In this document: positions 1 through 57,961 of the stretch, piece after piece
Numbering within the stretch: the first letter of the stretch is position 1
How the letters are laid out: each line of letters begins with the position of its first letter
Assembly: GCA_003224525.1 (NCBI GenBank)
Contig: QHZB01000184.1
Coordinates: 1 to 57,961, forward strand
Direction of reading: 5' to 3'
DNA: 57,961 nt
Origin: Acidobacteriota bacterium
GTDB lineage: Bacteria; Acidobacteriota; Terriglobia; Acidiferrales; UBA7541
Made by a program: the position numbers and the translations under genes
Notes under the pieces: generated by a model
Seen by the model: the letters and a program-made list of their open reading frames with translations, nothing else
What the model was told of the DNA's origin: nothing
Database searches by the model: none

Positions 1-76
1 CGCTGCAATCACCACCGAAATACATCTTGTTGGTCTGAGGCGAAGCCTCGCTAGAGATGAATTGCAAAGTTACCAT
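1..76 (-). CDS. Start of an unidentified gene, cut by the window edge
   Basis: An open frame begins at an ATG at position 76 and runs off the left edge, beginning MVTLQFISSEASPQTNKMY. It follows xylulokinase on the same strand after about 90 nt, so it could be the next gene of that operon. No strong ribosome binding site is visible upstream. Only about 25 codons are present, so no family can be named, and the frame could be chance. Confidence 0.35.
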   Translation of the reverse strand, partial: MVTLQFISSEASPQTNKMYFGGDCS

Positions 77-164
77 GACAGGCGGGCAAGTGACTTTTGA
101 CCAGTGACTGATGCCTGGTTCGAGAAACCCCTCCACCTGGATGGGCGACAGCCGCATCGCCAAC

Positions 165-1700
165 TTAGTGGGGAGTAAAAATCTCGCGAGTGGCGGGATA
201 GACGCGGCGGTAAGCGGAATAGCTGGTGTTGAGGGTGGCGACGGCTGCGGGTTGGGGATTGACGCGCGAGGCGACGCGAACGGTGGTGTGGCAGGCGGCG
301 TCGACGGAAGGCCACAGGCCGGCGCCAACGCCAGCAAGGATTGCCGCGCCGTAGGCGGCGCCTTCTTCGGCTTCGACGATCTCCACCGTGTGGCCATAGA
401 CGTCGGCCTGGATTTGGCGCCACAGGGGGGAGCGCGCGCCGCCGCCGCCGAGGCGGATGCTGGTGACGGGCACGTTCATTTCACGGAAGAGGGTGAAGGT
501 GTCGCGGAGACTGAAGGCCACGCCTTCGAGAATGGCGCGAACGGCGTGGGCGCGAGTGTGTGAGGCGGTCAGGCCAACGAGCGCGCCACGAGCGTTGGAA
601 TCCAGATGTGGGGTGCGCTCGCCCATCAGATAGGGTGTCCACAAGAGGCCGTCGGAACCGGCGGGGACTTTGGCGGCTTCGGCAGTGAGCTGGTCGTAGG
701 ATTCGCGGACGCCGCTCGAGTTTGTCGCAAGAGTGTCGCGGAACCAGCGCAGAGAGAGGCCGGCGGCTTGCGTGACGCCCATGACGTGCCAGCGTCCGGG
801 GATGGCGTGGCAGAAGGTGTGGACGCGGCCACGGGCATCGAGCGATGGACGATCGGTGGCCGCAAAAACCACGCCGGAGGTGCCAATGGTGGCGCTGACC
901 GTTCCAGCGGCGACGATGCCCATGCCAGTGGCGCCGGCGGCTTGGTCACCTGCACCCGCTACAACAGGAGTACCAGCGCGCAGTCCTGTTTCCGCAGCCC
1001 CTTTGCTGGAAACTTTCCCGCAGACACTCGGAGATTCGTGAAGAAAGGGCAGCAAGCGCTCGTCGATTTCGGCGGCCTGCAAGATCTCCTGCGACCAGCG
1101 GCGATGGGCTACGTCGAGAAGCAATGTGCCGGAAGCGTCGGTCATATCGGTGGCGCGTTCGCCGGTGAGGCGAAAGCGGACGTAGTCCTTGGGAAGCATT
1201 ACGGCGCGGACGCGCTTCCAGTTTTCGGGTTCGTTCTCACGGACCCAAAGAAGTTTTGTGAGCGTGAAATTCGCCAAAGCCGGATTGCAGGTTAGCTGGA
1301 TGAGCCGTTCCCGGCCGATTTTGGCGGTCAGATCACGGCATTGCTTTTCGGTGCGGACGTCGCACCAGATCAATGCGGGACGAACGACGCTTCCCTGCTC
1401 GTCCAGCATGACCGCGCCGTGCATCTGGCCGGAGAAGCCGACGCAGGCGATATCTTCGGCGCTAAGATTCGAATTCGCGATGGCCTTGCGAACCGCGATG
1501 CAGAAGGCACGCCACCAGTCTTCGGGGTGCTGCTCGGCCCAGCCGATCTGTGGCGAAGCGAAGGGCTGGTGCTCTTCGGTGGCAGAAGAGAGGACACGGC
1601 CGGAGCCATCGATGACGATGGCGCGCGCCCCTCCGGTACCAACGTCTATCCCAAGTACGAAGATGTGGCCTCCCTCGATTGCGGCCGCGGCCTGCGGCAA
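165..1700 (-). CDS. xylB: Xylulokinase (FGGY-family carbohydrate kinase)
   Basis: Phosphorylates D-xylulose to xylulose 5-phosphate in the cytosol, feeding the pentose phosphate route. The 511 residues match the usual length of about 500. The N-terminal actin-fold phosphate loop reads [10 protein letters not shown] (residues 18-27), and the SGQMHG signature typical of XylB follows near residue 90. A glycine-rich [16 protein letters not shown] segment in the second half is the ADP-binding region of FGGY kinases. The start is a TTG 15 nt after the phosphofructokinase stop, with no clear ribosome binding site, so the exact start is uncertain; translational coupling to the upstream gene is likely. 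Another FGGY sugar kinase is possible, but the QMHG motif favours xylulokinase. Confidence 0.9.
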
Positions 1701-1715
1701 AGATCGGGAGAGAGA

Positions 1716-2924
1716 CTATCCCACTTCGTTGGTCATAAGGAAGAGGGGGCGCATTTCGAAGCTTGCGTATTGCGGGCGAAGGCGGTCGGTATTGTACTGT
1801 TCCTTGACGTTGACGACCTTTTTGGTGGCGGTGACGGTTTCGAGGGGAATGTTGTCATAGTGGCCGTTCTTGAGGACCACGAGACGGCCGCTGATGTTTT
1901 TCAGGAGGAGATCGAGAGCGAGATTGCCGTAGGCCATGGGAGCGATGGAGTCGATGGCATCGGGATCGCCGCAGCGGACAAGATAGCCGAGCTTCTGATT
2001 GATGACGTCGATTTTCTTGCCGTTGTTGAATTTAGCGGAAACGTCCTTAATTTTTTCGCCGACGATTTCGCCGATGCCGCCGAGCTTTTTGTGACCGTAG
2101 GCGTCGGTGGCTTCCCCTTCAAAAACCATTTCGCCGCCTTCGAATATGGCGCCTTCGGAGACGAGGACGATGGAGTAGCGGCTGGGATTTTTGCGGCGGT
2201 CGGCGACGAGCAACTCGGTGAGATGTTCGATATTGAATTTATATTCGGGAATGACGCAGCGATTGGCAGCGCCGGCCAAGGTGGGAAGCATGGCGGTGAA
2301 GCCGGCGTAGCGGCCGAAGACTTCGATGACCATGAAACGCTCGTGAGAGCCGGCGGAGGTGCGGAGGCTGTTGACCATCTGAATGGTGCGCGTGACGCAA
2401 GTGCTGAAGCCGATGCAGTAGTCTGTGCCGGGGACGTCGTTGTCCATGGTCTTGGGAATGCCGATGACTTTGAAGCCTGCTTTGTGGAGGCGGACGCCAT
2501 AGCTCAGCGTGTCGTCGCCGCCGATGGGGATGAGAGTGTCGACGCCGAGCCAGGCAAGATTCTTGAGGACTTCAGGGGTGAGATCGTTTTTCTCGCCAGT
2601 GAATTTGTCCTTAAGATGCGCAGGAACGCTGGACTTGGCGACGCGGCCAGGATTGGTGCGCGAAGAATGGAGAAAAGTGCCGCCGGTGCGGCCGGCGCGA
2701 TCGACGGTCTCTTCGTCGAGGAGGAAGAAATGGTCGGTGTTGTCATAATCCTTCTCGCGGACCATATCGACGAGTCCGGCCCAGCCATGGCGAATGCCGA
2801 TGACCTGATAGCCTTCGCGCAAGGCGCGAAGAGTGACGCCGCGAATGGCGGGGTTTAGACCTGGAACGTCGCCACCTCCGGTGAGGATCCCGATGACCCC
2901 TTTCTTGGTGATGACGCTAGCCAT
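1716..2924 (-). CDS. pfp: 6-phosphofructokinase, PPi-dependent type by motif
   Basis: Phosphorylates fructose 6-phosphate at C1 in glycolysis. The glycine loop [12 protein letters not shown] lies at the N-terminus, the catalytic segment reads PKTMDND, and the phosphate-donor site reads [11 protein letters not shown]-dependent enzymes normally have GGDGS there, while GGDD with PKT(I/M)DND is the known signature of pyrophosphate-dependent members; the PPi assignment follows from that family knowledge. The start at 2924 (ATG GCT AGC) gives about 402 residues. A TTG 33 nt upstream is possible but less likely. The gene precedes xylB by 15 nt on the same strand, so the two are probably co-transcribed. 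Confidence 0.9.
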
Positions 2925-3051
2925 AACCGTAGAATGGCCCTTTCGTGAAATGCACAAGACGAAATTATCACCTGTGGAGAGGTTTTTAGGAAGAGCGAAG
3001 CCGGAGATTTGTTTTTTGCAAGGATGAGCTGCAAAAATTTGGCGGCTGCAA

Positions 3052-3633
3052 CTAGGCTACTATCTTTGTGCCGAGGACCACGAGGAATTTGGCGAGCCAG
3101 GAGTTGAGCGCGGGCCAGGCTGGGCCGCTGACGAGGTTGCCGTCAGCGATTGCATCGGTCATGGGAAGATCGACGTACGTGCCTCCCGCGAGAGTAACAT
3201 CAGGGCCGGTGGCCGGATAGGCGCTGCACTTCTTTCCTTTAAGAACTCCAGCGGCGGCGAGAACTTGCGCGGCGTGGCAGATGGCGGCGATGGGCTTATT
3301 AGCCTTTGAGAAGTAGCGAACGATTTCGATGACGCGAGGATTCAGGCGAATGTATTCCGGCGCGCGGCCGCCGGGGACGATAAGGGCGTCGTAGTCTTCG
3401 GGCTTGATCTGGTCGAAGGTAGCGTTGAGAGCGAAATTGTGGCCGCGCTTCTCGGTGTAAGTCTGATCGCCTTCGAAATCGTGAATGGAGGTGGGGACAA
3501 AGTCGCCGGATTTCTTGCCGGGACAGACGGCATGGACAGTGTGGCCGACCATCAGCAGCGCCTGGAAGGGGACCATGACTTCGTAGTCTTCAACGTAGTC
3601 GCCGATAATCATTAGAATAGACTTCTTGGACAT
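3052..3633 (-). CDS. DJ-1/PfpI family protein
   Basis: A 193-residue single-domain protein of the class I glutamine-amidotransferase-like fold. The nucleophile elbow reads AAICHAAQVL, with Cys in the position used by PfpI-type proteases, glyoxalases and deglycases, and DALIVPGGRAPEY precedes it. The start codon has a good ribosome binding site (GGAGG about 6 nt upstream). It lies 127 nt upstream of the phosphofructokinase gene on the same strand and may share its transcript. Members act as proteases, glyoxalases or stress chaperones, and the sequence does not decide which. Confidence 0.88.
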   Translation of the reverse strand: MSKKSILMIIGDYVEDYEVMVPFQALLMVGHTVHAVCPGKKSGDFVPTSIHDFEGDQTYTEKRGHNFALNATFDQIKPEDYDALIVPGGRAPEYIRLNPRVIEIVRYFSKANKPIAAICHAAQVLAAAGVLKGKKCSAYPATGPDVTLAGGTYVDLPMTDAIADGNLVSGPAWPALNSWLAKFLVVLGTKIVA

Positions 3634-3730
3634 GTGCGGCCTCCGGAAGCGCAGTAGTGTAGCAACAAATAGGATGCGAAGTGAAAGCCCGGGCTACACC
3701 AATTTGGTGCTGTCCCCAACGGGCGGCTGC

Positions 3731-4873
3731 TTAGGGATGAACCACGGCCGGATTGCCAGGGCCTCCGACTTGCTGTAGACGCGGAATCCGTTGGTCGACG
3801 GAGGGAAGCACAGGGAAGGGGGCGTGCGGTTCCGTCTGATACCAATAGGCCACGGAATAGTAATTGTCCGAGCGGTGATTGGCGTGGCCATGTTCGATGG
3901 TGGCGCGCAGCGACTTTGTAAAAGGTATCGGCGAATCCAGGTGAAAGCGATAGACGGACGATTTGCCTCCGGCGCGTTCTTCACCGACAACCGGAGCGCC
4001 GTACAGCCGATAGAAAAAGGGATGGCCGCCAAAATCCCAAGCACCAAGGAAATAGTCCTCCGAACCAGTCCCGGCAATGGAGGGGTGCGCTTCACCGTCG
4101 ATGAAAAACATGTCGTCGCCTTCGCCCCACCAGCCGTCCTGATTCTGCAAGACGGACATGGTGACCCCCACGAAATGCCCGCGACCAGTAGCGTCCAGCC
4201 AGAGGTAATTTTCCTTGCCGTCAAGGTTCGTTTTCCGGTCAACCTTGGGATCACCATTGTTCTGCCAGTCGGAAGTCCAGCCGTTGTTCGGCTGGGCCTG
4301 GCGGAACTGTGCGTGAAAGTAGAGAGTCCCGCGCGGGAGAGGCTCGGAGTACGCGCGATAGTCGAGGTTGAAATAGAAGGCATCCACTTTTTGCTGGCCT
4401 TCGTTTGAAACGGTGATGCGCGCATGCTTTTGAAAGGGCATGAAGAAAAAGGAGTTTAAGGCTTTGTCGCTGCCGACGGAGAGAAGCTCGGATTCCCACC
4501 GATGATATTCGCCGAGGCCGAGGCCGAAAAAATCACCCAATGGAGTTTCGACGCTCGGCGTTGTTTCGTGGTCCCAATAGATTCGCAGCACGAGCTTCTT
4601 GAGGTGGTAGGCCTCGGGACTCGCTACGGTGATCCAGATATGTGTGAGCATGCCGGGGCCGTTCGCATCCACGAGTGTGAGAACGCCGCCAGGATCGACC
4701 TGGCGAAAATCCGCGTTTGCGCCGGAGGGGTCTGAGCTGGAAACACGCTTGAGGACATAATCCTGCTGCTGAGTGACGTCGATCTTTGGAGTCAGTTGTG
4801 TTTGTGCCAACAGCGGCTGGCTGAGGACCCAGCCAAACAGAGGAAAAAGGAATTTCAAACAGGCGCGCAGCAT
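3731..4873 (-). CDS. Secreted DUF2961 / GH172-like protein
   Basis: Probably an exported glycoside hydrolase-like protein of the DUF2961 family, whose characterised members (GH172) act on fructofuranose or arabinofuranose linkages. The chosen ATG at 4873 has an AAGGGGAG ribosome binding site and begins a signal peptide (MLRACLKFLFPLFGWVLSQP, then LLAQ). An upstream in-frame extension to 4966 lacks these and is rejected. Family-like features are GPGMLTHIWIT near the mature N-terminus, PLGDFFGLG, WWGEGDDMFFIDGE, and GTGSEDYFLGAW, which holds acidic residues typical of the family. The length of about 380 residues is normal. The exact substrate cannot be told. Confidence 0.82.
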   Translation of the reverse strand: MLRACLKFLFPLFGWVLSQPLLAQTQLTPKIDVTQQQDYVLKRVSSSDPSGANADFRQVDPGGVLTLVDANGPGMLTHIWITVASPEAYHLKKLVLRIYWDHETTPSVETPLGDFFGLGLGEYHRWESELLSVGSDKALNSFFFMPFQKHARITVSNEGQQKVDAFYFNLDYRAYSEPLPRGTLYFHAQFRQAQPNNGWTSDWQNNGDPKVDRKTNLDGKENYLWLDATGRGHFVGVTMSVLQNQDGWWGEGDDMFFIDGEAHPSIAGTGSEDYFLGAWDFGGHPFFYRLYGAPVVGEERAGGKSSVYRFHLDSPIPFTKSLRATIEHGHANHRSDNYYSVAYWYQTEPHAPFPVLPSVDQRIPRLQQVGGPGNPAVVHP

Positions 4874-4936
4874 CGACTCTCCCCTTCTTGTCAGGTTAAA
4901 CGAACGAAGGGGATTTTCCTCCGAAAGCACAAAGAA

Positions 4937-4989
4937 AGAAAGGGCGGACCGCCCCTTCGTTTGCACTCGGGGTAAAGTCCGCCCTTTCT
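4937..4989 (-). terminator. Hairpin terminator after the HAD gene
   Basis: Perfect 13-bp inverted repeat, AGAAAGGGCGGAC at 4937-4949 and its complement at 4977-4989. On the minus strand the second arm runs into a T-rich tract (TTTCTTTCTTTG). It sits just after the HAD gene stop at 5022 and before the GH172 start, so it probably ends the HAD transcript. The 27-nt loop is long for an intrinsic terminator. Confidence 0.55.
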
Positions 4990-5021
4990 GGCTCTACAGC
5001 GAAAGAGACAGGTAGAAGTGC

Positions 5022-5849
5022 TTATGGAGCGTTGAGCTGGGGCGCGGTGGTTATCGACATGGGCTCCGTGGAATCCTGAATGGTGAGCCGGTCGGTGCGC
5101 ATTTTGTCCCACTCGAGCAGCGTCAGGCCGTAAGAAGCGAACAGGCGGCGGATGCGCGCAGAGTCCCAGCGCAGAACTTTCTCGAGCACGGGGACGAGGA
5201 CGCTCATGGCGTTGTCGCTGAGAACGGTGCGCTTGGCGACGCGCGTGATGAACTTGGCTTCGGACACGGCGATGGTAAGGCCGTCGTACTGATTGACGTG
5301 CATCATAACCGGCAGATCGGAGCTGCCGTCGCCCATGTAGATGATGTGGTCGTGGCTGATGCCGAGCCTCGCGCGAAGCTCCTCTAGCACCGTGATTTTG
5401 CCCCAGCCGGCGGCGGCGCGAATGATGGAATCCACCTCGCCCGTCGCTTCGTTGTAACGGAAGCGGGTGCCGAAGATGTGATCCGGCGGAACGATGCCTT
5501 CGAGTGCCGACTGGATGATCTCCTGCGGCGCGGCGGAGATCACGTTGAAATGAAATTTGTGGCCTTCGGCGAGATTATCGAGCGCACGCGCGAAGAGCGC
5601 GACGTTGTGCTTAAGGCGGATGCGCTTCCCCGTTTCGACGAGGTGCTCGCGGCGGACCTTGCGGAAATCCGGATCGTGGAGAATGAGATAGCTGAGCTCC
5701 GCGCCTTGCTGGACGAGGTTCATCTCCGACAGGCCCTTGACCTTGTCGTCGAAGCCGTGAAAACCGATGAGCTCGCTAAGAACGACGCCCGAATCGTTAA
5801 AGCTGAGCGTCTGGTCAAAATCGCTGGCCAGTAGAAATTGTTTAGTCAT
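5022..5849 (-). CDS. HAD-superfamily phosphatase, PSP/MtnX-like
   Basis: A cytosolic phosphatase-type HAD protein of 275 residues. Motif I is DFDQT at residues 10-14, with the nucleophile Asp10 and the acid/base Asp12. The motif II Ser lies in FNVISAAP, and motif IV is [12 protein letters not shown]. This spacing is that of phosphoserine-phosphatase-like and MtnX-like enzymes. The ATG has an AAAGGAG ribosome binding site 9 nt upstream. It stands alone between a terminator hairpin downstream and an intergenic region upstream with a TATAAT box. The substrate is unknown. Confidence 0.8.
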
Positions 5850-6141
5850 GTACTAGTACTCCTTTGCTGCTTTCTTGGTGGGCCCGCCCTGGGAAGCCTT
5901 CCGCACCATCGCTTGATACACCTTAACTGCGTTCCCCGAATGCTGCCCCACGAATTATTTTAATGGGTGCTATGCGTTAAAAATGTGAACGATTCATTAT
6001 ACCTTGATTAGATGCAAAGCGGCGATAAGAGGTTAAAAGGAAAGGAGATGACAATTCCAGATAGCAACAAAATCCAGCAAATTCAGTGCGCTGAAAGAGA
6101 TACCGGAGGCGAAGAAACAGAGAAACTGCCCTGACCTAGGC
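5850..6141. other. Intergenic region with possible promoter and small open frame
   Basis: AT-rich compared with its surroundings. A TATAAT is read on the minus strand at 5996-6001 and could be the -10 box for the HAD gene, but no good -35 was found. On the plus strand a 28-codon frame, ATG at 6048 to TGA at 6132-6134, is preceded by AAAGGAAAGGAG; its peptide starts MTIPDSNKIQQ. It converges on the cytochrome gene. Without conservation data it remains only a candidate. Confidence 0.3.
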
Positions 6142-9100
6142 CTAGGGGTGTGTCGGAGAGGAATCCGCAACCGAGTAGAGCTGGCCGTCACGCAGATAGA
6201 GGGATTGCGACTCAGCGCGGTTGAGCGGGCGGGCACCGCGGCGACCGAAGACGGCGAGTTGGTTGCCGGATTCATCGACGGCGCGATCTCGATCGATGCC
6301 CTTCGAGATGGCTAGCGCGGGACCGTGGGTGTGGGCGGTGGCGATGAGTTTAGGAGTGGGGCGCGGGCTGAAGCCGGAAAAATGAGCAGGGTCGTCCCAA
6401 GGAGACAGGATCTGAAGAACGCGGAGGCCGTTCTTGCCGTCGGCAACGAAGGCGAAGGCGCTGGCGGCGACCATGCCAATTTTCACATCGTTGACGTCGT
6501 TGAGCTGGCGCTCGGCGGTGAAAATTTGATCGAGTTTGGGCGCATCCGGTTTTTCGACATCGACGATCGCGAGGCCTTGCTTTCCTGCCGAGACGTAAGC
6601 GTAAGTGCGCGCAACGTAAACGTTGCGGGCATCTTCGAGGGGGATGAGAGCGCTGCTGATTGGTTTTGGTTGTGCCAGATCGGTGACGTCAAGAACCTTC
6701 AGGCCGTCACGATCGACGATGAACGCGTAGCGGAATTGCACGGCGATGCCGCGAGGATCGTTGAGAGCGGGCGCGCCGACGTTGGCGGTGACGCGCGGGG
6801 CGAGAGGATTGTCGAGATCGACCACCACGAGAGCTTTGTCGGTGAGGACGTAAGCGAAGGTGCCGGCGATGGCGATGCGGCGCGCTCCCGTCAGGACGCC
6901 CTTGGGATTGAAGGTGACGGCGCGCTTCAGGAAATTATTGGCGGGATTGCCGTCGAGGAGCGTGCCAATGCCGGGGCTTTTCGATCTCAGATTGGGATCG
7001 CCGATGATGACGAGGCCTTCTTCCTTGTCAGCGACGTAGAGGTAGCCGTAGAGCAGGTGAATGAGCTGCTCTTCGTTTTCGGGCAATTGCCGGCGCAGGG
7101 GATCAACAGCAAGCGTGGTGGGAGAAACAACGGCGAGAGCGTTCTTCGTGGGAACGAAAAAGCGCTGACCGATTGGCGAAACCGGCGCAGTGGTGACTTT
7201 CTCCGAGAAGCCTTTGTTGTCGATGTTGGCGATGTCATAGACGCGGAAGCCGCCAGGGCCGAGGGCGGCATAGGCGTATTCGCCGCGCGCCTGGATGTCG
7301 AGGACATTCCCGTGATGTTCTGCGGCGGCGCTGAGTTCGCGATGCTGGTCTAAGAAGTTTTTGTAATTGCCGGGATAGGCGATGCGCTGGAGATCGCTTC
7401 CATAGATGGCTTCGGGTTCGTCGTGCTCGGCAACGGCGATGGCTTCTAAGCCCTTCTTGCCGGTGGCGACGTACACGTAGCGGCCCATGAAATTCATGAA
7501 GTTGGTGCCTTGCAATAAGAGCTGGGCCATCCAGGCGTTGTTGTCGTTGTTTAGGGAGACGTGGCAATCGCTGCACTGCCTGGTTTCTTTGGCGCGCACC
7601 GTGTGCGGGACGAAGGTGGAGAAGGCCTGGCCGGAGAAACCGGGGGATGAAATCGTTTGCTGCGTGTAATAAAGCCAATCGCGGTTGGCGTTCTGCGAGC
7701 TGACCAGCACGGCGCAAGACGACCGCGCCGGGGCGATGCGATGGCCGGTGACGGTGCCGTCGACGCCGAGCATATAAATGTCATCGCGAAGAACCTGGAA
7801 GTTGTAGCTGGTGTAGTTCTTCGTGAGCAGGCCTTCGTTGTGCAGCATGGGCTTGCGAGCATTGGCGGTCATCTGCAGATGGCAGCCAAAGCAGGTGGGC
7901 GTCCAGGACGTGTGGCAGGAGTAGCAGGTCATGCTGGTGTTGGCGTGGGCGAGTGAGGTGTCGTCGCTCGGCATTTGCGAAGACACGACGCCATCTTTGT
8001 TCATGAGCTTCGCGCGAAAAGAATTTTCGCTGAAGTGCACATTGCCGGGGGTGATGGTGTCGATGGTCTGAACGATCTGCCACTCCTTGTTTTCTTCGGA
8101 CATGGATCGCTGAAGTAATTTTCCATCGCGCCATTCGAATCGACGCCGGCCCCCTGGCGTGCGGAGCGCATCGAGATGGCGGCCGCGGGGTTCGCCGGGT
8201 TGTTGTGAGTCGGGAGCCGCGGGACCTGACGTGATCAGCGTGGCCTTCTTGCGAATTGTCCCGTGGCAATCGATGCAGTCGATTTCGACGGCGGCGCGCG
8301 GCTCGCCGTAAATTTTTCCGTTGCCGTGATTGTCCTGAGCGAAGTGGCAATCGTTGCACTGCATGCCTTTTTCTAGATGGATGTCGGCGAGATGGACGGC
8401 TTTGCCGAAACGGTCGGGATCGTCGAAGGCGATCTGCTGGCCGTCTTTGTCGAGCCAATTCCCTTTGCGATCGTGATTGAACACGGCGCGGAAAATCCAG
8501 CCGTGGCCGTGAAAATCGGCGAACTGTGTGGCCTTCAATTGCTTGTTAAATTCGGGGCCGCCGACTTTTTCCAGAAATTTTTCGCCGTTCCAGAGGCCGC
8601 GAACAGCAGCGCCTTCCGGATTGTGTTCGAATGATTGATGGCGCTGCTCCTCCGTCGGATGGCGCTGCTCTTTCGGATACATCTTGTCGCCATCGATTTC
8701 GTTGTCCCACCAGGTAAGGCCGAAATAAGTGGTGACCATGTTGGTGCCCGGATGGATGTGGCAGATCATGCACTGGCTCGACGGGATGGAGCGCGTGAAA
8801 ACGTGTTTGATGGGATGGCCGGGCTCATTCTTCGGAATCGTCGTATCGGAAGAGGCGCTGAAGCCAGAGTGGCCGAATTGCGCGTATACCCCCGAGTGTA
8901 ACGGGTCGCGGTCATTGGCATAAATGACATGACAAGCGGTGCAGCCGCTGGCGCGATAGTCGCCGGGATGATCGTTCGTGCCGGGAAGCGACATGACGGG
9001 ATCGAGCAAGCGCGTTTTCTGGAGACCGAGAAAAACGGGATCGGTGCGAAGTTCGGTGCCGAAACCGCGTTCGCTGAGTTTGTCGTCAGGCTTGCCGGGG

Positions 9101-9918
9101 TCCTCTTCGCGATCGGGATTGCCGATTTCCGCTTTCTTGTGGCCGCCGCGTTCGAAAACGCGCAGGACATTGCCGGGCTGGGAAGTTTCCCAGCGGAAGA
9201 GAGGATCGAGTTCGGGAATCACGCCCTTAGAGCGGATTTCTTCGGGCGTGGGCTTGGGAGAAGTCTTGATCGATTGCGGTTTGCCGTGACGATCGTAGCT
9301 CTCGCCGAAGCGCGTGTTTTTTGCGGGATAGCCGCCGTTGTTGTACAGCGCAGCGCCCCAGAGCATTCCAGCGTGGGTCATCATGCTGGTGGAGACGGCG
9401 CGGGTTTCGGCCGCGTGACAGCCTGACGCACCGCAGGTTTCGGGTGCGACGCGAAGATCGCCGGGATTCACGAACTTGATGTACTCGGCGGATTCCGCAA
9501 GCCACTTCGTGTAGGTGCGCTCGGGAAGCGCGGAGCGCTTTTTGAACGAAGGATCGCGGGGATGGACGTGGGCTTTTTCCTTGGCGGAATTGTATTCGGG
9601 AGAATTCGGCGCTGTGCTGGATGCGACCGAGACCGAGGAGTTGCCGCCATGGCAATCCGTGCATCCGAGATGCACGGTCTTCGTGGGGTGCATGGTGGGT
9701 TCGTCGGTCGAGGTGTGGCAGGAGATGCAGCCGGAGGATTTGCGATCGCCTTCTTCCTGTGATTGGCCGCGGAACGGGCCGGCCTCTTGCGGGGCGCGTG
9801 GAGGAGGGTTTGAGCTTGCATGAAGAGCCAAGAAAAAAGATACCGCGGCGACGCAGAGAACGCCGTGAGTTCGCAGAGAGAAAGGAGCGGGTTGGCGTTC
9901 ACTGTTCATGATCGGCAC
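6142..9918 (-). CDS. Large exported multiheme c-type cytochrome with LVIVD beta-propeller
   Basis: A 1258-residue exported protein with two parts. Residues 60-790 carry nine CXXCH haem-attachment motifs (cysteines at about 64, 86, 326, 383, 521, 548, 665, 676 and 782) plus one CX4CH (CGASGCH, 162-168), so up to ten c-type haems. Residues 810-1170 hold seven repeats of the form YAYVxxGxxGLxIVD (near 814, 881, 969, 1021, 1063, 1106 and 1155), as in LVIVD propellers, enough for one seven-bladed propeller. A hydrophobic signal segment covers about residues 19-35. The start is GTG at 9918 or ATG at 9909, following the barrel gene stop by 4 or 13 nt, so the two are one operon. The role is inferred: extracytoplasmic electron transfer or haem-based redox chemistry. 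No known enzyme match is claimed. Confidence 0.85.
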
Positions 9919-9921
9919 ATT

Positions 9922-12165
9922 TCAGAAAGTAAACTTCACGGAGCCGAAAAGCGAGAAAAGCGTGCGGTTGGTGTAGATGTCTTTGAAGCCCTGGCTGGGC
10001 TGCAAGGCGGAAGCGCCGCCGGTGAGCACGATGTTTTCAGAGAGAGGAGGGCGGTATTCGACGCCGATGCCGAAGTCTTCGCCGATGGTGTGGTGAATGG
10101 GCCATTGGAAGAGGAGGAATTCGAGCGGCTCGGTGCGTTCGAAGCGGAGAAGGTTGAAATTCGCAAAGCCCCGCAGCTTGGGAGTGATATCGAAGTCGGC
10201 GCCGGCGTTGGCCAGAAAGATGCCGGGGTTGACGAAATTAGCCTGACCTTCTTCTTTGCTGGCGCGAAGAGAAGGAATGAGGCTGCCGGGCGTGGTGAGA
10301 AGAATGCCGGAGCCGAGAAGGCGTATGGCTTCGCGATTCCAGAAGCTGAAGAGGCCGCCGGCGAAATTGGGCAGGTCGACGATGGAGTCAAAGCCGCGGG
10401 CGCGGCCATCGCGAGGATGGGCATCGCCGGAAGTGTAGAAGCCAGAAATGCGGTACCGGATCCAATCCTTATCGTAGGAGATCTCAGCGGCGGCCATCTG
10501 CGCGTTGACGGTGACGCGGCGTCCGGCGATGGGATTGAAAGTGTCCACACCGATTGCTTGGTAGAAGGCGTGCGTGAGATTGAGGCGATGGATGTGGCCG
10601 CTGCCGAGCCAGCCGAAATAGCCGACGCCAATGCCGTGGGGGATGAGGCCGGCGCCGGGATTCTGGTTGATGACATTACCGATGGGCGCGGGGCGAACGA
10701 GGAAGCCGTTGTCGTCGTAATGAAGGCTGGGATCGTCTTTGTTCCAGGCGGCCACGAATTCCGCGGTGTAGCCAGGGAAAAAGAAATCCTGCAAGTAAAC
10801 GCTGCCGAGAAGGACCTGCTGGTGGCGGCGGTCGAAGGTGTTGAGTCCGCTGTTGGTGTTTTTTTCAATGAAGTGAAAATAGGCGAGGTTGTATTCGATG
10901 CGATCGCTGTAGAGGTTGCCGAAGATGCGCAGGGCCGGCTCTTCGTCGACAAAAAGAAAGCCGCGGAAGTCGGCATTGAATTGCTGGATACCGGCGCGCG
11001 CGGAGATGAAGTCGTAGTTGGGACCGAAGTCGTGGAGCTTCACCTCGACGAAGGCTTCCTGGAGGCCGAGATGATCGTCGAAGCGGTTCGTACCGCTGCG
11101 GGGATCAGGGCCGACGAGGCCGAGCTCGCGGACTTTCAAATTGTTGAGGCTGAGCTCCGGAGTGATTCGAATGCGCCAGTCCACGGGCTTGAAGGCAGCA
11201 TCGCCATGAAATAAGTCAAGAGTGCAACGAAGCGTTTGATCGAAAAAAGCTTGTTCGCCTTTGCCAAAGAAACCGGAGCTGCCTGGGCGAGCGCTGCTGA
11301 CGTTGCTCCGCGAAGGGACGCGACGGCCATCGAAAAAGGATTCGGAAGAGGCGGTGACGTTCAGAAAAGTTTGCTGGCCGAGAAGCTTGGACCAAACGGG
11401 CTCGTCGCCTTTGAAGCGATTTCGATTGAACGGGTCGAACCTGCTGGGCTTGGTGTAAATGTACTCGCCTTTCTGCGAGTAGCGGCGGTAATCGGGCTGC
11501 TCGAGGGCCCAGCGGTTTGGAATGGTGTTGTAAACGTCCGCGACAGGAGGAAGCGCGTCCGGCGAAATGTTTTCGATGTAAGCGGGATCGGAATCAAGGC
11601 GATGTCGAAGCGTGCGATGGGTTCCGAACGAAGGTTGCGCTTCGGCAGAAGGTGCAGGTCCAAGCTCGGGGAGACGCGGGAGGCGCGAGCGCGCCTCCAT
11701 GGCGGCGACGGTGACGAGAGAGATTTCAAGGGTCACAACTTCGTTTGGCTGCACAGCAAGATCGGGAAGAACGAACGGCGCATAATTCTTGGCTTCGACG
11801 CGGAGTTGGTAATGGCCCGGCGGCAACGGAAAAACTCGGAAGACGCCTTCTCCTGAAGTGCTGGCGCTGAAGATTTCGCCGGACTGGACGTTGCGAAGTG
11901 TCAGAGCCGCTGCAGGTACCGGAAGAATGATGTTGGAGAAGCCCGCGTCGCGGACGACGCCATCGATTGCGGCGGTAGTCTGCGCCTGCTGGCGGGGGAT
12001 GCGCTGCGGCGCACCGGATTCGCGGGATTGTTTTGCGGAGTCTTGAGGCCCGGGAGGAGATTGACTTGGAAGATTTGCGGCAACGCACGGCGCAAAAACG
12101 AGGCAGGCATAGCAGCAAACCGCGCAGAACGCGCGTCCAGCTTGCCGCGGAGAGAAAAGGATCAT
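9922..12165 (-). CDS. Outer-membrane beta-barrel with carboxypeptidase-regulatory-like domain
   Basis: 747 residues with an N-terminal signal peptide (hydrophobic stretch near residues 12-30). A carboxypeptidase-regulatory-like fold follows at about 65-155, shown by AAIDGVVRDAGF, then GVFRVFPLPPGHYQLRVEA and a beta-rich end. The remainder alternates short polar turns with aromatic strands (for example EYNLAYFHFIEK and IRYRISGFYTSG) and ends SVKFTF. A C-terminal phenylalanine is the usual outer-membrane assembly signal. It is first in an operon with the multiheme cytochrome (4-nt gap). By analogy with porin-cytochrome conduits it could hold or pass the cytochrome through the outer membrane; that role is inference. 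No TonB plug was recognised, so a plain barrel is preferred over a TonB receptor. Confidence 0.78.
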   Translation of the reverse strand: MILFSPRQAGRAFCAVCCYACLVFAPCVAANLPSQSPPGPQDSAKQSRESGAPQRIPRQQAQTTAAIDGVVRDAGFSNIILPVPAAALTLRNVQSGEIFSASTSGEGVFRVFPLPPGHYQLRVEAKNYAPFVLPDLAVQPNEVVTLEISLVTVAAMEARSRLPRLPELGPAPSAEAQPSFGTHRTLRHRLDSDPAYIENISPDALPPVADVYNTIPNRWALEQPDYRRYSQKGEYIYTKPSRFDPFNRNRFKGDEPVWSKLLGQQTFLNVTASSESFFDGRRVPSRSNVSSARPGSSGFFGKGEQAFFDQTLRCTLDLFHGDAAFKPVDWRIRITPELSLNNLKVRELGLVGPDPRSGTNRFDDHLGLQEAFVEVKLHDFGPNYDFISARAGIQQFNADFRGFLFVDEEPALRIFGNLYSDRIEYNLAYFHFIEKNTNSGLNTFDRRHQQVLLGSVYLQDFFFPGYTAEFVAAWNKDDPSLHYDDNGFLVRPAPIGNVINQNPGAGLIPHGIGVGYFGWLGSGHIHRLNLTHAFYQAIGVDTFNPIAGRRVTVNAQMAAAEISYDKDWIRYRISGFYTSGDAHPRDGRARGFDSIVDLPNFAGGLFSFWNREAIRLLGSGILLTTPGSLIPSLRASKEEGQANFVNPGIFLANAGADFDITPKLRGFANFNLLRFERTEPLEFLLFQWPIHHTIGEDFGIGVEYRPPLSENIVLTGGASALQPSQGFKDIYTNRTLFSLFGSVKFTF

Positions 12166-12371
12166 GCGTTCGGCCTGAACGGATTCGATGAAAGAAACAG
12201 GATTCGCGTACTAGATAACAATATCGACGAGCAGCGAGCAACACTTTTCCCGGAGGAGTGGAGTCATTCGATAACGCAACGAAGGCGCGATACGTTCACC
12301 AGTTCGCCGCAAGGGACCGGCAAAGGCGTTGAGCGGCAGCAAACGAGTGTGATACGAACGCAAGTACTCTC
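12166..12371. promoter_or_regulatory. Divergent control region of the haem/barrel locus
   Basis: 206 bp between the barrel operon (minus) and the GlcG-like lipoprotein gene (plus). Both transcripts must start here, so the two sides may be co-regulated. No convincing -35/-10 pair or palindrome was seen by eye. Confidence 0.4.
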
Positions 12372-14003
12372 GTGATGCAAACAGCTCATACACTGCCGAA
12401 GCTGGTGGAACCGCGGCGCGCGTTAGCGCAGCGAAAGAAAACTTTAATTCTGGGCATTTTCCTGGAGTTGGGAATCGCCGGAGTGCTCGCGATGCTGCTG
12501 ATCGGATGTGCAGGCGGAAGTAGCGCCCCGGTTGCGGCGCCGCCGATTCCCGCGGTGCAAGCTCTGCAGGTAGTCGACGTGCAGAATATCGTGCAGGCAG
12601 CGGTGAATTCCGTGAACGTCGATATGGCCGTGGCGGTGGTGGACCGCGCGGGGTTTGTGCTGGGTGTGTTTCGAACGCAGAATGCACCGGCAACTGCGGT
12701 TGGAAATTTTGGGCAGACGCAGAACGCCAACGACGTGGCCGTGGCGCTGGCTAGGACAGGCGCGTTTTTCAGTAACGATCAGGCGCCTCTCTCGTCGCGA
12801 ACCGTGCGGTTCATCAGCGGGATTCATTTCCCGCCCGGTGTGATGAATCAGCCGCCAGCGGATCTTTATGGCATTGAAAGCACTAATCGCGGCTGCACGC
12901 TGGTGAACGATCCGATCTTCCAGAGCAAGATTCCTCCTTCGCTGGCAGGGGGGGGCGGATTCGGGCTCGGAGTGCTCACCGGCAAGGCCGACTTCACGGA
13001 TTCGAATGCGGCGGCCGTGAATCCGGGCGGCGTGCCGATTTTTTATAAGAATGTGGTCGTCGGCGGAATCGGTGTAGTGACGACGTCGAGCAACTTGAAT
13101 GTTGCGGAGTATGCGGCGTTCGCGGGATCGACGGCGGCGCGCAGCGGGCCAACGGATACGTTTGGGCCAACGCCGGCGGCTCCGGGAGTAGTTTTTATCG
13201 GAGGCATCGCGCTGCCCTTCGTGAGTCAGACCGCGCGGCCTTCCGGTTTTTCTGCGGGGCCCGTTGCAGGGACGGGGAACTATGCAGTGGCTCCGGTGAA
13301 CAGTCAGGGGCAGCCGCCTGAAGGCGATCTGATTGCACCTGCGGGGGGACCGCTGGGTGGCTTGAGTGCGGGGGATGTAAAGCAGATTTTGGATAACGCG
13401 GAAGCGACAGCGAATACGACGCGCGCGGCGATTCGGTTGCCGCTGGGTTCGAAGGCGCGGATGGTGATCGCGGTAGCAGACTTGGATGGAACGATCATCG
13501 GCTTGCGGCGGATGCAGGATGCCACTGTGTTCAGTATCGATGTGGCAGCGTCCAAAGCGCGGAACATGGTGTACTTCAACAGTGCGTCGCGGACGGCCGC
13601 GGACTTGAACGGCGTGCCGATGGGCACGGCGGTGACAAACCGGACGATCGGTTTTGGCGCGCAGCCACTCTATCCGCCGGGAATCGATAGTTCGAATGCC
13701 GGGCCATTTTTCAACCTTTACACGATGGATTTGGCAAATCCCTGCACGCAGGGATTTCAGAGCGGCCCGTCCAATTCAAACAAGAGCGGAATCGTTTTCT
13801 TTCCAGGGAGTGCGGGGTTATTTCGAAACGGAGCTCTGGCCGGCGGATTGGGTGTGAGCGGCGACGGCGTGGACCAAGACGATTATGTGACCAGCGGCGG
13901 CACCAAAGGATTCGAAGCTCCCACAAATATCCGAGCGGATCAGATCATGGATGAGGGCGTGCGGCTGCCGTACTTCAAATTTCCGAGAAATCCCACCAAC
14001 TGA
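12372..14003 (+). CDS. Lipoprotein with two GlcG/HbpS-like (haem-binding family) domains
   Basis: 543 residues. A hydrophobic segment (about 24-45) ends in the lipobox LIGC with Cys46, so it is probably a lipid-anchored envelope protein. Two GlcG/HbpS-type modules can be read: AVQALQVVDVQNIVQAAV with VDMAVAVVDRAGFVLGVFR near residues 55-110, and LSAGDVKQILDNAEATANT with RMVIAVADLDGTIIGLRR near residues 325-385, followed by the family's helix SIDVAASKARNMVYF. HbpS of this family binds haem, but the binding residues cannot be confirmed here. It is divergent from the barrel/multiheme cytochrome operon, suggesting a shared haem or redox role. The start is GTG at 12372 or ATG at 12375. Confidence 0.8.
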   Translation: MMQTAHTLPKLVEPRRALAQRKKTLILGIFLELGIAGVLAMLLIGCAGGSSAPVAAPPIPAVQALQVVDVQNIVQAAVNSVNVDMAVAVVDRAGFVLGVFRTQNAPATAVGNFGQTQNANDVAVALARTGAFFSNDQAPLSSRTVRFISGIHFPPGVMNQPPADLYGIESTNRGCTLVNDPIFQSKIPPSLAGGGGFGLGVLTGKADFTDSNAAAVNPGGVPIFYKNVVVGGIGVVTTSSNLNVAEYAAFAGSTAARSGPTDTFGPTPAAPGVVFIGGIALPFVSQTARPSGFSAGPVAGTGNYAVAPVNSQGQPPEGDLIAPAGGPLGGLSAGDVKQILDNAEATANTTRAAIRLPLGSKARMVIAVADLDGTIIGLRRMQDATVFSIDVAASKARNMVYFNSASRTAADLNGVPMGTAVTNRTIGFGAQPLYPPGIDSSNAGPFFNLYTMDLANPCTQGFQSGPSNSNKSGIVFFPGSAGLFRNGALAGGLGVSGDGVDQDDYVTSGGTKGFEAPTNIRADQIMDEGVRLPYFKFPRNPTN

Positions 14004-14013
14004 ATGATTCCAT

Positions 14014-14310
14014 TTAGCGGGGTCGCGCCGATTTCTTGCCGCCAGCGATTTTTGTGAGCGCGCGTGTGTACGCTTCGATGGTTTCGGGAACCGCCTGGCT
14101 GTAAACAAATTGCCCTTCGCGGAGGCATTCGATGAGGGCCGCTTCGCTCAATATCTTGAGGTGGTGTGAGACTGTTGCAGGGGTTACGCCGCGCATCGAA
14201 ACGATCTCGCCGCAGTTCATGTGCTTGCTGGCGGAGATGGCCTCAAAAATGCGCAGGCGCGTCTTGTCGGCGAGGGCTTTCGATATTTTTTCAACGTGAG
14301 CGCGGTCCAT
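14014..14310 (-). CDS. ArsR-family transcriptional regulator
   Basis: A winged-helix repressor of about 98 residues. It begins MDRAHVEKISKALADKTRLR, and the recognition helix reads GVTPATVSHHLKILSEAALI. The alpha-3 segment is NCGEIV rather than the ELCVCD metal site of arsenic and cadmium sensors, with a single Cys, so it is probably not a metal sensor. The ATG at 14310 is preferred to a TTG 45 nt upstream, which adds an unconserved-looking leader. It is divergent from the SDR gene at 14512. The palindrome between them is a candidate operator for both genes. Confidence 0.85.
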   Translation of the reverse strand: MDRAHVEKISKALADKTRLRIFEAISASKHMNCGEIVSMRGVTPATVSHHLKILSEAALIECLREGQFVYSQAVPETIEAYTRALTKIAGGKKSARPR

Positions 14311-14402
14311 GGGCCTGCCCGAAGTGTAGCGGACCGGGCGCCCTTCCCGCCACAAAGATCCACCCTCCGGAAAAGAAAGCTAAGAACGATGCAACCGAAT
14401 AC

Positions 14403-14426
14403 TTCGATAGTCATCTAAATATCGAA
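14403..14426. promoter_or_regulatory. Candidate ArsR operator palindrome
   Basis: A perfect inverted repeat, TTCGATA (14403-14409), 10-nt spacer, TATCGAA (14420-14426), lies between the divergent ArsR regulator and the SDR gene. Size and symmetry fit a dimeric winged-helix repressor. It is the only clear palindrome in the gap. Binding is inferred. Confidence 0.5.
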
Positions 14427-14511
14427 ATCTAGAAAGCGCTAGAAGCGGCGGGGCGGGCCCGCCGCCGGAGAGCAGCTTTCCACCAAATGCGGTCAGAGAA
14501 CGGAGATCAAC

Positions 14512-15261
14512 ATGAAGAGACTCGAAGGAAAAGTAGCGGTTGTAACCGGGGGGAACAGCGGCATCGGGCTGGCCGCGGCGAAGCGCTTGCAGGAAGAAGG
14601 AGCGCGCGTCGCCATCGCGGGCCGCAGTAAGAAAACGCTGGACGAGACGGTGAAGACGATCGGCAATGGCGTGCTGGCGGTGCAGGCAGACGTCTCGAAA
14701 TTGGCGGACATCGATAAGCTGTACGCCGAGGTTAGGAAGAAGCTGGGGAAAATCGATATATTGTTCGTGAACGCGGGAGTCGCGAAGTTCGCACCGTTTG
14801 CAGAGACTTCCGAAAGCTTGTACGACGAGCAGTTTGACATCAACATCAAGGGAGCCTACTTCACAATTCAGAAAGCACTGCCGCTGCTGAATGACGGTGC
14901 ATCAATCATATTGAATACCAGCGTGGCAGGCAGCAAAGGGATGGCGGGCGCGAGTGCATATTCGGCGACGAAAGCGGCGTTGCGCTCTTTGGCCAGAACT
15001 GCGGCGGCGGAATTGGTAGGGCGCGGGATCCGTGTGAACACTGTCGCGCCTGGACCAATTATCACGCCCATCTTTGGGAGAACCGGGCTATCGAAAGAAG
15101 CCATCGATGAATTCGCGAAGGAAGTAGTTGCAAGAGTTCCGATGAAGCGGTTTGGACAGCCCGAGGAAGTGGCAGGTGTCGTTGCGTTCCTGGCTTCGCA
15201 AGACGCGTCGTACATCACCGGTGTAGAGATCAAAGTCGATGGCGGAATGGGACAAATCTGA
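14512..15261 (+). CDS. SDR-family oxidoreductase
   Basis: A 249-residue classical short-chain dehydrogenase, cytosolic and NAD(P)-dependent. The cofactor loop is TGGNSGIG near residues 12-19, NAG appears in FVNAGVA, the catalytic Ser lies in ILNTSVAG and the catalytic Tyr/Lys in YSATK, and the end is the family-typical ITGVEIKVDGG. The gene is divergent from an ArsR regulator with a palindrome between, so it is probably repressed by it, an arrangement common for stress-induced SDR genes. A strong intrinsic terminator follows 26 nt after the stop, so it is monocistronic. The substrate cannot be inferred. Confidence 0.9.
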   Translation: MKRLEGKVAVVTGGNSGIGLAAAKRLQEEGARVAIAGRSKKTLDETVKTIGNGVLAVQADVSKLADIDKLYAEVRKKLGKIDILFVNAGVAKFAPFAETSESLYDEQFDINIKGAYFTIQKALPLLNDGASIILNTSVAGSKGMAGASAYSATKAALRSLARTAAAELVGRGIRVNTVAPGPIITPIFGRTGLSKEAIDEFAKEVVARVPMKRFGQPEEVAGVVAFLASQDASYITGVEIKVDGGMGQI

Positions 15262-15287
15262 ATCACTCAAGCGGTTGACAGGATACG

Positions 15288-15314
15288 AAGGGCGGCCAGT
15301 GGCCGCCCTTTTTT
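15288..15314 (+). terminator. Intrinsic terminator after the SDR gene
   Basis: A perfect 10-bp stem, AAGGGCGGCC / GGCCGCCCTT with a 3-nt loop (15288-15310), is followed directly by TTTT. It ends the SDR transcript, and the symmetrical stem may also help stop the converging DUF1906 transcript. Confidence 0.85.
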
Positions 15315-15323
15315 GTGGTGAGC

Positions 15324-16112
15324 TCATTTGTTCCCGTCTGACGGGTCGGATGAAGAGGAAGTGTTGATGTCCAGAAACCATGAATGGGATGTATCGCCAG
15401 GAGCGTAGCAGTTGCCGGTTTTTGCGTAGCCCGAACAGTGAGTTGCGGTTTTCCTATCGCGGGGAGAACGGGCATATTGCCAAATCCGCGCGCAGGGGAT
15501 ACCGCTTTTCGAGGGCGGCGGAGGATTTTGCGGGACGACACATCCAGGCGAAGGAGCGCCAGCATCGTTGTAGACCCACAAGACGAGTTTCGTAGGCTCG
15601 ATCTGTTTACGAATGAAATCGGAGGTGATGAGCGTGAGTCCTTGGCCTTCATCAATCGGGGTGGAAGAACAATAGATGCCAGCGCGGAAGCCGAGACTGG
15701 AGAGTTTGGAGGCCCAGAGTTTCAAGTAGGTGAAGTAAGTGCCGGGCAAACGGCCGCCCTCTTCCACGTCCAGAAAGATGACTGAGCCTGGAGAAAAACC
15801 TTCGCGGCGTGCGGCAGCTGCCGCGGTCTGCGTATCTTCAGCGACCCGCTTGAGAGTGCAAGGTTCATCGCGCAATTGACCTGAAGTTGGCCCCGCGAAT
15901 AGCAATGCAAAACCAAATCCTTGCGAACGAAGAAGCTCGCGTTTGCCTGACCAGGAATTGGTATTTCCACTAGGAGGAGGGCTGAGCCAGTAGCCTGCGA
16001 AAGAAAAGGATTTGCGCAGGATAGGCAGCGCGGCGTCGCCTGGGTAGTCGTTGCGATCGAAGCCGAGGTACGCCCGCGGGGCGGAGTTTGCGGGAAAGGG
16101 CGGGCACCGCAA
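15324..16112 (-). CDS. DUF1906 (Rv2525c-like) glycoside-hydrolase-like protein, signal peptide out of frame
   Basis: The frame encodes a DUF1906 domain of about 255 residues, a TIM-barrel fold related to GH25-like enzymes. It starts at APRAYLGFDRNDYPG, continues with VIFLDVEEGG (acidic residues at the active-site position) and GFRAGIYCSS, and ends with ARIWQYAR. The only in-frame start is a TTG at 16112 with no export signal. In the +1-related frame an ATG at 16149 with a good GAAGGGTG ribosome binding site encodes MRATALFFFSLLIAVPAL, a clear signal peptide that should join this domain. A one-base indel around the CCCGCCCTTTCCCGC tract would explain this, so it is either a sequencing error or a recently broken gene. 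It starts 4 nt after the transhydrogenase stop. Confidence 0.75.
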   Translation of the reverse strand: MRCPPFPANSAPRAYLGFDRNDYPGDAALPILRKSFSFAGYWLSPPPSGNTNSWSGKRELLRSQGFGFALLFAGPTSGQLRDEPCTLKRVAEDTQTAAAAARREGFSPGSVIFLDVEEGGRLPGTYFTYLKLWASKLSSLGFRAGIYCSSTPIDEGQGLTLITSDFIRKQIEPTKLVLWVYNDAGAPSPGCVVPQNPPPPSKSGIPCARIWQYARSPRDRKTATHCSGYAKTGNCYAPGDTSHSWFLDINTSSSSDPSDGNK

Positions 16113-16153
16113 TCAAAAGACTGAAGAAAAAGAGAGCTGTTGCGCGCATAGAA

Positions 16154-17566
16154 TCACCCTTCACGGAGCTTATGGCCGGCGAGGTTGCCGAGGCCGTCGT
16201 AGGCGGCGTACTTGTAGAGTTCACTGAGCGTCGGATAATTAAAGACCTGTTCGATGAACTCGTCGATGGTGAGGCCGTTGTCGAGGACCATCATGCCAAT
16301 GTGGATGAGTTCGGTGGCGTTTTCGCCGATGATGCTGACGCCGAGGAGTTTTTTATCGACGCGAGCGAAGATGAGCTTGAGCATGCCTGCCGTATCACCG
16401 GTGATATGACCTCGCGCGTTGTTTTCGTAAAGCGCGCGGCCGACGACGTAGTCGATTTTCTTTTCCTTGCAGGTTTCTTCCGTCTCACCGGCGGCGGAAA
16501 TTTCCGGAATCGTGTAGATGCCCATCGGGAGCAAAGAGGCGACTCGCTCTTTGTACTTCAGCCCAAAAGCGTGACAGACGGCGACGCGGCCTTGTTCCAT
16601 CGAAGTAGAAGCGAGCGCGGGGAAACCGATGACGTCGCCGGCGGCATAAATATGCGGGACAGACGTGCGGTAGTGTTCGTCGACGGGAATATAACCGCGG
16701 TCATTGATGGCCAGGCCGGCTTTTTCGAGGGCCAGGCCATCGACGGCCGCGCGGCGGCCCGCGGCGAAGAGGGCGGCATCGGTTTCAAGGATTTTGCCGC
16801 TCTTCATGGTCAGGCGCACACCACGGGCAGAATTTTCAGTTTTGACGGGGCGTTCGTTAAACAAGAAATGCATGCCAAGAGCGGCAAGGCGGTCGCGGAG
16901 ACGATCGGAAATCTCGTTGTCGAGAAATGGGAGAAGACGGTCGCGTCCGTCCACGAGGGTGACATCAACGCCGAGGGCTTTGAAGATGGAAGCGTATTCG
17001 CAACCGATGACGCCGCCGCCGATGACGGCCAAGCTTTTGGGAATGCGGTCCATCTGAAGAAAAGTGTCAGAGTCAAAAGTGTGGATGTCGTCGAAGGCAA
17101 TCTCCGAGGGGCGATGGGGCTTGGACCCCGTGGAGATGAGGATGACATCACCCTTTAGATGGCGTGTGGCGCTGGAGCTTGCGACGGTAATGGTATGAGG
17201 GTCCTCAAAGGACGCCTGGCCGCGGATGAGCTCGATTTTATGGAGTGTGAGGTTCTTTAGAATGCGCTGGCGCTCCATGTCAACGACTTCACGCTCGTGG
17301 TGCATGAAGTCGTGGACCGTGAGATTCTCCTTGAGGGAATAGTCGATACCGTAGAGACCGCGCTGCTTGAGGCCGGAAAAGTAGAGAGCGGATTCGCGCA
17401 GGGTCTTGCTGGGAACCGTGCCGGTATTGATGCAACTGCCGCCCATATGCTCGGCGCGCTCGATGATGGCAACGCGCTTGCCAAAGTAGGCGGCTTGGGC
17501 GGCGCCCTTTTCACCAGCAGGGCCGCAGCCGACCACGATGAGATCGAACGTGTCACTCGAAGTCAC
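16154..17566 (-). CDS. sthA: Soluble pyridine nucleotide transhydrogenase
   Basis: Transfers hydride between NADPH and NAD+, balancing NADPH made by the pentose phosphate route in this window. It has 470 residues of the flavoprotein disulfide-reductase fold. The FAD loop is VVGCGPAGEKGA near residues 11-22. The usual redox pair CX4C is reduced to one Cys: GGSCINTGTVPSK has Thr50 where the second Cys of lipoamide dehydrogenase would be, which is the mark of SthA rather than of a disulfide reductase. The second nucleotide loop is AVIGGGVIGCEYAS, followed by IYAAGDVIG. The DUF1906 gene follows after 4 nt. Confidence 0.88.
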   Translation of the reverse strand: MTSSDTFDLIVVGCGPAGEKGAAQAAYFGKRVAIIERAEHMGGSCINTGTVPSKTLRESALYFSGLKQRGLYGIDYSLKENLTVHDFMHHEREVVDMERQRILKNLTLHKIELIRGQASFEDPHTITVASSSATRHLKGDVILISTGSKPHRPSEIAFDDIHTFDSDTFLQMDRIPKSLAVIGGGVIGCEYASIFKALGVDVTLVDGRDRLLPFLDNEISDRLRDRLAALGMHFLFNERPVKTENSARGVRLTMKSGKILETDAALFAAGRRAAVDGLALEKAGLAINDRGYIPVDEHYRTSVPHIYAAGDVIGFPALASTSMEQGRVAVCHAFGLKYKERVASLLPMGIYTIPEISAAGETEETCKEKKIDYVVGRALYENNARGHITGDTAGMLKLIFARVDKKLLGVSIIGENATELIHIGMMVLDNGLTIDEFIEQVFNYPTLSELYKYAAYDGLGNLAGHKLREG

Positions 17567-17839
17567 GAATCCCTCCCCTGAGCTTTCAAGTTTGCAGCAG
17601 CTATCCGCATCCCGGAGGATTGTAGGAGAAGAAGGGGATAGGAGCAGAAGTTTCTTGTCTGTGGGTATTTGTTGAGTTCCAGTTCAGACGTTCCAAGTCT
17701 GAGAAACCGCGCTGGGCCGGCGGAAATGCTTGTCGAGTCCGCCATAGCGCGGATGATCGCCGGTTATTCACGTGAGCATTCAGCGAGACGTCTTCTGGGG
17801 AGTTCCTAGTTAACCATAACACCCCCCACCCTATGTTTT

Positions 17840-18124
17840 TCATGAGGACGAAAATATAGTTGATGAATCAACGGACTGATCGGCCAGCGCACGAGGACAA
17901 AACAATATTTCCACGAAGTTGTGGTCGGAAATGTCAAAGTGATTGACCGGGATAACTAGATTCACGCAGTTATCATTCGCTGATTTGAATATTTCTCCCG
18001 AACCTGTTTCATCCACCCATTTTTGACGAACATAAACTCGAGCCTTGACTAGCAGGGATTTGAACGGCGTCGTCAGGCCAGAAGGAAAGGGGACGCACCA
18101 CCACCGGTGTCCGTTTCGGTACAT
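17840..18124 (-). CDS. Small hypothetical protein, doubtful
   Basis: A 94-codon frame (starts MYRNGHRWWCVPFPSGLTTP) in an otherwise gene-free stretch. It is soluble in appearance, with no signal peptide, membrane segment or family motif. The start lacks a clear ribosome binding site. It could be a remnant of a larger gene lost when the neighbouring element inserted, or chance. Confidence 0.22.
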   Translation of the reverse strand: MYRNGHRWWCVPFPSGLTTPFKSLLVKARVYVRQKWVDETGSGEIFKSANDNCVNLVIPVNHFDISDHNFVEILFCPRALADQSVDSSTIFSSS

Positions 18125-18193
18125 CCCTCATTGGCGCTACTTAGATTGTACTATAAGTGCTGAAAGCGTGAAATATACTGCTTGTGACACTCA

Positions 18194-18221
18194 TAGACAC
18201 CATTTGATTGCAATTTATACG
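18194..18221 (+). promoter_or_regulatory. Candidate promoter of the AbiE pair
   Basis: TAGACA (18194-18199), 16-nt spacer, TATACG (18216-18221). Transcription would begin near 18228. That makes the ATG at 18227 leaderless at best and favours the in-frame ATG at 18245. Weak match to sigma-70 consensus. Confidence 0.3.
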
Positions 18222-18226
18222 TAAAT

Positions 18227-19126
18227 ATGCTACTTTTGGCAACTATGAACTTACAGGCAAGGATCGATAGGTACAGAGAACGCGACTTCCAGCAGCTCGA
18301 AGCCGAGATCCTCGTCCTCATCGAGGAAAGTGCGGCGGCACTCTTCACCGCGTTCCCCGATCAATTCATCTTAGTTGGAGGAGCCACCCTCGTGCTTTTC
18401 TACGAGAGCCCTCGATTGTCCCGAGACTTGGACCTGCTCGCCTCCCCCACGCAGATCCCAAAACCCGAAGAAATCGAAGATGTTGTTCGTTCCAGTATCC
18501 AGTCAATTGCAGAGACCCTCGGCCTGGGCCAACTCGAATTCCGGAAAGATATCGAGAGCCCTGGCTTCGTCAAGCAGTGGGTCCTCGCCAATCACAGGGT
18601 CCTCTTCAGCATCGATCTAACCAGCATCGGCGGGAATGTCTTGGAGACCCACATCGTCAAGAAGGCCATTGCCAACGCTCCAGAAAAAATCGTCGCCACG
18701 CCAAGCGCGAACTATCTGCTGTTTCAGAAATGTGAGACTTTTCTCAATCGCCGTCATGTGAAAGCTAGGGATGCCTTCGATATCCATCTTCTGCTTACCC
18801 GTGGTGCGCACCTGGACAAGAATCTTCAAGCACAACTCGAGGATGTCATCGCCATGAAGGAGATAGACCAAGAATCCATCGAAACTCGAATTCAGAACAT
18901 CAATGCTAAGCTCTGCACGGTCGAACTCCGCCCGGTCTTGCCACTGGCCATCTTCGAAGAGCTTGCCAAGAACGAATTTGAGACCATCCGCCGCTCGCTA
19001 CTAGTCGTGTTGGCTCATTGGCTCGGGAAGGAACGGAATGAATTGGACAACTATCCTGACAGAAGAAGCACGAAACAATTGCATCGTGCGCACCGACAAT
19101 TTGGCTCGCAAACACAAGCTCTCTGA
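18227..19126 (+). CDS. AbiEii-type nucleotidyltransferase toxin
   Basis: A DNA-polymerase-beta-like nucleotidyltransferase of the AbiEii/AbiGii family, the toxin of type IV-like AbiE toxin-antitoxin and abortive-infection systems. The signature LVGGATLVLFYESPRLSRDLD places the GG of motif I at residues 51-52 and the metal-binding D-x-D at Asp67 and Asp69. KARDAFDIHLLL further on matches the family's conserved K/D motif. The family is about 300 residues, as here. The last 30 residues lie in the overlap with the antitoxin gene and read as low-complexity basic sequence, so the original stop may have been lost. The start at ATG 18227 or 18245 is undecided. Confidence 0.85.
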   Translation: MLLLATMNLQARIDRYRERDFQQLEAEILVLIEESAAALFTAFPDQFILVGGATLVLFYESPRLSRDLDLLASPTQIPKPEEIEDVVRSSIQSIAETLGLGQLEFRKDIESPGFVKQWVLANHRVLFSIDLTSIGGNVLETHIVKKAIANAPEKIVATPSANYLLFQKCETFLNRRHVKARDAFDIHLLLTRGAHLDKNLQAQLEDVIAMKEIDQESIETRIQNINAKLCTVELRPVLPLAIFEELAKNEFETIRRSLLVVLAHWLGKERNELDNYPDRRSTKQLHRAHRQFGSQTQAL

Positions 19127-19679
19127 ACGTGTTGTACGCGATGCTTTGCGCCGATATGAGGCACGGGGGTTGCTCGAACGTGTTTCGACAAAGATCCACA
19201 TCAACCACTTCAATCAGCAATTTTCACCTCGTGATCTGGTAAACGTCCTTCGGCCTCGTTCTTACATTTCACTTGAGTCCGCTTTGGTGGAGCGAGGCAT
19301 CATTACTCAAAGTCCGTCAATACTGACTTGCGTCACACCGGGCTATCCGCAGTCTTTCAGAGGCAAATCTGTCAGCATCGTGTATCGAAAGATCTCTCCT
19401 GAACTCTATTGGGGCTATGAGGAAAAAGCTACTCGCTACAACAAATATCTGATTGCGGAGCCTGAGAAAGCGCTACTGGATTGGATCTACCTAAACCGTC
19501 AAGAAGGACTTCCGACGCCCTTAGACGAACTCCAATTGCAGTTTCTAACTCCGGCCAAGCTTCTCGACTACGCGCTGCGATTTCCGCGCACAGTGAGCGA
19601 AACCGTTAAGGATTTCTTGGTTGAAGCAGCCTTTCCGTCGCAAAATCCCGACGAGCGACGGCCAGGGGCAAGGCGATGA
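19038..19679 (+). CDS. AbiEi-type antitoxin with N-terminal HTH
   Basis: A 213-residue partner of the AbiEii protein. The N-terminal winged-helix region spans residues 1-60 (DNLARKHKLSERVVRDALRR, then YEARGLLERV). The C-terminal AbiEi-like domain carries RSYISLESALVERGIITQSP and IAEPEKALLDWIYL, both typical of the family. The ATG has a GGAAGGA ribosome binding site 5-6 nt upstream, so it is the true start although it lies 89 nt inside the toxin frame. Family members repress their own promoter and neutralise the toxin. Finding the toxin first and the antitoxin second is the reverse of the classical abiEi-abiEii order. Confidence 0.83.
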   Translation: MNWTTILTEEARNNCIVRTDNLARKHKLSERVVRDALRRYEARGLLERVSTKIHINHFNQQFSPRDLVNVLRPRSYISLESALVERGIITQSPSILTCVTPGYPQSFRGKSVSIVYRKISPELYWGYEEKATRYNKYLIAEPEKALLDWIYLNRQEGLPTPLDELQLQFLTPAKLLDYALRFPRTVSETVKDFLVEAAFPSQNPDERRPGARR

Positions 19680-20032
19680 ATGTCAGGGAGTTCGGAAACT
19701 AATCCCGAGAGACCCATGCCTCTCATAGTTGAGGCAATGCCGAAGCGAAACTGCAGTCAAGGGCGACAGTAAGGAGCGGCGTAGCAGTCACGACCCTTGA
19801 CGGCGGCGAGAGCCGAGGGAAGCGGGTTCTATCTGCTGATGCTGTGGTCTTCTGCCTGCGTATGTTCACGCACTTGGCTTCGTGCGGACGATGGCTCGAT
19901 CGCATGCGCTGAGGATGTGGATTTACGGCCCGATTCTATCGCAGATCGGTGCGACACGTCGCGTCCTAGTCCTTCGGCAAGACTGGTTTTGTCGTTCGTG
20001 TAGACCTGCGCATCGTAGCGCCGCGCGATACC
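19680..20032. other. Gene-poor stretch between the antitoxin and the left repeat
   Basis: About 350 bp with no gene that can be supported. Short frames exist on both strands but carry no recognisable motif. Given the integrase remnant directly to the right, this may be decayed integrative-element sequence. Confidence 0.35.
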
Positions 20033-20163
20033 GCCACCAAAGCGTGAGAATTCACAGAGAAGCATTAGGCACCGTGGGTGGGCTCGCGACAAGAACAACT
20101 GGAAGCGGATTTGGTTAACGCTTGCAGCCGCGATCCGCTGGTTCTTTTGCAAAGTGGGGTACA
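20033..20163 (+). pseudogene. Decayed tyrosine recombinase C-terminus (left copy)
   Basis: By alignment with the right copy this is the last part of an integrase (LGHQSVRITEKHYAPW type). Here one extra base after GAATT breaks the frame, and the codon of the catalytic Tyr, TAC in the right copy, is TAG. Nothing of the remaining integrase is present upstream. It cannot make an active protein. Confidence 0.75.
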
Positions 20164-20248
20164 CCAGAAGTACACGGAAAGGAGCGGCCCAACAACTCGT
20201 TCATCTTCAATAAGAAAGAATGGTGCCCGGGGTGGGAGTCGAACCCAC
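20033..20248 (+). repeat. Left copy of a 216-bp direct repeat (integrase end plus tRNA 3' end)
   Basis: Nearly identical, by eye roughly 90 percent, to 40761-40975 in the same orientation, with one extra base. The repeat spans a tyrosine-recombinase C-terminus, about 60 bp of spacer, and the acceptor and T-arm of a tRNA read on the minus strand. Similarity stops abruptly at the T-arm (20248), as expected for an attachment-site junction. Confidence 0.88.
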
Positions 20249-20272
20249 GAATGGAGGTTTTGCAGACCAATG
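20221..20272 (-). pseudogene. 3' half of a tRNA at the left repeat
   Basis: Read on the minus strand, the CCA end (20221-20223), acceptor strand CCCGGGC and T-arm GTGGGTTCGACTCCCAC are intact and identical to tRNA-Leu at 40948. Upstream is a loop CTGCAAA flanked by GGT/ACC, which resembles a Cys (GCA) anticodon loop, but no 5' acceptor strand or D-arm follows. It is a truncated tRNA or attachment-site scar, not a working gene. Confidence 0.6.
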
Positions 20273-20309
20273 ACGCGTCTTGAAGAGAGCTCTTTGTTTT
20301 CCTTCTGGT

Positions 20310-22466
20310 TCAGGTCGGCTTCGCTGGGTTGGGTGTTGCCGCCAGTTTTCCTCGAATCACTGTCACGGAAGCTTTGGGCAGCGCATAAATTGTGTCAACT
20401 CCGGCCGAAATCGTGGATCTTACAGCTGGCCCGTCCGGGTCGGCTGAGCCACCTGCGGGAACGAGCTTCAGGTCCGTATGCCACTTGTACTGCTCGCTAC
20501 CAAATGTCACTACGTCTACTGAGCCTGCAAGGTGGCTGTCGCTGTTGCTGCCATCACTGTGAAACGCGATTCGCACCGGATGGGGACTCTCCTGGTCCTT
20601 GTTCACCAGCATCAAAGACCATTGGCCATCGGGGCGGAGCACCGCGTAAGATGTGACGAGAACATGTCCGGCTGCGTCGCGGATGTCACTCGCGCTCGGG
20701 AAAATGTGGTGCTCACCGCTCCCAGGCTGGACCCACTCGAGGTTGATCATCTGACTCGCAAAAAACTGCGACGTAGGCTGCTGGATTTCGTATTCCTTGT
20801 TCATCGTGAATAGGCTGAAAGTGCCCGGGGACGTTCCGTGACAACCAAGGGACTCTCCGAGGGGAATGTAGTGGAAGTAGTAGACTGCGTTCCCACCTGC
20901 TTCGAGGAATGCACCCACGAAATCGGCCCACCAAAGCGCGGCAAAAATATCGACGAAGGATTCATCCGAACCGGCGGCGATGTTCGTTTCTGTGATGAAC
21001 ATGGGAACACCCTTGGGCAATCCGTCATCGCGCCAAACGTCCAGAATGTGGCGAACGAGGTTGGCTTCTTCGTAGAGCTCGCTCCACTGCAGCAAACAGG
21101 GCTCGAAAGGATAATGCTCGAAGGAAACGAACGAGAGATCACCGATGCGGCCGTGCGATTTCAGGTAATCGAAAAAGCGGCCCATCCAGGAAGTTCTCCC
21201 TTCCGCATCGGGCCAGACTTCAATGTCTTTGTTTACGCCCTCGAAGATCGGGCCTCCTAGCTTGAGCTTAGGATCAAGTTTATGGAGTGCAGCGGCCCAT
21301 TGCAGGTAGAACGCGCCGTAATCTTCGGGGAGTGTGTGTTTTCCGTCAGGCTCTTCGCCCATTTCCACATAGGAGATGGGATAGCCTCGTTTTTCGAGGT
21401 AAGCAACTTCGGCGACGGCATTCTCGGGATTGTCATAGATCATGGCGACAGGGACCATTGCGGGAAGTCCGCGCGTGATGCCGCTGGTATAGAAAAGGTC
21501 GAACCCCACCTGATCGCCACGGTCATTGATTACGGAGCTTTCATGCCATGGGTCGACGGAAGAACAAATCGTGTTGCTCTGCGAACGATCAGCCGTGTGG
21601 CGCACAACGTCGTGAAAGGCGCCGTCCGGCGTAAGCGTCCCGATGTAGAGTTCGCGAATGGCGTAACCGAGGCAATTGCGGCGATCGCCAGAGCCGTGGG
21701 TATCGCAACTGTTGGACGATTCCGTCATCCAGATGCGGACGAACCGCGCGGGAATGGGAGCACGCGAAAGTTGGAGGGTTGTGGCGCCGCCGGTGCCATT
21801 GGTTACGACGCCGCCGGGAAACGTGACCCAAGAGCCTTTGGTTGGTTCGCGCATGGCTTCGAGGCCGGTCCAATATTGGACGAGATAACGGCGAGCGTAC
21901 GGGGCCGTCCAGTGGATGCGAATTGCGTTGATGTCTTGAAGCGTCGCCAGATCGACGACGACCCATTGCGGATGCAAGCTGTCGTCTTCACCCGTGAAGG
22001 CCTCGCTGAGATATGGATTGCTTTTCCAGTACGTGTTTGGGTCGCCGTCTGTGAGTCGCGAATAGCTGGTTCCATCCGGACGTGAGAATCCCGCGTGAGG
22101 TAGGGGATAACCGAAGGAATGGCGGATAAACTCAGTGGGAGTCGTGTCGCCGACGAAGTAGCCCCTGTCGCCAGATTCACTCCACTTCCCTTTTGGGTTC
22201 CAATGCCAAGCCTCGACGTACAGTTCCGTATTCTGACGATATGTGACCATCTGCCAGCCAGCAGAGAGAATCTGCTTAATCATCCGTTCGGTAAAGATTT
22301 TGTCGGTGGCGGCGAGAGGAATGCGGTCAACGCCGGCGCCGAGGGTTTCCGTGGGACGAAAGGTGTTCGTGGCATGGCCAGAAGTGGTGTCAACGCGTAT
22401 GGTTTGTGCCCACGCGACTGGCACGCACGCCAAGAAGATCAGTGAGAGAACGCGCACAAGGTACAT
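20310..22466 (-). CDS. Secreted clan-A-like glycoside hydrolase with F5/8-type (CBM32-like) module
   Basis: 718 residues with a signal peptide (MYLVRVLSLIFLACVPVAWA). Residues about 130-280 look like a discoidin/F5/8-type C carbohydrate-binding module (RLTDGDPNTYWKSN, then QWVVVDLATLQDINAIRIHW). The rest is a TIM-barrel hydrolase: SYVEMGEEPDG (Glu371 or Glu372) fits the acid/base on strand 4, and MFITETN (Glu493) fits the nucleophile on strand 7 of clan A, closest in layout to GH39/GH79-like enzymes. It would act outside the cytoplasm on a glycan. It is the first gene inside the right-hand element and is divergent from the thioredoxin-like gene. The family number is not certain. Confidence 0.75.
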   Translation of the reverse strand: MYLVRVLSLIFLACVPVAWAQTIRVDTTSGHATNTFRPTETLGAGVDRIPLAATDKIFTERMIKQILSAGWQMVTYRQNTELYVEAWHWNPKGKWSESGDRGYFVGDTTPTEFIRHSFGYPLPHAGFSRPDGTSYSRLTDGDPNTYWKSNPYLSEAFTGEDDSLHPQWVVVDLATLQDINAIRIHWTAPYARRYLVQYWTGLEAMREPTKGSWVTFPGGVVTNGTGGATTLQLSRAPIPARFVRIWMTESSNSCDTHGSGDRRNCLGYAIRELYIGTLTPDGAFHDVVRHTADRSQSNTICSSVDPWHESSVINDRGDQVGFDLFYTSGITRGLPAMVPVAMIYDNPENAVAEVAYLEKRGYPISYVEMGEEPDGKHTLPEDYGAFYLQWAAALHKLDPKLKLGGPIFEGVNKDIEVWPDAEGRTSWMGRFFDYLKSHGRIGDLSFVSFEHYPFEPCLLQWSELYEEANLVRHILDVWRDDGLPKGVPMFITETNIAAGSDESFVDIFAALWWADFVGAFLEAGGNAVYYFHYIPLGESLGCHGTSPGTFSLFTMNKEYEIQQPTSQFFASQMINLEWVQPGSGEHHIFPSASDIRDAAGHVLVTSYAVLRPDGQWSLMLVNKDQESPHPVRIAFHSDGSNSDSHLAGSVDVVTFGSEQYKWHTDLKLVPAGGSADPDGPAVRSTISAGVDTIYALPKASVTVIRGKLAATPNPAKPT

Positions 22467-22607
22467 TCTTTTGCAGACTGGCCCAGGTGGCCCAGGATAT
22501 GGACCCTTTTGAAGCGATTTAATTGATTTGTCAAGTGGATCTTTTCGGCTTTTTTAGACCCAGTGGACCATTACACGCAGCGAAGGGTCTCGGTTGGCGC
22601 CCTGCTG

Positions 22608-22613
22608 TATAAT
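22608..22613 (+). promoter_or_regulatory. TATAAT box upstream of the thioredoxin-like gene
   Basis: A perfect TATAAT preceded by TG, in the divergent gap before 22721. No good -35 sits 16-18 nt upstream. If used, it gives a leader of about 100 nt. Confidence 0.3.
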
Positions 22614-22720
22614 GACTGCTCCGAAGTTCCAAAATGCAAATCCTCGCTCCAGTGGCTATTCCTCGAAGGATTCCTTGCGAATCGGGAAGAGAACCAGATT
22701 GGGGTCGCGCTAGAATCAAA

Positions 22721-23887
22721 ATGTTTCTGTTCAGTGTGCTGCGTTGGCTGGCTCTGGCCACATTAGGAACATTAGGTGTGTCAGTGATTGCGGATGAGCC
22801 TGGACCTCCAACCTTGCCAATCGGGGCTGCGGCTCCGGACTTCTGCCTCCCCGGCATCGATGGAAAGACACACTGCCTCAAAGACTATGCGGCGAGCAAA
22901 GTCCTGGTAATAGCGTTTACTTGTAATCATTGCCCGACAGCCCAACTCTATGAGAGCCGCATCAAGCAGCTGGCCACTGATTATCGTGAACGCGGCGTGG
23001 CGTTAGTCGCAATCCAACCAAACAATCCAAATGCGGTTAGGTTGGACGAGATGGGTTACACCGATGTTGGCGACTCCTTCGAAGAGATGAAGATGCGAGC
23101 TGCTTATCGTCGCTTCAATTTTCCTTATCTCTACGACGGCGAAACCCAGAAGGTTTCCCAGGCGTATGGGCCGTCCGCAACTCCGCATCTTTTCATCTTT
23201 GATGCCGAGCGGAAGCTCCGCTATCAAGGACGCGTCGATAACAATCCGCGCGAGCCTTTGGTCACTAGCCGGGACGCGCGCGCTGCCATAGATGCTCTTT
23301 TGGCTGACAGACAGGTCCCTTTGGCGAAAACTCCTTCGGTGGGCTGCTCCACCAAATGGCTGTACAAAGAAGAGGGACGCAAGGAAGAGCTTGCGGAGAT
23401 CGAAAGTAGATCCGTGCAGCTGCTGCTTGCAAACGCGGAGGAGCTGAAGAGCTTACGAAGAAATCCAACTGGTAAGTTATTGCTCGTGAACTTCTGGGCG
23501 ACGTGGTGCGGCCCCTGTCAACAGGAAATGCCAGATTTTCAGACGATTTATCGCATGTACGGTCACCGCGCCTTTGAGGTTGTCACCGTCAGCATCAACT
23601 ATCCAGACGAAAGGCCGGGCGTGCTCTCTGTCCTGAATAAACTGCACGCTGCGAGCCGGAACCTTCTTCTGGGTTCTACCGATATTTATTCGCTGCTGGC
23701 GGCGTTCGATGCAGATTGGAATGCCGCCGTACCGTATACCACATTGATTCGACCTGGCGGAGAGGTCATCTTTAAGCGTCAAGGCACAATCAACCCTTTG
23801 GAAGTGAAACGCTTGATCATCGCGAATTTGGCCGACGATGACTACATCGGCCATAAGGCTTACTGGCAAACGCCCTCTGAGAAATGA
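22721..23887 (+). CDS. Exported protein with two thioredoxin-like domains
   Basis: From the ATG at 22721 the protein is 388 residues and begins with a signal peptide (MFLFSVLRWLALATLGTLGV). Domain 1 (AhpC/TSA-like) has APDFCLPGIDGKTHCLKDY and the redox motif CNHCP. Domain 2 has the classic FWATWCGPCQQEMPDF with WCGPC. Both have a cis-Pro region (SATPHLFIF and AVPYTTLI). It would be a periplasmic thiol-disulfide oxidoreductase. An in-frame start at 22634 is possible, but its extension is not signal-like. The TonB receptor gene follows after about 240 nt. A decayed fragment of a similar gene lies at 30.7 kb. Confidence 0.85.
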   Translation: MFLFSVLRWLALATLGTLGVSVIADEPGPPTLPIGAAAPDFCLPGIDGKTHCLKDYAASKVLVIAFTCNHCPTAQLYESRIKQLATDYRERGVALVAIQPNNPNAVRLDEMGYTDVGDSFEEMKMRAAYRRFNFPYLYDGETQKVSQAYGPSATPHLFIFDAERKLRYQGRVDNNPREPLVTSRDARAAIDALLADRQVPLAKTPSVGCSTKWLYKEEGRKEELAEIESRSVQLLLANAEELKSLRRNPTGKLLLVNFWATWCGPCQQEMPDFQTIYRMYGHRAFEVVTVSINYPDERPGVLSVLNKLHAASRNLLLGSTDIYSLLAAFDADWNAAVPYTTLIRPGGEVIFKRQGTINPLEVKRLIIANLADDDYIGHKAYWQTPSEK

Positions 23888-24062
23888 ACCACCCCACCGC
23901 GTCGTGCCCGGCGACTTAGACGCTTCCGGTGCTATTTGCGCCCTTCCCTGTGCATTTCATCTGAGGCAGGCTCCCCCAAAGAAGAAGAAGTAATTCCGCT
24001 CACCCATGAATGTGACGCACGGTAATTGCAGGAAGGCAGCCAGGTTTGAACCGGAAATTAGC

Positions 24063-24092
24063 TTGATAAATGCGAGATTCTGGGATTAGTAT
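24063..24092 (+). promoter_or_regulatory. Candidate promoter of the TonB receptor/TPR operon
   Basis: TTGATA (24063-24068), 18-nt spacer, TAGTAT (24087-24092). Transcription would begin near 24100, which excludes the start at 24070 and favours ATG 24124 or 24127. Confidence 0.4.
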
Positions 24093-24123
24093 GTGCCCAC
24101 TAGATGTCGCTTGGCGGTGTCGT

Positions 24124-27100
24124 ATGATGTATTTCCGGAAGCAATTAACGCTACGGGCGGGAATGCGGCCCTTCGCTTATCTTCATTTCTTTATTTGCCT
24201 TTCTTTATTTTTTGAGGGCGCAGCACACGGCCAGGTTTACACAGGTTCTATAACGGGTTTAATTCAGGATCCCTCGGGCGGCGTAGTTCCCAATGCCTCA
24301 GTGGTCCTAACGGATATCGATAAAGGTTTGAAGTATTCCGCCACGACAGACTCATCGGGCCGTTATGTACTGCGCAGTCTGCCACCGAGCACATATAGCG
24401 TCCGAGTGGAGGCTTCAGGGTTTCGCTCCGAGGTTCAGAGCGGCATCGTCATTGTGGTCAATCAGAATCTAACGCTGAACGTGTCACTGCAAGTGGGCAC
24501 GGCTCGCGAAACCGTTGAAGTCAGTGGGCAAGCTCCGGCTCTCGCCACAGAAGACGCCGTCACGGGGCAGAACCTCAACAGGACCTTCATCAATGATCTT
24601 CCACTAGTAGGCCGCTCGGTGTTCGATCTGGCGCTATTGACCCCTGGGATCAACCAACCTGCCGGGAACACGTTCGGCGCCAACACTATGGCCAACAACT
24701 GGATCTCGGACGGCAGCCGTAATGCGCAAGCGGATATCCTGATCGACGGGGTGAGCACGGTGGGAGTTGAGCAGAACACAGCGATCGTAAATCCCCTCTA
24801 TACTCCTTCAGTCGACGCTGTGCAGGAGTTCAAAGTGCAGCAATCGAATTTCAGCGCGGAAATCGGCTTCAGCGGAGCCACCGTTGTGAATGTCGTGACG
24901 CGCTCTGGAACCAACGATTTTCACGGCAGCATCTATGAATTCCTGCGCAACGACAAGCTCAACGCCAACAACTTTTTCGACAACGCGAATGGCATAAAGA
25001 TTGCGCCAGTGCGCTGGAACGAGTTCGGTGTCACCGTTGGCGGACCGATCCGGAAAAACCGCACCTTCTTCTTCTTTGACTATGAGGGCAGTCGCACCAG
25101 CAGCTCGGTCACGAAAAATGCCGGGGTACCCAGCGCCCTGGAGCGCACAGGAGACTTTGGAGAACTCTGCGGTTATCAGCTCGACCCAAACAATCAGCCT
25201 GGCACCTTCGATGCCAACGGGAGGTGTTCTGCGGACGCTGGCCAAATCTGGGATCCATACACGGGTGTTTACGATCCCGTCCAGGGCGGCCCGGTGCGCC
25301 AGAACTTCATCCCCTTCAATAATCTGGCCACTTATACGAGTCCCGGCAACCCAAAGATTGCGGCCCTTCATCCCATACCAAACGCGCCTGGGAACCTCAT
25401 AGATCCCGTGGCCTTTAGAATGATGCAGTTGTTTCCACTGCCTAATCTGCATGTGGGCTCAGGTGCGTACGACCGGCTGAACAATTGGATTGGCTCCGGT
25501 GCCGACAAGAATCGAAACGATCAAATCGATGTCAAAATCGACCATCGCTTCCGCGACGCCACTATGCTCAGTGCCAAATTTTCTTATGGCACTGGTTACA
25601 CCAAGCCTGCCAACTTGTTCGGAAATGTGGGTGATGCTTACTCCTCGGGTCTCTCTGACGGCGGGCCCAAGTTGTTGGCAATCAACGTCACACACACATT
25701 TAGTCCAACTACGCTGCTGACCGTCTCCCTGGGCCTGACGCGGGCGTTTTCGTTCGATCACGGTGGCTCAGCGGCCGACTTCCCGAATTTCGACCCGGTG
25801 AAAGACCTGGGAATGCCTAGTTACATTGGCGACGCCGGCATCCGCGCCGCACCCTCGATCAGCGTGTACGGCGGTTATTCTTCGGAGGGCGGAAACAATT
25901 CGATAGGCACACAGGCCTGGACGTACCTGAAATACGCTCAGGAAACCCATCACCTCATCGGTACGCTGAGCCGCACAACGGGCCCTCACGAACTGAAGTT
26001 TGGCGCTGAAGCTCGGTTGCGGCGCGTCAATATATTCTTTCCCGGGGTTCCCGCTGGTACCTATTCATTTGACTACAATACCACCTCGCAGCAACCTTGG
26101 TCGGGCGGTGGCGATGCCATGGCGGGCCTTATGATCGGTGCTGGCGGCCCGGGCAATTGGGGAACTTACGAAATTGACTACGCGGCCGCCACTCAGAACT
26201 GGAACATCGGAAGTTTTGTGCAGGACAACTGGCGGGTCACACCCAAACTGACATTGAACATTGGCATGCGATATGACCTCGATCTGCCCAGAACGGAACG
26301 CAGCAACCGCATTAGCTGGCTTGATCTGAACTCCCCTTCGCCTCTGCAAGTTCCCGGAATGCCCAACTTGAAGGGAGGCTTACAGTATGCCGACAAAGAC
26401 CGTCGGTCGCCCTATGATAACAACTATAACGGATGGGGGCCGCGGTTTGGATTCGCGTACCTACTGAGACCGCATACTGTACTGCGCGGCGGCTACGGCA
26501 TCTACTACAGCCAAAACAAGGGAGCCGCCGCCGGAACGGGGATCAGCGACCAGGGCTTTGTTGAGCAGACCAACTGGCTCAACACGTACCAAAACGACGG
26601 CGCCACCCCGTGGAGTTTTCTGAGTAACCCCTTTCCAGGCGGTCCCAGGCCGCCAACCGGCGCCAGCCTGGGACTTCTGACGGACGTCGGCTTTGCGATC
26701 GCCGGACCGATTCGGAACCGAAACGCCCGGCCCTATGAGCAGACATGGAGTTTCGGAATTCAACATCTTTTGCCGGGCGATGTCGTGGTGGACAGCACAT
26801 ACGTGGGCAAGAAAGGGACTCACCTGTATTTTGGGAACGCCGGCAACGTGGACTACCTAACCTCCGCGCAAGCAGCGGCTTTCGTGAATGATCCTGGATT
26901 CTACAACGAGTTCGTACCCAACCCCTTCGCCGGGATCATCACCGACCCGAGCAGTGGCCTGTCTGCTCCCACTGTGCAACGTTGGCAGTTGAGCCTCCCC
27001 TATCCGCAGTTCACGGGAGTGACGGCCACGGATCCACCCTGGGCCAACTCCAGCTACCACGCATTCCAGCTGCGCGCCGAGAAGAGATTGTCCAACGGCT

Positions 27101-27807
27101 TGCAGTTCCTGGCAACCTACACCAACCAGAAGTCAATCGACGATTCTTCGGTGGGCGGCGGCGGCCTCACCTGGCTGGGTGGCGCACTGAACAACGTTCT
27201 TCAGGATCCGAATAATCGCAAACTGGATCGATCGTTATCTCAGTTCGACATTTCGCAGATCCTTCAATTCAGCTACGTCTACGAGCTCCCCGTCGGGCGG
27301 GGCAAGCGTTTCGGCCGGAACATGAGCTCCGTAGTGAATGCATTCATGGGCGGCTGGCAGACGAATGGCATCTGGCGTTTTGACACTGGTCAGCCGATCA
27401 TTCTCAGCCTGTCCGGCGGGCACAGTATACCGACCTACGGTCCGCAACGCCCCAACCTCACCGGCACGTTGAAGAGAGCGAGTGGCCTCAATCTGGAACA
27501 ATACTTCGCTAACCCGGAGGTGGCGGTCGTGCCCGATCAATACGCAATCGGCAACGCGCCTAAGGTGCTGCCGAATCTGCGCATGCCCGGTACTAGGACA
27601 GGGGCGCTGTCTCTTTTCAAGGAATTCAGCCTTGCCGCCATGCGGGAAGGTGCGCGACTCGAATTTCGCGCCGAGGCGTACAACGCCTTGAACCACCCGC
27701 AGTTCAAGGGTCCGAACGCGACAGTGAACACAGACAACTTCGGCAAAATCACTGAACAGGCGAATTCGCCGAGGCAGGTGCAACTGGCGCTAAAGCTTTA
27801 CTGGTAA
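24124..27807 (+). CDS. Oar-like TonB-dependent receptor with carboxypeptidase-regulatory domain
   Basis: About 1227 residues, outer membrane. A signal peptide (hydrophobic YLHFFICLSLFF) is followed by a carboxypeptidase-regulatory-like domain, GSITGLIQDPSGGVVPNASV and then SGRYVLRSLPPSTYSVRVEA. The plug-like region contains GRSVFDLALLTPGI and VQEFKVQQSNFSAEIG. The long barrel has many aromatic strands and ends VQLALKLYW. These are features of the Oar/TonB family abundant in Acidobacteria, thought to import oligosaccharides or other large substrates. The TPR gene follows after about 70 nt on the same strand. The pairing with glycosidases suggests glycan uptake; the substrate is unknown. Confidence 0.9.
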   Translation: MMYFRKQLTLRAGMRPFAYLHFFICLSLFFEGAAHGQVYTGSITGLIQDPSGGVVPNASVVLTDIDKGLKYSATTDSSGRYVLRSLPPSTYSVRVEASGFRSEVQSGIVIVVNQNLTLNVSLQVGTARETVEVSGQAPALATEDAVTGQNLNRTFINDLPLVGRSVFDLALLTPGINQPAGNTFGANTMANNWISDGSRNAQADILIDGVSTVGVEQNTAIVNPLYTPSVDAVQEFKVQQSNFSAEIGFSGATVVNVVTRSGTNDFHGSIYEFLRNDKLNANNFFDNANGIKIAPVRWNEFGVTVGGPIRKNRTFFFFDYEGSRTSSSVTKNAGVPSALERTGDFGELCGYQLDPNNQPGTFDANGRCSADAGQIWDPYTGVYDPVQGGPVRQNFIPFNNLATYTSPGNPKIAALHPIPNAPGNLIDPVAFRMMQLFPLPNLHVGSGAYDRLNNWIGSGADKNRNDQIDVKIDHRFRDATMLSAKFSYGTGYTKPANLFGNVGDAYSSGLSDGGPKLLAINVTHTFSPTTLLTVSLGLTRAFSFDHGGSAADFPNFDPVKDLGMPSYIGDAGIRAAPSISVYGGYSSEGGNNSIGTQAWTYLKYAQETHHLIGTLSRTTGPHELKFGAEARLRRVNIFFPGVPAGTYSFDYNTTSQQPWSGGGDAMAGLMIGAGGPGNWGTYEIDYAAATQNWNIGSFVQDNWRVTPKLTLNIGMRYDLDLPRTERSNRISWLDLNSPSPLQVPGMPNLKGGLQYADKDRRSPYDNNYNGWGPRFGFAYLLRPHTVLRGGYGIYYSQNKGAAAGTGISDQGFVEQTNWLNTYQNDGATPWSFLSNPFPGGPRPPTGASLGLLTDVGFAIAGPIRNRNARPYEQTWSFGIQHLLPGDVVVDSTYVGKKGTHLYFGNAGNVDYLTSAQAAAFVNDPGFYNEFVPNPFAGIITDPSSGLSAPTVQRWQLSLPYPQFTGVTATDPPWANSSYHAFQLRAEKRLSNGLQFLATYTNQKSIDDSSVGGGGLTWLGGALNNVLQDPNNRKLDRSLSQFDISQILQFSYVYELPVGRGKRFGRNMSSVVNAFMGGWQTNGIWRFDTGQPIILSLSGGHSIPTYGPQRPNLTGTLKRASGLNLEQYFANPEVAVVPDQYAIGNAPKVLPNLRMPGTRTGALSLFKEFSLAAMREGARLEFRAEAYNALNHPQFKGPNATVNTDNFGKITEQANSPRQVQLALKLYW

Positions 27808-27879
27808 GATAGAACCCCGGTGCCAATCGGGTAGACGGTTTGACCGTTTTAGACTAGCGCTGGGGTTTGCTTTTTGGCT

Positions 27880-30588
27880 GTGAAAACACTATCCGCAAAA
27901 TCCTTCGCCCTGGCATTCTGCCTGTACTCATGCGCGGCCGGCCCTGCTGTGTTGGCCCAAATCGAATCTCGCGACGCTTACGCCGAGGCCGCTTCCGCAT
28001 TCCAGCAGGGACGACTTGATGAAGCCGAGCAGAAGTTGCGCAGCGCCACCGCGGCTGAGCCGGACAGGCCGGACCTGCTTGGGCTCCTAGGCCTTGTTCT
28101 GGACGCGAAGAAGGAATACGAACAGGCAGAGCCATTCCACCAGCGCGCGCTGCAGCTCGCGCCGGGCTCCGCGGGCTTGTGGAACAACTTCGGCAATCAT
28201 CATCTGGCGCGCGGCAACGACGGCCAGGCCCGGAGCGCATATCTCCAGGTTTTGCCCATCGACCACGGACACGCAAACGCTAACCTACAACTCGCCCGAA
28301 TTGCTCTTTCGAACAAGCAGGGCGCCGAAGCCTTGCGCTACCTTGAAAATTTAAAGCCCTCGGATCAGAGCGACATTGCAGTCCAGCTCCTGCGAGCGGG
28401 CTGCCTCTATTCGGCCGGACAGCCTGATGCGGCCATGGCCATTGTCGACCGACTCGAGCAAGGCGCGGCCGGAGACGCGCGCGTTGCCTTTTCATTGGGT
28501 GCCGTATTAGCAGAGTGGGGCAAGTACGACAGAGCGGAGGCGGCATTTTCACGGGCCCTCGAGATCGATCCCGCCAACGCCGAAATCCTTCACAACGTGG
28601 GCCTCGCGGCGCTCCGTGCTGGCGACTTGGACCGCGCGCAAAAAGTGTTCGAAATCGCGGTGCAGCAACGCTCAGACGACGTAGAATCTATTTTCAATCT
28701 CGGGCGAGTACACGCGGCAAAGGGCGACAGTGAAACTGCACTGGTTCTGTTAGCGCGGGCTCGGCGGCTGGCTCCCGGCAGAGCGGATCTTCTCCTCTAC
28801 CTTGCCAGGATGTATGAGGAGGCGGGATTTTTCAGCGGCGCAGCGGAAGCCTATGAAGAATACCTTAAACTGCAACCTGATGATCCTATTGCCCGCCGCG
28901 AGCGCGGATTTACATACTGCCGGTTTGGCAGGATGAAGACGGCGCTCCTCGATTTGAACTGGTACGTCAAACAGAACTCGCGCGATCCCGTTGGCCACTT
29001 TGAGCTAGGGCTGTGTGAAACACTTGGCGACACCAGCCGGTCATTCCAACACCTTGACGAAGCCTTGCGTTTGAAACCGGATTTCACAATGGCGAGGCAG
29101 GCGCGCGGATGGCTATTACAACGGGAAGGAAAGTGGACTGAAGCGCTGCCTGACCTGAAATCTGTGGTTGAGCGCGAGCCTAAGAACTCAATGGCGCTGC
29201 TGCAACTAGGGCGGACCTATCTGGAATTGGACAGACCAGCTGAGGCGGTCGAACATCTCCGTCGCGCGCAAGAGTTGACCCCCGGGCATAGGGGAGTGCT
29301 TATGCAGCTCCACCGCGCACTGCGAAGCTTAGGCCAAAATCAAGAGGCCGCGGCCGTTCTCGAGGAATTCAAAACCGCGGAGCCTGACCGTGCTGTCTTG
29401 AAGGCGTCGGCGCAGGTCTTCGATTACCTGGGCCTGGATCCTTCAGAGCAACGAGAACGTTTTCGCCGCAACCTGACCAATGCCATGGCAGCCAATCCAT
29501 CTGATCCGGAATTGAAAGTCCAGGTGGGAGCGCTGCTCCTCAACGACGGCAAGAATGAGGGGGCCCTGGCAGCCTTCCGGGAAGTTCTGGCGCTGTCGCC
29601 GGGGAACCGGATACTGAACGAGGGTGCGCTGGCGCTTGTGGAACATAAGCAGTACGCCCTAGCTCGGGAATTCCTAACTCGGCTTGTGGCCACAGATCCT
29701 TCCGTTGACAACCGTCTCGAGCTCGCGGTGACTACGTTCCATGCGGTCGGCCCGGAGGCCAGCTTGGCGGAGATCGAGAAGATCTCCGTCGCAAATCGTA
29801 ACGGCGACGTCTGTCTCCTGAAGGCTCAGGTCCTGGATGCGTTGGGCCGATTCGAGGACTCCGTGGACTCCCTGAACGCCGGTTTCCAGATGGAGCCGAA
29901 GCGAGCTGATTTGTACTTCTGGGCCTCCCTGTTCCTGCTCAAGCACAACAGGGATCAGCAGGCGTTGGGGCTGCTCGAACAGGCCACCAAGATCTTGCCC
30001 AACGCCGCAGACCTGCTACTGACCAAAGCCGTAGTTCTGGAACTGGTCAGAAAGACTGATCAGGCGGACGAGCTCCTAAAGAAGATCGAGTCGCGATGGC
30101 CCGAATGTGGCCGATGCTACCTGGTTCAAGGCATCATCGAGGCCACGCACCGAAAGCCGGAAGAGGCTTTGCAGTCTCTCCGGACAGCGATTGCGCTAGG
30201 AGAAAGAACCGCGAGTGCGTATTACTATCTGGCTGATGTAACTCGCATGGCGAGGCCCCAAGATGGGGAAGCAACGCGACAGGCCATCTCGGAAGCCCTG
30301 CGGCTCGATCCCCACGATGCTTTGTCCCATGCTCTGGCGGGGAAGATTGCCCTTGAAGAGGAAGAGCTGGCGGAAGCCGCCGAGCAACTGAAAGAGGCGA
30401 TCCGATTGAGGCCGAACTTGGCCGAAGCTCATTATTCCCTGGTCATCGCTTACAGGAAGCTAGGCCGAGCGAACGAGGCTGCGGCGGAATTGGACATCTT
30501 CCGTCAGATCCGTGAGGAAAACCCGGAGTCTGAAGATGGCACTGCAGCAATCCGGCAAATGTTGTTCTCGGGCGATGGTCCCGGCTAG
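27880..30588 (+). CDS. Exported TPR-repeat protein, about 900 residues
   Basis: A signal peptide (ALAFCLYSCAAGPAVLAQ) is followed by tandem tetratricopeptide repeats over nearly the full length, for example AYAEAASAFQQGRLDEAEQKL, AEAAFSRALEIDPANAEILH and SFQHLDEALRLKPDF, about 20 repeats. GTG at 27880 is the likely start, with an alternative TTG 6 nt upstream. It is co-directional with the TonB receptor after about 70 nt, so probably co-transcribed. TPR proteins are scaffolds; in this context it may organise receptor, redox or hydrolase partners in the periplasm. No catalytic motif is seen. Confidence 0.88.
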   Translation: MKTLSAKSFALAFCLYSCAAGPAVLAQIESRDAYAEAASAFQQGRLDEAEQKLRSATAAEPDRPDLLGLLGLVLDAKKEYEQAEPFHQRALQLAPGSAGLWNNFGNHHLARGNDGQARSAYLQVLPIDHGHANANLQLARIALSNKQGAEALRYLENLKPSDQSDIAVQLLRAGCLYSAGQPDAAMAIVDRLEQGAAGDARVAFSLGAVLAEWGKYDRAEAAFSRALEIDPANAEILHNVGLAALRAGDLDRAQKVFEIAVQQRSDDVESIFNLGRVHAAKGDSETALVLLARARRLAPGRADLLLYLARMYEEAGFFSGAAEAYEEYLKLQPDDPIARRERGFTYCRFGRMKTALLDLNWYVKQNSRDPVGHFELGLCETLGDTSRSFQHLDEALRLKPDFTMARQARGWLLQREGKWTEALPDLKSVVEREPKNSMALLQLGRTYLELDRPAEAVEHLRRAQELTPGHRGVLMQLHRALRSLGQNQEAAAVLEEFKTAEPDRAVLKASAQVFDYLGLDPSEQRERFRRNLTNAMAANPSDPELKVQVGALLLNDGKNEGALAAFREVLALSPGNRILNEGALALVEHKQYALAREFLTRLVATDPSVDNRLELAVTTFHAVGPEASLAEIEKISVANRNGDVCLLKAQVLDALGRFEDSVDSLNAGFQMEPKRADLYFWASLFLLKHNRDQQALGLLEQATKILPNAADLLLTKAVVLELVRKTDQADELLKKIESRWPECGRCYLVQGIIEATHRKPEEALQSLRTAIALGERTASAYYYLADVTRMARPQDGEATRQAISEALRLDPHDALSHALAGKIALEEEELAEAAEQLKEAIRLRPNLAEAHYSLVIAYRKLGRANEAAAELDIFRQIREENPESEDGTAAIRQMLFSGDGPG

Positions 30589-30669
30589 CAGGTCTTGCAT
30601 TCGCTTTACCGTTCGGTCTTTCCCACTTCTTAATTGACTACTCATTTTTGCGCGAGCTCGTCCGAATCG

Positions 30670-30800
30670 GGCCAAAGACACAGCTGCAGGCAACTAGGTG
30701 GAATCTTGCCCGCGGTTCCACCGATATTTATCACTGCTGGCGCCATTCCATGCACATTGCAATCCTGCGGCATCCTGCGAAATGCCGCTCCGGGCGAAGC
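30670..30800 (+). pseudogene. Decayed fragment of the thioredoxin-like gene
   Basis: The DNA from about 30700 (GGTTCCACCGATATTTATC and on) aligns with 23677 and on of the thioredoxin-like gene. Roughly 45 of 57 bases match by eye, and the encoded motif GSTDIY, then LLA, F and WN, is recognisable through frame breaks. It lies in the 296-bp gap between the converging TPR and CRTAC1 genes, where no intact gene is seen. A GCGGCAT/ATGCCGC inverted repeat (30767-30788) may help terminate transcription. Confidence 0.55.
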
Positions 30801-30884
30801 CTGCTGGCAGCCCCACGCCGAGAAATGAAGCTAGCCAAGCTTCCCTCGCCCGGCTGTGGGCTCCTCATTTTGAGAACCTCTAAG

Positions 30885-32663
30885 CTATTTGCGCTTTCCT
30901 CCGGTAGGTTCATTCGCGGTGGGCTCCACGATCTTGTGATATCGCTTCAGTTTAAGTCTTGAGAGCCGCTGGATTCTTCCATTAGGCCACTGGATTTCGA
31001 CGTCGACGTTCGCCGAGGTAGGCCCATCACCCATACCGACAACCACGCGCTTATCATGCGAGGAAAGATAGCTCGCACCTGCGGTAATCCAACGGACTAA
31101 TTTTCGGTTTCCGATCCTGACCGTGATCTTTGCGCCGACCGCATCGCGATTGCTTTTAGTTCCCTGAAGTTCAAACCCCACCCAGGAGTGGTTCTGTCCG
31201 ACGTTATTGCGCAGAAGCACGGGTTTCCCATCGAGGCGAGTAAAGACGGCGTCTACACCGCCGTCGTTATCGAAGTCGCCGACCGCTAGGCCGCGGGCAC
31301 GGTAACCGGATTGGAATACTGACCCGGCTTGCTCCCGCATGTCCCGGAAAACACCCTTCCCGTCGTTGCGGAGAAGGAGAGGGGGCTCTTCGTACTTCAC
31401 ATCCACGCGCGTCGTCTCAACCACCTGGTTTATGTGCCCATTCACGATCAGCAGGTCCAGGTTTCCGTCGTTGTCATAATCGATGAAGTGCGTGCCCCAA
31501 CCGACATAGGATTTCGTGTATGCCGCCAATCGTGAGGTCACGGTCTGGTCGGTGTACAAGAGAGAAGAAGTGCCAATGAACAGAGAATGATATTCGTCAT
31601 TGAAATTCGTAACCACAAAGTCTGGCTTACCATCTCCGTTGAAATCCGCAGCATCGACTCCCATACCCGCCTTCGCCAGACCGCGAGGGTCGTAGGCGAC
31701 ATCGGCGTCGACCGCGGAGTCTTCAAATGTGCCATTCCGGTTGTTGAGGAGGAGCAAATTCGGCGACGCATCACGGGCCACAAAGAGATCGGGCCAGCCA
31801 TCATCATTCACATCGATAGGTACCACGCCGAGGGCCCGCCCGATCAGGTTCGCGAATCCGCTTTTCTCGCTCACATCGGTGAATGTGCCGTCGCCGTTGT
31901 TATGATAAAGAGTGAGCGGCATACCCGAATAAGCCTTCTGTTCACAGTAAGTGCGCAGGCCATTGAGTTCGCACTTCTTGATATCATCGAATGAAAAGCG
32001 GGCATAGTTCGTTACGACGAGATCCAAATAGCCGTCCCGGTCGAAATCAAACCACGCCGCACTTGCCGCCCACCTCCCAGCATTCTTGACTCCGGCACGG
32101 TCTGTAATGTCCGTGAAGGTTCCATCGCCATTGTTATGGAAGAGTGCGCTTGAAGGAAATCCGGTTACGTACAGGTCAGGGAAGCCGTCATTGTCAAAGT
32201 CTCCAGCGGCGACTCCCATTCCGTAGAAAGGCAGGCGATCCACTCCAGCTTTTGCGGCGACCTCCTCAAATTTCCCGTTGCCGAGATTGTGGTAGAGCGC
32301 GTTGCGAACCGGAACCGGGCTCTTGCCGTGAGGAGTCTCGCCGCCGTTCACGAACAAAAGATCCTGCAGACCGTCGCCGTCGAAGTCCAGGAATGCGACG
32401 CCGCCACCCATGGTCTCAATCAAGAAGCGATCTTCTGATTCGCCGCTGAAATGCCGCCAGTTGATCCCGGCTTTTTCAGTGATGTCCGTAAAGATTTCCT
32501 TGCTTGGCGAGGAAGATTGAGCCTGTGAGTGTTGGAGAAGGTCGAACGAAATAAATGAAAAGAGGCCTGTTAGTAGAGAAAGACACCCCAAAGCGCGCCG
32601 GCGGCAGAAGATCGAACCATTGTTAGTTGCTGGGCGGAGTGTCGGACGAAGGGTCAGGCGCAC
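30885..32663 (-). CDS. CRTAC1-family protein: FG-GAP/VCBS repeats with C-terminal ASPIC/UnbV domain
   Basis: 592 residues with an N-terminal hydrophobic export segment (CLSLLTGLFSFISFDLL). Six or more FG-GAP/VCBS blades carry calcium-binding-like DxDxDG loops (DFDGDGLQDLLF, DFDNDGFPDLYV, DFDRDGYLDLVV, DVNDDGWPDLFV, DFNGDGKPDFVV, DYDNDGNLDLLI). The C-terminal ASPIC/UnbV domain shows NHSWVGFELQGTKSNRDAVG and VEIQWPNGRIQRL. The predicted fold is a secreted propeller. The GTG start lies 41 nt inside the end of the upstream TPR gene, so the two are translationally coupled. The function of the family is not established. Confidence 0.88.
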   Translation of the reverse strand: MRLTLRPTLRPATNNGSIFCRRRALGCLSLLTGLFSFISFDLLQHSQAQSSSPSKEIFTDITEKAGINWRHFSGESEDRFLIETMGGGVAFLDFDGDGLQDLLFVNGGETPHGKSPVPVRNALYHNLGNGKFEEVAAKAGVDRLPFYGMGVAAGDFDNDGFPDLYVTGFPSSALFHNNGDGTFTDITDRAGVKNAGRWAASAAWFDFDRDGYLDLVVTNYARFSFDDIKKCELNGLRTYCEQKAYSGMPLTLYHNNGDGTFTDVSEKSGFANLIGRALGVVPIDVNDDGWPDLFVARDASPNLLLLNNRNGTFEDSAVDADVAYDPRGLAKAGMGVDAADFNGDGKPDFVVTNFNDEYHSLFIGTSSLLYTDQTVTSRLAAYTKSYVGWGTHFIDYDNDGNLDLLIVNGHINQVVETTRVDVKYEEPPLLLRNDGKGVFRDMREQAGSVFQSGYRARGLAVGDFDNDGGVDAVFTRLDGKPVLLRNNVGQNHSWVGFELQGTKSNRDAVGAKITVRIGNRKLVRWITAGASYLSSHDKRVVVGMGDGPTSANVDVEIQWPNGRIQRLSRLKLKRYHKIVEPTANEPTGGKRK

Positions 32664-34257
32664 GCGGCGTTTCCTTTTCCTTCAGCTGGTCATAAAGAGC
32701 CGCTTGCTTGGCTGCTTCTTCCTTCTGGCCCAGCTGTCGATAGGCACGTGACAACGCAAAGTGAGTCTTGGCACTTGACGGAGCTAGCTTTGCAGCCTTT
32801 TCCAGGTGTATCAGTGCTCTGGCGGCTTGGCCCCGGCGGAGAGCGAGGTCTCCAAGCTCGTAATGTGCCTCAGCAAGCCTGCTATCGTGCGCCACGGCAG
32901 AATTGAGGAGTTGTTCAGCTCTGACTTCGGCACCTTTGTTACCAGTTTCGGCTTCTTTCAGCAACACCTGGCCCAGTTCAAGTTCAAAGCGCGCTTTTTC
33001 ATGAAACCGCCCGATGGCACTATCAAGAGTTGCTTTCGCTTGCTCCGGCATCCCTGCATTGGCCTGCGCTCTTGCAAGCCCGATCGTGGCATCCGAGCTG
33101 GCGGGTTCGAGTTGAGCAGCGCGAGTGAAAGAGCTGACGGCGTCCGTGAAGTCACCGGCACCAAGTTCAATCGATCCTTTTGAGGCGAAAACGCGGGAAG
33201 AATCCGGGAATGCTTTGGCCATCCGCTGGGCGAGCTCCATAGCTGAAGAAATCTGTTTTTGAGCAAGAAGGATGCTTGCTAAGTCCAGATAGCTTGCCTC
33301 GTTGGCGGGATCGAGCTGGATGGCTTCTTGAAGCGCGTGCATCGCTTCCTCATGGCGGTTCTGTGCCCGAAAGCACGATGCAAGCAAACGGTTTACTTCA
33401 CTCGTCTTGTAACCATCATCTATGAGCTGCTGAAGAATTTGCCTGCTCTCCTCGAACTGCTGCGCATGGAATTTCACCAGGGCAAGCCTGTAGCGCAGGT
33501 CGGTCTGATCAGAATAATGCTGCGCCAGGGAGGATAAGAGCTTCTCAGCTGTTTTGTAATCCTGCATTTCGTCGGCGATCTGCACTCCAAGAAACACAGC
33601 CCGAACTCCGGCCGCGTGGTTCTGTAGTTTGTTGAGCCACGCTCGCGCTTTTTCGGTTTCCCTGATGTGATAGTAGGACCTCGCAAGCGCGGCGATCGAT
33701 TCCGGTTGCGCGCGCACCAATGTGGGCACGGACGCGAGCGTCTTGGCTGCCGTGGCATAGTCTTTGGTGTTCTCCGAGACCATGCCAAGGAGCAGCAATG
33801 CCTGAGGATCGCCCGGATTCGCATTGAGAAGCATTCGAAGATTTTGCCGAGCCTCCGCGTAACGGTGCAACTGCCAAAGATTAGCCGCGAGGTACCGGCG
33901 AGCCACAAAGTCCCGCGGATCGATTTTCAGCCCTCGCTGAAAGTAGGATGTGGACTCGTCAAGCTTCTTTTCCATTGCGAGAACGGTGGCGAGATCCCGG
34001 AGGAATTCCGCCTTGCCCGGCGCCGAAGCCACCGCCTTGCGAAGCTCGGCTTCCGCCGACTGAAGGTTTCCGACCTTTGCGAGTGCGCGCCCCTCCGCCG
34101 AATGCGTTTCAGCGCTGTTATCTTGTGTCGCATTATAGAAAAGTTGGTGCATGGAAAGGACAGAGCTAGGAGCAAAGAGAAATGCCACTGCACACAGCCT
34201 ACGACTGAGAGCGCCGGCGAGCCAAGGCCTGCGCCGGGCTGTTCTTATCGTGCTCAT
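32623..34257 (-). CDS. Exported TPR-repeat protein, 544 residues
   Basis: The N-terminal export segment (residues about 18-36) is followed by roughly a dozen tetratricopeptide repeats, for example AEAELRKAVASAPGKAEFL, AMHALQEAIQLDPANEASYL and ALIHLEKAAKLAPSSAKTHF. The C-terminus is charged and Pro-rich. It overlaps the CRTAC1 gene by 41 nt, so the pair is co-expressed; pairing of TPR and ASPIC/UnbV proteins recurs in Acidobacteria and Planctomycetes. No catalytic residues are evident. Confidence 0.85.
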   Translation of the reverse strand: MSTIRTARRRPWLAGALSRRLCAVAFLFAPSSVLSMHQLFYNATQDNSAETHSAEGRALAKVGNLQSAEAELRKAVASAPGKAEFLRDLATVLAMEKKLDESTSYFQRGLKIDPRDFVARRYLAANLWQLHRYAEARQNLRMLLNANPGDPQALLLLGMVSENTKDYATAAKTLASVPTLVRAQPESIAALARSYYHIRETEKARAWLNKLQNHAAGVRAVFLGVQIADEMQDYKTAEKLLSSLAQHYSDQTDLRYRLALVKFHAQQFEESRQILQQLIDDGYKTSEVNRLLASCFRAQNRHEEAMHALQEAIQLDPANEASYLDLASILLAQKQISSAMELAQRMAKAFPDSSRVFASKGSIELGAGDFTDAVSSFTRAAQLEPASSDATIGLARAQANAGMPEQAKATLDSAIGRFHEKARFELELGQVLLKEAETGNKGAEVRAEQLLNSAVAHDSRLAEAHYELGDLALRRGQAARALIHLEKAAKLAPSSAKTHFALSRAYRQLGQKEEAAKQAALYDQLKEKETPRAPDPSSDTPPSN

Positions 34258-34524
34258 CCGTCTTCTTCCGTAGCGCTCCAGAATTCCGAGTTTACACTGA
34301 GTCAGAGGTACTCAAAATCTGTTTGCCGCTGTTGTTCTGCAGGACACCGCTCGGGGCTAAGTGAGAGCAAGCCCGTGATGCGAAAGGAGAGCCAACGTCA
34401 CGGCGGCGCCGTCACGGGAAGGTAACGGCGGGCGTCCCCCCTACGTTTTTTTGATTGACCTGTTCATCCAAAGTTTCGGATGAGCGCGATACGGCCAATT
34501 GGTCCGCCTGAAACACGGAGAATA

Positions 34525-34553
34525 TTGTCGCGCCAGGATGGAGCCGTTACAAT
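34525..34553 (+). promoter_or_regulatory. Sigma-70-like promoter of the ceramidase-like gene
   Basis: TTGTCG (34525-34530), ideal 17-nt spacer, TACAAT (34548-34553), predicting a leader of about 190 nt. The rest of the 34258-34747 gap holds no supported gene. An 8-bp palindrome CCAATTGG at about 34495-34502 lies just upstream and could bind a regulator. Confidence 0.5.
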
Positions 34554-34753
34554 CGAGGTGATTTACAGCTCGCTGTGGGCAGCTTGCGTTAGGCCGACTA
34601 CGACTGGTTCCATCCAGGTCGTCCTAAACAAGAGTTCGGCAAGTGGTGGTCTGCTGGACGGAGGCGATCAAGTGCCCCAAAAAGGCGGAAAGACAATGAG
34701 CAAGCTCGTCGCGCCTGTGCAGACAGTGGCATTCTAAATCCGGAGAAATGATC

Positions 34754-36094
34754 ATGATAATTTGGCCGTTTCGCGCAGTCCTCCTGGCCATGGCGTCGCT
34801 TCCCCTGGCACTACGAGCTGAAAGCGCCGGCTTACAGGCGGGCGCCGCCAAGGTTGACATCACGCCATCTGCCGACGCCGCGCTACCGATGAGCGGATAT
34901 GCCGATCGCAAGGAAGGTTTCAAGGGAATTCACGACCACATCTACACGCGCGCCATTGTCTTTGGCGACGGCACCAGAGTTGCGGCGGTGGTGGCGTGGG
35001 AATTGATCGGTGTGCCAGACGCTGTTTGGGCGGAGCTATCGCAGCGCATCGCCCGGGAGACTGGCGTACCAGCCGAGTATCTGCTTCTCTGCGCAGTGCA
35101 TGACCACAGTGCACCGGCTCCGTTCGGCATGTACGGCAACGACTCGCCGAAATCCGCCGCTTACACCAAACAGGTCGAAGATGCCACGGTTGAAGCTATC
35201 CGCAAAGCGAAAGAAAATCTCCAGCCAGCTAAAATCGGGATCGGAACCGGAAGAGCCTACGTGAATATCAACCGCCGCGAATATTCGCCCGACAACGGAT
35301 GGTGGCTAGGCTACAACCCCGAAGGGCCATCGGATAAGACCGTGACGGTGATACGCTTCGATACGCTTTCTGGCAAGCCGATCGCCTTGCTGATCAACTA
35401 TGCCGTTCATGCGGTTGTCATGGGAGGTGAGAATTATCAGATCAGCGGTGATCTCGCTGGAGCTACGTCACGCTACGTAGAGAGTTATTATCGTGGGAGG
35501 CCCGAGGATGCTCCGCGCGGCGATGCCGGCGCGGCGATTCAGCTGCGGCCTGAAGAGACTACCGAAAACGTCGTGGCTTTGTGGACGAGCGGCACAGCGG
35601 GCGACCAAAATCCTATTTCGCTCGCGCGCGGTTCGGATTTCACGATGGTGGACGCTCTAGGAAAAATTCTTGGCGAGGAGGCAGTACGCGCGGCGGGAGC
35701 TACTCACCCCACTGACCAAGCCAAGATCCAGGGCAAACAGCGGGTGGTTACTTGCCCAGGCAGAAAAGTTGAAGCGGGTCCGCTGCCGCGCAAGGAATAT
35801 AAATGGGAGGACTCCGACCCCGTCGGCATTCGACTCAGCCTGCTCATGATCAACGATATCGCCTTGGCCGGCGTATCGGGCGAAGTGATGACCATGATTC
35901 ACAAACATCTGAAAAAGAGGGCCCCTTTGAGCCGCACCGTCATGCTGACACATGCCAATGGATCGAGCGGGTACATTCCCGATGATGCCGCGTTCGAGCA
36001 GATCAGCTACGAGATCACCACATCGCGGCTGAAGCCAGGCTGCGCCGAGAACGCAATCGTGGACGGCTTTTTCAACTTGATGCAGCAGCGTTAG
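34754..36094 (+). CDS. Neutral/alkaline ceramidase-like hydrolase, exported
   Basis: About 446 residues. The ATG at 34754 has GGAG 8 nt upstream, and the ATG at 34748 is too close to it. A signal peptide (WPFRAVLLAMASLPLALRA) is followed by the N-terminal domain of the neutral ceramidase family: LQAGAAKVDITP, MSGYADR, the metal-site-like AVHDHSAP (the family has THTHSGP) and NYAVHAVVMGG. The C-terminal immunoglobulin-like domain of true ceramidases is missing. Such short forms are common in bacteria, often near glycan-degradation genes, and their substrate is unknown. Amide hydrolysis of a lipid or modified sugar is possible but inferred. Confidence 0.8.
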   Translation: MIIWPFRAVLLAMASLPLALRAESAGLQAGAAKVDITPSADAALPMSGYADRKEGFKGIHDHIYTRAIVFGDGTRVAAVVAWELIGVPDAVWAELSQRIARETGVPAEYLLLCAVHDHSAPAPFGMYGNDSPKSAAYTKQVEDATVEAIRKAKENLQPAKIGIGTGRAYVNINRREYSPDNGWWLGYNPEGPSDKTVTVIRFDTLSGKPIALLINYAVHAVVMGGENYQISGDLAGATSRYVESYYRGRPEDAPRGDAGAAIQLRPEETTENVVALWTSGTAGDQNPISLARGSDFTMVDALGKILGEEAVRAAGATHPTDQAKIQGKQRVVTCPGRKVEAGPLPRKEYKWEDSDPVGIRLSLLMINDIALAGVSGEVMTMIHKHLKKRAPLSRTVMLTHANGSSGYIPDDAAFEQISYEITTSRLKPGCAENAIVDGFFNLMQQR

Positions 36095-36150
36095 AAAGTC
36101 CGCCTGCGCGGAGCTATCTTGCGTACGTCCTCGGGCCGGAAGCTCCTTGT

Positions 36151-37956
36151 TTATTCGCGCTGCGTTGCAACATTCGAGTGCGCAGATCGCCCAGCGTCAT
36201 TCTCAGCAAGCACTCGGTATGAGGTCGTTCTTTGGTTGTTCGAGATTTGTTTGTCCAGGAAGCTGGTTTGACTGGCGGGCAATTTCGTGACAGTCTGCCA
36301 TTGTCCATGTTTGCCGGTGCGGCGTTCAACCAAGACGGATTCCGGATTGCCCCCGTGTATCATCCATGTCAGCCGGACGCCGGCCTGTTGTCTTGCTAAA
36401 ATCAGGTCGCTGGGCGCCTCAGGTAATTCCATCCAGTCGAAGTAGCTTTCATCAGCGATAGCCATCACACCGTCGCGGAGCGGCATTTGCTCGAGAGTGT
36501 CAGTGGTACCGGGCTTCCAGGAAAGCAGGGTCATTTCCCCAGATGCGACGTCCACGAGCACGGGGTTCGGGATACCTGAGTTGATGATCTGCAAGGTAGC
36601 TTTTCCCGTCGGCGACCCGCCTCCTGCCTTGCTGAGGACAGGCAGCCAGTACGCGAGGATCGTCTTGTTCTTCGGAGACCGGAATCCATACCCAACGAGT
36701 GACGGCGAAGAAGAGGCCGCGTCGTCACTGCGTATCTCAATGGAAGGATCAAACTTGGTATCTGAAAATAGCGTGGTTGTATTCTGAAGTGCGGTAAAAA
36801 CCGGGCGCGGAATGAAATCCTCCGGGCGCAACATGAGGCCATGCAGGATGCCGAAATCATCCGACTCGTTACCATCGGTGGCCCCGACCATCAGCCAAAC
36901 AAATGTCCGAACTCCTGCTGCTCTGTCCGCAATCAAACCGCGGGGAATGTATTTGACCTGCACCGATTCATCCGAGCCTTCCCAGGAAGGGATCGAGTTG
37001 AACTCATCGTTCCAGAAAACAAGATCTTTTCGAACTCCGGGATAGCCGCGGACCATGTCGCGTAGTGCCTTCGGAGACTGATTAGCATATCGTTTGTCAT
37101 CCATCGCCTCAGGATTTAAGTTATGACCATAGTTTGGGTAAATGTGATAGGCGAACACGTCGATGCTATCCGCGCACGCGCAAGCATCAAGCGACCGTTT
37201 CGCAAAGTTCCGGTCCGCGCCAGCCAGAGCGCCAAAAACAATCTTGGCTGTTGGATCTGCTGCCCGAATCGCCGGGACAACAGCTTTGAATAGCCTGCCA
37301 TATTCTTCTGGGCTGGGCGCTGGATTCCAGTAATCGATATTAGGTTCATTCCAGATCTCGTAGTATTGAGCTCGTCCGCGGAAATGTTTGGCCATCCATG
37401 CTGCGTAATTCGAGAAGGCCTCGATCTGCTCGGGCGTCTTGGGCGGCCAGAATACGGAATAGAGGCTTCGGTCAGGGTTATGAAAACCGCCTGGCGCCGG
37501 CGTTATGGTCTGCGGAGGATGTCCCGCAGGTGAGGTGTAAAGGGGGTTTCCATAGAGCAATTGGATCTCGATGTGGACGCCGTTTTCAACCAGCGAGTCA
37601 ATCTGGTCCTCCACTTCCGGAGCAATCGAGTATTCTCCGCGCTTACGCTCCACCCAGTCCCAACTGGTGTAGTCCGAGCTGTTTTCGTATTGACCGATGC
37701 GGATGAAATTGATACCGGCGTCGAACATGCGAGTCCACCACCATCGTTTCCAAGGAAGGTACGGATCTCGAGGAAGATCTGTGTTAATGCCGAAGCCATC
37801 GTGTATCTGGCTCGATCTTCGCGGTACCAGATGATTCGCCAATTTCCTGCCGGCCGACGGGCTCTTCCAATGCTGGACAGCGATGATAGCCAGGGCAAGC
37901 ACAAATACAACAGAGATTTTGGAAACTATTCGATGGGCAGTCAAAAAATTAGCCAT
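36151..37956 (-). CDS. GH39-like glycoside hydrolase, membrane-anchored or exported
   Basis: About 601 residues from the ATG at 37956, which has a TGAGG ribosome binding site; a GTG 15 nt upstream is weaker. A hydrophobic segment near residues 12-30 exports or anchors it. The catalytic domain has YEIWNEPNIDYW (acid/base Glu near 204) and VFWNDEFNS (nucleophile Glu near 318), as in clan-A GH39 xylosidases and iduronidases. The C-terminal 90 residues form a fibronectin-III-like domain (APSDLILARQQAGVRLTW and on). It is divergent from the SDR/dehydratase pair, suggesting that the released sugar is oxidised by them. Substrate not determinable. Confidence 0.82.
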   Translation of the reverse strand: MANFLTAHRIVSKISVVFVLALAIIAVQHWKSPSAGRKLANHLVPRRSSQIHDGFGINTDLPRDPYLPWKRWWWTRMFDAGINFIRIGQYENSSDYTSWDWVERKRGEYSIAPEVEDQIDSLVENGVHIEIQLLYGNPLYTSPAGHPPQTITPAPGGFHNPDRSLYSVFWPPKTPEQIEAFSNYAAWMAKHFRGRAQYYEIWNEPNIDYWNPAPSPEEYGRLFKAVVPAIRAADPTAKIVFGALAGADRNFAKRSLDACACADSIDVFAYHIYPNYGHNLNPEAMDDKRYANQSPKALRDMVRGYPGVRKDLVFWNDEFNSIPSWEGSDESVQVKYIPRGLIADRAAGVRTFVWLMVGATDGNESDDFGILHGLMLRPEDFIPRPVFTALQNTTTLFSDTKFDPSIEIRSDDAASSSPSLVGYGFRSPKNKTILAYWLPVLSKAGGGSPTGKATLQIINSGIPNPVLVDVASGEMTLLSWKPGTTDTLEQMPLRDGVMAIADESYFDWMELPEAPSDLILARQQAGVRLTWMIHGGNPESVLVERRTGKHGQWQTVTKLPASQTSFLDKQISNNQRTTSYRVLAENDAGRSAHSNVATQRE

Positions 37957-38169
37957 TTCTATGAACCTCACCGGTCGACTAAGGGACCCGTATACTTCCT
38001 GAACTTATTGCAAAAACCAGGCTTTCCATCAAGCACCCCGGTCTTCTATAACGCCCTTTTCGGAAGGCTGCGGCAACGGTACAGTAGAGCGGCTGAGTAA
38101 GCCGCCCGGAACGAGTATAAGGCAGAGAAAAATTGATATTTCGAAGCCCAGGAACAGATCCATAGAAAC

Positions 38170-38973
38170 ATGCGCAGAATAACATCTGATTCAAAGGAAG
38201 CGCGCACCATTGTCGTAACTGGCGGAGCAGATGGCATAGGCCGAGCCGTAGTCCTGCTTTGTGCGGCACGCGGAGACCAGATCGCAGTGCTTGACAAGAA
38301 CGCCGAAGCAGCAAAAACTACAGCCGACGAAGCAGTGAAAAGAGGCGCCAAATCTGCATTGGGCCTCGTATGCGATGTTGGGTTTGAAGAACAGGTTGAG
38401 AAAGCCTTTGAGATCATCTGGAACAAGCTAGGAGCTCCGTATGGTTTGTTTACCAGTGCGGCTATTGATCTCGGAGGCCTCATACACGAACTTCCAGCTG
38501 CGACGTGGCACCAAGTTCTAGATACCAATCTGAATGGCACTTTTCTCGCCTGTAAGCACGCGATCAGAAGAATGCGGCAGGCAGATGTGCCAGGTTCCAT
38601 TGTGTGCGCATCTTCACCGACCGGGTTCGTGGCGCTGGCTGCTGGAGGAACCGGCGCCTATAGCGCAACAAAGGGCGGAATATCCTCACTCGTACGTTGC
38701 ATGGCGATTGATTACGCTCCTTATGGCATCCGGGTGAATGCAGTTGTTCCCGGTGCGACGGAGACTCGCTTGATGTGGAGCAACGTTCCCGCCGAAGATA
38801 TTCCGCGCATGCGTAGAGTCCTTTCTAAAGAGATTCCCCTGGGGCGCTTAGCACAGCCAGAAGAGCCGGCCCAGGCTGTCGCTTGGTTACTTTCAGAAGA
38901 ATCTTCTTACGTCACTGGATCACATCTTATTTGCGACGGGGGTATTCTCGCAAAAGCATCCATCAGCACATGA
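38170..38973 (+). CDS. SDR-family dehydrogenase, probably sugar-specific
   Basis: A 267-residue classical SDR. It has the cofactor loop TGGADGIG near residues 18-25, Ser in IVCASSPTG, YSATK catalytic pair, and the C-terminal YVTGSHLICDGG. The enolase-superfamily gene begins 29 nt downstream on the same strand, so they are an operon. In known sugar-acid routes (fuconate, rhamnonate, galactonate) an SDR and an enolase-superfamily dehydratase act in the same pathway, so a sugar 1-dehydrogenase or 2-keto-3-deoxy-sugar-acid dehydrogenase is plausible. That is inference from context. Confidence 0.87.
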   Translation: MRRITSDSKEARTIVVTGGADGIGRAVVLLCAARGDQIAVLDKNAEAAKTTADEAVKRGAKSALGLVCDVGFEEQVEKAFEIIWNKLGAPYGLFTSAAIDLGGLIHELPAATWHQVLDTNLNGTFLACKHAIRRMRQADVPGSIVCASSPTGFVALAAGGTGAYSATKGGISSLVRCMAIDYAPYGIRVNAVVPGATETRLMWSNVPAEDIPRMRRVLSKEIPLGRLAQPEEPAQAVAWLLSEESSYVTGSHLICDGGILAKASIST

Positions 38974-39002
38974 GTACATTCGTTTAGAACGGTAATAGCG
39001 CT

Positions 39003-40136
39003 ATGAAAATCGTGAAAATAAAAGCGGCGGGCTTGCGCGGCTGCACACCAGAAGGGGGATGGGCCAACGAGATAAAGCCCCAGGATTGCGTGCATACGCT
39101 CGTTGCCGTCTTTACGGACGAGGGCATTACCGGATGGGGATCGGTCTTCACCAATGACGGATTGGTGCAGGCGGCTCTGCAGGTTCTTGAACCCTTATAT
39201 GTTGGTGAAAATCCCCAGGAACCAGAACGCGTGAGCGAGAAACTTCATGCGAACACGTTCTGGATGGGTCGCGGGGGGACGATCACCCACACCATCAGTG
39301 GGATTGACATAGCCATGTGGGACATCCTGGGCAAGACCACGGGGCAGCCGGTCGGCAGGTTGTTGGGCGGTTGCTACCGAAATCGTGTTCTCCCCTATGC
39401 TTCGCTGCTGATGCGCAAACCGGGCGCACTCGCAGAACATCTCATCGCGATCCGCGAGCAAGGCTTCCGGGCATTCAAGATTGGCTGGGGACCATTCGGC
39501 CGCCAAAGCGATGCGATGGATGAGCAGATTGTCCGAGCTGCCCGTGAGGCAGTTGGGTCCGAAGCCCTGCTCATGGTGGATGCGGGGGGCAGCGATGCGT
39601 TCTGGCATCGGTCCTTCAAATGGGCGGTTCGAACCGCCCGCATGTTGGCCGACTTCGGCGTCTATTGGTTTGAGGAGCCATTGCCTCCCGATAATTTGTC
39701 CAATTACGTGCTACTACGGCAAAACTCACCCTTGCCCATCGCGGGGGGCGAGGTTCTGACTCGGCGGCAATCGTTCGTCCCATGGCTCCAAGGTCGTGCG
39801 CTCGATATTGTGCAGCCAGATGTGACGAAAGTTGGCGGCATCAGCGAAGAGCGGAGGATTGCTTGGATGGCAGAGGAGAATGGTATTCGCTTCATTCCGC
39901 ATGGATGGAACACTGCCGTGGGGCTGGCTGCTGACCTTCATCTTGCGTCCGCAAGCCGAGACACGGACATGGTGGAGTACCTCACCGGTTCTCCTTTTAT
40001 CGATGACATTGTGGAGAACAAATGGCAATTGGATGATAACGGTATGCTGGTGGTGCCGAACGGGCCGGGACTGGGTATTTCCCTCAATCTTGACGCAGTG
40101 GAGAAGTACACCGGTCAAAGATTTAGCAGCTCGTAG
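39003..40136 (+). CDS. Enolase-superfamily sugar-acid dehydratase (mandelate racemase/MLE family)
   Basis: 377 residues. The metal ligands are readable as Asp193 (LLMVDAGG), Glu224 (WFEEPL) and Glu250 (IAGGEV). The general-base dyad of the mandelate-racemase subgroup is Asp273 (QPDVTKVGG) and His300 (FIPHGWN). On strand 2 the usual KxK is K159-I-G (AFKIGWG), so only one Lys is kept, which narrows the stereochemistry but does not fix it. Members dehydrate aldonic acids to 2-keto-3-deoxy acids in the cytosol. It is the second gene of the operon with the SDR. Galactonate-, rhamnonate- or fuconate-type activity are alternatives. Confidence 0.87.
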   Translation: MKIVKIKAAGLRGCTPEGGWANEIKPQDCVHTLVAVFTDEGITGWGSVFTNDGLVQAALQVLEPLYVGENPQEPERVSEKLHANTFWMGRGGTITHTISGIDIAMWDILGKTTGQPVGRLLGGCYRNRVLPYASLLMRKPGALAEHLIAIREQGFRAFKIGWGPFGRQSDAMDEQIVRAAREAVGSEALLMVDAGGSDAFWHRSFKWAVRTARMLADFGVYWFEEPLPPDNLSNYVLLRQNSPLPIAGGEVLTRRQSFVPWLQGRALDIVQPDVTKVGGISEERRIAWMAEENGIRFIPHGWNTAVGLAADLHLASASRDTDMVEYLTGSPFIDDIVENKWQLDDNGMLVVPNGPGLGISLNLDAVEKYTGQRFSSS

Positions 40137-40261
40137 CGACGCAATATCGGTGGTGCCTCATCCTGTCAGCCCCGTTATTTGCTGTTATGCCTGTAGAGCC
40201 TCCGAGTAGAGGAGACCTGGTAGAGCTGTAGGTTTTCTTTGGCTGTGTCCACCGTTTCCAG

Positions 40262-40600
40262 TTTCGGTCGCGGTAGGGATACCGATTGCTCGGCACCCCC
40301 CGCACAGACCCGTGCTGGCGCGTTTAACGCACACGGTTCTTACCTCGGATGTTTGGCGTCAAAGCGTTCAGTCGGGTACGGGTGAAGGATACAGACGTCA
40401 GGTAGCAAGCCTCCGAGTCGCTCCAGGAAGCGTTCCCAGGTCCAGCGGTTTCGTTGGCTTCGTCGGCGAATCTGACGCAGCCACATCCGAAGCACGTGAG
40501 TCCGGAATTGTCCCAAGCTCTTCTCGTTTCCAGGAACAGCATGATATTGGAAATATCCCCTCACCACTGCCGGCATAAATACTGCGCCAGGGCAGAACAT
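40262..40600 (-). mobile_element. 3' remnant of a group II intron with reverse-transcriptase C-terminus
   Basis: On the minus strand, 40340-40570 encodes the end of a group II intron-encoded reverse transcriptase/maturase: VVRGYFQYHAVPGN, then RRRSQRNRWTWERF and ILHPYPTERFDAKHPR before TAA. Immediately downstream are RNA-like hairpins: CCGTG...TTAA...GCACGG (about 40308-40337, domain V-like) and GGTGCCGA-GCAA-TCGGTATCCCTACC (about 40270-40302, domain VI-like with a bulged A). The reverse-transcriptase domain and intron 5' part are missing, so it is a dead fragment. The flank 40137-40261 shows no gene. Confidence 0.7.
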
Positions 40601-40756
40601 CCCTTGTTCTTGTTCTTTTGTAGCCAGTCCTTGACCCTTGCGACGGTGTTCTTGCCGGATAAGAGTTCCAGAATGGTTAGGGCAGTTTTCATGCCCGTCT
40701 TAGTTATACTAAGCGCGGCTGATAGTTCATCATTATTCTACGGGACATGCGCAGGG
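40601..40756. other. Unassigned debris between intron remnant and integrase fragment
   Basis: The minus strand holds an open stretch reading KTALTILELLSGKNTVARVK and on for about 43 codons. It has no start of its own and no recognised family. Most likely it is broken mobile-element sequence. Confidence 0.3.
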
Positions 40757-40947
40757 CTAGGCCACCAAAGCGTGAGAATTACCGAGAAGCATTACGCACC
40801 GTGGGTGCGCTCGCGACAGGAACAACTGGAAGCGGATTTGGTTAACGCCTGGAGCCGCGATCCGCTCGTTCTCTTGCAAACTGGGGTACACCAGAAGTAC
40901 GCGGAAAGGAGCGGCCCAACGACTCGTTCATCTTCAATAAGAAGGAC
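40757..40947 (+). pseudogene. Tyrosine recombinase C-terminal fragment (right copy)
   Basis: The frame reads GLGHQSVRITEKHYAPW and continues about 45 residues. LGH is the conserved third catalytic box and HY carries the nucleophilic Tyr of phage-type integrases. The N-terminal and central domains are absent; sequence upstream is unrelated debris. The fragment points toward the 3' end of tRNA-Leu, the usual placing of an integrase beside its attachment site. It is not functional. Confidence 0.78.
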
Positions 40948-40975
40948 TGGTGCCCGGGGTGGGAGTCGAACCCAC
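40761..40975 (+). repeat. Right copy of the ~216-bp direct repeat
   Basis: Matches 20033-20248 in the same orientation and ends in the T-arm of the intact tRNA-Leu. Beyond 40975 this copy continues with genuine tRNA-Leu sequence, while the left copy diverges. The right copy therefore marks the native tRNA end. Confidence 0.88.
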
Positions 40976-41035
40976 ATGAGGAAAAATCCCCGGAGGATTT
41001 TAAGTCCTCAGCGTCTGCCATTCCGCCACCCGGGC
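40948..41035 (-). tRNA. tRNA-Leu (anticodon UAA)
   Basis: 88 nt with encoded CCA. Acceptor GCCCGGG pairs with CCCGGGC. The D-arm starts GGCGGAATGGCAGACGC, the anticodon stem-loop GGACTTAAAATCC gives anticodon TAA, the long variable arm (CGGGGATTTTTCCTC region) is of leucine type, and the T-arm is GTGGGTTCGACTCCCAC. Its 3' end is the likely integration target of the elements to the left. Confidence 0.95.
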
Positions 41036-41512
41036 AGGGCAGATAAGAAAACGTAACATGCGCGGGGACTGGGCTCAATTCAAATCGCAGATCGGCGTCT
41101 GGAGCTGGTTGTTAGTTTTGAGTTTTTCGTAAGCGATCAAAGCTCTTGCCTGTTTTGTATTTCCCCATTGTATTTCAGACTTACTGTTTACGGTTGCCAG
41201 TGTGGTGTACCGGAAATAACCGCAAATAGTCCGAGTGTTCTTTGGGGCGGCGGAGAAATGCTGAACACAGAGTTCAGGAGAGAGCACAGAGGACACGGAG
41301 TGTAAAGAAACGGCGGAAACCATTTCAGGGTATCTACGGGCCGGGAAACTAGACGGACGGTGCGTAGCTCCGAAACAGTTTCCAGGGTCGTGTGTTCAGG
41401 CGAGCGGGTTTTTTCGTTTTGGCGTAAAATCTCTTGACCCGATCCGTAACGAGGTGCATCTAAAATTTGACGTTGAGCTGCGGGTGTCCTCCTGCCCGCG
41501 ACAGGAGCTAAT
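41036..41512. other. Region between tRNA-Leu and the pentose-phosphate operon
   Basis: 477 bp. It must hold the tRNA promoter (minus) and the operon promoter (plus). TTGACC near 41432 lies upstream of TAAAAT-like sequence, but the spacing is poor. The operon starts at GTG 41513 with ACAGGAG upstream. A minus-strand frame of 82 codons (41075-41323, containing NTKQARALIAYEKLK) is open but unrecognised; it may be a gene remnant. Confidence 0.35.
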
Positions 41513-42019
41513 GTGAGTCAGCCGAAGAGCCAGCTGGACCTTGACCTGCTAAGCATCAATACCATCCGAACCCTGGCGATCGACGCGGTCCAACAGGCAA
41601 ATTCAGGCCATCCCGGCGCCCCGATGGGTCTTGCTCCAGTGGTCTACGCTCTGTGGCAACGGTTCCTCCGCTACGACCCTATGGATCCCACATGGCAAAA
41701 TCGTGACCGTTTTGTTCTGTCCGCGGGTCACGCCTCGATGCTTCTTTATGCCACGCTCCACTTGACCGGGGTGCGCGCAGTCAATACGCAAGGAAAAGTT
41801 ACAAACGATGCTGCTGTGTCTATGGAGGAGATCAAACGCTTCCGGCAAATCGACAGCAAGACCCCTGGACATCCTGAGTCGCACATAACTTCCGGAGTGG
41901 AAACGACAACCGGGCCGTTGGGGCAGGGGGCGGGAAATAGCGTGGGGATGGCCATTGCCGGTAAATGGCTGGCGGAAAATTTCAATCGTGCGGAGATGGC
42001 GACCTCATGGAAGGACTAG
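41513..42019 (+). CDS. tkt: Transketolase, N-terminal piece (frame broken)
   Basis: Start of transketolase, the thiamine-diphosphate enzyme that moves two-carbon units in the non-oxidative pentose phosphate route. It begins at GTG 41513 with ACAGGAG upstream. Typical segments are [40 protein letters not shown], and [20 protein letters not shown]. After KWLAENFNR the family would continue for about 13 residues to the GDG cofactor motif. Instead the frame reads nine unrelated residues and stops. The remaining protein lies in another frame. Either this allele is broken or the sequence has a local assembly deletion. Confidence 0.8.
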
Positions 42020-43539
42020 CGTCGGAAGCCGCCTCCCTCGCAGGCCATCTGAAGCTGTCAAATCTGTGCTGGATCTACGACAACAACCACGTAACGCTTG
42101 ACGGTCCCGCCGAATGGTCCTTTAGCGAGGACGTGATAGCGCGTTTTTCGGGCTACGGCTGGAACGTCACGCACGTCACGGACGCAAACGATTTGGACAT
42201 GCTGGGCCGCGGCTACGAAAATTTTCTCAAATCGAAAGACCGGCCGACGCTCATCGTGGTGGATAGCCACATCGGCTACGGATCGCCGCACAAGCAGGAT
42301 TCCTACGAAGCGCATGGCGAGCCGCTGGGCGAGGCGGAAGTCAAACTCGTGAAGAAAAACTACGGATGGCCAGAAGATGCGAAGTTCCTGGTTCCCGACG
42401 GAGTCTACGACCGGTTCAAGAACGGCGTGGGGAAGCGCGGAGCCGTGGCCCGCGCGGCGTGGAATGCAAAATACGAGGAGTACAAGAAACAGTTTCCGCA
42501 GCAGGCCGAACAACTGAACAGGATGCAGAGCGGCCAATTGCCGGACGGCTGGGACAAAGACTTGCCGAGCTTCGCCGCCGATCCGAAGGGCATGGCGACG
42601 CGCGAATCCTCAGGAAAAACGCTGAACGCGCTGGCGAAGAATATCCCGTGGCTGATTGGCGGATCGGCGGACCTGGCCAAATCCAACAAGACGAACCTGA
42701 CGTTTGACGGTGCGGGAGACTTCTACCCGGATCAGTATCGCGGGCGCAACATCCACTTCGGAGTGCGGGAACATGCCATGGGCGCAATCGTGAACGGCAT
42801 GACGCTGACGAAACTCCGCGCGTTCAGCGCAACGTTCTTTAATTTCAGCGACTACATGCGGCCGAGCATGCGCCTCGGCGCACTGATGGAAATCCCCGCG
42901 ATTTACATTTTCACGCACGACTCGATCGGCGTGGGAGAAGACGGGCCAACGCATCAGCCCATCGAGCAACTGGCGTCCTTGCGCGCGATGCCGAACATGC
43001 TGGTTCTGCGGCCGGGCGATGCCAATGAAGTGGTGGAAGCCTACAAAATCATCCTGCAACATACTCATGGGCCCGCGACGCTCGTGCTGACGCGCCAAGC
43101 CATGCCCACGTTCGATCGCACGAAATATGCGCCCGCCTCAGGCGTCGCGAAGGGCGCTTACATTCTCTCAGATGCTCCGGGCGGGAAACCCGATGTGATC
43201 CTTATGGGCAGCGGAAGCGAAGTTTCTCTTTGCGTGGAGGCCGGCGAAAAATTGAATGCGGCCGGCATCAAGGTACGGGTCGTCAGCATGCCGTCATGGG
43301 AACTCTTCGAACGCCAGGAGGCCGCGTATAGGGAGAGTGTTCTCCCGGCGAGTGTGAGCGCACGGGTTTCCGTGGAGATGGCTTCCACGTTTGGATGGGA
43401 GCGCTACGTTGGCCTAAAGGGCAAAATCATCGGGATGCGCAGTTTCGGCGCATCGGCGCCGTTGAAGGACCTGTTGAAGAAATTCGGCATGGAAGCGGAC
43501 AAGGTCGTGGCGGCGGCGAGGGAAGTCCTCGGAAAGTGA
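41965..43539 (+). CDS. tkt: Transketolase, C-terminal piece (frame broken)
   Basis: Homology begins at about 41989 with [19 protein letters not shown], the thiamine-diphosphate/Mg motif. It continues through the pyrimidine-binding domain ([35 protein letters not shown]) to a normal C-terminus, [15 protein letters not shown]. The pieces together give about 675 residues, some 14 short of the family, fitting a deletion of about 40 nt at 41986-41989 that also shifts the frame. The ATG at 41965 lies inside the first piece and lacks a good ribosome binding site, so separate translation is doubtful. rpiB follows after 7 nt. Confidence 0.82.
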
Positions 43540-43546
43540 AACGGCA

Positions 43547-44011
43547 ATGAAGATCGTGATTGGCTCGGACCACGCTGGATTTCAAATGAAGGCAGCCATG
43601 GGCGATTTACTGCGCTCGCTGGGACACGATGTGCTGGATGTCGGCGCGTTCAATGAAGACCCATCCGACTATCCAGACTTTGCTGAAGCCGTGGGCCGGG
43701 CAGTGCTGGACCGCAAGGCCGAGCGCGGCGTGCTCATCTGCGGCAGCGGGGTCGGGGCGAGCGTGGCGGCAAATAAGCTGCCGGGGATCCGGTCGGCGGT
43801 GTGCCACGATTCCTATTCCGCGCATCAGGGCGTGGAGCACGACGATATGAACGTGCTCGTGCTCGGTTCGCGCATCATCGGCTCGAAGCTCGCAGAGGAC
43901 TTGGTGAAGGCGTTCCTGGCCGCAAAATTTACGAACGAAGAGCGGCACGTGCGGCGGCTTGGAAAAGTGAAAGCACTGGAAGCAAAGTTTGCGGCAGGCT
44001 TGAAACAGTAA
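43547..44011 (+). CDS. rpiB: Ribose-5-phosphate isomerase B
   Basis: Interconverts ribose 5-phosphate and ribulose 5-phosphate. 154 residues, as in the LacAB/RpiB family. The N-terminal phosphate-binding segment is [15 protein letters not shown], and the catalytic loop [17 protein letters not shown] has Cys as the base. [21 protein letters not shown] matches the family's second-subunit segment. It is 7 nt after the transketolase stop in the same operon. Confidence 0.93.
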
Positions 44012-44105
44012 GAAAAACGATTGGTATTCGAAGCGAGAAGCGCGCCCAGGGCGCTGAGGCGTACAATAAGATTTCGAAGCTTATTCGATGTGAAGGAGAA
44101 CGAGT

Positions 44106-45275
44106 ATGACGACTACGACGACCATCCCAACCATAGGCACCGGCCAGGGAGCGAACCCCCTGAAGGGGCTGCTGGCCTGCGGACAATCCCCCTGGATGGA
44201 TTACATCCGCAGAGACCTGCTCACCAGCGGACAGTTGAAAAAGTACATTGAAAACGACGGCCTGCGGGGCATGACCTCGAATCCGGCGATCTTTGAAAAA
44301 GCCATCACGGGAAGCAATCTCTATACCGACATCCTGACCTCGACCGAGGCGAAGAAGCTCGATGCCAATGGCCTCTTCGAGAAAGTCGCGATTCGCGACG
44401 TCGAGGACGCTTGCGACATATTCAAGCCAGTGTATGCGGAAACGAAGCGGCGCGACGGTTACGTGAGCCTGGAAGTCTCACCGTTTCTTGGCTTCGACAC
44501 GAAAGCCTCGCTCGCGGAAGCTCGCCGCCTGTGGAAGGCCGTGGATCGCCCCAACGTCATGATCAAGATTCCCGGCACGCCCGAAGGACTCCCCGCCATA
44601 CGCCAGGCGCTCGAAGAAGGGATCAACATCAATATCACGCTCCTCTTTGCACAGTCCGCTTACGAGAAAGTCGCCGAAGCGTTTCTATCCGCCCTGGAAG
44701 ATCGCGCTGCAAAGGGCTTAGACATCAGCAAAATCGCCAGCGTCGCCAGCTTTTTCGTCAGCCGCATCGATACCCTAATTGATAGCAAGATCGATGAGAA
44801 ACTCAAGACTGCGACGGATGCCGGCCAGAAAGCCCTGTTCGAAAGCCTCCGCGGCAAGGTGGCGATTGCCAATGCCAGGCTCACTTACAAGAAGTATCAG
44901 GAGCTTTTTGGTGGCCCGCGTTGGAAGGCGCTCGCGGCCAAAGGCGCGCAGACTCAGCGTCTGCTCTGGGCCAGCACCAGCACCAAGAATCCAAAGTATC
45001 GCGATGTGATGTACGTCGAAGAATTGATCGGCGCAGACACTGTGGACACGATTCCTCCGGCGACCTTTGATGCCTTCCGCGATCACGGCAAGCTGCGCCA
45101 CAGCCTTACCGAAAATGTCGAAGGAGCCGCGAAGACCATGGCGGACCTTGCCAAGGCAGGCATTTCGATGAAGGAAGTGACCGACAAGCTTTTGGTGGAC
45201 GGCGTCAAGCTGTTTGCCGACGCCTTCAAGACCCTGCTGGATGCCGTGGCCAAAAACGCAGGGGTGCGTGCGTGA
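44106..45275 (+). CDS. tal: Transaldolase
   Basis: Transfers dihydroxyacetone units in the non-oxidative pentose phosphate route. 389 residues, the long bacterial type. Motifs are GLRGMTSNPAIFEKAI at the N-terminus, the Schiff-base Lys in NVMIKIPGTPEG, GININITLLFA, and VASFFVSRIDT. The ATG has GAAGGAGAACG upstream. The stop codon overlaps the pgi start (GTGA), so the two are translationally coupled, as seen in other bacteria where tal and pgi are adjacent or fused. Confidence 0.95.
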   Translation: MTTTTTIPTIGTGQGANPLKGLLACGQSPWMDYIRRDLLTSGQLKKYIENDGLRGMTSNPAIFEKAITGSNLYTDILTSTEAKKLDANGLFEKVAIRDVEDACDIFKPVYAETKRRDGYVSLEVSPFLGFDTKASLAEARRLWKAVDRPNVMIKIPGTPEGLPAIRQALEEGININITLLFAQSAYEKVAEAFLSALEDRAAKGLDISKIASVASFFVSRIDTLIDSKIDEKLKTATDAGQKALFESLRGKVAIANARLTYKKYQELFGGPRWKALAAKGAQTQRLLWASTSTKNPKYRDVMYVEELIGADTVDTIPPATFDAFRDHGKLRHSLTENVEGAAKTMADLAKAGISMKEVTDKLLVDGVKLFADAFKTLLDAVAKNAGVRA

Positions 45276-46987
45276 GTCTAAACCGCCAGACCTACAAGTT
45301 ACCCGGTCCGCTTGCAGGGGCGGTTGCTTCATCGCTGGAAGAGTGGAAGAAGAATAATAAAGTAGCGCGCCTTTGGCAGAAGGATGCTTCGCTCTGGAGT
45401 GGCACGGACGAGAGTAATTGGCTCGGCTGGCTCACCATCACCGAAGAACAGCTCGCGCACACTGACGCTCTCAAGCAGATCGCCGAGGACGTGAAGAAAA
45501 CGCGCTTCAAGCATGCGCTCTTGCTGGGCATGGGCGGCTCCAGCCTCTGTCCCGAAGTTCTGCGCATGACCTTTGGAAAGATCAAAGGTTTTCCCGAGCT
45601 GCACGTTCTCGATTCCACCGACCCCGCGCAAATTAAGGCCATCGAAGCGAAAGTGGACCTCAAGAGCACGATTTTCATTGTCTCGAGTAAATCGGGAAGC
45701 ACGCTCGAGCCCAACATTTACAAGCAATACTTTTTCGAGCGCGTAAAGGCCAAGGTGGGCGAAAAAGAAGCCGGCAATCGCTTCATCGCCATCACCGATC
45801 CGGGTTCCAAGTTGCAGCAGGTCGCCGAAGCCGATAGGTTCCGCAAGATTTTCATGGGCGTGCCTGGCATTGGTGGCCGCTATTCGGCACTCTCCAACTT
45901 CGGCATGGTACCCGCCGCCGTGATGGGGCTGGATATTGCAAAATTCCTGAAAAACACCGAAGAGATGGTCAAGGCGTGTGGCGCTTCTTCTGCCGCCGAT
46001 TCCAATCCAGGCGTCATCCTGGGAACCATACTCGGCGTCGCGGCGAATCATGGCCGGGACAAAATTACGATCGTCACGTCGCCGGGAATTTCTGATCTCG
46101 GCGCGTGGCTCGAGCAATTGATTGCCGAATCCACCGGAAAAATCGGCAAAGGCATTATTCCGGTTGATCGCGAACGCCTCGCCAAACCAGCTAGCTATGG
46201 CAACGATCGGGTTTTCGCCTATCTTCGCCTGGCATCGAAACCCAACAAGGCACAAGATGCCGCGGTTGCCGCGCTTGAAAAAGCCGGGCATCCCGTGGTG
46301 CGCATCACGCTGCCAAATACTTACAATCTCGGGCAGGAATTTTTCCGTTGGGAAATCGCCACAGCCGTCGCTGGTTCTATCATCGGGATCAACGCCTTCA
46401 ACCAGCCTGACGTCGAAGCCAGCAAAATCGAAACCAAGAAACTCACCAGCCAGTACGAAACGACCGGAAGCCTTCCGCCGGAATCGCCTTTCTTCGAGGA
46501 GCAAGGTATCAAACTTTTCGCGGATGAAATGAATGCCGCCGCGTTGAACGGTGGCGCGAAACTTGCCGACGTTTTGAAAACGCATCTCTCGCGCCTCAGC
46601 GCGGGTGACTATTTCGCGGTCCTCGGCTACCTAACGATGAATCCCGCAAATGAAAAGACCTTGCAAACGATTCGGCACGCTGTGCGCGACAAGAAAAAAG
46701 TGGCCACCGTTCTCGGCTTTGGGCCGCGCTTCCTGCACTCCACTGGCCAGGCCTACAAAGGCGGTCCCAATAGCGGCGTTTTTCTGCAGATCACTTGCGA
46801 CGATGCAAAGGATCTTCCGGTGCCCGGGCAGAAATACACCTTCGGGATCGTGAAAGCCGCGCAAGCCCGTGGCGATTTTGCCGTTCTTGCCGAGCGCGGC
46901 CGCCGCGCCTTGCGCGTGCACTTGGGGAAGAACCTGAAATCAGGGCTCGCAACGCTGGCCGGGGCCGTGCAAAAAGCAATCGCATAA
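45272..46987 (+). CDS. pgi: Glucose-6-phosphate isomerase
   Basis: Interconverts glucose 6-phosphate and fructose 6-phosphate, joining glycolysis to the oxidative branch. 571 residues. [14 protein letters not shown] and [13 protein letters not shown] are the sugar-phosphate-binding SIS motifs, and a second SIS region contains [20 protein letters not shown]. The GTG start overlaps the tal stop by 4 nt. It belongs to the divergent Pgi type found next to or fused with transaldolase rather than the E. coli type; this placement is by general resemblance. Confidence 0.92.
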
Positions 46988-47030
46988 TACGCTGAACCAT
47001 TTCTTTCACACAGAACGAGGAGCGCAGACG

Positions 47031-48050
47031 ATGCAGCTTGGGATGATCGGATTGGGAAGGATGGGCGCCAACATGGTTCGGCGCCTGCAAAAAAGCGGTC
47101 ACAAGTGCGTCGTGTATGACCGCAGCGCGGATTCCGTCAAACAACTGGAAGGTGAAGGCGCAACTGGAGCAACGTCGCTCGATGGTTTCGTCAAGAACCT
47201 GCAAAAGCCCCGCGCGATCTGGCTCATGGTGCCGGCGGCGGTGGTCGACGCCTCGCTACGCGATTTAGTGGGCCAGCTTGAAAAGGACGACGTCGTCATC
47301 GATGGTGGAAATTCCTACTACATCGATGATATCCGCCGCGCGAAAGAACTCTCGGCCAAGGGAATCCATTATTGTGACGTCGGCACCAGCGGCGGCGTCT
47401 GGGGACTCGAACGCGGCTATTGCCAGATGATCGGAGGCGAAACCGACGTGGTGAAGCGCCTTGATCCGATTTTCAAAACGCTCGCGCCCGGTCGCGGCAA
47501 CGTCGATCGCACACCCGGCCGCGACAAGCTAGCTGGCACCGCCGAGGAAGGCTATCTTCACTGCGGCCCTTCCGGCGCCGGTCACTTCGTCAAGATGGTC
47601 CACAACGGCATCGAGTACGGCTTGATGGCGGCTTACGCCGAAGGCTTGAACATTCTCAAGCACGCCAACGCGGGCAAATCTCAACGCGAGGCCGACGCGG
47701 AAACCACTCCGCTACGGAATCCCGAACACTATCAGTACGACTTCAATCTCGCTGACGTCACGGAAGTGTGGCGGCGGGGCAGCGTCGTAGCATCCTGGTT
47801 GCTGGATCTGACTGCCATTTCCCTGCTCGATCAGCCGACGCTCGAACGCTTCTCGGGCCGCGTCTCCGATTCCGGTGAAGGCCGCTGGACCATCCTCGCC
47901 GCCATCGAATCGACCACGCCCGCGCCTGTTCTGACCGCATCTCTGTTTCAGAGGTTTACATCGCGCGGCGAGGACGATTTTGCGGGGAAAGTACTGTCCG
48001 CGATGCGCTTCCAATTCGGCGGGCACGTCGAAAAGAAGTCCGGCCATTAG
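47031..48050 (+). CDS. gnd: 6-phosphogluconate dehydrogenase, short (GntZ/YqeC-like) form
   Basis: Oxidatively decarboxylates 6-phosphogluconate to ribulose 5-phosphate. 339 residues, so the short form, not the 470-residue E. coli type. The Rossmann loop is [11 protein letters not shown], the substrate segment is [21 protein letters not shown], and the catalytic Lys lies in [14 protein letters not shown]. Short forms often prefer NAD; cofactor choice is not proven here. It is 43 nt after pgi and 45 nt before zwf. Confidence 0.93.
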
Positions 48051-48095
48051 TAGTAACGCAAAGCGTTTAGTACTAGAAGACAGAAAGTCCCAGCT

Positions 48096-49673
48096 ATGAT
48101 CCCGAACCACGCAGATTCGAATCCCACCGCAGCGCCCTGCGTGATGGTTATTTTTGGCGCGACCGGCGACCTGACGAAACGCAAATTGATTCCCGCGCTT
48201 TGCAATCTCTCTCAGGACGACCTTCTTCCGAAGCAGTTCGCCATTGTTGGCTTCGCCACCAACGACTACAGCACGGAGAGTTTTCGCAAGATGCTGGGCG
48301 AAGAGATTCCCAAGTACGCTCCTGCCCCGGTCGACCTGAAGTTCTGGGAAGGGATCGCCGAGCGCATCTATTACGTTCGTGGTGATTTTCAGGACACCCA
48401 AGCCTACCAGCGGCTGAAAGAGCAAATGGAACAGGCCGACAAGCTGCATAACACGCTCGGTAACAGGTTCTTCTATTTGGCGGTCGCGCCAAGGTTCTTC
48501 TCCCCTATCGTCAAAAAGCTGGGCGAATGCCGACTGACCAAGGAAGAAAACGACCGCTGGGCGCGCGTGATCATCGAAAAGCCCTTTGGCCATGACCTGG
48601 AATCCGCCAAACAGCTCAACCAGGAATTGAAGCAGGTTCTGACGGAGAACCAGATCTACCGCATCGACCACTATCTCGGCAAAGAGACCGTCCAAAACGT
48701 GATGGTCTTTCGCTTTTCGAACAACATCATCGAGCCGTTGTGGAACCGCAATTACGTCGACCACGTGCAGATCACCGCCGCGGAAACCGTCGGCGTCGAG
48801 CATCGCGGCGGTTTCTATGAAACCGCTGGCGCCTTGCGCGACATGGTGCCGAACCACCTGTTCCAGCTATTGACCATGACGGCCATGGAGCCGCCTATTT
48901 CCTTCGATGCCGATCAAGTCCGCAATAAACAAGCCGAAGTCCTGCACGCCATCCAGCCGCTCAACCCCGAAGATGTCTTGAAAAACATGGTCCGCGGCCA
49001 GTACGGTCCCGGCACGGTGGACGGCCAGCGCGTCGTTGGCTACCGCAGCGAACCGGATGTGGCGCCGGATTCGAATACGGAAACGTTTGTCGCGCTGAAA
49101 TTGCAGATCGACAACTGGCGCTGGGCGGGCGTGCCGTTCTACCTGCGCACGGGAAAGCGGCTCGCGCAACGCACGACGGAGATCGTGATCCAGTTCCGCA
49201 GGACACCCTTCGTCCTGTTCCGCAACACCACGGTAAAAAATCTGGAAACCAACCGCCTGGTCATCCATATTCAGCCCGAGGAAGGCATCTCGCTCAGCTT
49301 CGGCGCAAAGGTTCCCGGATCGGTCATGAAGCTCGGTCTCGTGAATATGGATTTCGATTACTGCACCTATTTCGGATTGGAGCACAGCACCGGCTACGAG
49401 AGACTGCTGCGCGATTGCATGGCGGGTGATGCCACGCTCTTCCAGCGCTCGGACATGGTCGAAGCCGGATGGAATGTGATTCAGCCCATCCTGGACGTAT
49501 GGCACGCTTTGCCCGCCCGTGGTTTCCCGAACTATGCGGCGGGTTCTTGGGGACCTATCGAGGCAGACGAATTGCTGGAACGCGACGGGCGCTCGTGGCG
49601 GCGCATCGGGGAAGAAGAAATTGACAAGCGCGGCCGGATCGCCGCTCCCGATAAAGCGGGAATCATCACCTGA
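48096..49673 (+). CDS. zwf: Glucose-6-phosphate 1-dehydrogenase
   Basis: First step of the oxidative pentose phosphate route, making NADPH and 6-phosphogluconolactone. 525 residues. The cofactor loop is [18 protein letters not shown] near residues 18-35, the substrate and active-site motif is [14 protein letters not shown], and [14 protein letters not shown] precedes it. Placed between gnd and pgl (11-nt gap), giving the full oxidative branch in order of genes, if not of reactions. Confidence 0.97.
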
Positions 49674-49684
49674 GAGGAGCGCTT

Positions 49685-50443
49685 GTGGATCGTGAGATTC
49701 GAATCCTGGCGGACGGAGCGGCCATCGCAAGACGCGCTGCGCAGGAATTCATTCAAGCCGCCGTGGTCGCCGCGCGAGAGAAAGGCGCTTTCAGCGTCTC
49801 CCTCGCCGGAGGCTCCACGCCCAAAGCACTCTATAGCCTCTTGGTCATTGATCCGGCGCTCCGTTCGCAGGTCCCTTGGGATAAAATACAACTGTTCTTC
49901 GGCGATGAGCGCCAGGTCGGCCCCGGTCATCCGGACAGCAATTTTCGCATGGCGACGGAAGCGATGATTTCGAAAGCGCCGGTCAAACCTGAACAGGTCA
50001 CACGTATCAGAGGCGAATATCCGGACGCGGAGCAGGCCGCGCTAGAATACGAAAGGGCTCTGCGCGAATATTTCAAGCTGAAGGACGGAGAATATCCGCG
50101 TTTTGATCTGGTGCTGGCGGGAATGGGCAACGAGGGCCACACGCTCTCGCTTTTCCCGGGAACGAAAGCTTTGCATGCGGATGGGCGCATCGCCGTGAGA
50201 AACTGGGTGGGCAAATTGTACGCGGAACGCATCACGCTCACTGCGCCGGCTGCCAGCAACGCCGCCCGAGTCATCTTCATGGTGACAGGCGTGGACAAAG
50301 CCCCCGCACTGAAGGCCGTGCTGGAAGGGCCGTTTGAGCCGGAACAATTGCCCGCGCAACTGCTCCAGCCGAAAAACGGAAAACTGCTCTGGCTGGTGGA
50401 CACTGCCGCCGGCAGCATGCTTTCGTTAGGAATTCGAGAATAG
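49685..50443 (+). CDS. pgl: 6-phosphogluconolactonase
   Basis: Hydrolyses 6-phosphogluconolactone. 252 residues of the NagB-like DevB family: FSVSLAGGSTPKALYSLL (phosphate loop), IQLFFGDERQVGPGHPDSNF, and LVLAGMGNEGHTLSLFPG with the catalytic His. The GTG start at 49685 has GAGAGGAGC just upstream and follows zwf by 11 nt. Confidence 0.95.
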   Translation: MDREIRILADGAAIARRAAQEFIQAAVVAAREKGAFSVSLAGGSTPKALYSLLVIDPALRSQVPWDKIQLFFGDERQVGPGHPDSNFRMATEAMISKAPVKPEQVTRIRGEYPDAEQAALEYERALREYFKLKDGEYPRFDLVLAGMGNEGHTLSLFPGTKALHADGRIAVRNWVGKLYAERITLTAPAASNAARVIFMVTGVDKAPALKAVLEGPFEPEQLPAQLLQPKNGKLLWLVDTAAGSMLSLGIRE

Positions 50444-50484
50444 TTGACTGCTTTGATGGTCACACTTGAAATAAGGAGAAAGAA

Positions 50485-51564
50485 ATGGCAACCAGCACGA
50501 TCCAGGGAAACATTCAGACTTATCTCGGCGCAAAGGCGGATTCCCTGCTGGGATTCAAGTCGCCAAAAATCGCCAAGGAGCGCCTGCATCTTCCCGGCCC
50601 GGACTTTGTCGACCGCATCTACGCCTCAACGGACCGCAATCTTCGCGTGCTGACAAATTTGCAGCGCATGTTTGGTCACGGCCGGCTCAGCGGTACAGGT
50701 TATCTCTCGATTCTGCCGGTCGACCAGGGCATTGAGCACTCCGGCGGAGCAAGCTTCGCCAAGAATCCCGATTATTTTGATGGCGGGAACATCGTCAAGC
50801 TGGCCATCGAAGGCGGCTGCAACGCCGTGGCTTCCACCTTCGGGGTGCTCGGCTCCGTCGCGCGCAAGTACGCCCACAAAATCCCTTTCATCGTAAAGAT
50901 CAATCACAATGAGCTGCTGACCTTCCCGAACAAGGCCGATCAAATTCTCTTCGGCACCGTGCAGCAGGCCCACGACATGGGCGCGTCCGCGGTTGGCGCC
51001 ACCATCTACTTCGGCTCCGACCAAAGCGCCCGCCAGATTGTCGAAATCAGCCAGGCCTTCGCGCAAGCGCACCAACTCGGCATGGCCACCGTCCTCTGGT
51101 GCTATCTTCGCAACAACGCATTTAAGAAGGACAAGGACTATCACCTCTCCGCCGACCTCACCGGCCAGGCCAACCATCTCGGCGTAACCATCGAGGCGGA
51201 CATCATCAAGCAAAAGCTGCCGGAAAATAACGGCGGCTATGCGGCGCTCAACATCGGCGATTCCAGCTACGGCAAATTCGACAAGCGCATCTACACCGAT
51301 CTCTGCAGCGACCATCCCATCGACCTGACGCGCTACCAGGTGGCCAACTGTTACATGGGCCGCGCAGGCCTGATCAACAGCGGCGGCGCTTCCGGCGCCA
51401 ACGACTTCGAAGAAGCCGTAGCCACCGCCGTGATCAACAAGCGCGCCGGCGGCACCGGCCTCATCTCCGGCCGAAAAGCCTTCCAGCGCCCGATGAAGGA
51501 AGGCGTCCAGCTCCTCAACACCATCCAGGACGTATACCTTAGTCCCGAAGTCACCATCGCCTAG
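50485..51564 (+). CDS. fbaB: Class I fructose-bisphosphate aldolase (FbaB/DhnA type)
   Basis: Cleaves fructose 1,6-bisphosphate reversibly. 359 residues. [19 protein letters not shown], and the Schiff-base-type Lys in [13 protein letters not shown], mark the archaeal/DhnA class I family. The C-terminal phosphate site reads [13 protein letters not shown]. The ATG has AAATAAGGAGAAAG upstream. Last gene of the operon; an inverted repeat follows its stop. Confidence 0.93.
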
Positions 51565-51585
51565 CGCCCAGCGCGGCTCTCGTAT

Positions 51586-51605
51586 GGGCACGAAAGATCG
51601 TGCCC
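51586..51605 (+). terminator. Hairpin after the pentose-phosphate operon
   Basis: GGGCACG (51586-51592), 6-nt loop, CGTGCCC (51599-51605). A 7-bp stem 21 nt after fbaB with no T-tract after it, so a weak terminator or an mRNA-end stabiliser. Confidence 0.4.
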
Positions 51606-51888
51606 CCTCCTAGAGAAGGCGCTTCCCAAGCGCGGTAGGCGCGACACATGTCCTCTAGCTCTCAGTGGCCCAAAAGTTGGCTAGCTGTGTGCTCGTTTTT
51701 TGCGTTTACTTACGAGAATGAAAATGAGTGCCGCCAAAACCGCCGTAATCAGCCCGATAACCGCAATGAGGACCGGATGTCCATGTTGCGAGATGGCCTG
51801 TTAACTGCCCGGTTTGTTGGCAACTGATGGAAAAGAAATTTCCCACCGAGACAGTCCCCTGTATCTGCGGTAAGTACGTCTGGAAGGG
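51606..51888. other. Gap with a membrane-helix gene remnant
   Basis: No intact gene. On the minus strand 51681-51800 reads a single hydrophobic helix and basic tail (PVLIAVIGLITAVLAALIF, then ILVSKRKKRAHS and stop) with a TAA directly before it and no start codon. It resembles the C-terminal anchor of a lost gene. Confidence 0.3.
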
Positions 51889-53580
51889 CTAGTGCTTCGC
51901 GATGTCTTCCGCCATTTTGTCCAGCAATTCGCCCATCACATGAATTGCTGGGAGCGACGCATCCCGGTTCTTTCCGGGCTTTCCAGATGTTTCCTTGCCT
52001 TTCTTCGTTATGGCCGTGGGCCAGTGCTGAGAAATCGGAGTGCCTTGCTCGGAGTACGCAGCGGCATACACAACATTTGATTGCAGGTTGTGGGGCACTT
52101 TTTCCGTCAAGACGGTAGTGACCGTCGTCGTCGCTGATCGGTCATAGGTATAGTGCCACGTTGAGCCGTAGCTCGTCGTGAAAGTCCCGACTCCCGAGAG
52201 GGGCGACATGTCGGCCGAAGCAGATATGTTCTTCAGCGGGTCGATTTCAGAAACGGCCGGCGCTGAGGTGTAAAACACAACCAAGTAATTTTGTGCTCCG
52301 GGCATGGGCGAGTCAGAGAAACACATCCCTGGAAACCTCTTCTGATTCTTTTCGTACCAGTTCGCTGCCCACTCCGGAATGGCCAGAAATAGTTTCTCCT
52401 TATCCAGACTTCCTAAGGACACGTTTTTTGTGCATCCCGCTCTTTGCCCATCATTGAATCCATCTTCCTGAGCGCTAAGGTAAGAAACCACTTCTGGCGG
52501 GCGATCTATCTCCGGCGATGACGTCTGGGGCTCGACAAACAATCCTAGCTTGACGCTTTTCTGTGGCTCACTTGCTACGACTTCTTCTGCCGCCGGAGCT
52601 GCCACCGGACTTGCTTCGGGCTTCAGTGCTCCTGCCGATGCAAATACTTCCGTCTTCCCGTCCGACGGAGGCTCGGGAGTTATGACCGGTGTCGCCATAA
52701 CCGTTGGCAAATTGGTTTCGGCTTTCACCGTAGGCACTGGCGCTTGTGGCGCTGCAAAAACTTCAGTCTTCGCTGCGGGCTGAGGCCCAATGGGTGTTAC
52801 CGAAGCTGGTGTAATTGCTGCCGGGGTCTTTTCCGGGGCCAACAGAGACGCCGGCGCTTGTGCCGCTGTCAAGGCGTTAGTCTTCTGGCCAGGCTGAAGC
52901 AGCGTAGTCGTTGCCGTTTCTGGCGCAGGAGCCGTCGGTGCTGCCGTGAGTTTCACTTCAGTGGGTAGCTTCTTTGGCTCCACGATGTCTTCCCGTGCCG
53001 CGGCTGCTTGAGCTTGCGAATTTTTTTGATATGCCCGCGCAATATCTCCCAGGCCGGCATTGTGTTGCATCTCAAACCGTGCAGACTGCGGCGTTACGTT
53101 TGCTCCTGGCTCCGTTTCCGGCTCAGGCGCAGTGTCTGTTCGAGGTGTCGCCACGTCCCCTGCCGCGGTTGCTTCTGCTTTCGACTTTGACCGCAACGTC
53201 TCGGGCTCGATAATTCCCAGCAGGGCCACGCGGCTCTCCGTCCCGGCGGTTCTAGCGGAAGCTGGCGCAGGCGTCCGTACAACCTCTGGCGGGATTGCAT
53301 TGGCTTTCACCTTGGATCGCAGCGTCTCGGGCTCGATAATTCCCAGGAGGGCCATGCGTTTCTCAGTTTCTGCGGTTTTTCCGGAAGCTTTTGTGGAAAC
53401 TGACGAATTTGCTTTGACTTTAGCAGCCTTGCAAACCATTCCATTAACGAGAGCTTCGTCCGACCCTATATTATTACCTGCGGCCTCAAGAGTCCGGCAG
53501 TCCGAGAATTGCGTATTCTGCGCATAAGTCGGCGAGGGAATCAGCGCCACAAGAACAACTGCAAACGGTATGTATTTCAT
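51889..53580 (-). CDS. Exported Ala/Pro-rich protein with duplicated motif, unknown function
   Basis: About 563 residues from the ATG at 53580, which has AGGAGG 9 nt upstream; another ATG is 6 nt earlier, and the longer frame to 53715 has no support. Signal peptide MKYIPFAVVLVALIPSPTYA. The middle is low-complexity Ala/Pro/Glu-rich linker. A 15-residue motif, ALLGIIEPETLRSK with flank, occurs twice (near residues 80 and 125), and shorter echoes (KLGLFVEPQT, TEVFAAPQAP, TEVFASAGA) follow. The last 180 residues look folded, with three Cys and the segment FPGMCFSDSPMPGAQNYLVV. No known domain was recognised. Confidence 0.7.
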   Translation of the reverse strand: MKYIPFAVVLVALIPSPTYAQNTQFSDCRTLEAAGNNIGSDEALVNGMVCKAAKVKANSSVSTKASGKTAETEKRMALLGIIEPETLRSKVKANAIPPEVVRTPAPASARTAGTESRVALLGIIEPETLRSKSKAEATAAGDVATPRTDTAPEPETEPGANVTPQSARFEMQHNAGLGDIARAYQKNSQAQAAAAREDIVEPKKLPTEVKLTAAPTAPAPETATTTLLQPGQKTNALTAAQAPASLLAPEKTPAAITPASVTPIGPQPAAKTEVFAAPQAPVPTVKAETNLPTVMATPVITPEPPSDGKTEVFASAGALKPEASPVAAPAAEEVVASEPQKSVKLGLFVEPQTSSPEIDRPPEVVSYLSAQEDGFNDGQRAGCTKNVSLGSLDKEKLFLAIPEWAANWYEKNQKRFPGMCFSDSPMPGAQNYLVVFYTSAPAVSEIDPLKNISASADMSPLSGVGTFTTSYGSTWHYTYDRSATTTVTTVLTEKVPHNLQSNVVYAAAYSEQGTPISQHWPTAITKKGKETSGKPGKNRDASLPAIHVMGELLDKMAEDIAKH

Positions 53581-53927
53581 CGCCATTCTCCTCCTCACAG
53601 GATAGCTTTGCTGTGGAGTCCCCGGGGCGGTCAATTGGCCACACACACAGAAGATTAACTGGCCTCTCGGACAGGATCCGTTACACCCTGCGGAGCCGGC
53701 GGGTGCTCCGCTCAACCGGTTGGCGAAGGTAATTGAGCGGGGATGGCAAATCAGTTTACGGACCCGCAGAAAGCGTACATTTCGTGATACTTCCCGGTCT
53801 CTATCATGCTAAGGAGACCGTGGAATGATTTCTGCCCGGCGCCTGAAGCGCAGCATCGTAAGCCGATCCTTGAAACAAAAGCCAGCCTCGCGCATCACAC
53901 TTCTAAACATGGGGTAAGGAGAAAATC

Positions 53928-54701
53928 GTGGCAAACAGGCTGGAAGGAAGGGTAGCGGCAATTACCGGCGGAAGCCAGGGAATCGGGCTGGCCATCGCGC
54001 AGCGGTTCGCGCAGGAAGGTGCGGACGTGGCCTTTTGCTACCGCTCAAACCAGGCGGGAGCGAAGGAAGTAGCCACCGAAATTCATACGCTGGGACGAAA
54101 AGCTGTTGGATTCCAATGCGACGTAGGCCGCGTTGCGGACGGGCAGAAATTCATCGCAGATTCGGTGGCGCAGTTTGGAAAGATCGACATCCTCGTCAAC
54201 AACGCGGGACTCGAACGCCACGCCGATTTCTGGGACGCCACTGAAGAAGATTACGACGCGGTCCTGAACGTCAATCTAAAAGGTCTTTTCTTCATCACGC
54301 AGGCATTCGTGAAACACCGCATGCAGGCGAAGGCCGGCGGAAAAGTCATCAACATCAGCTCCGTGCATGAAGAGCTTCCCTTCCCGCATTTCACTTCGTA
54401 TTGCGCAAGCAAGGGCGGCGTCAAAATGCTGACGCGCAACCTCTCCATCGAACTCGCCCCGCTCGGCATCACCATCAACAACATCGCCCCGGGAGCTATC
54501 GAAACACCCATCAACTCTAAGCTGTTGAACGACCCGGTCAAGCTGAATGCGTTGCTCGGAAACATTCCGCTGAAGCGGCTGGGCAAACCGGAAGATGTAG
54601 CGTCAATGGCGGCATTCCTGGCGAGTTCGGAATCCGACTACGCGACCGGAACGACTTTTTTCGTTGATGGCGGGCTGACCTGGAATTATCAGGAGCAGTA
54701 G
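53928..54701 (+). CDS. Glucose 1-dehydrogenase-like SDR
   Basis: A 257-residue classical SDR. The cofactor loop is ITGGSQGIG near residues 13-21; NNAG, INISSVHEELPFPHFTSYCASKGG (catalytic Ser, Tyr, Lys) and NNIAPGAIETPIN follow. The SSVHE and YCASKGG segments are characteristic of glucose 1-dehydrogenases. The GTG start has AAGGAG upstream. Substrate assignment is by resemblance only. It converges with rpe. Confidence 0.88.
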   Translation: MANRLEGRVAAITGGSQGIGLAIAQRFAQEGADVAFCYRSNQAGAKEVATEIHTLGRKAVGFQCDVGRVADGQKFIADSVAQFGKIDILVNNAGLERHADFWDATEEDYDAVLNVNLKGLFFITQAFVKHRMQAKAGGKVINISSVHEELPFPHFTSYCASKGGVKMLTRNLSIELAPLGITINNIAPGAIETPINSKLLNDPVKLNALLGNIPLKRLGKPEDVASMAAFLASSESDYATGTTFFVDGGLTWNYQEQ

Positions 54702-54754
54702 AAAAGAAACCGGCCTTCCAGTGGTCTTTGAAATTTTTGCCGGTGCTATCTCGT

Positions 54755-55435
54755 TCAAGCACGAGTGAGCGTTGCGGCACGCGCCGCTCCCAGAAGTGTT
54801 TTCGCGTTTTCGCGAACGTTGCCTTTCGCGAAAACCGCGTTACCGGCGACCAGCAGCTCCGCCCCCGCACGCACCACATCACCGACCGTATCGAGTGCCA
54901 CCCCGCCATCCACTTCGATGCGGAACGAAAGGCCAAGCTCTTCGCGGACTTCGGCGAGGGTCTTAATCTTGTGGAGAGCGCCAGGAATGAATTGTTGTGC
55001 CCCGAATCCCGGATTCACGGACATCACCAGAACGTGATGAACCATATCCAGCACTTCTTCCACCATGTGCACCGGCGTGGCGGGATTCAGCACCACGCCT
55101 GATTTGCATCCGTGTAACTCAATCTGTTGCAGCGTGCGATGAAGATGAACGCAGGCTTCCTGGTGCACGGAGATCCAGCTGGCGCCGGCTTCCGCAAAAG
55201 CAGGAATGAATTCGTCAGGGTGTTCGATCATTAGGTGGCAATCGAGGATGCTGTTGGGAAGAGCTTTCCTCAGCGAGGCCACGACCAATGGCCCAATGGT
55301 GATATTCGGCACAAAGTGGCCGTCCATCACATCGCAATGGAGCACCGTGCCCCCCCCATCGAGCGCCGCTTTCGCTTCTTCGCCCAGCCGCGCGAAGTTT
55401 GCGGAAAGAATCGAGGGTGCCAGTTCGATGGTCAT
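54755..55435 (-). CDS. rpe: Ribulose-phosphate 3-epimerase
   Basis: Interconverts ribulose 5-phosphate and xylulose 5-phosphate, completing the pentose phosphate set. From ATG 55435 it is 226 residues, the family size. IELAPSILSANFARLGEE, LHCDVMDGHFVPNITIGP (metal-binding His and Asp), DCHLMIEHP and MSVNPGFGAQQFIP are all diagnostic. The longer frame to 55585 would overlap the next gene and carries an unconserved basic leader, so it is rejected. The last coding residues AATLTRA are normal. Confidence 0.95.
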   Translation of the reverse strand: MTIELAPSILSANFARLGEEAKAALDGGGTVLHCDVMDGHFVPNITIGPLVVASLRKALPNSILDCHLMIEHPDEFIPAFAEAGASWISVHQEACVHLHRTLQQIELHGCKSGVVLNPATPVHMVEEVLDMVHHVLVMSVNPGFGAQQFIPGALHKIKTLAEVREELGLSFRIEVDGGVALDTVGDVVRAGAELLVAGNAVFAKGNVRENAKTLLGAARAATLTRA

Positions 55436-55535
55436 GGGCAGCGAGCCGCTCCTTCCTTTCCTCGAAGAAAACAGATTATACGCGGAAGTTCTTCGATGCT
55501 TGCTGAAAAGTGTGACTCGAGAGAGAATCCGCTCG

Positions 55536-56576
55536 TCACCACGGAATCGTACAGCGTTTCTTGCTGCTCGCGCGTGCGAACTCAAGTAGCCGCATCACCT
55601 CCAGCGCCCGCTCCGGCGTGACCGCCAGCGACGCTCGCCCCAGGATCGCGTCGCGTACATTCGAATAATAATCCCGGTAGTCGCAGTTGGCCGGGGGAAT
55701 GCGTCGCCGTTCGAACAAATCTCGTGAAGGAACGGTAAGTACGCCCCAATTTTCTTCGGGCTCGGCGCCCCATGCCGTGTCCTTGGGAATAAAACCGCGC
55801 CGCAGGTTGGCTTCTTGTGGGTCGAAGGTTTGTTTCACGAAACTGGCTTGCGTGCCGAAAAGGACGAAGCGGGGGCGCGGCGCGGCAGCAAGAATGCTGG
55901 ATCGCAGAACCGCGCGCATGCCGTTCGAATAGTGGAGAGTGATATCAAAGGCATCGTCGGCGGCGGCGTTTTCACGCTCCGCTCGAACGTCGGCGGTTAC
56001 GGCTTCCGGCAGGCCAAAAAGAACCAAGGCGTGATCGATCAGGTGCGGCGCGATGTCGAATAAGATTCCGCTGCCAGGGCGCGCGGCCTCACGCCAGGCG
56101 CCCGGCTTGAGTTGCGGACGGAAGCGGTCGTAACTCGTTTCGAAGCGGACGATGCGTCCAAGCGTGCCGACCTCCAGGAGCTGCCGGACGGCCTGAAAAT
56201 CGCCGTCGTAGCGGCGGTTCTGATAGACGGTGAGCAGGCGATTGGCGTCCTTCGCAAACTGCACGAGAGAAACAGCCTCTTCGAGAGTTGTTGTGAACGG
56301 TTTATCGACGACCACGTCGCGGCCTGCCTCAAGGCACTGCCGCGCGAAGGAATAGTGCGTCTCGTTAGGAGTGGCAATCACGATGAGGCGTATCTCCGAA
56401 ATCGAAAGTAATTCGTCCAGGCTCCTCACGATTCGAACGTCGGGATATTCCTCGGCTGCTTCGGTGCCGGTGCGTTGCAGAATGGCGGCGAGATGCAGAC
56501 CAGGCACAGCGCGGATCACCGGCGCGTGGAACGCGCGGCCGGCGAGACCGAATCCTATGAGGCCGACTTCAATCAT
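55536..56576 (-). CDS. Gfo/Idh/MocA-family oxidoreductase
   Basis: 346 residues. N-terminal Rossmann domain with LIGFGLAGRAFHAPVI, then VVVDKPFTTTLEEA (the family's EKP motif as DKP) and the catalytic-region DIAPHLIDHALVLFG. Acts on sugars or inositols with NAD(P), probably cytosolic. It lies upstream of rpe on the same strand with about 100 nt between, and is divergent from the MFS gene, hinting at a shared sugar route. Substrate not determinable. Confidence 0.9.
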   Translation of the reverse strand: MIEVGLIGFGLAGRAFHAPVIRAVPGLHLAAILQRTGTEAAEEYPDVRIVRSLDELLSISEIRLIVIATPNETHYSFARQCLEAGRDVVVDKPFTTTLEEAVSLVQFAKDANRLLTVYQNRRYDGDFQAVRQLLEVGTLGRIVRFETSYDRFRPQLKPGAWREAARPGSGILFDIAPHLIDHALVLFGLPEAVTADVRAERENAAADDAFDITLHYSNGMRAVLRSSILAAAPRPRFVLFGTQASFVKQTFDPQEANLRRGFIPKDTAWGAEPEENWGVLTVPSRDLFERRRIPPANCDYRDYYSNVRDAILGRASLAVTPERALEVMRLLEFARASSKKRCTIPW

Positions 56577-56702
56577 GGGAGACCATCATTCCGAAGAAGC
56601 GAATGCTAAAGAGTATCGAACTTTAGAATTCCAAGCAGAAGGATTTTCCAGAAACGCCAAGTTGCTTGAAAGGGCGGCGTCCTTCAGAATGACGGATCAC
56701 CC

Positions 56703-57884
56703 ATGAGCGAACAGAATTTAGTCACCACAGAAACACAGGGGCACCGCAACCTGCTCGTCTTGCTCTTCGCCGGCTTCGTGCTAAGCGGAATAGCCACTAC
56801 GATCATCGGTCCGATGTTGCCGATTTTTATTCGCAGATGGTCTCTGGATGACGGGCAGGCTGGTCTTTTTTCTTCGATTCAATTCCTGGCGGCATTGGGA
56901 GGCACACTAGCATCCAGCGCGATTGCCACGTGGCGCGGATATAAGCCACCTTTGGTTTTGGGTTATGCGCTAATGGGAGGAGGTCTTGCGTGTCTGAACG
57001 CGAACACGCATGCTGTTGCTCTATTGGCTACCGCAGTTTTCGGTTTGGGCTATGGATTGATCACTCCGGGAACAAATTTGTTTGTTGCGGAATTGGGAGG
57101 AGCAAAGAGTGCGTCCCTACTGAACCAGCTCAATTTTGCGTGGGGCGCGGGAGCGATGGCCTGTTCCGCATTGATCGCTCTCGCGTTGAAACACAATGCA
57201 CTCTCTATCCTGCTCGGGGGCACTGCCATCTTTGGTGGAATCCTTGTTGTTGGCCTGTCGATCGCTTCCTTCAGCGTTGAGAAGCACAGAGAGGATCCGA
57301 GCACCCCTGGAGCAGCACCCCCTGCCATTGCAATCAGTGTCACGATTGCAATGGCCGCCATGTTTTTTATTTACGTAGCGATGGAAAACGGCATCGGTTT
57401 TTGGTCCGCGGAGTACGCTAAGCGCGTGGCAAATGGCATCACAAGCATGACGACGCTAGCGCCGATGTTTTTTTATGCCGGCCTGACTTTCGGCCGCGGT
57501 GCCGCACCGCTAGCTCTAAAAAGCCTGCGCGAGAGAAAAATAGTGCTGGGCGCACTGAGTCTGGCGGCGGCCGCCACGACCTTGCTAATCGCGTCCAGAT
57601 CGTTACCGGTCGCCACCTTGGCGGTTTTCCTGCTCGGACTCGGCTGCGCGAGTGTCTATCCCATTTTCATTGCCTGGCTCTCGCGGTGGTATGGAGCAAG
57701 CGCGAAAAAAATTGGCGGCATTCTTTTTGCGCTCGCATCTCTCGGAGGATCTGCAGGCTCCGAGTCCATCGGAGTGGTTTCCAAATTTTCTGGCAGTTTG
57801 CGAGTAGGATTGCTCGTGCCGCTGGCCTGCGCGGCGATTCTGATTTTCCTGACGCTTCTGCTGCGCCGGCAAACAACGGCCTGA
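56703..57884 (+). CDS. MFS transporter, possibly sugar
   Basis: 393 residues with about 12 hydrophobic helices, a short cytosolic N-terminus (SEQNLVTTETQGHRN) and a central polar loop near residues 195-210. GLGYGLITPGTNLFVAELGG and GLGCASVYPIFIAWLSRWYG recall FucP-like hexose permeases. The start is ATG 56703; no strong ribosome binding site is visible. Divergent from the Gfo/Idh/MocA gene across 126 bp. Confidence 0.85.
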   Translation: MSEQNLVTTETQGHRNLLVLLFAGFVLSGIATTIIGPMLPIFIRRWSLDDGQAGLFSSIQFLAALGGTLASSAIATWRGYKPPLVLGYALMGGGLACLNANTHAVALLATAVFGLGYGLITPGTNLFVAELGGAKSASLLNQLNFAWGAGAMACSALIALALKHNALSILLGGTAIFGGILVVGLSIASFSVEKHREDPSTPGAAPPAIAISVTIAMAAMFFIYVAMENGIGFWSAEYAKRVANGITSMTTLAPMFFYAGLTFGRGAAPLALKSLRERKIVLGALSLAAAATTLLIASRSLPVATLAVFLLGLGCASVYPIFIAWLSRWYGASAKKIGGILFALASLGGSAGSESIGVVSKFSGSLRVGLLVPLACAAILIFLTLLLRRQTTA

Positions 57885-57898
57885 GGTATTCTTAGCCC

Positions 57899-57961
57899 GT
57901 GCAGAACGCCGCATCCTCGCAACGCTCCCCCACGAACGGACTGCTGCTGGGGCTGGTGATC
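57899..57961 (+). CDS. Start of a further gene, cut by the right edge
   Basis: An open frame from GTG 57899 reads MQNAASSQRSPTNGLLLGLV, with a hydrophobic segment beginning at the edge. It begins 15 nt after the MFS stop on the same strand, so it may be the next gene of that operon, perhaps a membrane protein. Too short to classify. Confidence 0.4.
   Translation, partial: MQNAASSQRSPTNGLLLGLVI

Follow-up and report, generated by a model that had tools for sequence, protein, structure and literature searches.

What brought the tail end of an integrase together with a tRNA 3′ end twice into one acidobacterial contig? A sequence-only reading of the window (the whole stretch of 57,961 nt analyzed here) had described a same-orientation repeat of about 216 bp and attributed it to two related elements inserted in tandem at one tRNA-Leu(UAA) gene, both of which had lost their integrase. 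Alignment confirmed the repeat: 20033-20248 and 40756/40761-40975 lie in the same orientation and are 93% identical, and the homology, which starts at 20033 in the left copy and at 40756-40761 in the right copy, extends across the integrase part of both. A repeat finder (14-nt seed) returned the pair as 20054-20248 / 40781-40975 (195 nt, 93%, spacing 20727), one of two direct-repeat families of at least 30 nt in the window; the second consists of adjacent 121-nt copies at 53.1-53.4 kb. In each copy of the pair, the C-terminal end of a tyrosine integrase is followed by a non-coding arm and then by 28 nt from the 3′ end of tRNA-Leu(UAA). As had been read from the letters, the right copy continues into a complete tRNA-Leu(UAA) gene, found by both ARAGORN and Rfam, and the left copy breaks off at the T-arm, with all 28 nt of the tRNA end kept and divergence right after 20248. 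No other structured RNA was detected by Rfam between 17000 and 42000 (E up to 0.5). We consider it probable that two integrative elements, both now decayed, accreted here in tandem by site-specific insertion at tRNA-Leu(UAA), between lpd and transketolase. The features are collected in Table 1.

Table 1. Features of the tRNA-Leu(UAA) locus and its flanks (G and C numbers are comparison genomes and contigs)
Feature	Position	Strand	Basis
Dihydrolipoamide-dehydrogenase-like flavoprotein (lpd), conserved left flank	16154..17566	-	PF07992/PF02852
AbiEii-type nucleotidyltransferase toxin gene, putative left-element cargo	18227..19126	+	PF08843 9.9e-16
AbiEi-type partner (antitoxin) gene	19038..19679	+	NF047376 8.2e-12, AbiEi_4 0.045
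MobF/TrwC relaxase remnant, last 64 residues	19832..20020	-	tblastn match to G020 relaxase
Left copy: pseudogene remnant of the integrase C-terminus, with non-coding arm	20033..20220	+	92% to G020 integrase locus
GTACAC-N5-GTACAC arm motif, left	20159..20175	+	motif search
att core at the junction of the two elements (tRNA-Leu 3′ end, 28 nt)	20221..20248	+	28/28 identical to 40948-40975
Cargo block 1	20305..34317		Pfam; collinear with G018:C259 65491-79307
Cargo block 2	34832..40123		Pfam; rearranged homolog at G006:C85 130.3-135.5 kb
C-terminal fragment of a group II intron reverse transcriptase/maturase	40343..40579	-	annotated LtrA match
Right copy: integrase C-terminal remnant and non-coding arm	40756..40947	+	G020 integrase locus match
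GTACAC-N5-GTACGC arm motif, right	40886..40902	+	motif search
att core inside tRNA gene	40948..40975	+	identical to 20221-20248
Intact tRNA-Leu(UAA)	40948..41035	-	ARAGORN; Rfam RF00005, 55.9 bits
Transketolase (two ORFs in this assembly), conserved right flank	41513..43539	+	Pfam

In five relatives from the Candidatus Acidiferrum group (G020, G032, G034, G004, and G025), a full-length integrase lies at tRNA-Leu(UAA), which bears out this gene as the target. Their tyrosine recombinases are open frames of 435-440 aa (PF00589 at 7.9e-15 for the single one tested), and the repeat matches their C-terminal part, as its identification as an integrase end had implied. In the two relatives whose contigs are long enough, the integrase is followed by a MobF (TrwC) relaxase, and the order of the intact element is [tRNA]-integrase-HTH-o386-o309-MobF relaxase. 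G020 carries its own integrase and relaxase, with PF00589 and TrwC PF08751 / MobF NF041492 above cut-off, and G004 has the same gene order by tblastn. The VirB4 family (PF03135) was found on no relaxase contig in the eight genomes that have both; many of these contigs are short, and none spans an element end to end. In the Acidiferrum family, different integrases sit at five tRNA species (Leu, Met, Ala, Lys, and Arg). Only C-terminal remnants are present in the window, in agreement with the proposed loss of both integrases. In the left remnant, a pseudogene, a 1-nt insertion shifts the frame and TAG stands in place of the catalytic Tyr codon. Over 40756-41035 the right copy is 94.6% identical to the G020 integrase locus; its remnant keeps the catalytic Tyr codon and lacks the N-terminal part.

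The arm carries a motif with two matches in the window, versus 0.02 expected. Conservation of the arm is at the DNA and not the protein level, its pN/pS ratio being 0.94 (pS 0.133, pN 0.125) against 0.11 in the integrase body (pS 0.410). An open frame through the antisense tRNA strand exists in G020, G032, G034, and G004. We rejected a functional integrase tail read through that strand: besides the ratio of 0.94, the G025 frame stops before the core, and we therefore treat the tail as non-coding DNA. The comparable junction of G019 lacks the arm motif.

The interval between lpd and the tRNA is a hotspot. Nine relatives encode lpd, with 83-94% protein identity, on the same contig as tRNA-Leu or its core; transketolase is near tRNA-Leu in relatives too. 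Against the near-empty site of G010, DNA homology stops at 17658, and the lpd-tRNA spacing ranges from 0.9 to 30 kb in nine genomes, this one included. Integrase-side sequence followed by a core and no tRNA is also seen in G014 and G019; in G001, G033, and G028 a core stands alone, and the sequence to its left is unrelated. In six of six junctions, counting the window and these five, the tRNA match ends between nt 21 and 28. A literature search for integration events in the 5′ half of tRNA genes returned nothing.

Since the last 64 relaxase residues adjoin the left copy, this copy marks the end of an element that has undergone a deletion of about 6.6 kb. The relaxase remnant is 58% identical to residues 861-924 of the 924-aa G020 relaxase (5.7e-12, tblastn); within the family of putative MobF-type integrative mobilizable elements (IMEs), the left relic has its relaxase and its integrase only as remnants. 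A single element with att repeats was rejected because the outer copy brings an integrase end plus arm of its own, 188 nt in all, and a relaxase end besides. The tandem logic of the sequence-only reading, that one integrase-made element leaves the outer integrase end unexplained, therefore stands.

Next to this junction lies a type IV toxin-antitoxin pair, AbiE, in which the putative AbiEii is above the Pfam cut-off and the AbiEi matches are below theirs (NF047376 at 45.2 versus 150 bits; AbiEi_4 at 0.045). The AbiEii gene is 91-95% identical in DNA to copies beside the same integrase and tRNA in G018 and G022, homologs that favor the earlier suggestion of AbiE as element cargo. AbiE DNA identity is 95.1% to G018 and 92.6% to G022, whose core genes are 87.4-87.6% and 75.4-78.7% identical, respectively. 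With 95% DNA identity in a genome with 87% core genes, AbiE shows the behavior of moved cargo. The pair is inverted relative to the four relatives that have AbiE beside the same integrase family (G018, G022, G008, and G003). A further copy of the tRNA 3′ end had been predicted left of AbiE. Searches with 16, 20, 24, and 28 nt at up to 25% mismatch found no third copy in the contig, except for scattered 16- and 20-nt matches at the 25% limit. Judged as a tRNA-targeted island, the locus has an intact tRNA and the inner junction; the outer copy of the left element was not found.

The right segment is flanked by att sites of one specificity, identical 28-nt cores at 20221 and 40948, and both have the same integrase-side sequence on their left. 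By Pfam, block 1 encodes F5/8-type C domain, thioredoxin/AhpC, TonB-type outer membrane, TPR, FG-GAP/UnbV, and again TPR proteins, and block 2 encodes neutral-ceramidase-like, GH39/GH5-like, short-chain dehydrogenase, and enolase-superfamily proteins. The label of glycan use is plausible for only part of this cargo. The sequence-only reading had named relatives with the same genes away from the tRNA as evidence against it, and for the right cargo such relatives exist: no tRNA gene was found in the stretch of G018:C259 collinear with block 1 or at the block 2 site of G006:C85, and G020 element proteins had no match in the stretches examined there. Both blocks are missing by blastn from the lpd-tRNA interval in eight of eight relatives with lpd and tRNA on one contig. 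Only 56 nt separate the left core from the start of block 1, common with the non-tRNA site in G018. Because relatives carry this cargo at places lacking both a tRNA gene and an integrase, its delivery by an integrase is an inference. The right element has no visible right-hand arm, the arm motif occurring nowhere else in the window. The G020 relaxase, HTH, o386, and o309 are unmatched in the segment, and Pfam found no transfer gene in its main ORFs. The intron protein fragment shares 53% identity with an annotated LtrA over its residues 415-493 (2e-21); Pfam and NCBIfam gave no match to it, and Rfam detected no intron. An origin of block 1 within its own genome was tentatively rejected: in this assembly, the gene found after block 1 in G018 lies in contig C199, and the 1.4 kb before it, where C199 begins, match neither G018 nor the window.

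The right segment may instead have entered by homologous recombination, in which a single crossover with the resident remnant gave the 216-bp direct repeats. This would suit repeats that far exceed the 28-nt core, cargo clusters found elsewhere without an integrase, and two remnants whose starts nearly coincide on the integrase (reference positions 1218 and 1223). However, the left copy ends at the core, as in G014, G019, G001, G033, and G028, which is a site-specific signature, and the copies are 7.5% apart before the core; we regard this route as unlikely. That divergence, together with a G008 copy nearer to each (94.6%) than they are to one another, rules out a recent local duplication. Less likely still is that one truncated end was duplicated in tandem long ago and had its flanks replaced later. 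The near-identical truncation points would fit this. In a tree built from the ~187-nt segment the two window copies fall together with 66% ultrafast bootstrap, a value that speaks neither for nor against such an event. Yet the flanks are unrelated, the left one corresponds to one deletion inside a known element type, and the G008 copy is again the nearer relative. Least credible is a wrong join of two metagenome contigs at the repeat: the assembly is fragmented (516 contigs), but the longest exact run common to both copies, 29 nt, makes such a join improbable, and G014, a different assembly, has a like left junction on a contig with lpd.

Tandem accretion has points against it as well, namely the missing outer core, the lack of a visible right-hand arm, the presence of both cargo blocks elsewhere in relatives, the inverted AbiE, the motif-less G019 junction, and remnant starts no more than 5 nt apart, which are rarely expected from independent deletions. 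Under tandem accretion, two related elements of the same tyrosine-integrase specificity would have entered the tRNA-Leu(UAA) 3′ end successively, each insertion restoring the tRNA end and leaving a core copy behind. The left element would descend from the relaxase-bearing type intact in relatives, the deletion having fused the relaxase C-terminus to the integrase C-terminus, with the AbiE pair as its cargo. The right element would retain just its integrase end, with the intron fragment nearby and two accessory gene clusters. Both would now be integrase-less relics of the cis-mobilizable element (CIME) type. With a core at each end and an arm beside each core, excision of 20221-40947 by an integrase acting in trans is conceivable.

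Beyond this locus, we tentatively suggest that the left relic may belong to a MobF-relaxase integrative-element family of Acidobacteriota, whose o386-o309-relaxase backbone might repeatedly have exchanged one tyrosine integrase for another and in this way reached tRNA-Leu, -Met, -Ala, -Lys, and -Arg genes in the genus; decayed members might keep arm (GTACAC-N5-GTACAC) and core for mobility in trans by intact ones. Intact members in the genus are apparently mobilizable, judging from their genes. We found no description of MobF-relaxase integrative elements in Acidobacteriota in the literature searched. An uncultured acidobacterium seems to stack decayed elements into gene islands at one tRNA gene, tied to a conjugation-related element family, and this makes two testable predictions, a circular excision product and mobilization in trans by intact relatives.

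CIME accretion and MobF mobilizable elements are already known in kind; new are the Acidiferrum family, its different integrases at five tRNA species, and the arm motif kept in both relics. The passages of PMC5704250 on CIMEs describe elements that lost integration and transfer genes and kept their att sites, and arrays at one target-gene end built by integration, decay, and re-integration. The present locus shares the kept att sites, the lost integrase, and the array at the end of one gene; it differs in its acidobacterial host, the MobF-type ancestry on the left, and the lack of a partner integrase in the contig, with mobility putative. As portrayed in parts of PMC3146451, Dehalococcoides ssrA islands also stand in tandem at one RNA gene with short direct repeats, some without integration modules; they carry reductive dehalogenase genes among their cargo and are discussed as possibly cis-mobilizable. 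Those islands are ascribed to serine recombinases at tmRNA, whereas tyrosine recombinases act at tRNA-Leu here. Mesorhizobium IMEs, in the sections of PMC8627217 that treat them, likewise combine a MobF relaxase with a tRNA neighborhood in some cases, but most rhizobial IMEs have a traACD locus, where the Acidiferrum backbone has the unnamed o386 and o309.

The direct repeat of integrase end plus tRNA 3′ end proposed by the sequence-only reading was borne out by a repeat finder and by alignment. The finder paired 20054-20248 with 40781-40975 in the window at 93% identity, and alignment with relatives pushed the start of homology out to 20033 for the left copy and 40756-40761 for the right. The left copy keeps the tRNA 3′ end at 28 of 28 nt, the core, and diverges beyond it. 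Repeat DNA occurs at two places in the window's own genome; a third match (75%) covers the tRNA part alone. The frame of 40763 encodes a tyrosine recombinase end with EKHY, which we take to be the catalytic-Tyr motif; the left integrase remnant has a 1-nt insertion and a TAG at the Tyr codon.

We searched 89 family genomes, 36 of them in the genus, with 280 bases spanning the integrase end, the arm (the non-coding stretch before the core) and the tRNA. At least 12 genus relatives besides the window carry this sequence beside tRNA-Leu or its core, with integrase part and arm in G004, G006, G008, G014, G018, G020, G022, G025, G032 and G034, and hardly more than the arm in G003 and G009; weaker matches (for example, G017, G061, G064 and G039) and integrase-only pieces elsewhere were left out of this count. 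The integrase is full-length in five relatives (G020, whose protein matches Phage_integrase at 7.9e-15, G032, G034, G004 and G025), near-full with breaks in G018, and a remnant in the others. Among the four close full-length integrases (G020, G032, G034 and G004), the integrase body has a pS of 0.410 and a pN/pS of 0.11. Over the 28 codons from the SRDP motif to the tRNA, the same four give a pS of 0.133, a pN of 0.125 and a ratio of 0.94, from a small sample in which the pairwise comparisons total 48 non-synonymous and 16 synonymous differences, which argues that the arm is conserved as DNA and not as protein. The integrase open frame continues antisense through the tRNA gene in four relatives (stretch L034 15720-15951 and similar). 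We rejected a protein tail on this antisense strand, since the substitution pattern shows no protein selection. The motif GTACAC-N5-GTACAC has two matches in the window, both inside the repeats, against 0.02 expected. Among 29 cores in 28 relatives' stretches, it lies at most 90 nt from 12, those of the 12 genus relatives (shortened by one nt in G003 and reading GTACAA in G025), and is absent within that distance from 17, the G019 junction included. We read it as a putative arm-type site.

The left relic can be compared with an intact relative, G020, where the tRNA is followed by the integrase, a small gene that we read as HTH-like (no PHROGs match), two genes, o386 and o309, without a match in Pfam, NCBIfam or PHROGs, and, encoded on the opposite strand, a 924-aa relaxase (TrwC, 1.2e-83; MobF above the NCBIfam cut-off). 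G004 has the same order. In the window, a relaxase remnant directly adjoins the integrase remnant at 20033, and the DNA match to the G020 relaxase region stops at this junction. The corresponding points in G020, 8985 and 15623, are ~6.6 kb apart, so one deletion accounts for the left relic.

AbiEii relatives occur in 12 of the 89 family genomes, our own included (E ≤1e-30). The gene adjoins the tRNA-Leu integrase of this family in G018, G022 and G008, with AbiE and integrase at contig ends in G018 and G008, and in G003 AbiE adjoins a related integrase (41-59%) at tRNA-Met. For the G007 AbiE, the 13 kb examined held no element-protein match and no tRNA. At the DNA level, AbiE matches G018 at 95.1% and G022 at 92.6%, whereas core genes reach 87.4-87.6% and 75.4-78.7%, respectively, indicating horizontal movement of AbiE. 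The genes read away from the integrase in four relatives (G018, G022, G008 and G003) and towards it in the window. The window pair runs from the AbiEii-like gene to the AbiEi-like gene, opposite to the usual order.

The inner end of the right element is the integrase remnant truncated at 40756. A nearby LtrA fragment had no Pfam, NCBIfam or Rfam match. Cargo block 1 (20305-34317) is collinear with contig G018:C259 (82.2%) and partly so with G003 (83.5%), G007 (78.4%) and G012 (77.8%); block 2 (34832-40123) matches G006:C85 at 80.0%, internally rearranged. The stretches examined around block 1 in these four relatives held no tRNA and no match to G020 element proteins, and the 60 kb around block 2 in G006:C85 held no tRNA gene and no element proteins. 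A 16-nt tRNA-like match 35 kb away in this G006 stretch (E 0.16) was taken as chance. Core-gene identity to G018 and G003 (87.3-87.4%) exceeds block 1 identity to either, so there was no recent exchange of block 1 with them. Since we saw no common flank outside block 1 between G018 and G007 or G012, this block looks like an accessory cluster. Its first gene occurs in 12/36 genomes and its FG-GAP/UnbV gene in 9/36; the enolase-superfamily gene of block 2 occurs in 2/89, our own included (E ≤1e-80).

Tandem insertion of two elements at tRNA-Leu, suggested from the sequence, stands as the best reading for the window, and the type of element from which the left relic descends can now be named. Rival explanations have their best argument in the near-identical truncation of the integrase remnants, which start at integrase positions 1218 and 1223, at most 5 nt apart. 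The upstream flanks of the two remnants (20033 and 40756) are unrelated. Before the core, identity is 92.5% between the copies and 94.6% between either copy and G008. The two copies group at 66% ultrafast bootstrap in a 12-sequence tree, which decides nothing.

Nine genomes, window included, have lpd, the left flank gene, and tRNA-Leu on one contig. By blastn, blocks 1 and 2 are in the interval in none of the 8 relatives, the sole match within them being 62 nt in G030. No common "empty" sequence beside tRNA-Leu was seen among relatives. Homology to G010 stops at 17658, so the inserted stretch is ~17.66-40.95 kb. The further tRNA 3′-end copy sought at the left did not turn up, leaving the left element without an outer core. 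Integrase-side sequence and core without a following tRNA were also found in G014, on a contig carrying lpd and near its end, and in G019. Isolated cores with unrelated left sequence and similar right arms occur in G001, G033 and G028. The tRNA match ends at nt 21 (G014), 23 (G019), 24 (G028), 26 (G001, G033) and 28 (window); stopping at nt 21-28 in all six is what site-specific recombination predicts. The isolated core relics (L108 10577, with right arm TACGTAAGTTATTGATT; L109 8126; L110 3970) probably represent the outer att sites of a different type of element.

In G032 and G012, this tRNA-Leu is split from the 5′ end as well, with full tRNA and 5′ half 3.5 or 12 kb apart; among the matches listed, ~40-nt 5′-half matches occur in further family genomes. 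Genes resembling defence or toxin genes (SIR2/STALD, Fic, HipA) lie in other insertions near tRNA-Leu. The window transketolase (41513-43539) is two overlapping ORFs, through either a frameshift or an assembly error; most relatives listed have one frame of ~700 aa or more. At 53143-53389, a 121-nt direct repeat (adjacent copies, 76%) lies within a minus-strand ORF (51889-53715).

Main features in the window and in relatives' stretches (L) or genomes (G)
Feature	Location	Strand	Detail
AbiEii and AbiEi-like gene	18227-19679		AbiEii: PF08843, 9.9e-16
Relaxase remnant	19832-20020	minus	last 64 residues of G020 relaxase, 58%, 5.7e-12
Group II intron LtrA fragment	40343-40579	minus	residues 415-493, 53%, 2e-21
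tRNA-Leu(UAA), intact	40948-41035	minus	right copy runs into it
MobF relaxase backbone with o386, o309	L034 8767-14613; L129, L134-L138, L141
tRNA at relaxase stretch	G025, G034 (-Met); G034, G006 (-Ala); G034, G004 (-Lys); G001 (-Arg); G020, G004 (-Leu)
lpd-tRNA spacing (kb)	G016 0.9; G010 1.9; G023 2.3; G013 5.0; G030 14.3; G022 15.5; G021 22.9; window 23.4; G006 30.4
tRNA 5′ half, 41-42 nt	L035 6529-6569; L051 1260-1301		G032 and G012; near transketolase
Full tRNA-Leu	L035 2968-3055; L051 13277-13364		different upstream sequence (common CTAAAACATAGCACAA)
Defence/toxin-like insertions near tRNA-Leu	L036 18442-19956; L041 4805-5902; L035 3349-4764

At E ≤1e-40, 11 of the 36 genus genomes contain the relaxase, among them our own, where it is a fragment on contig C78. 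We examined 15 stretches with a relaxase match: nine hold a tRNA gene, all nine with o386, o309 and relaxase, and four of the six without a tRNA begin or end close to the relaxase. The tRNA-adjacent ORF matched Phage_integrase in 6/6 non-Leu stretches tested (G025, two of G034, G006, G001 and G004); in a seventh (G034, tRNA-Lys), it is a HEAT-repeat protein, with an integrase 3.7 kb off by tblastn. In these stretches, the MobF backbone is accompanied by tyrosine integrases that differ, and the tRNA genes are tRNA-Leu, -Met, -Ala, -Lys and -Arg. VirB4 (PF03135) is present in 13/36 genomes; 8 genomes hold both it and the relaxase, never on the same contig. This distribution fits mobilizable elements, which is not proof. 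A profile search of genome contigs with the integrase alignment gave 13 loci, 11 in Acidobacteria, Acidiferrum or Acidiferrales (Candidatus Acidiferrum typicum UBA7541 among them) and 2 in one "Betaproteobacteria" bin.

Among the paper titles listed for Acidobacteria, none dealt with elements of this kind in that group. MobF is one of the relaxase families, according to PMC11389934. PMC5704250 states that no canonical IME known at that time encoded MobF, and describes tandem structures that arise when an element integrates, decays to a CIME and is followed by a further integration. Mesorhizobium IMEs with MobF are reported in PMC8627217, so MobF IMEs are not new, and PMC3146451 describes tandem ssrA islands in Dehalococcoides. 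The type of structure is already known; what is new here is the element family and a clear case history, not the mechanism.
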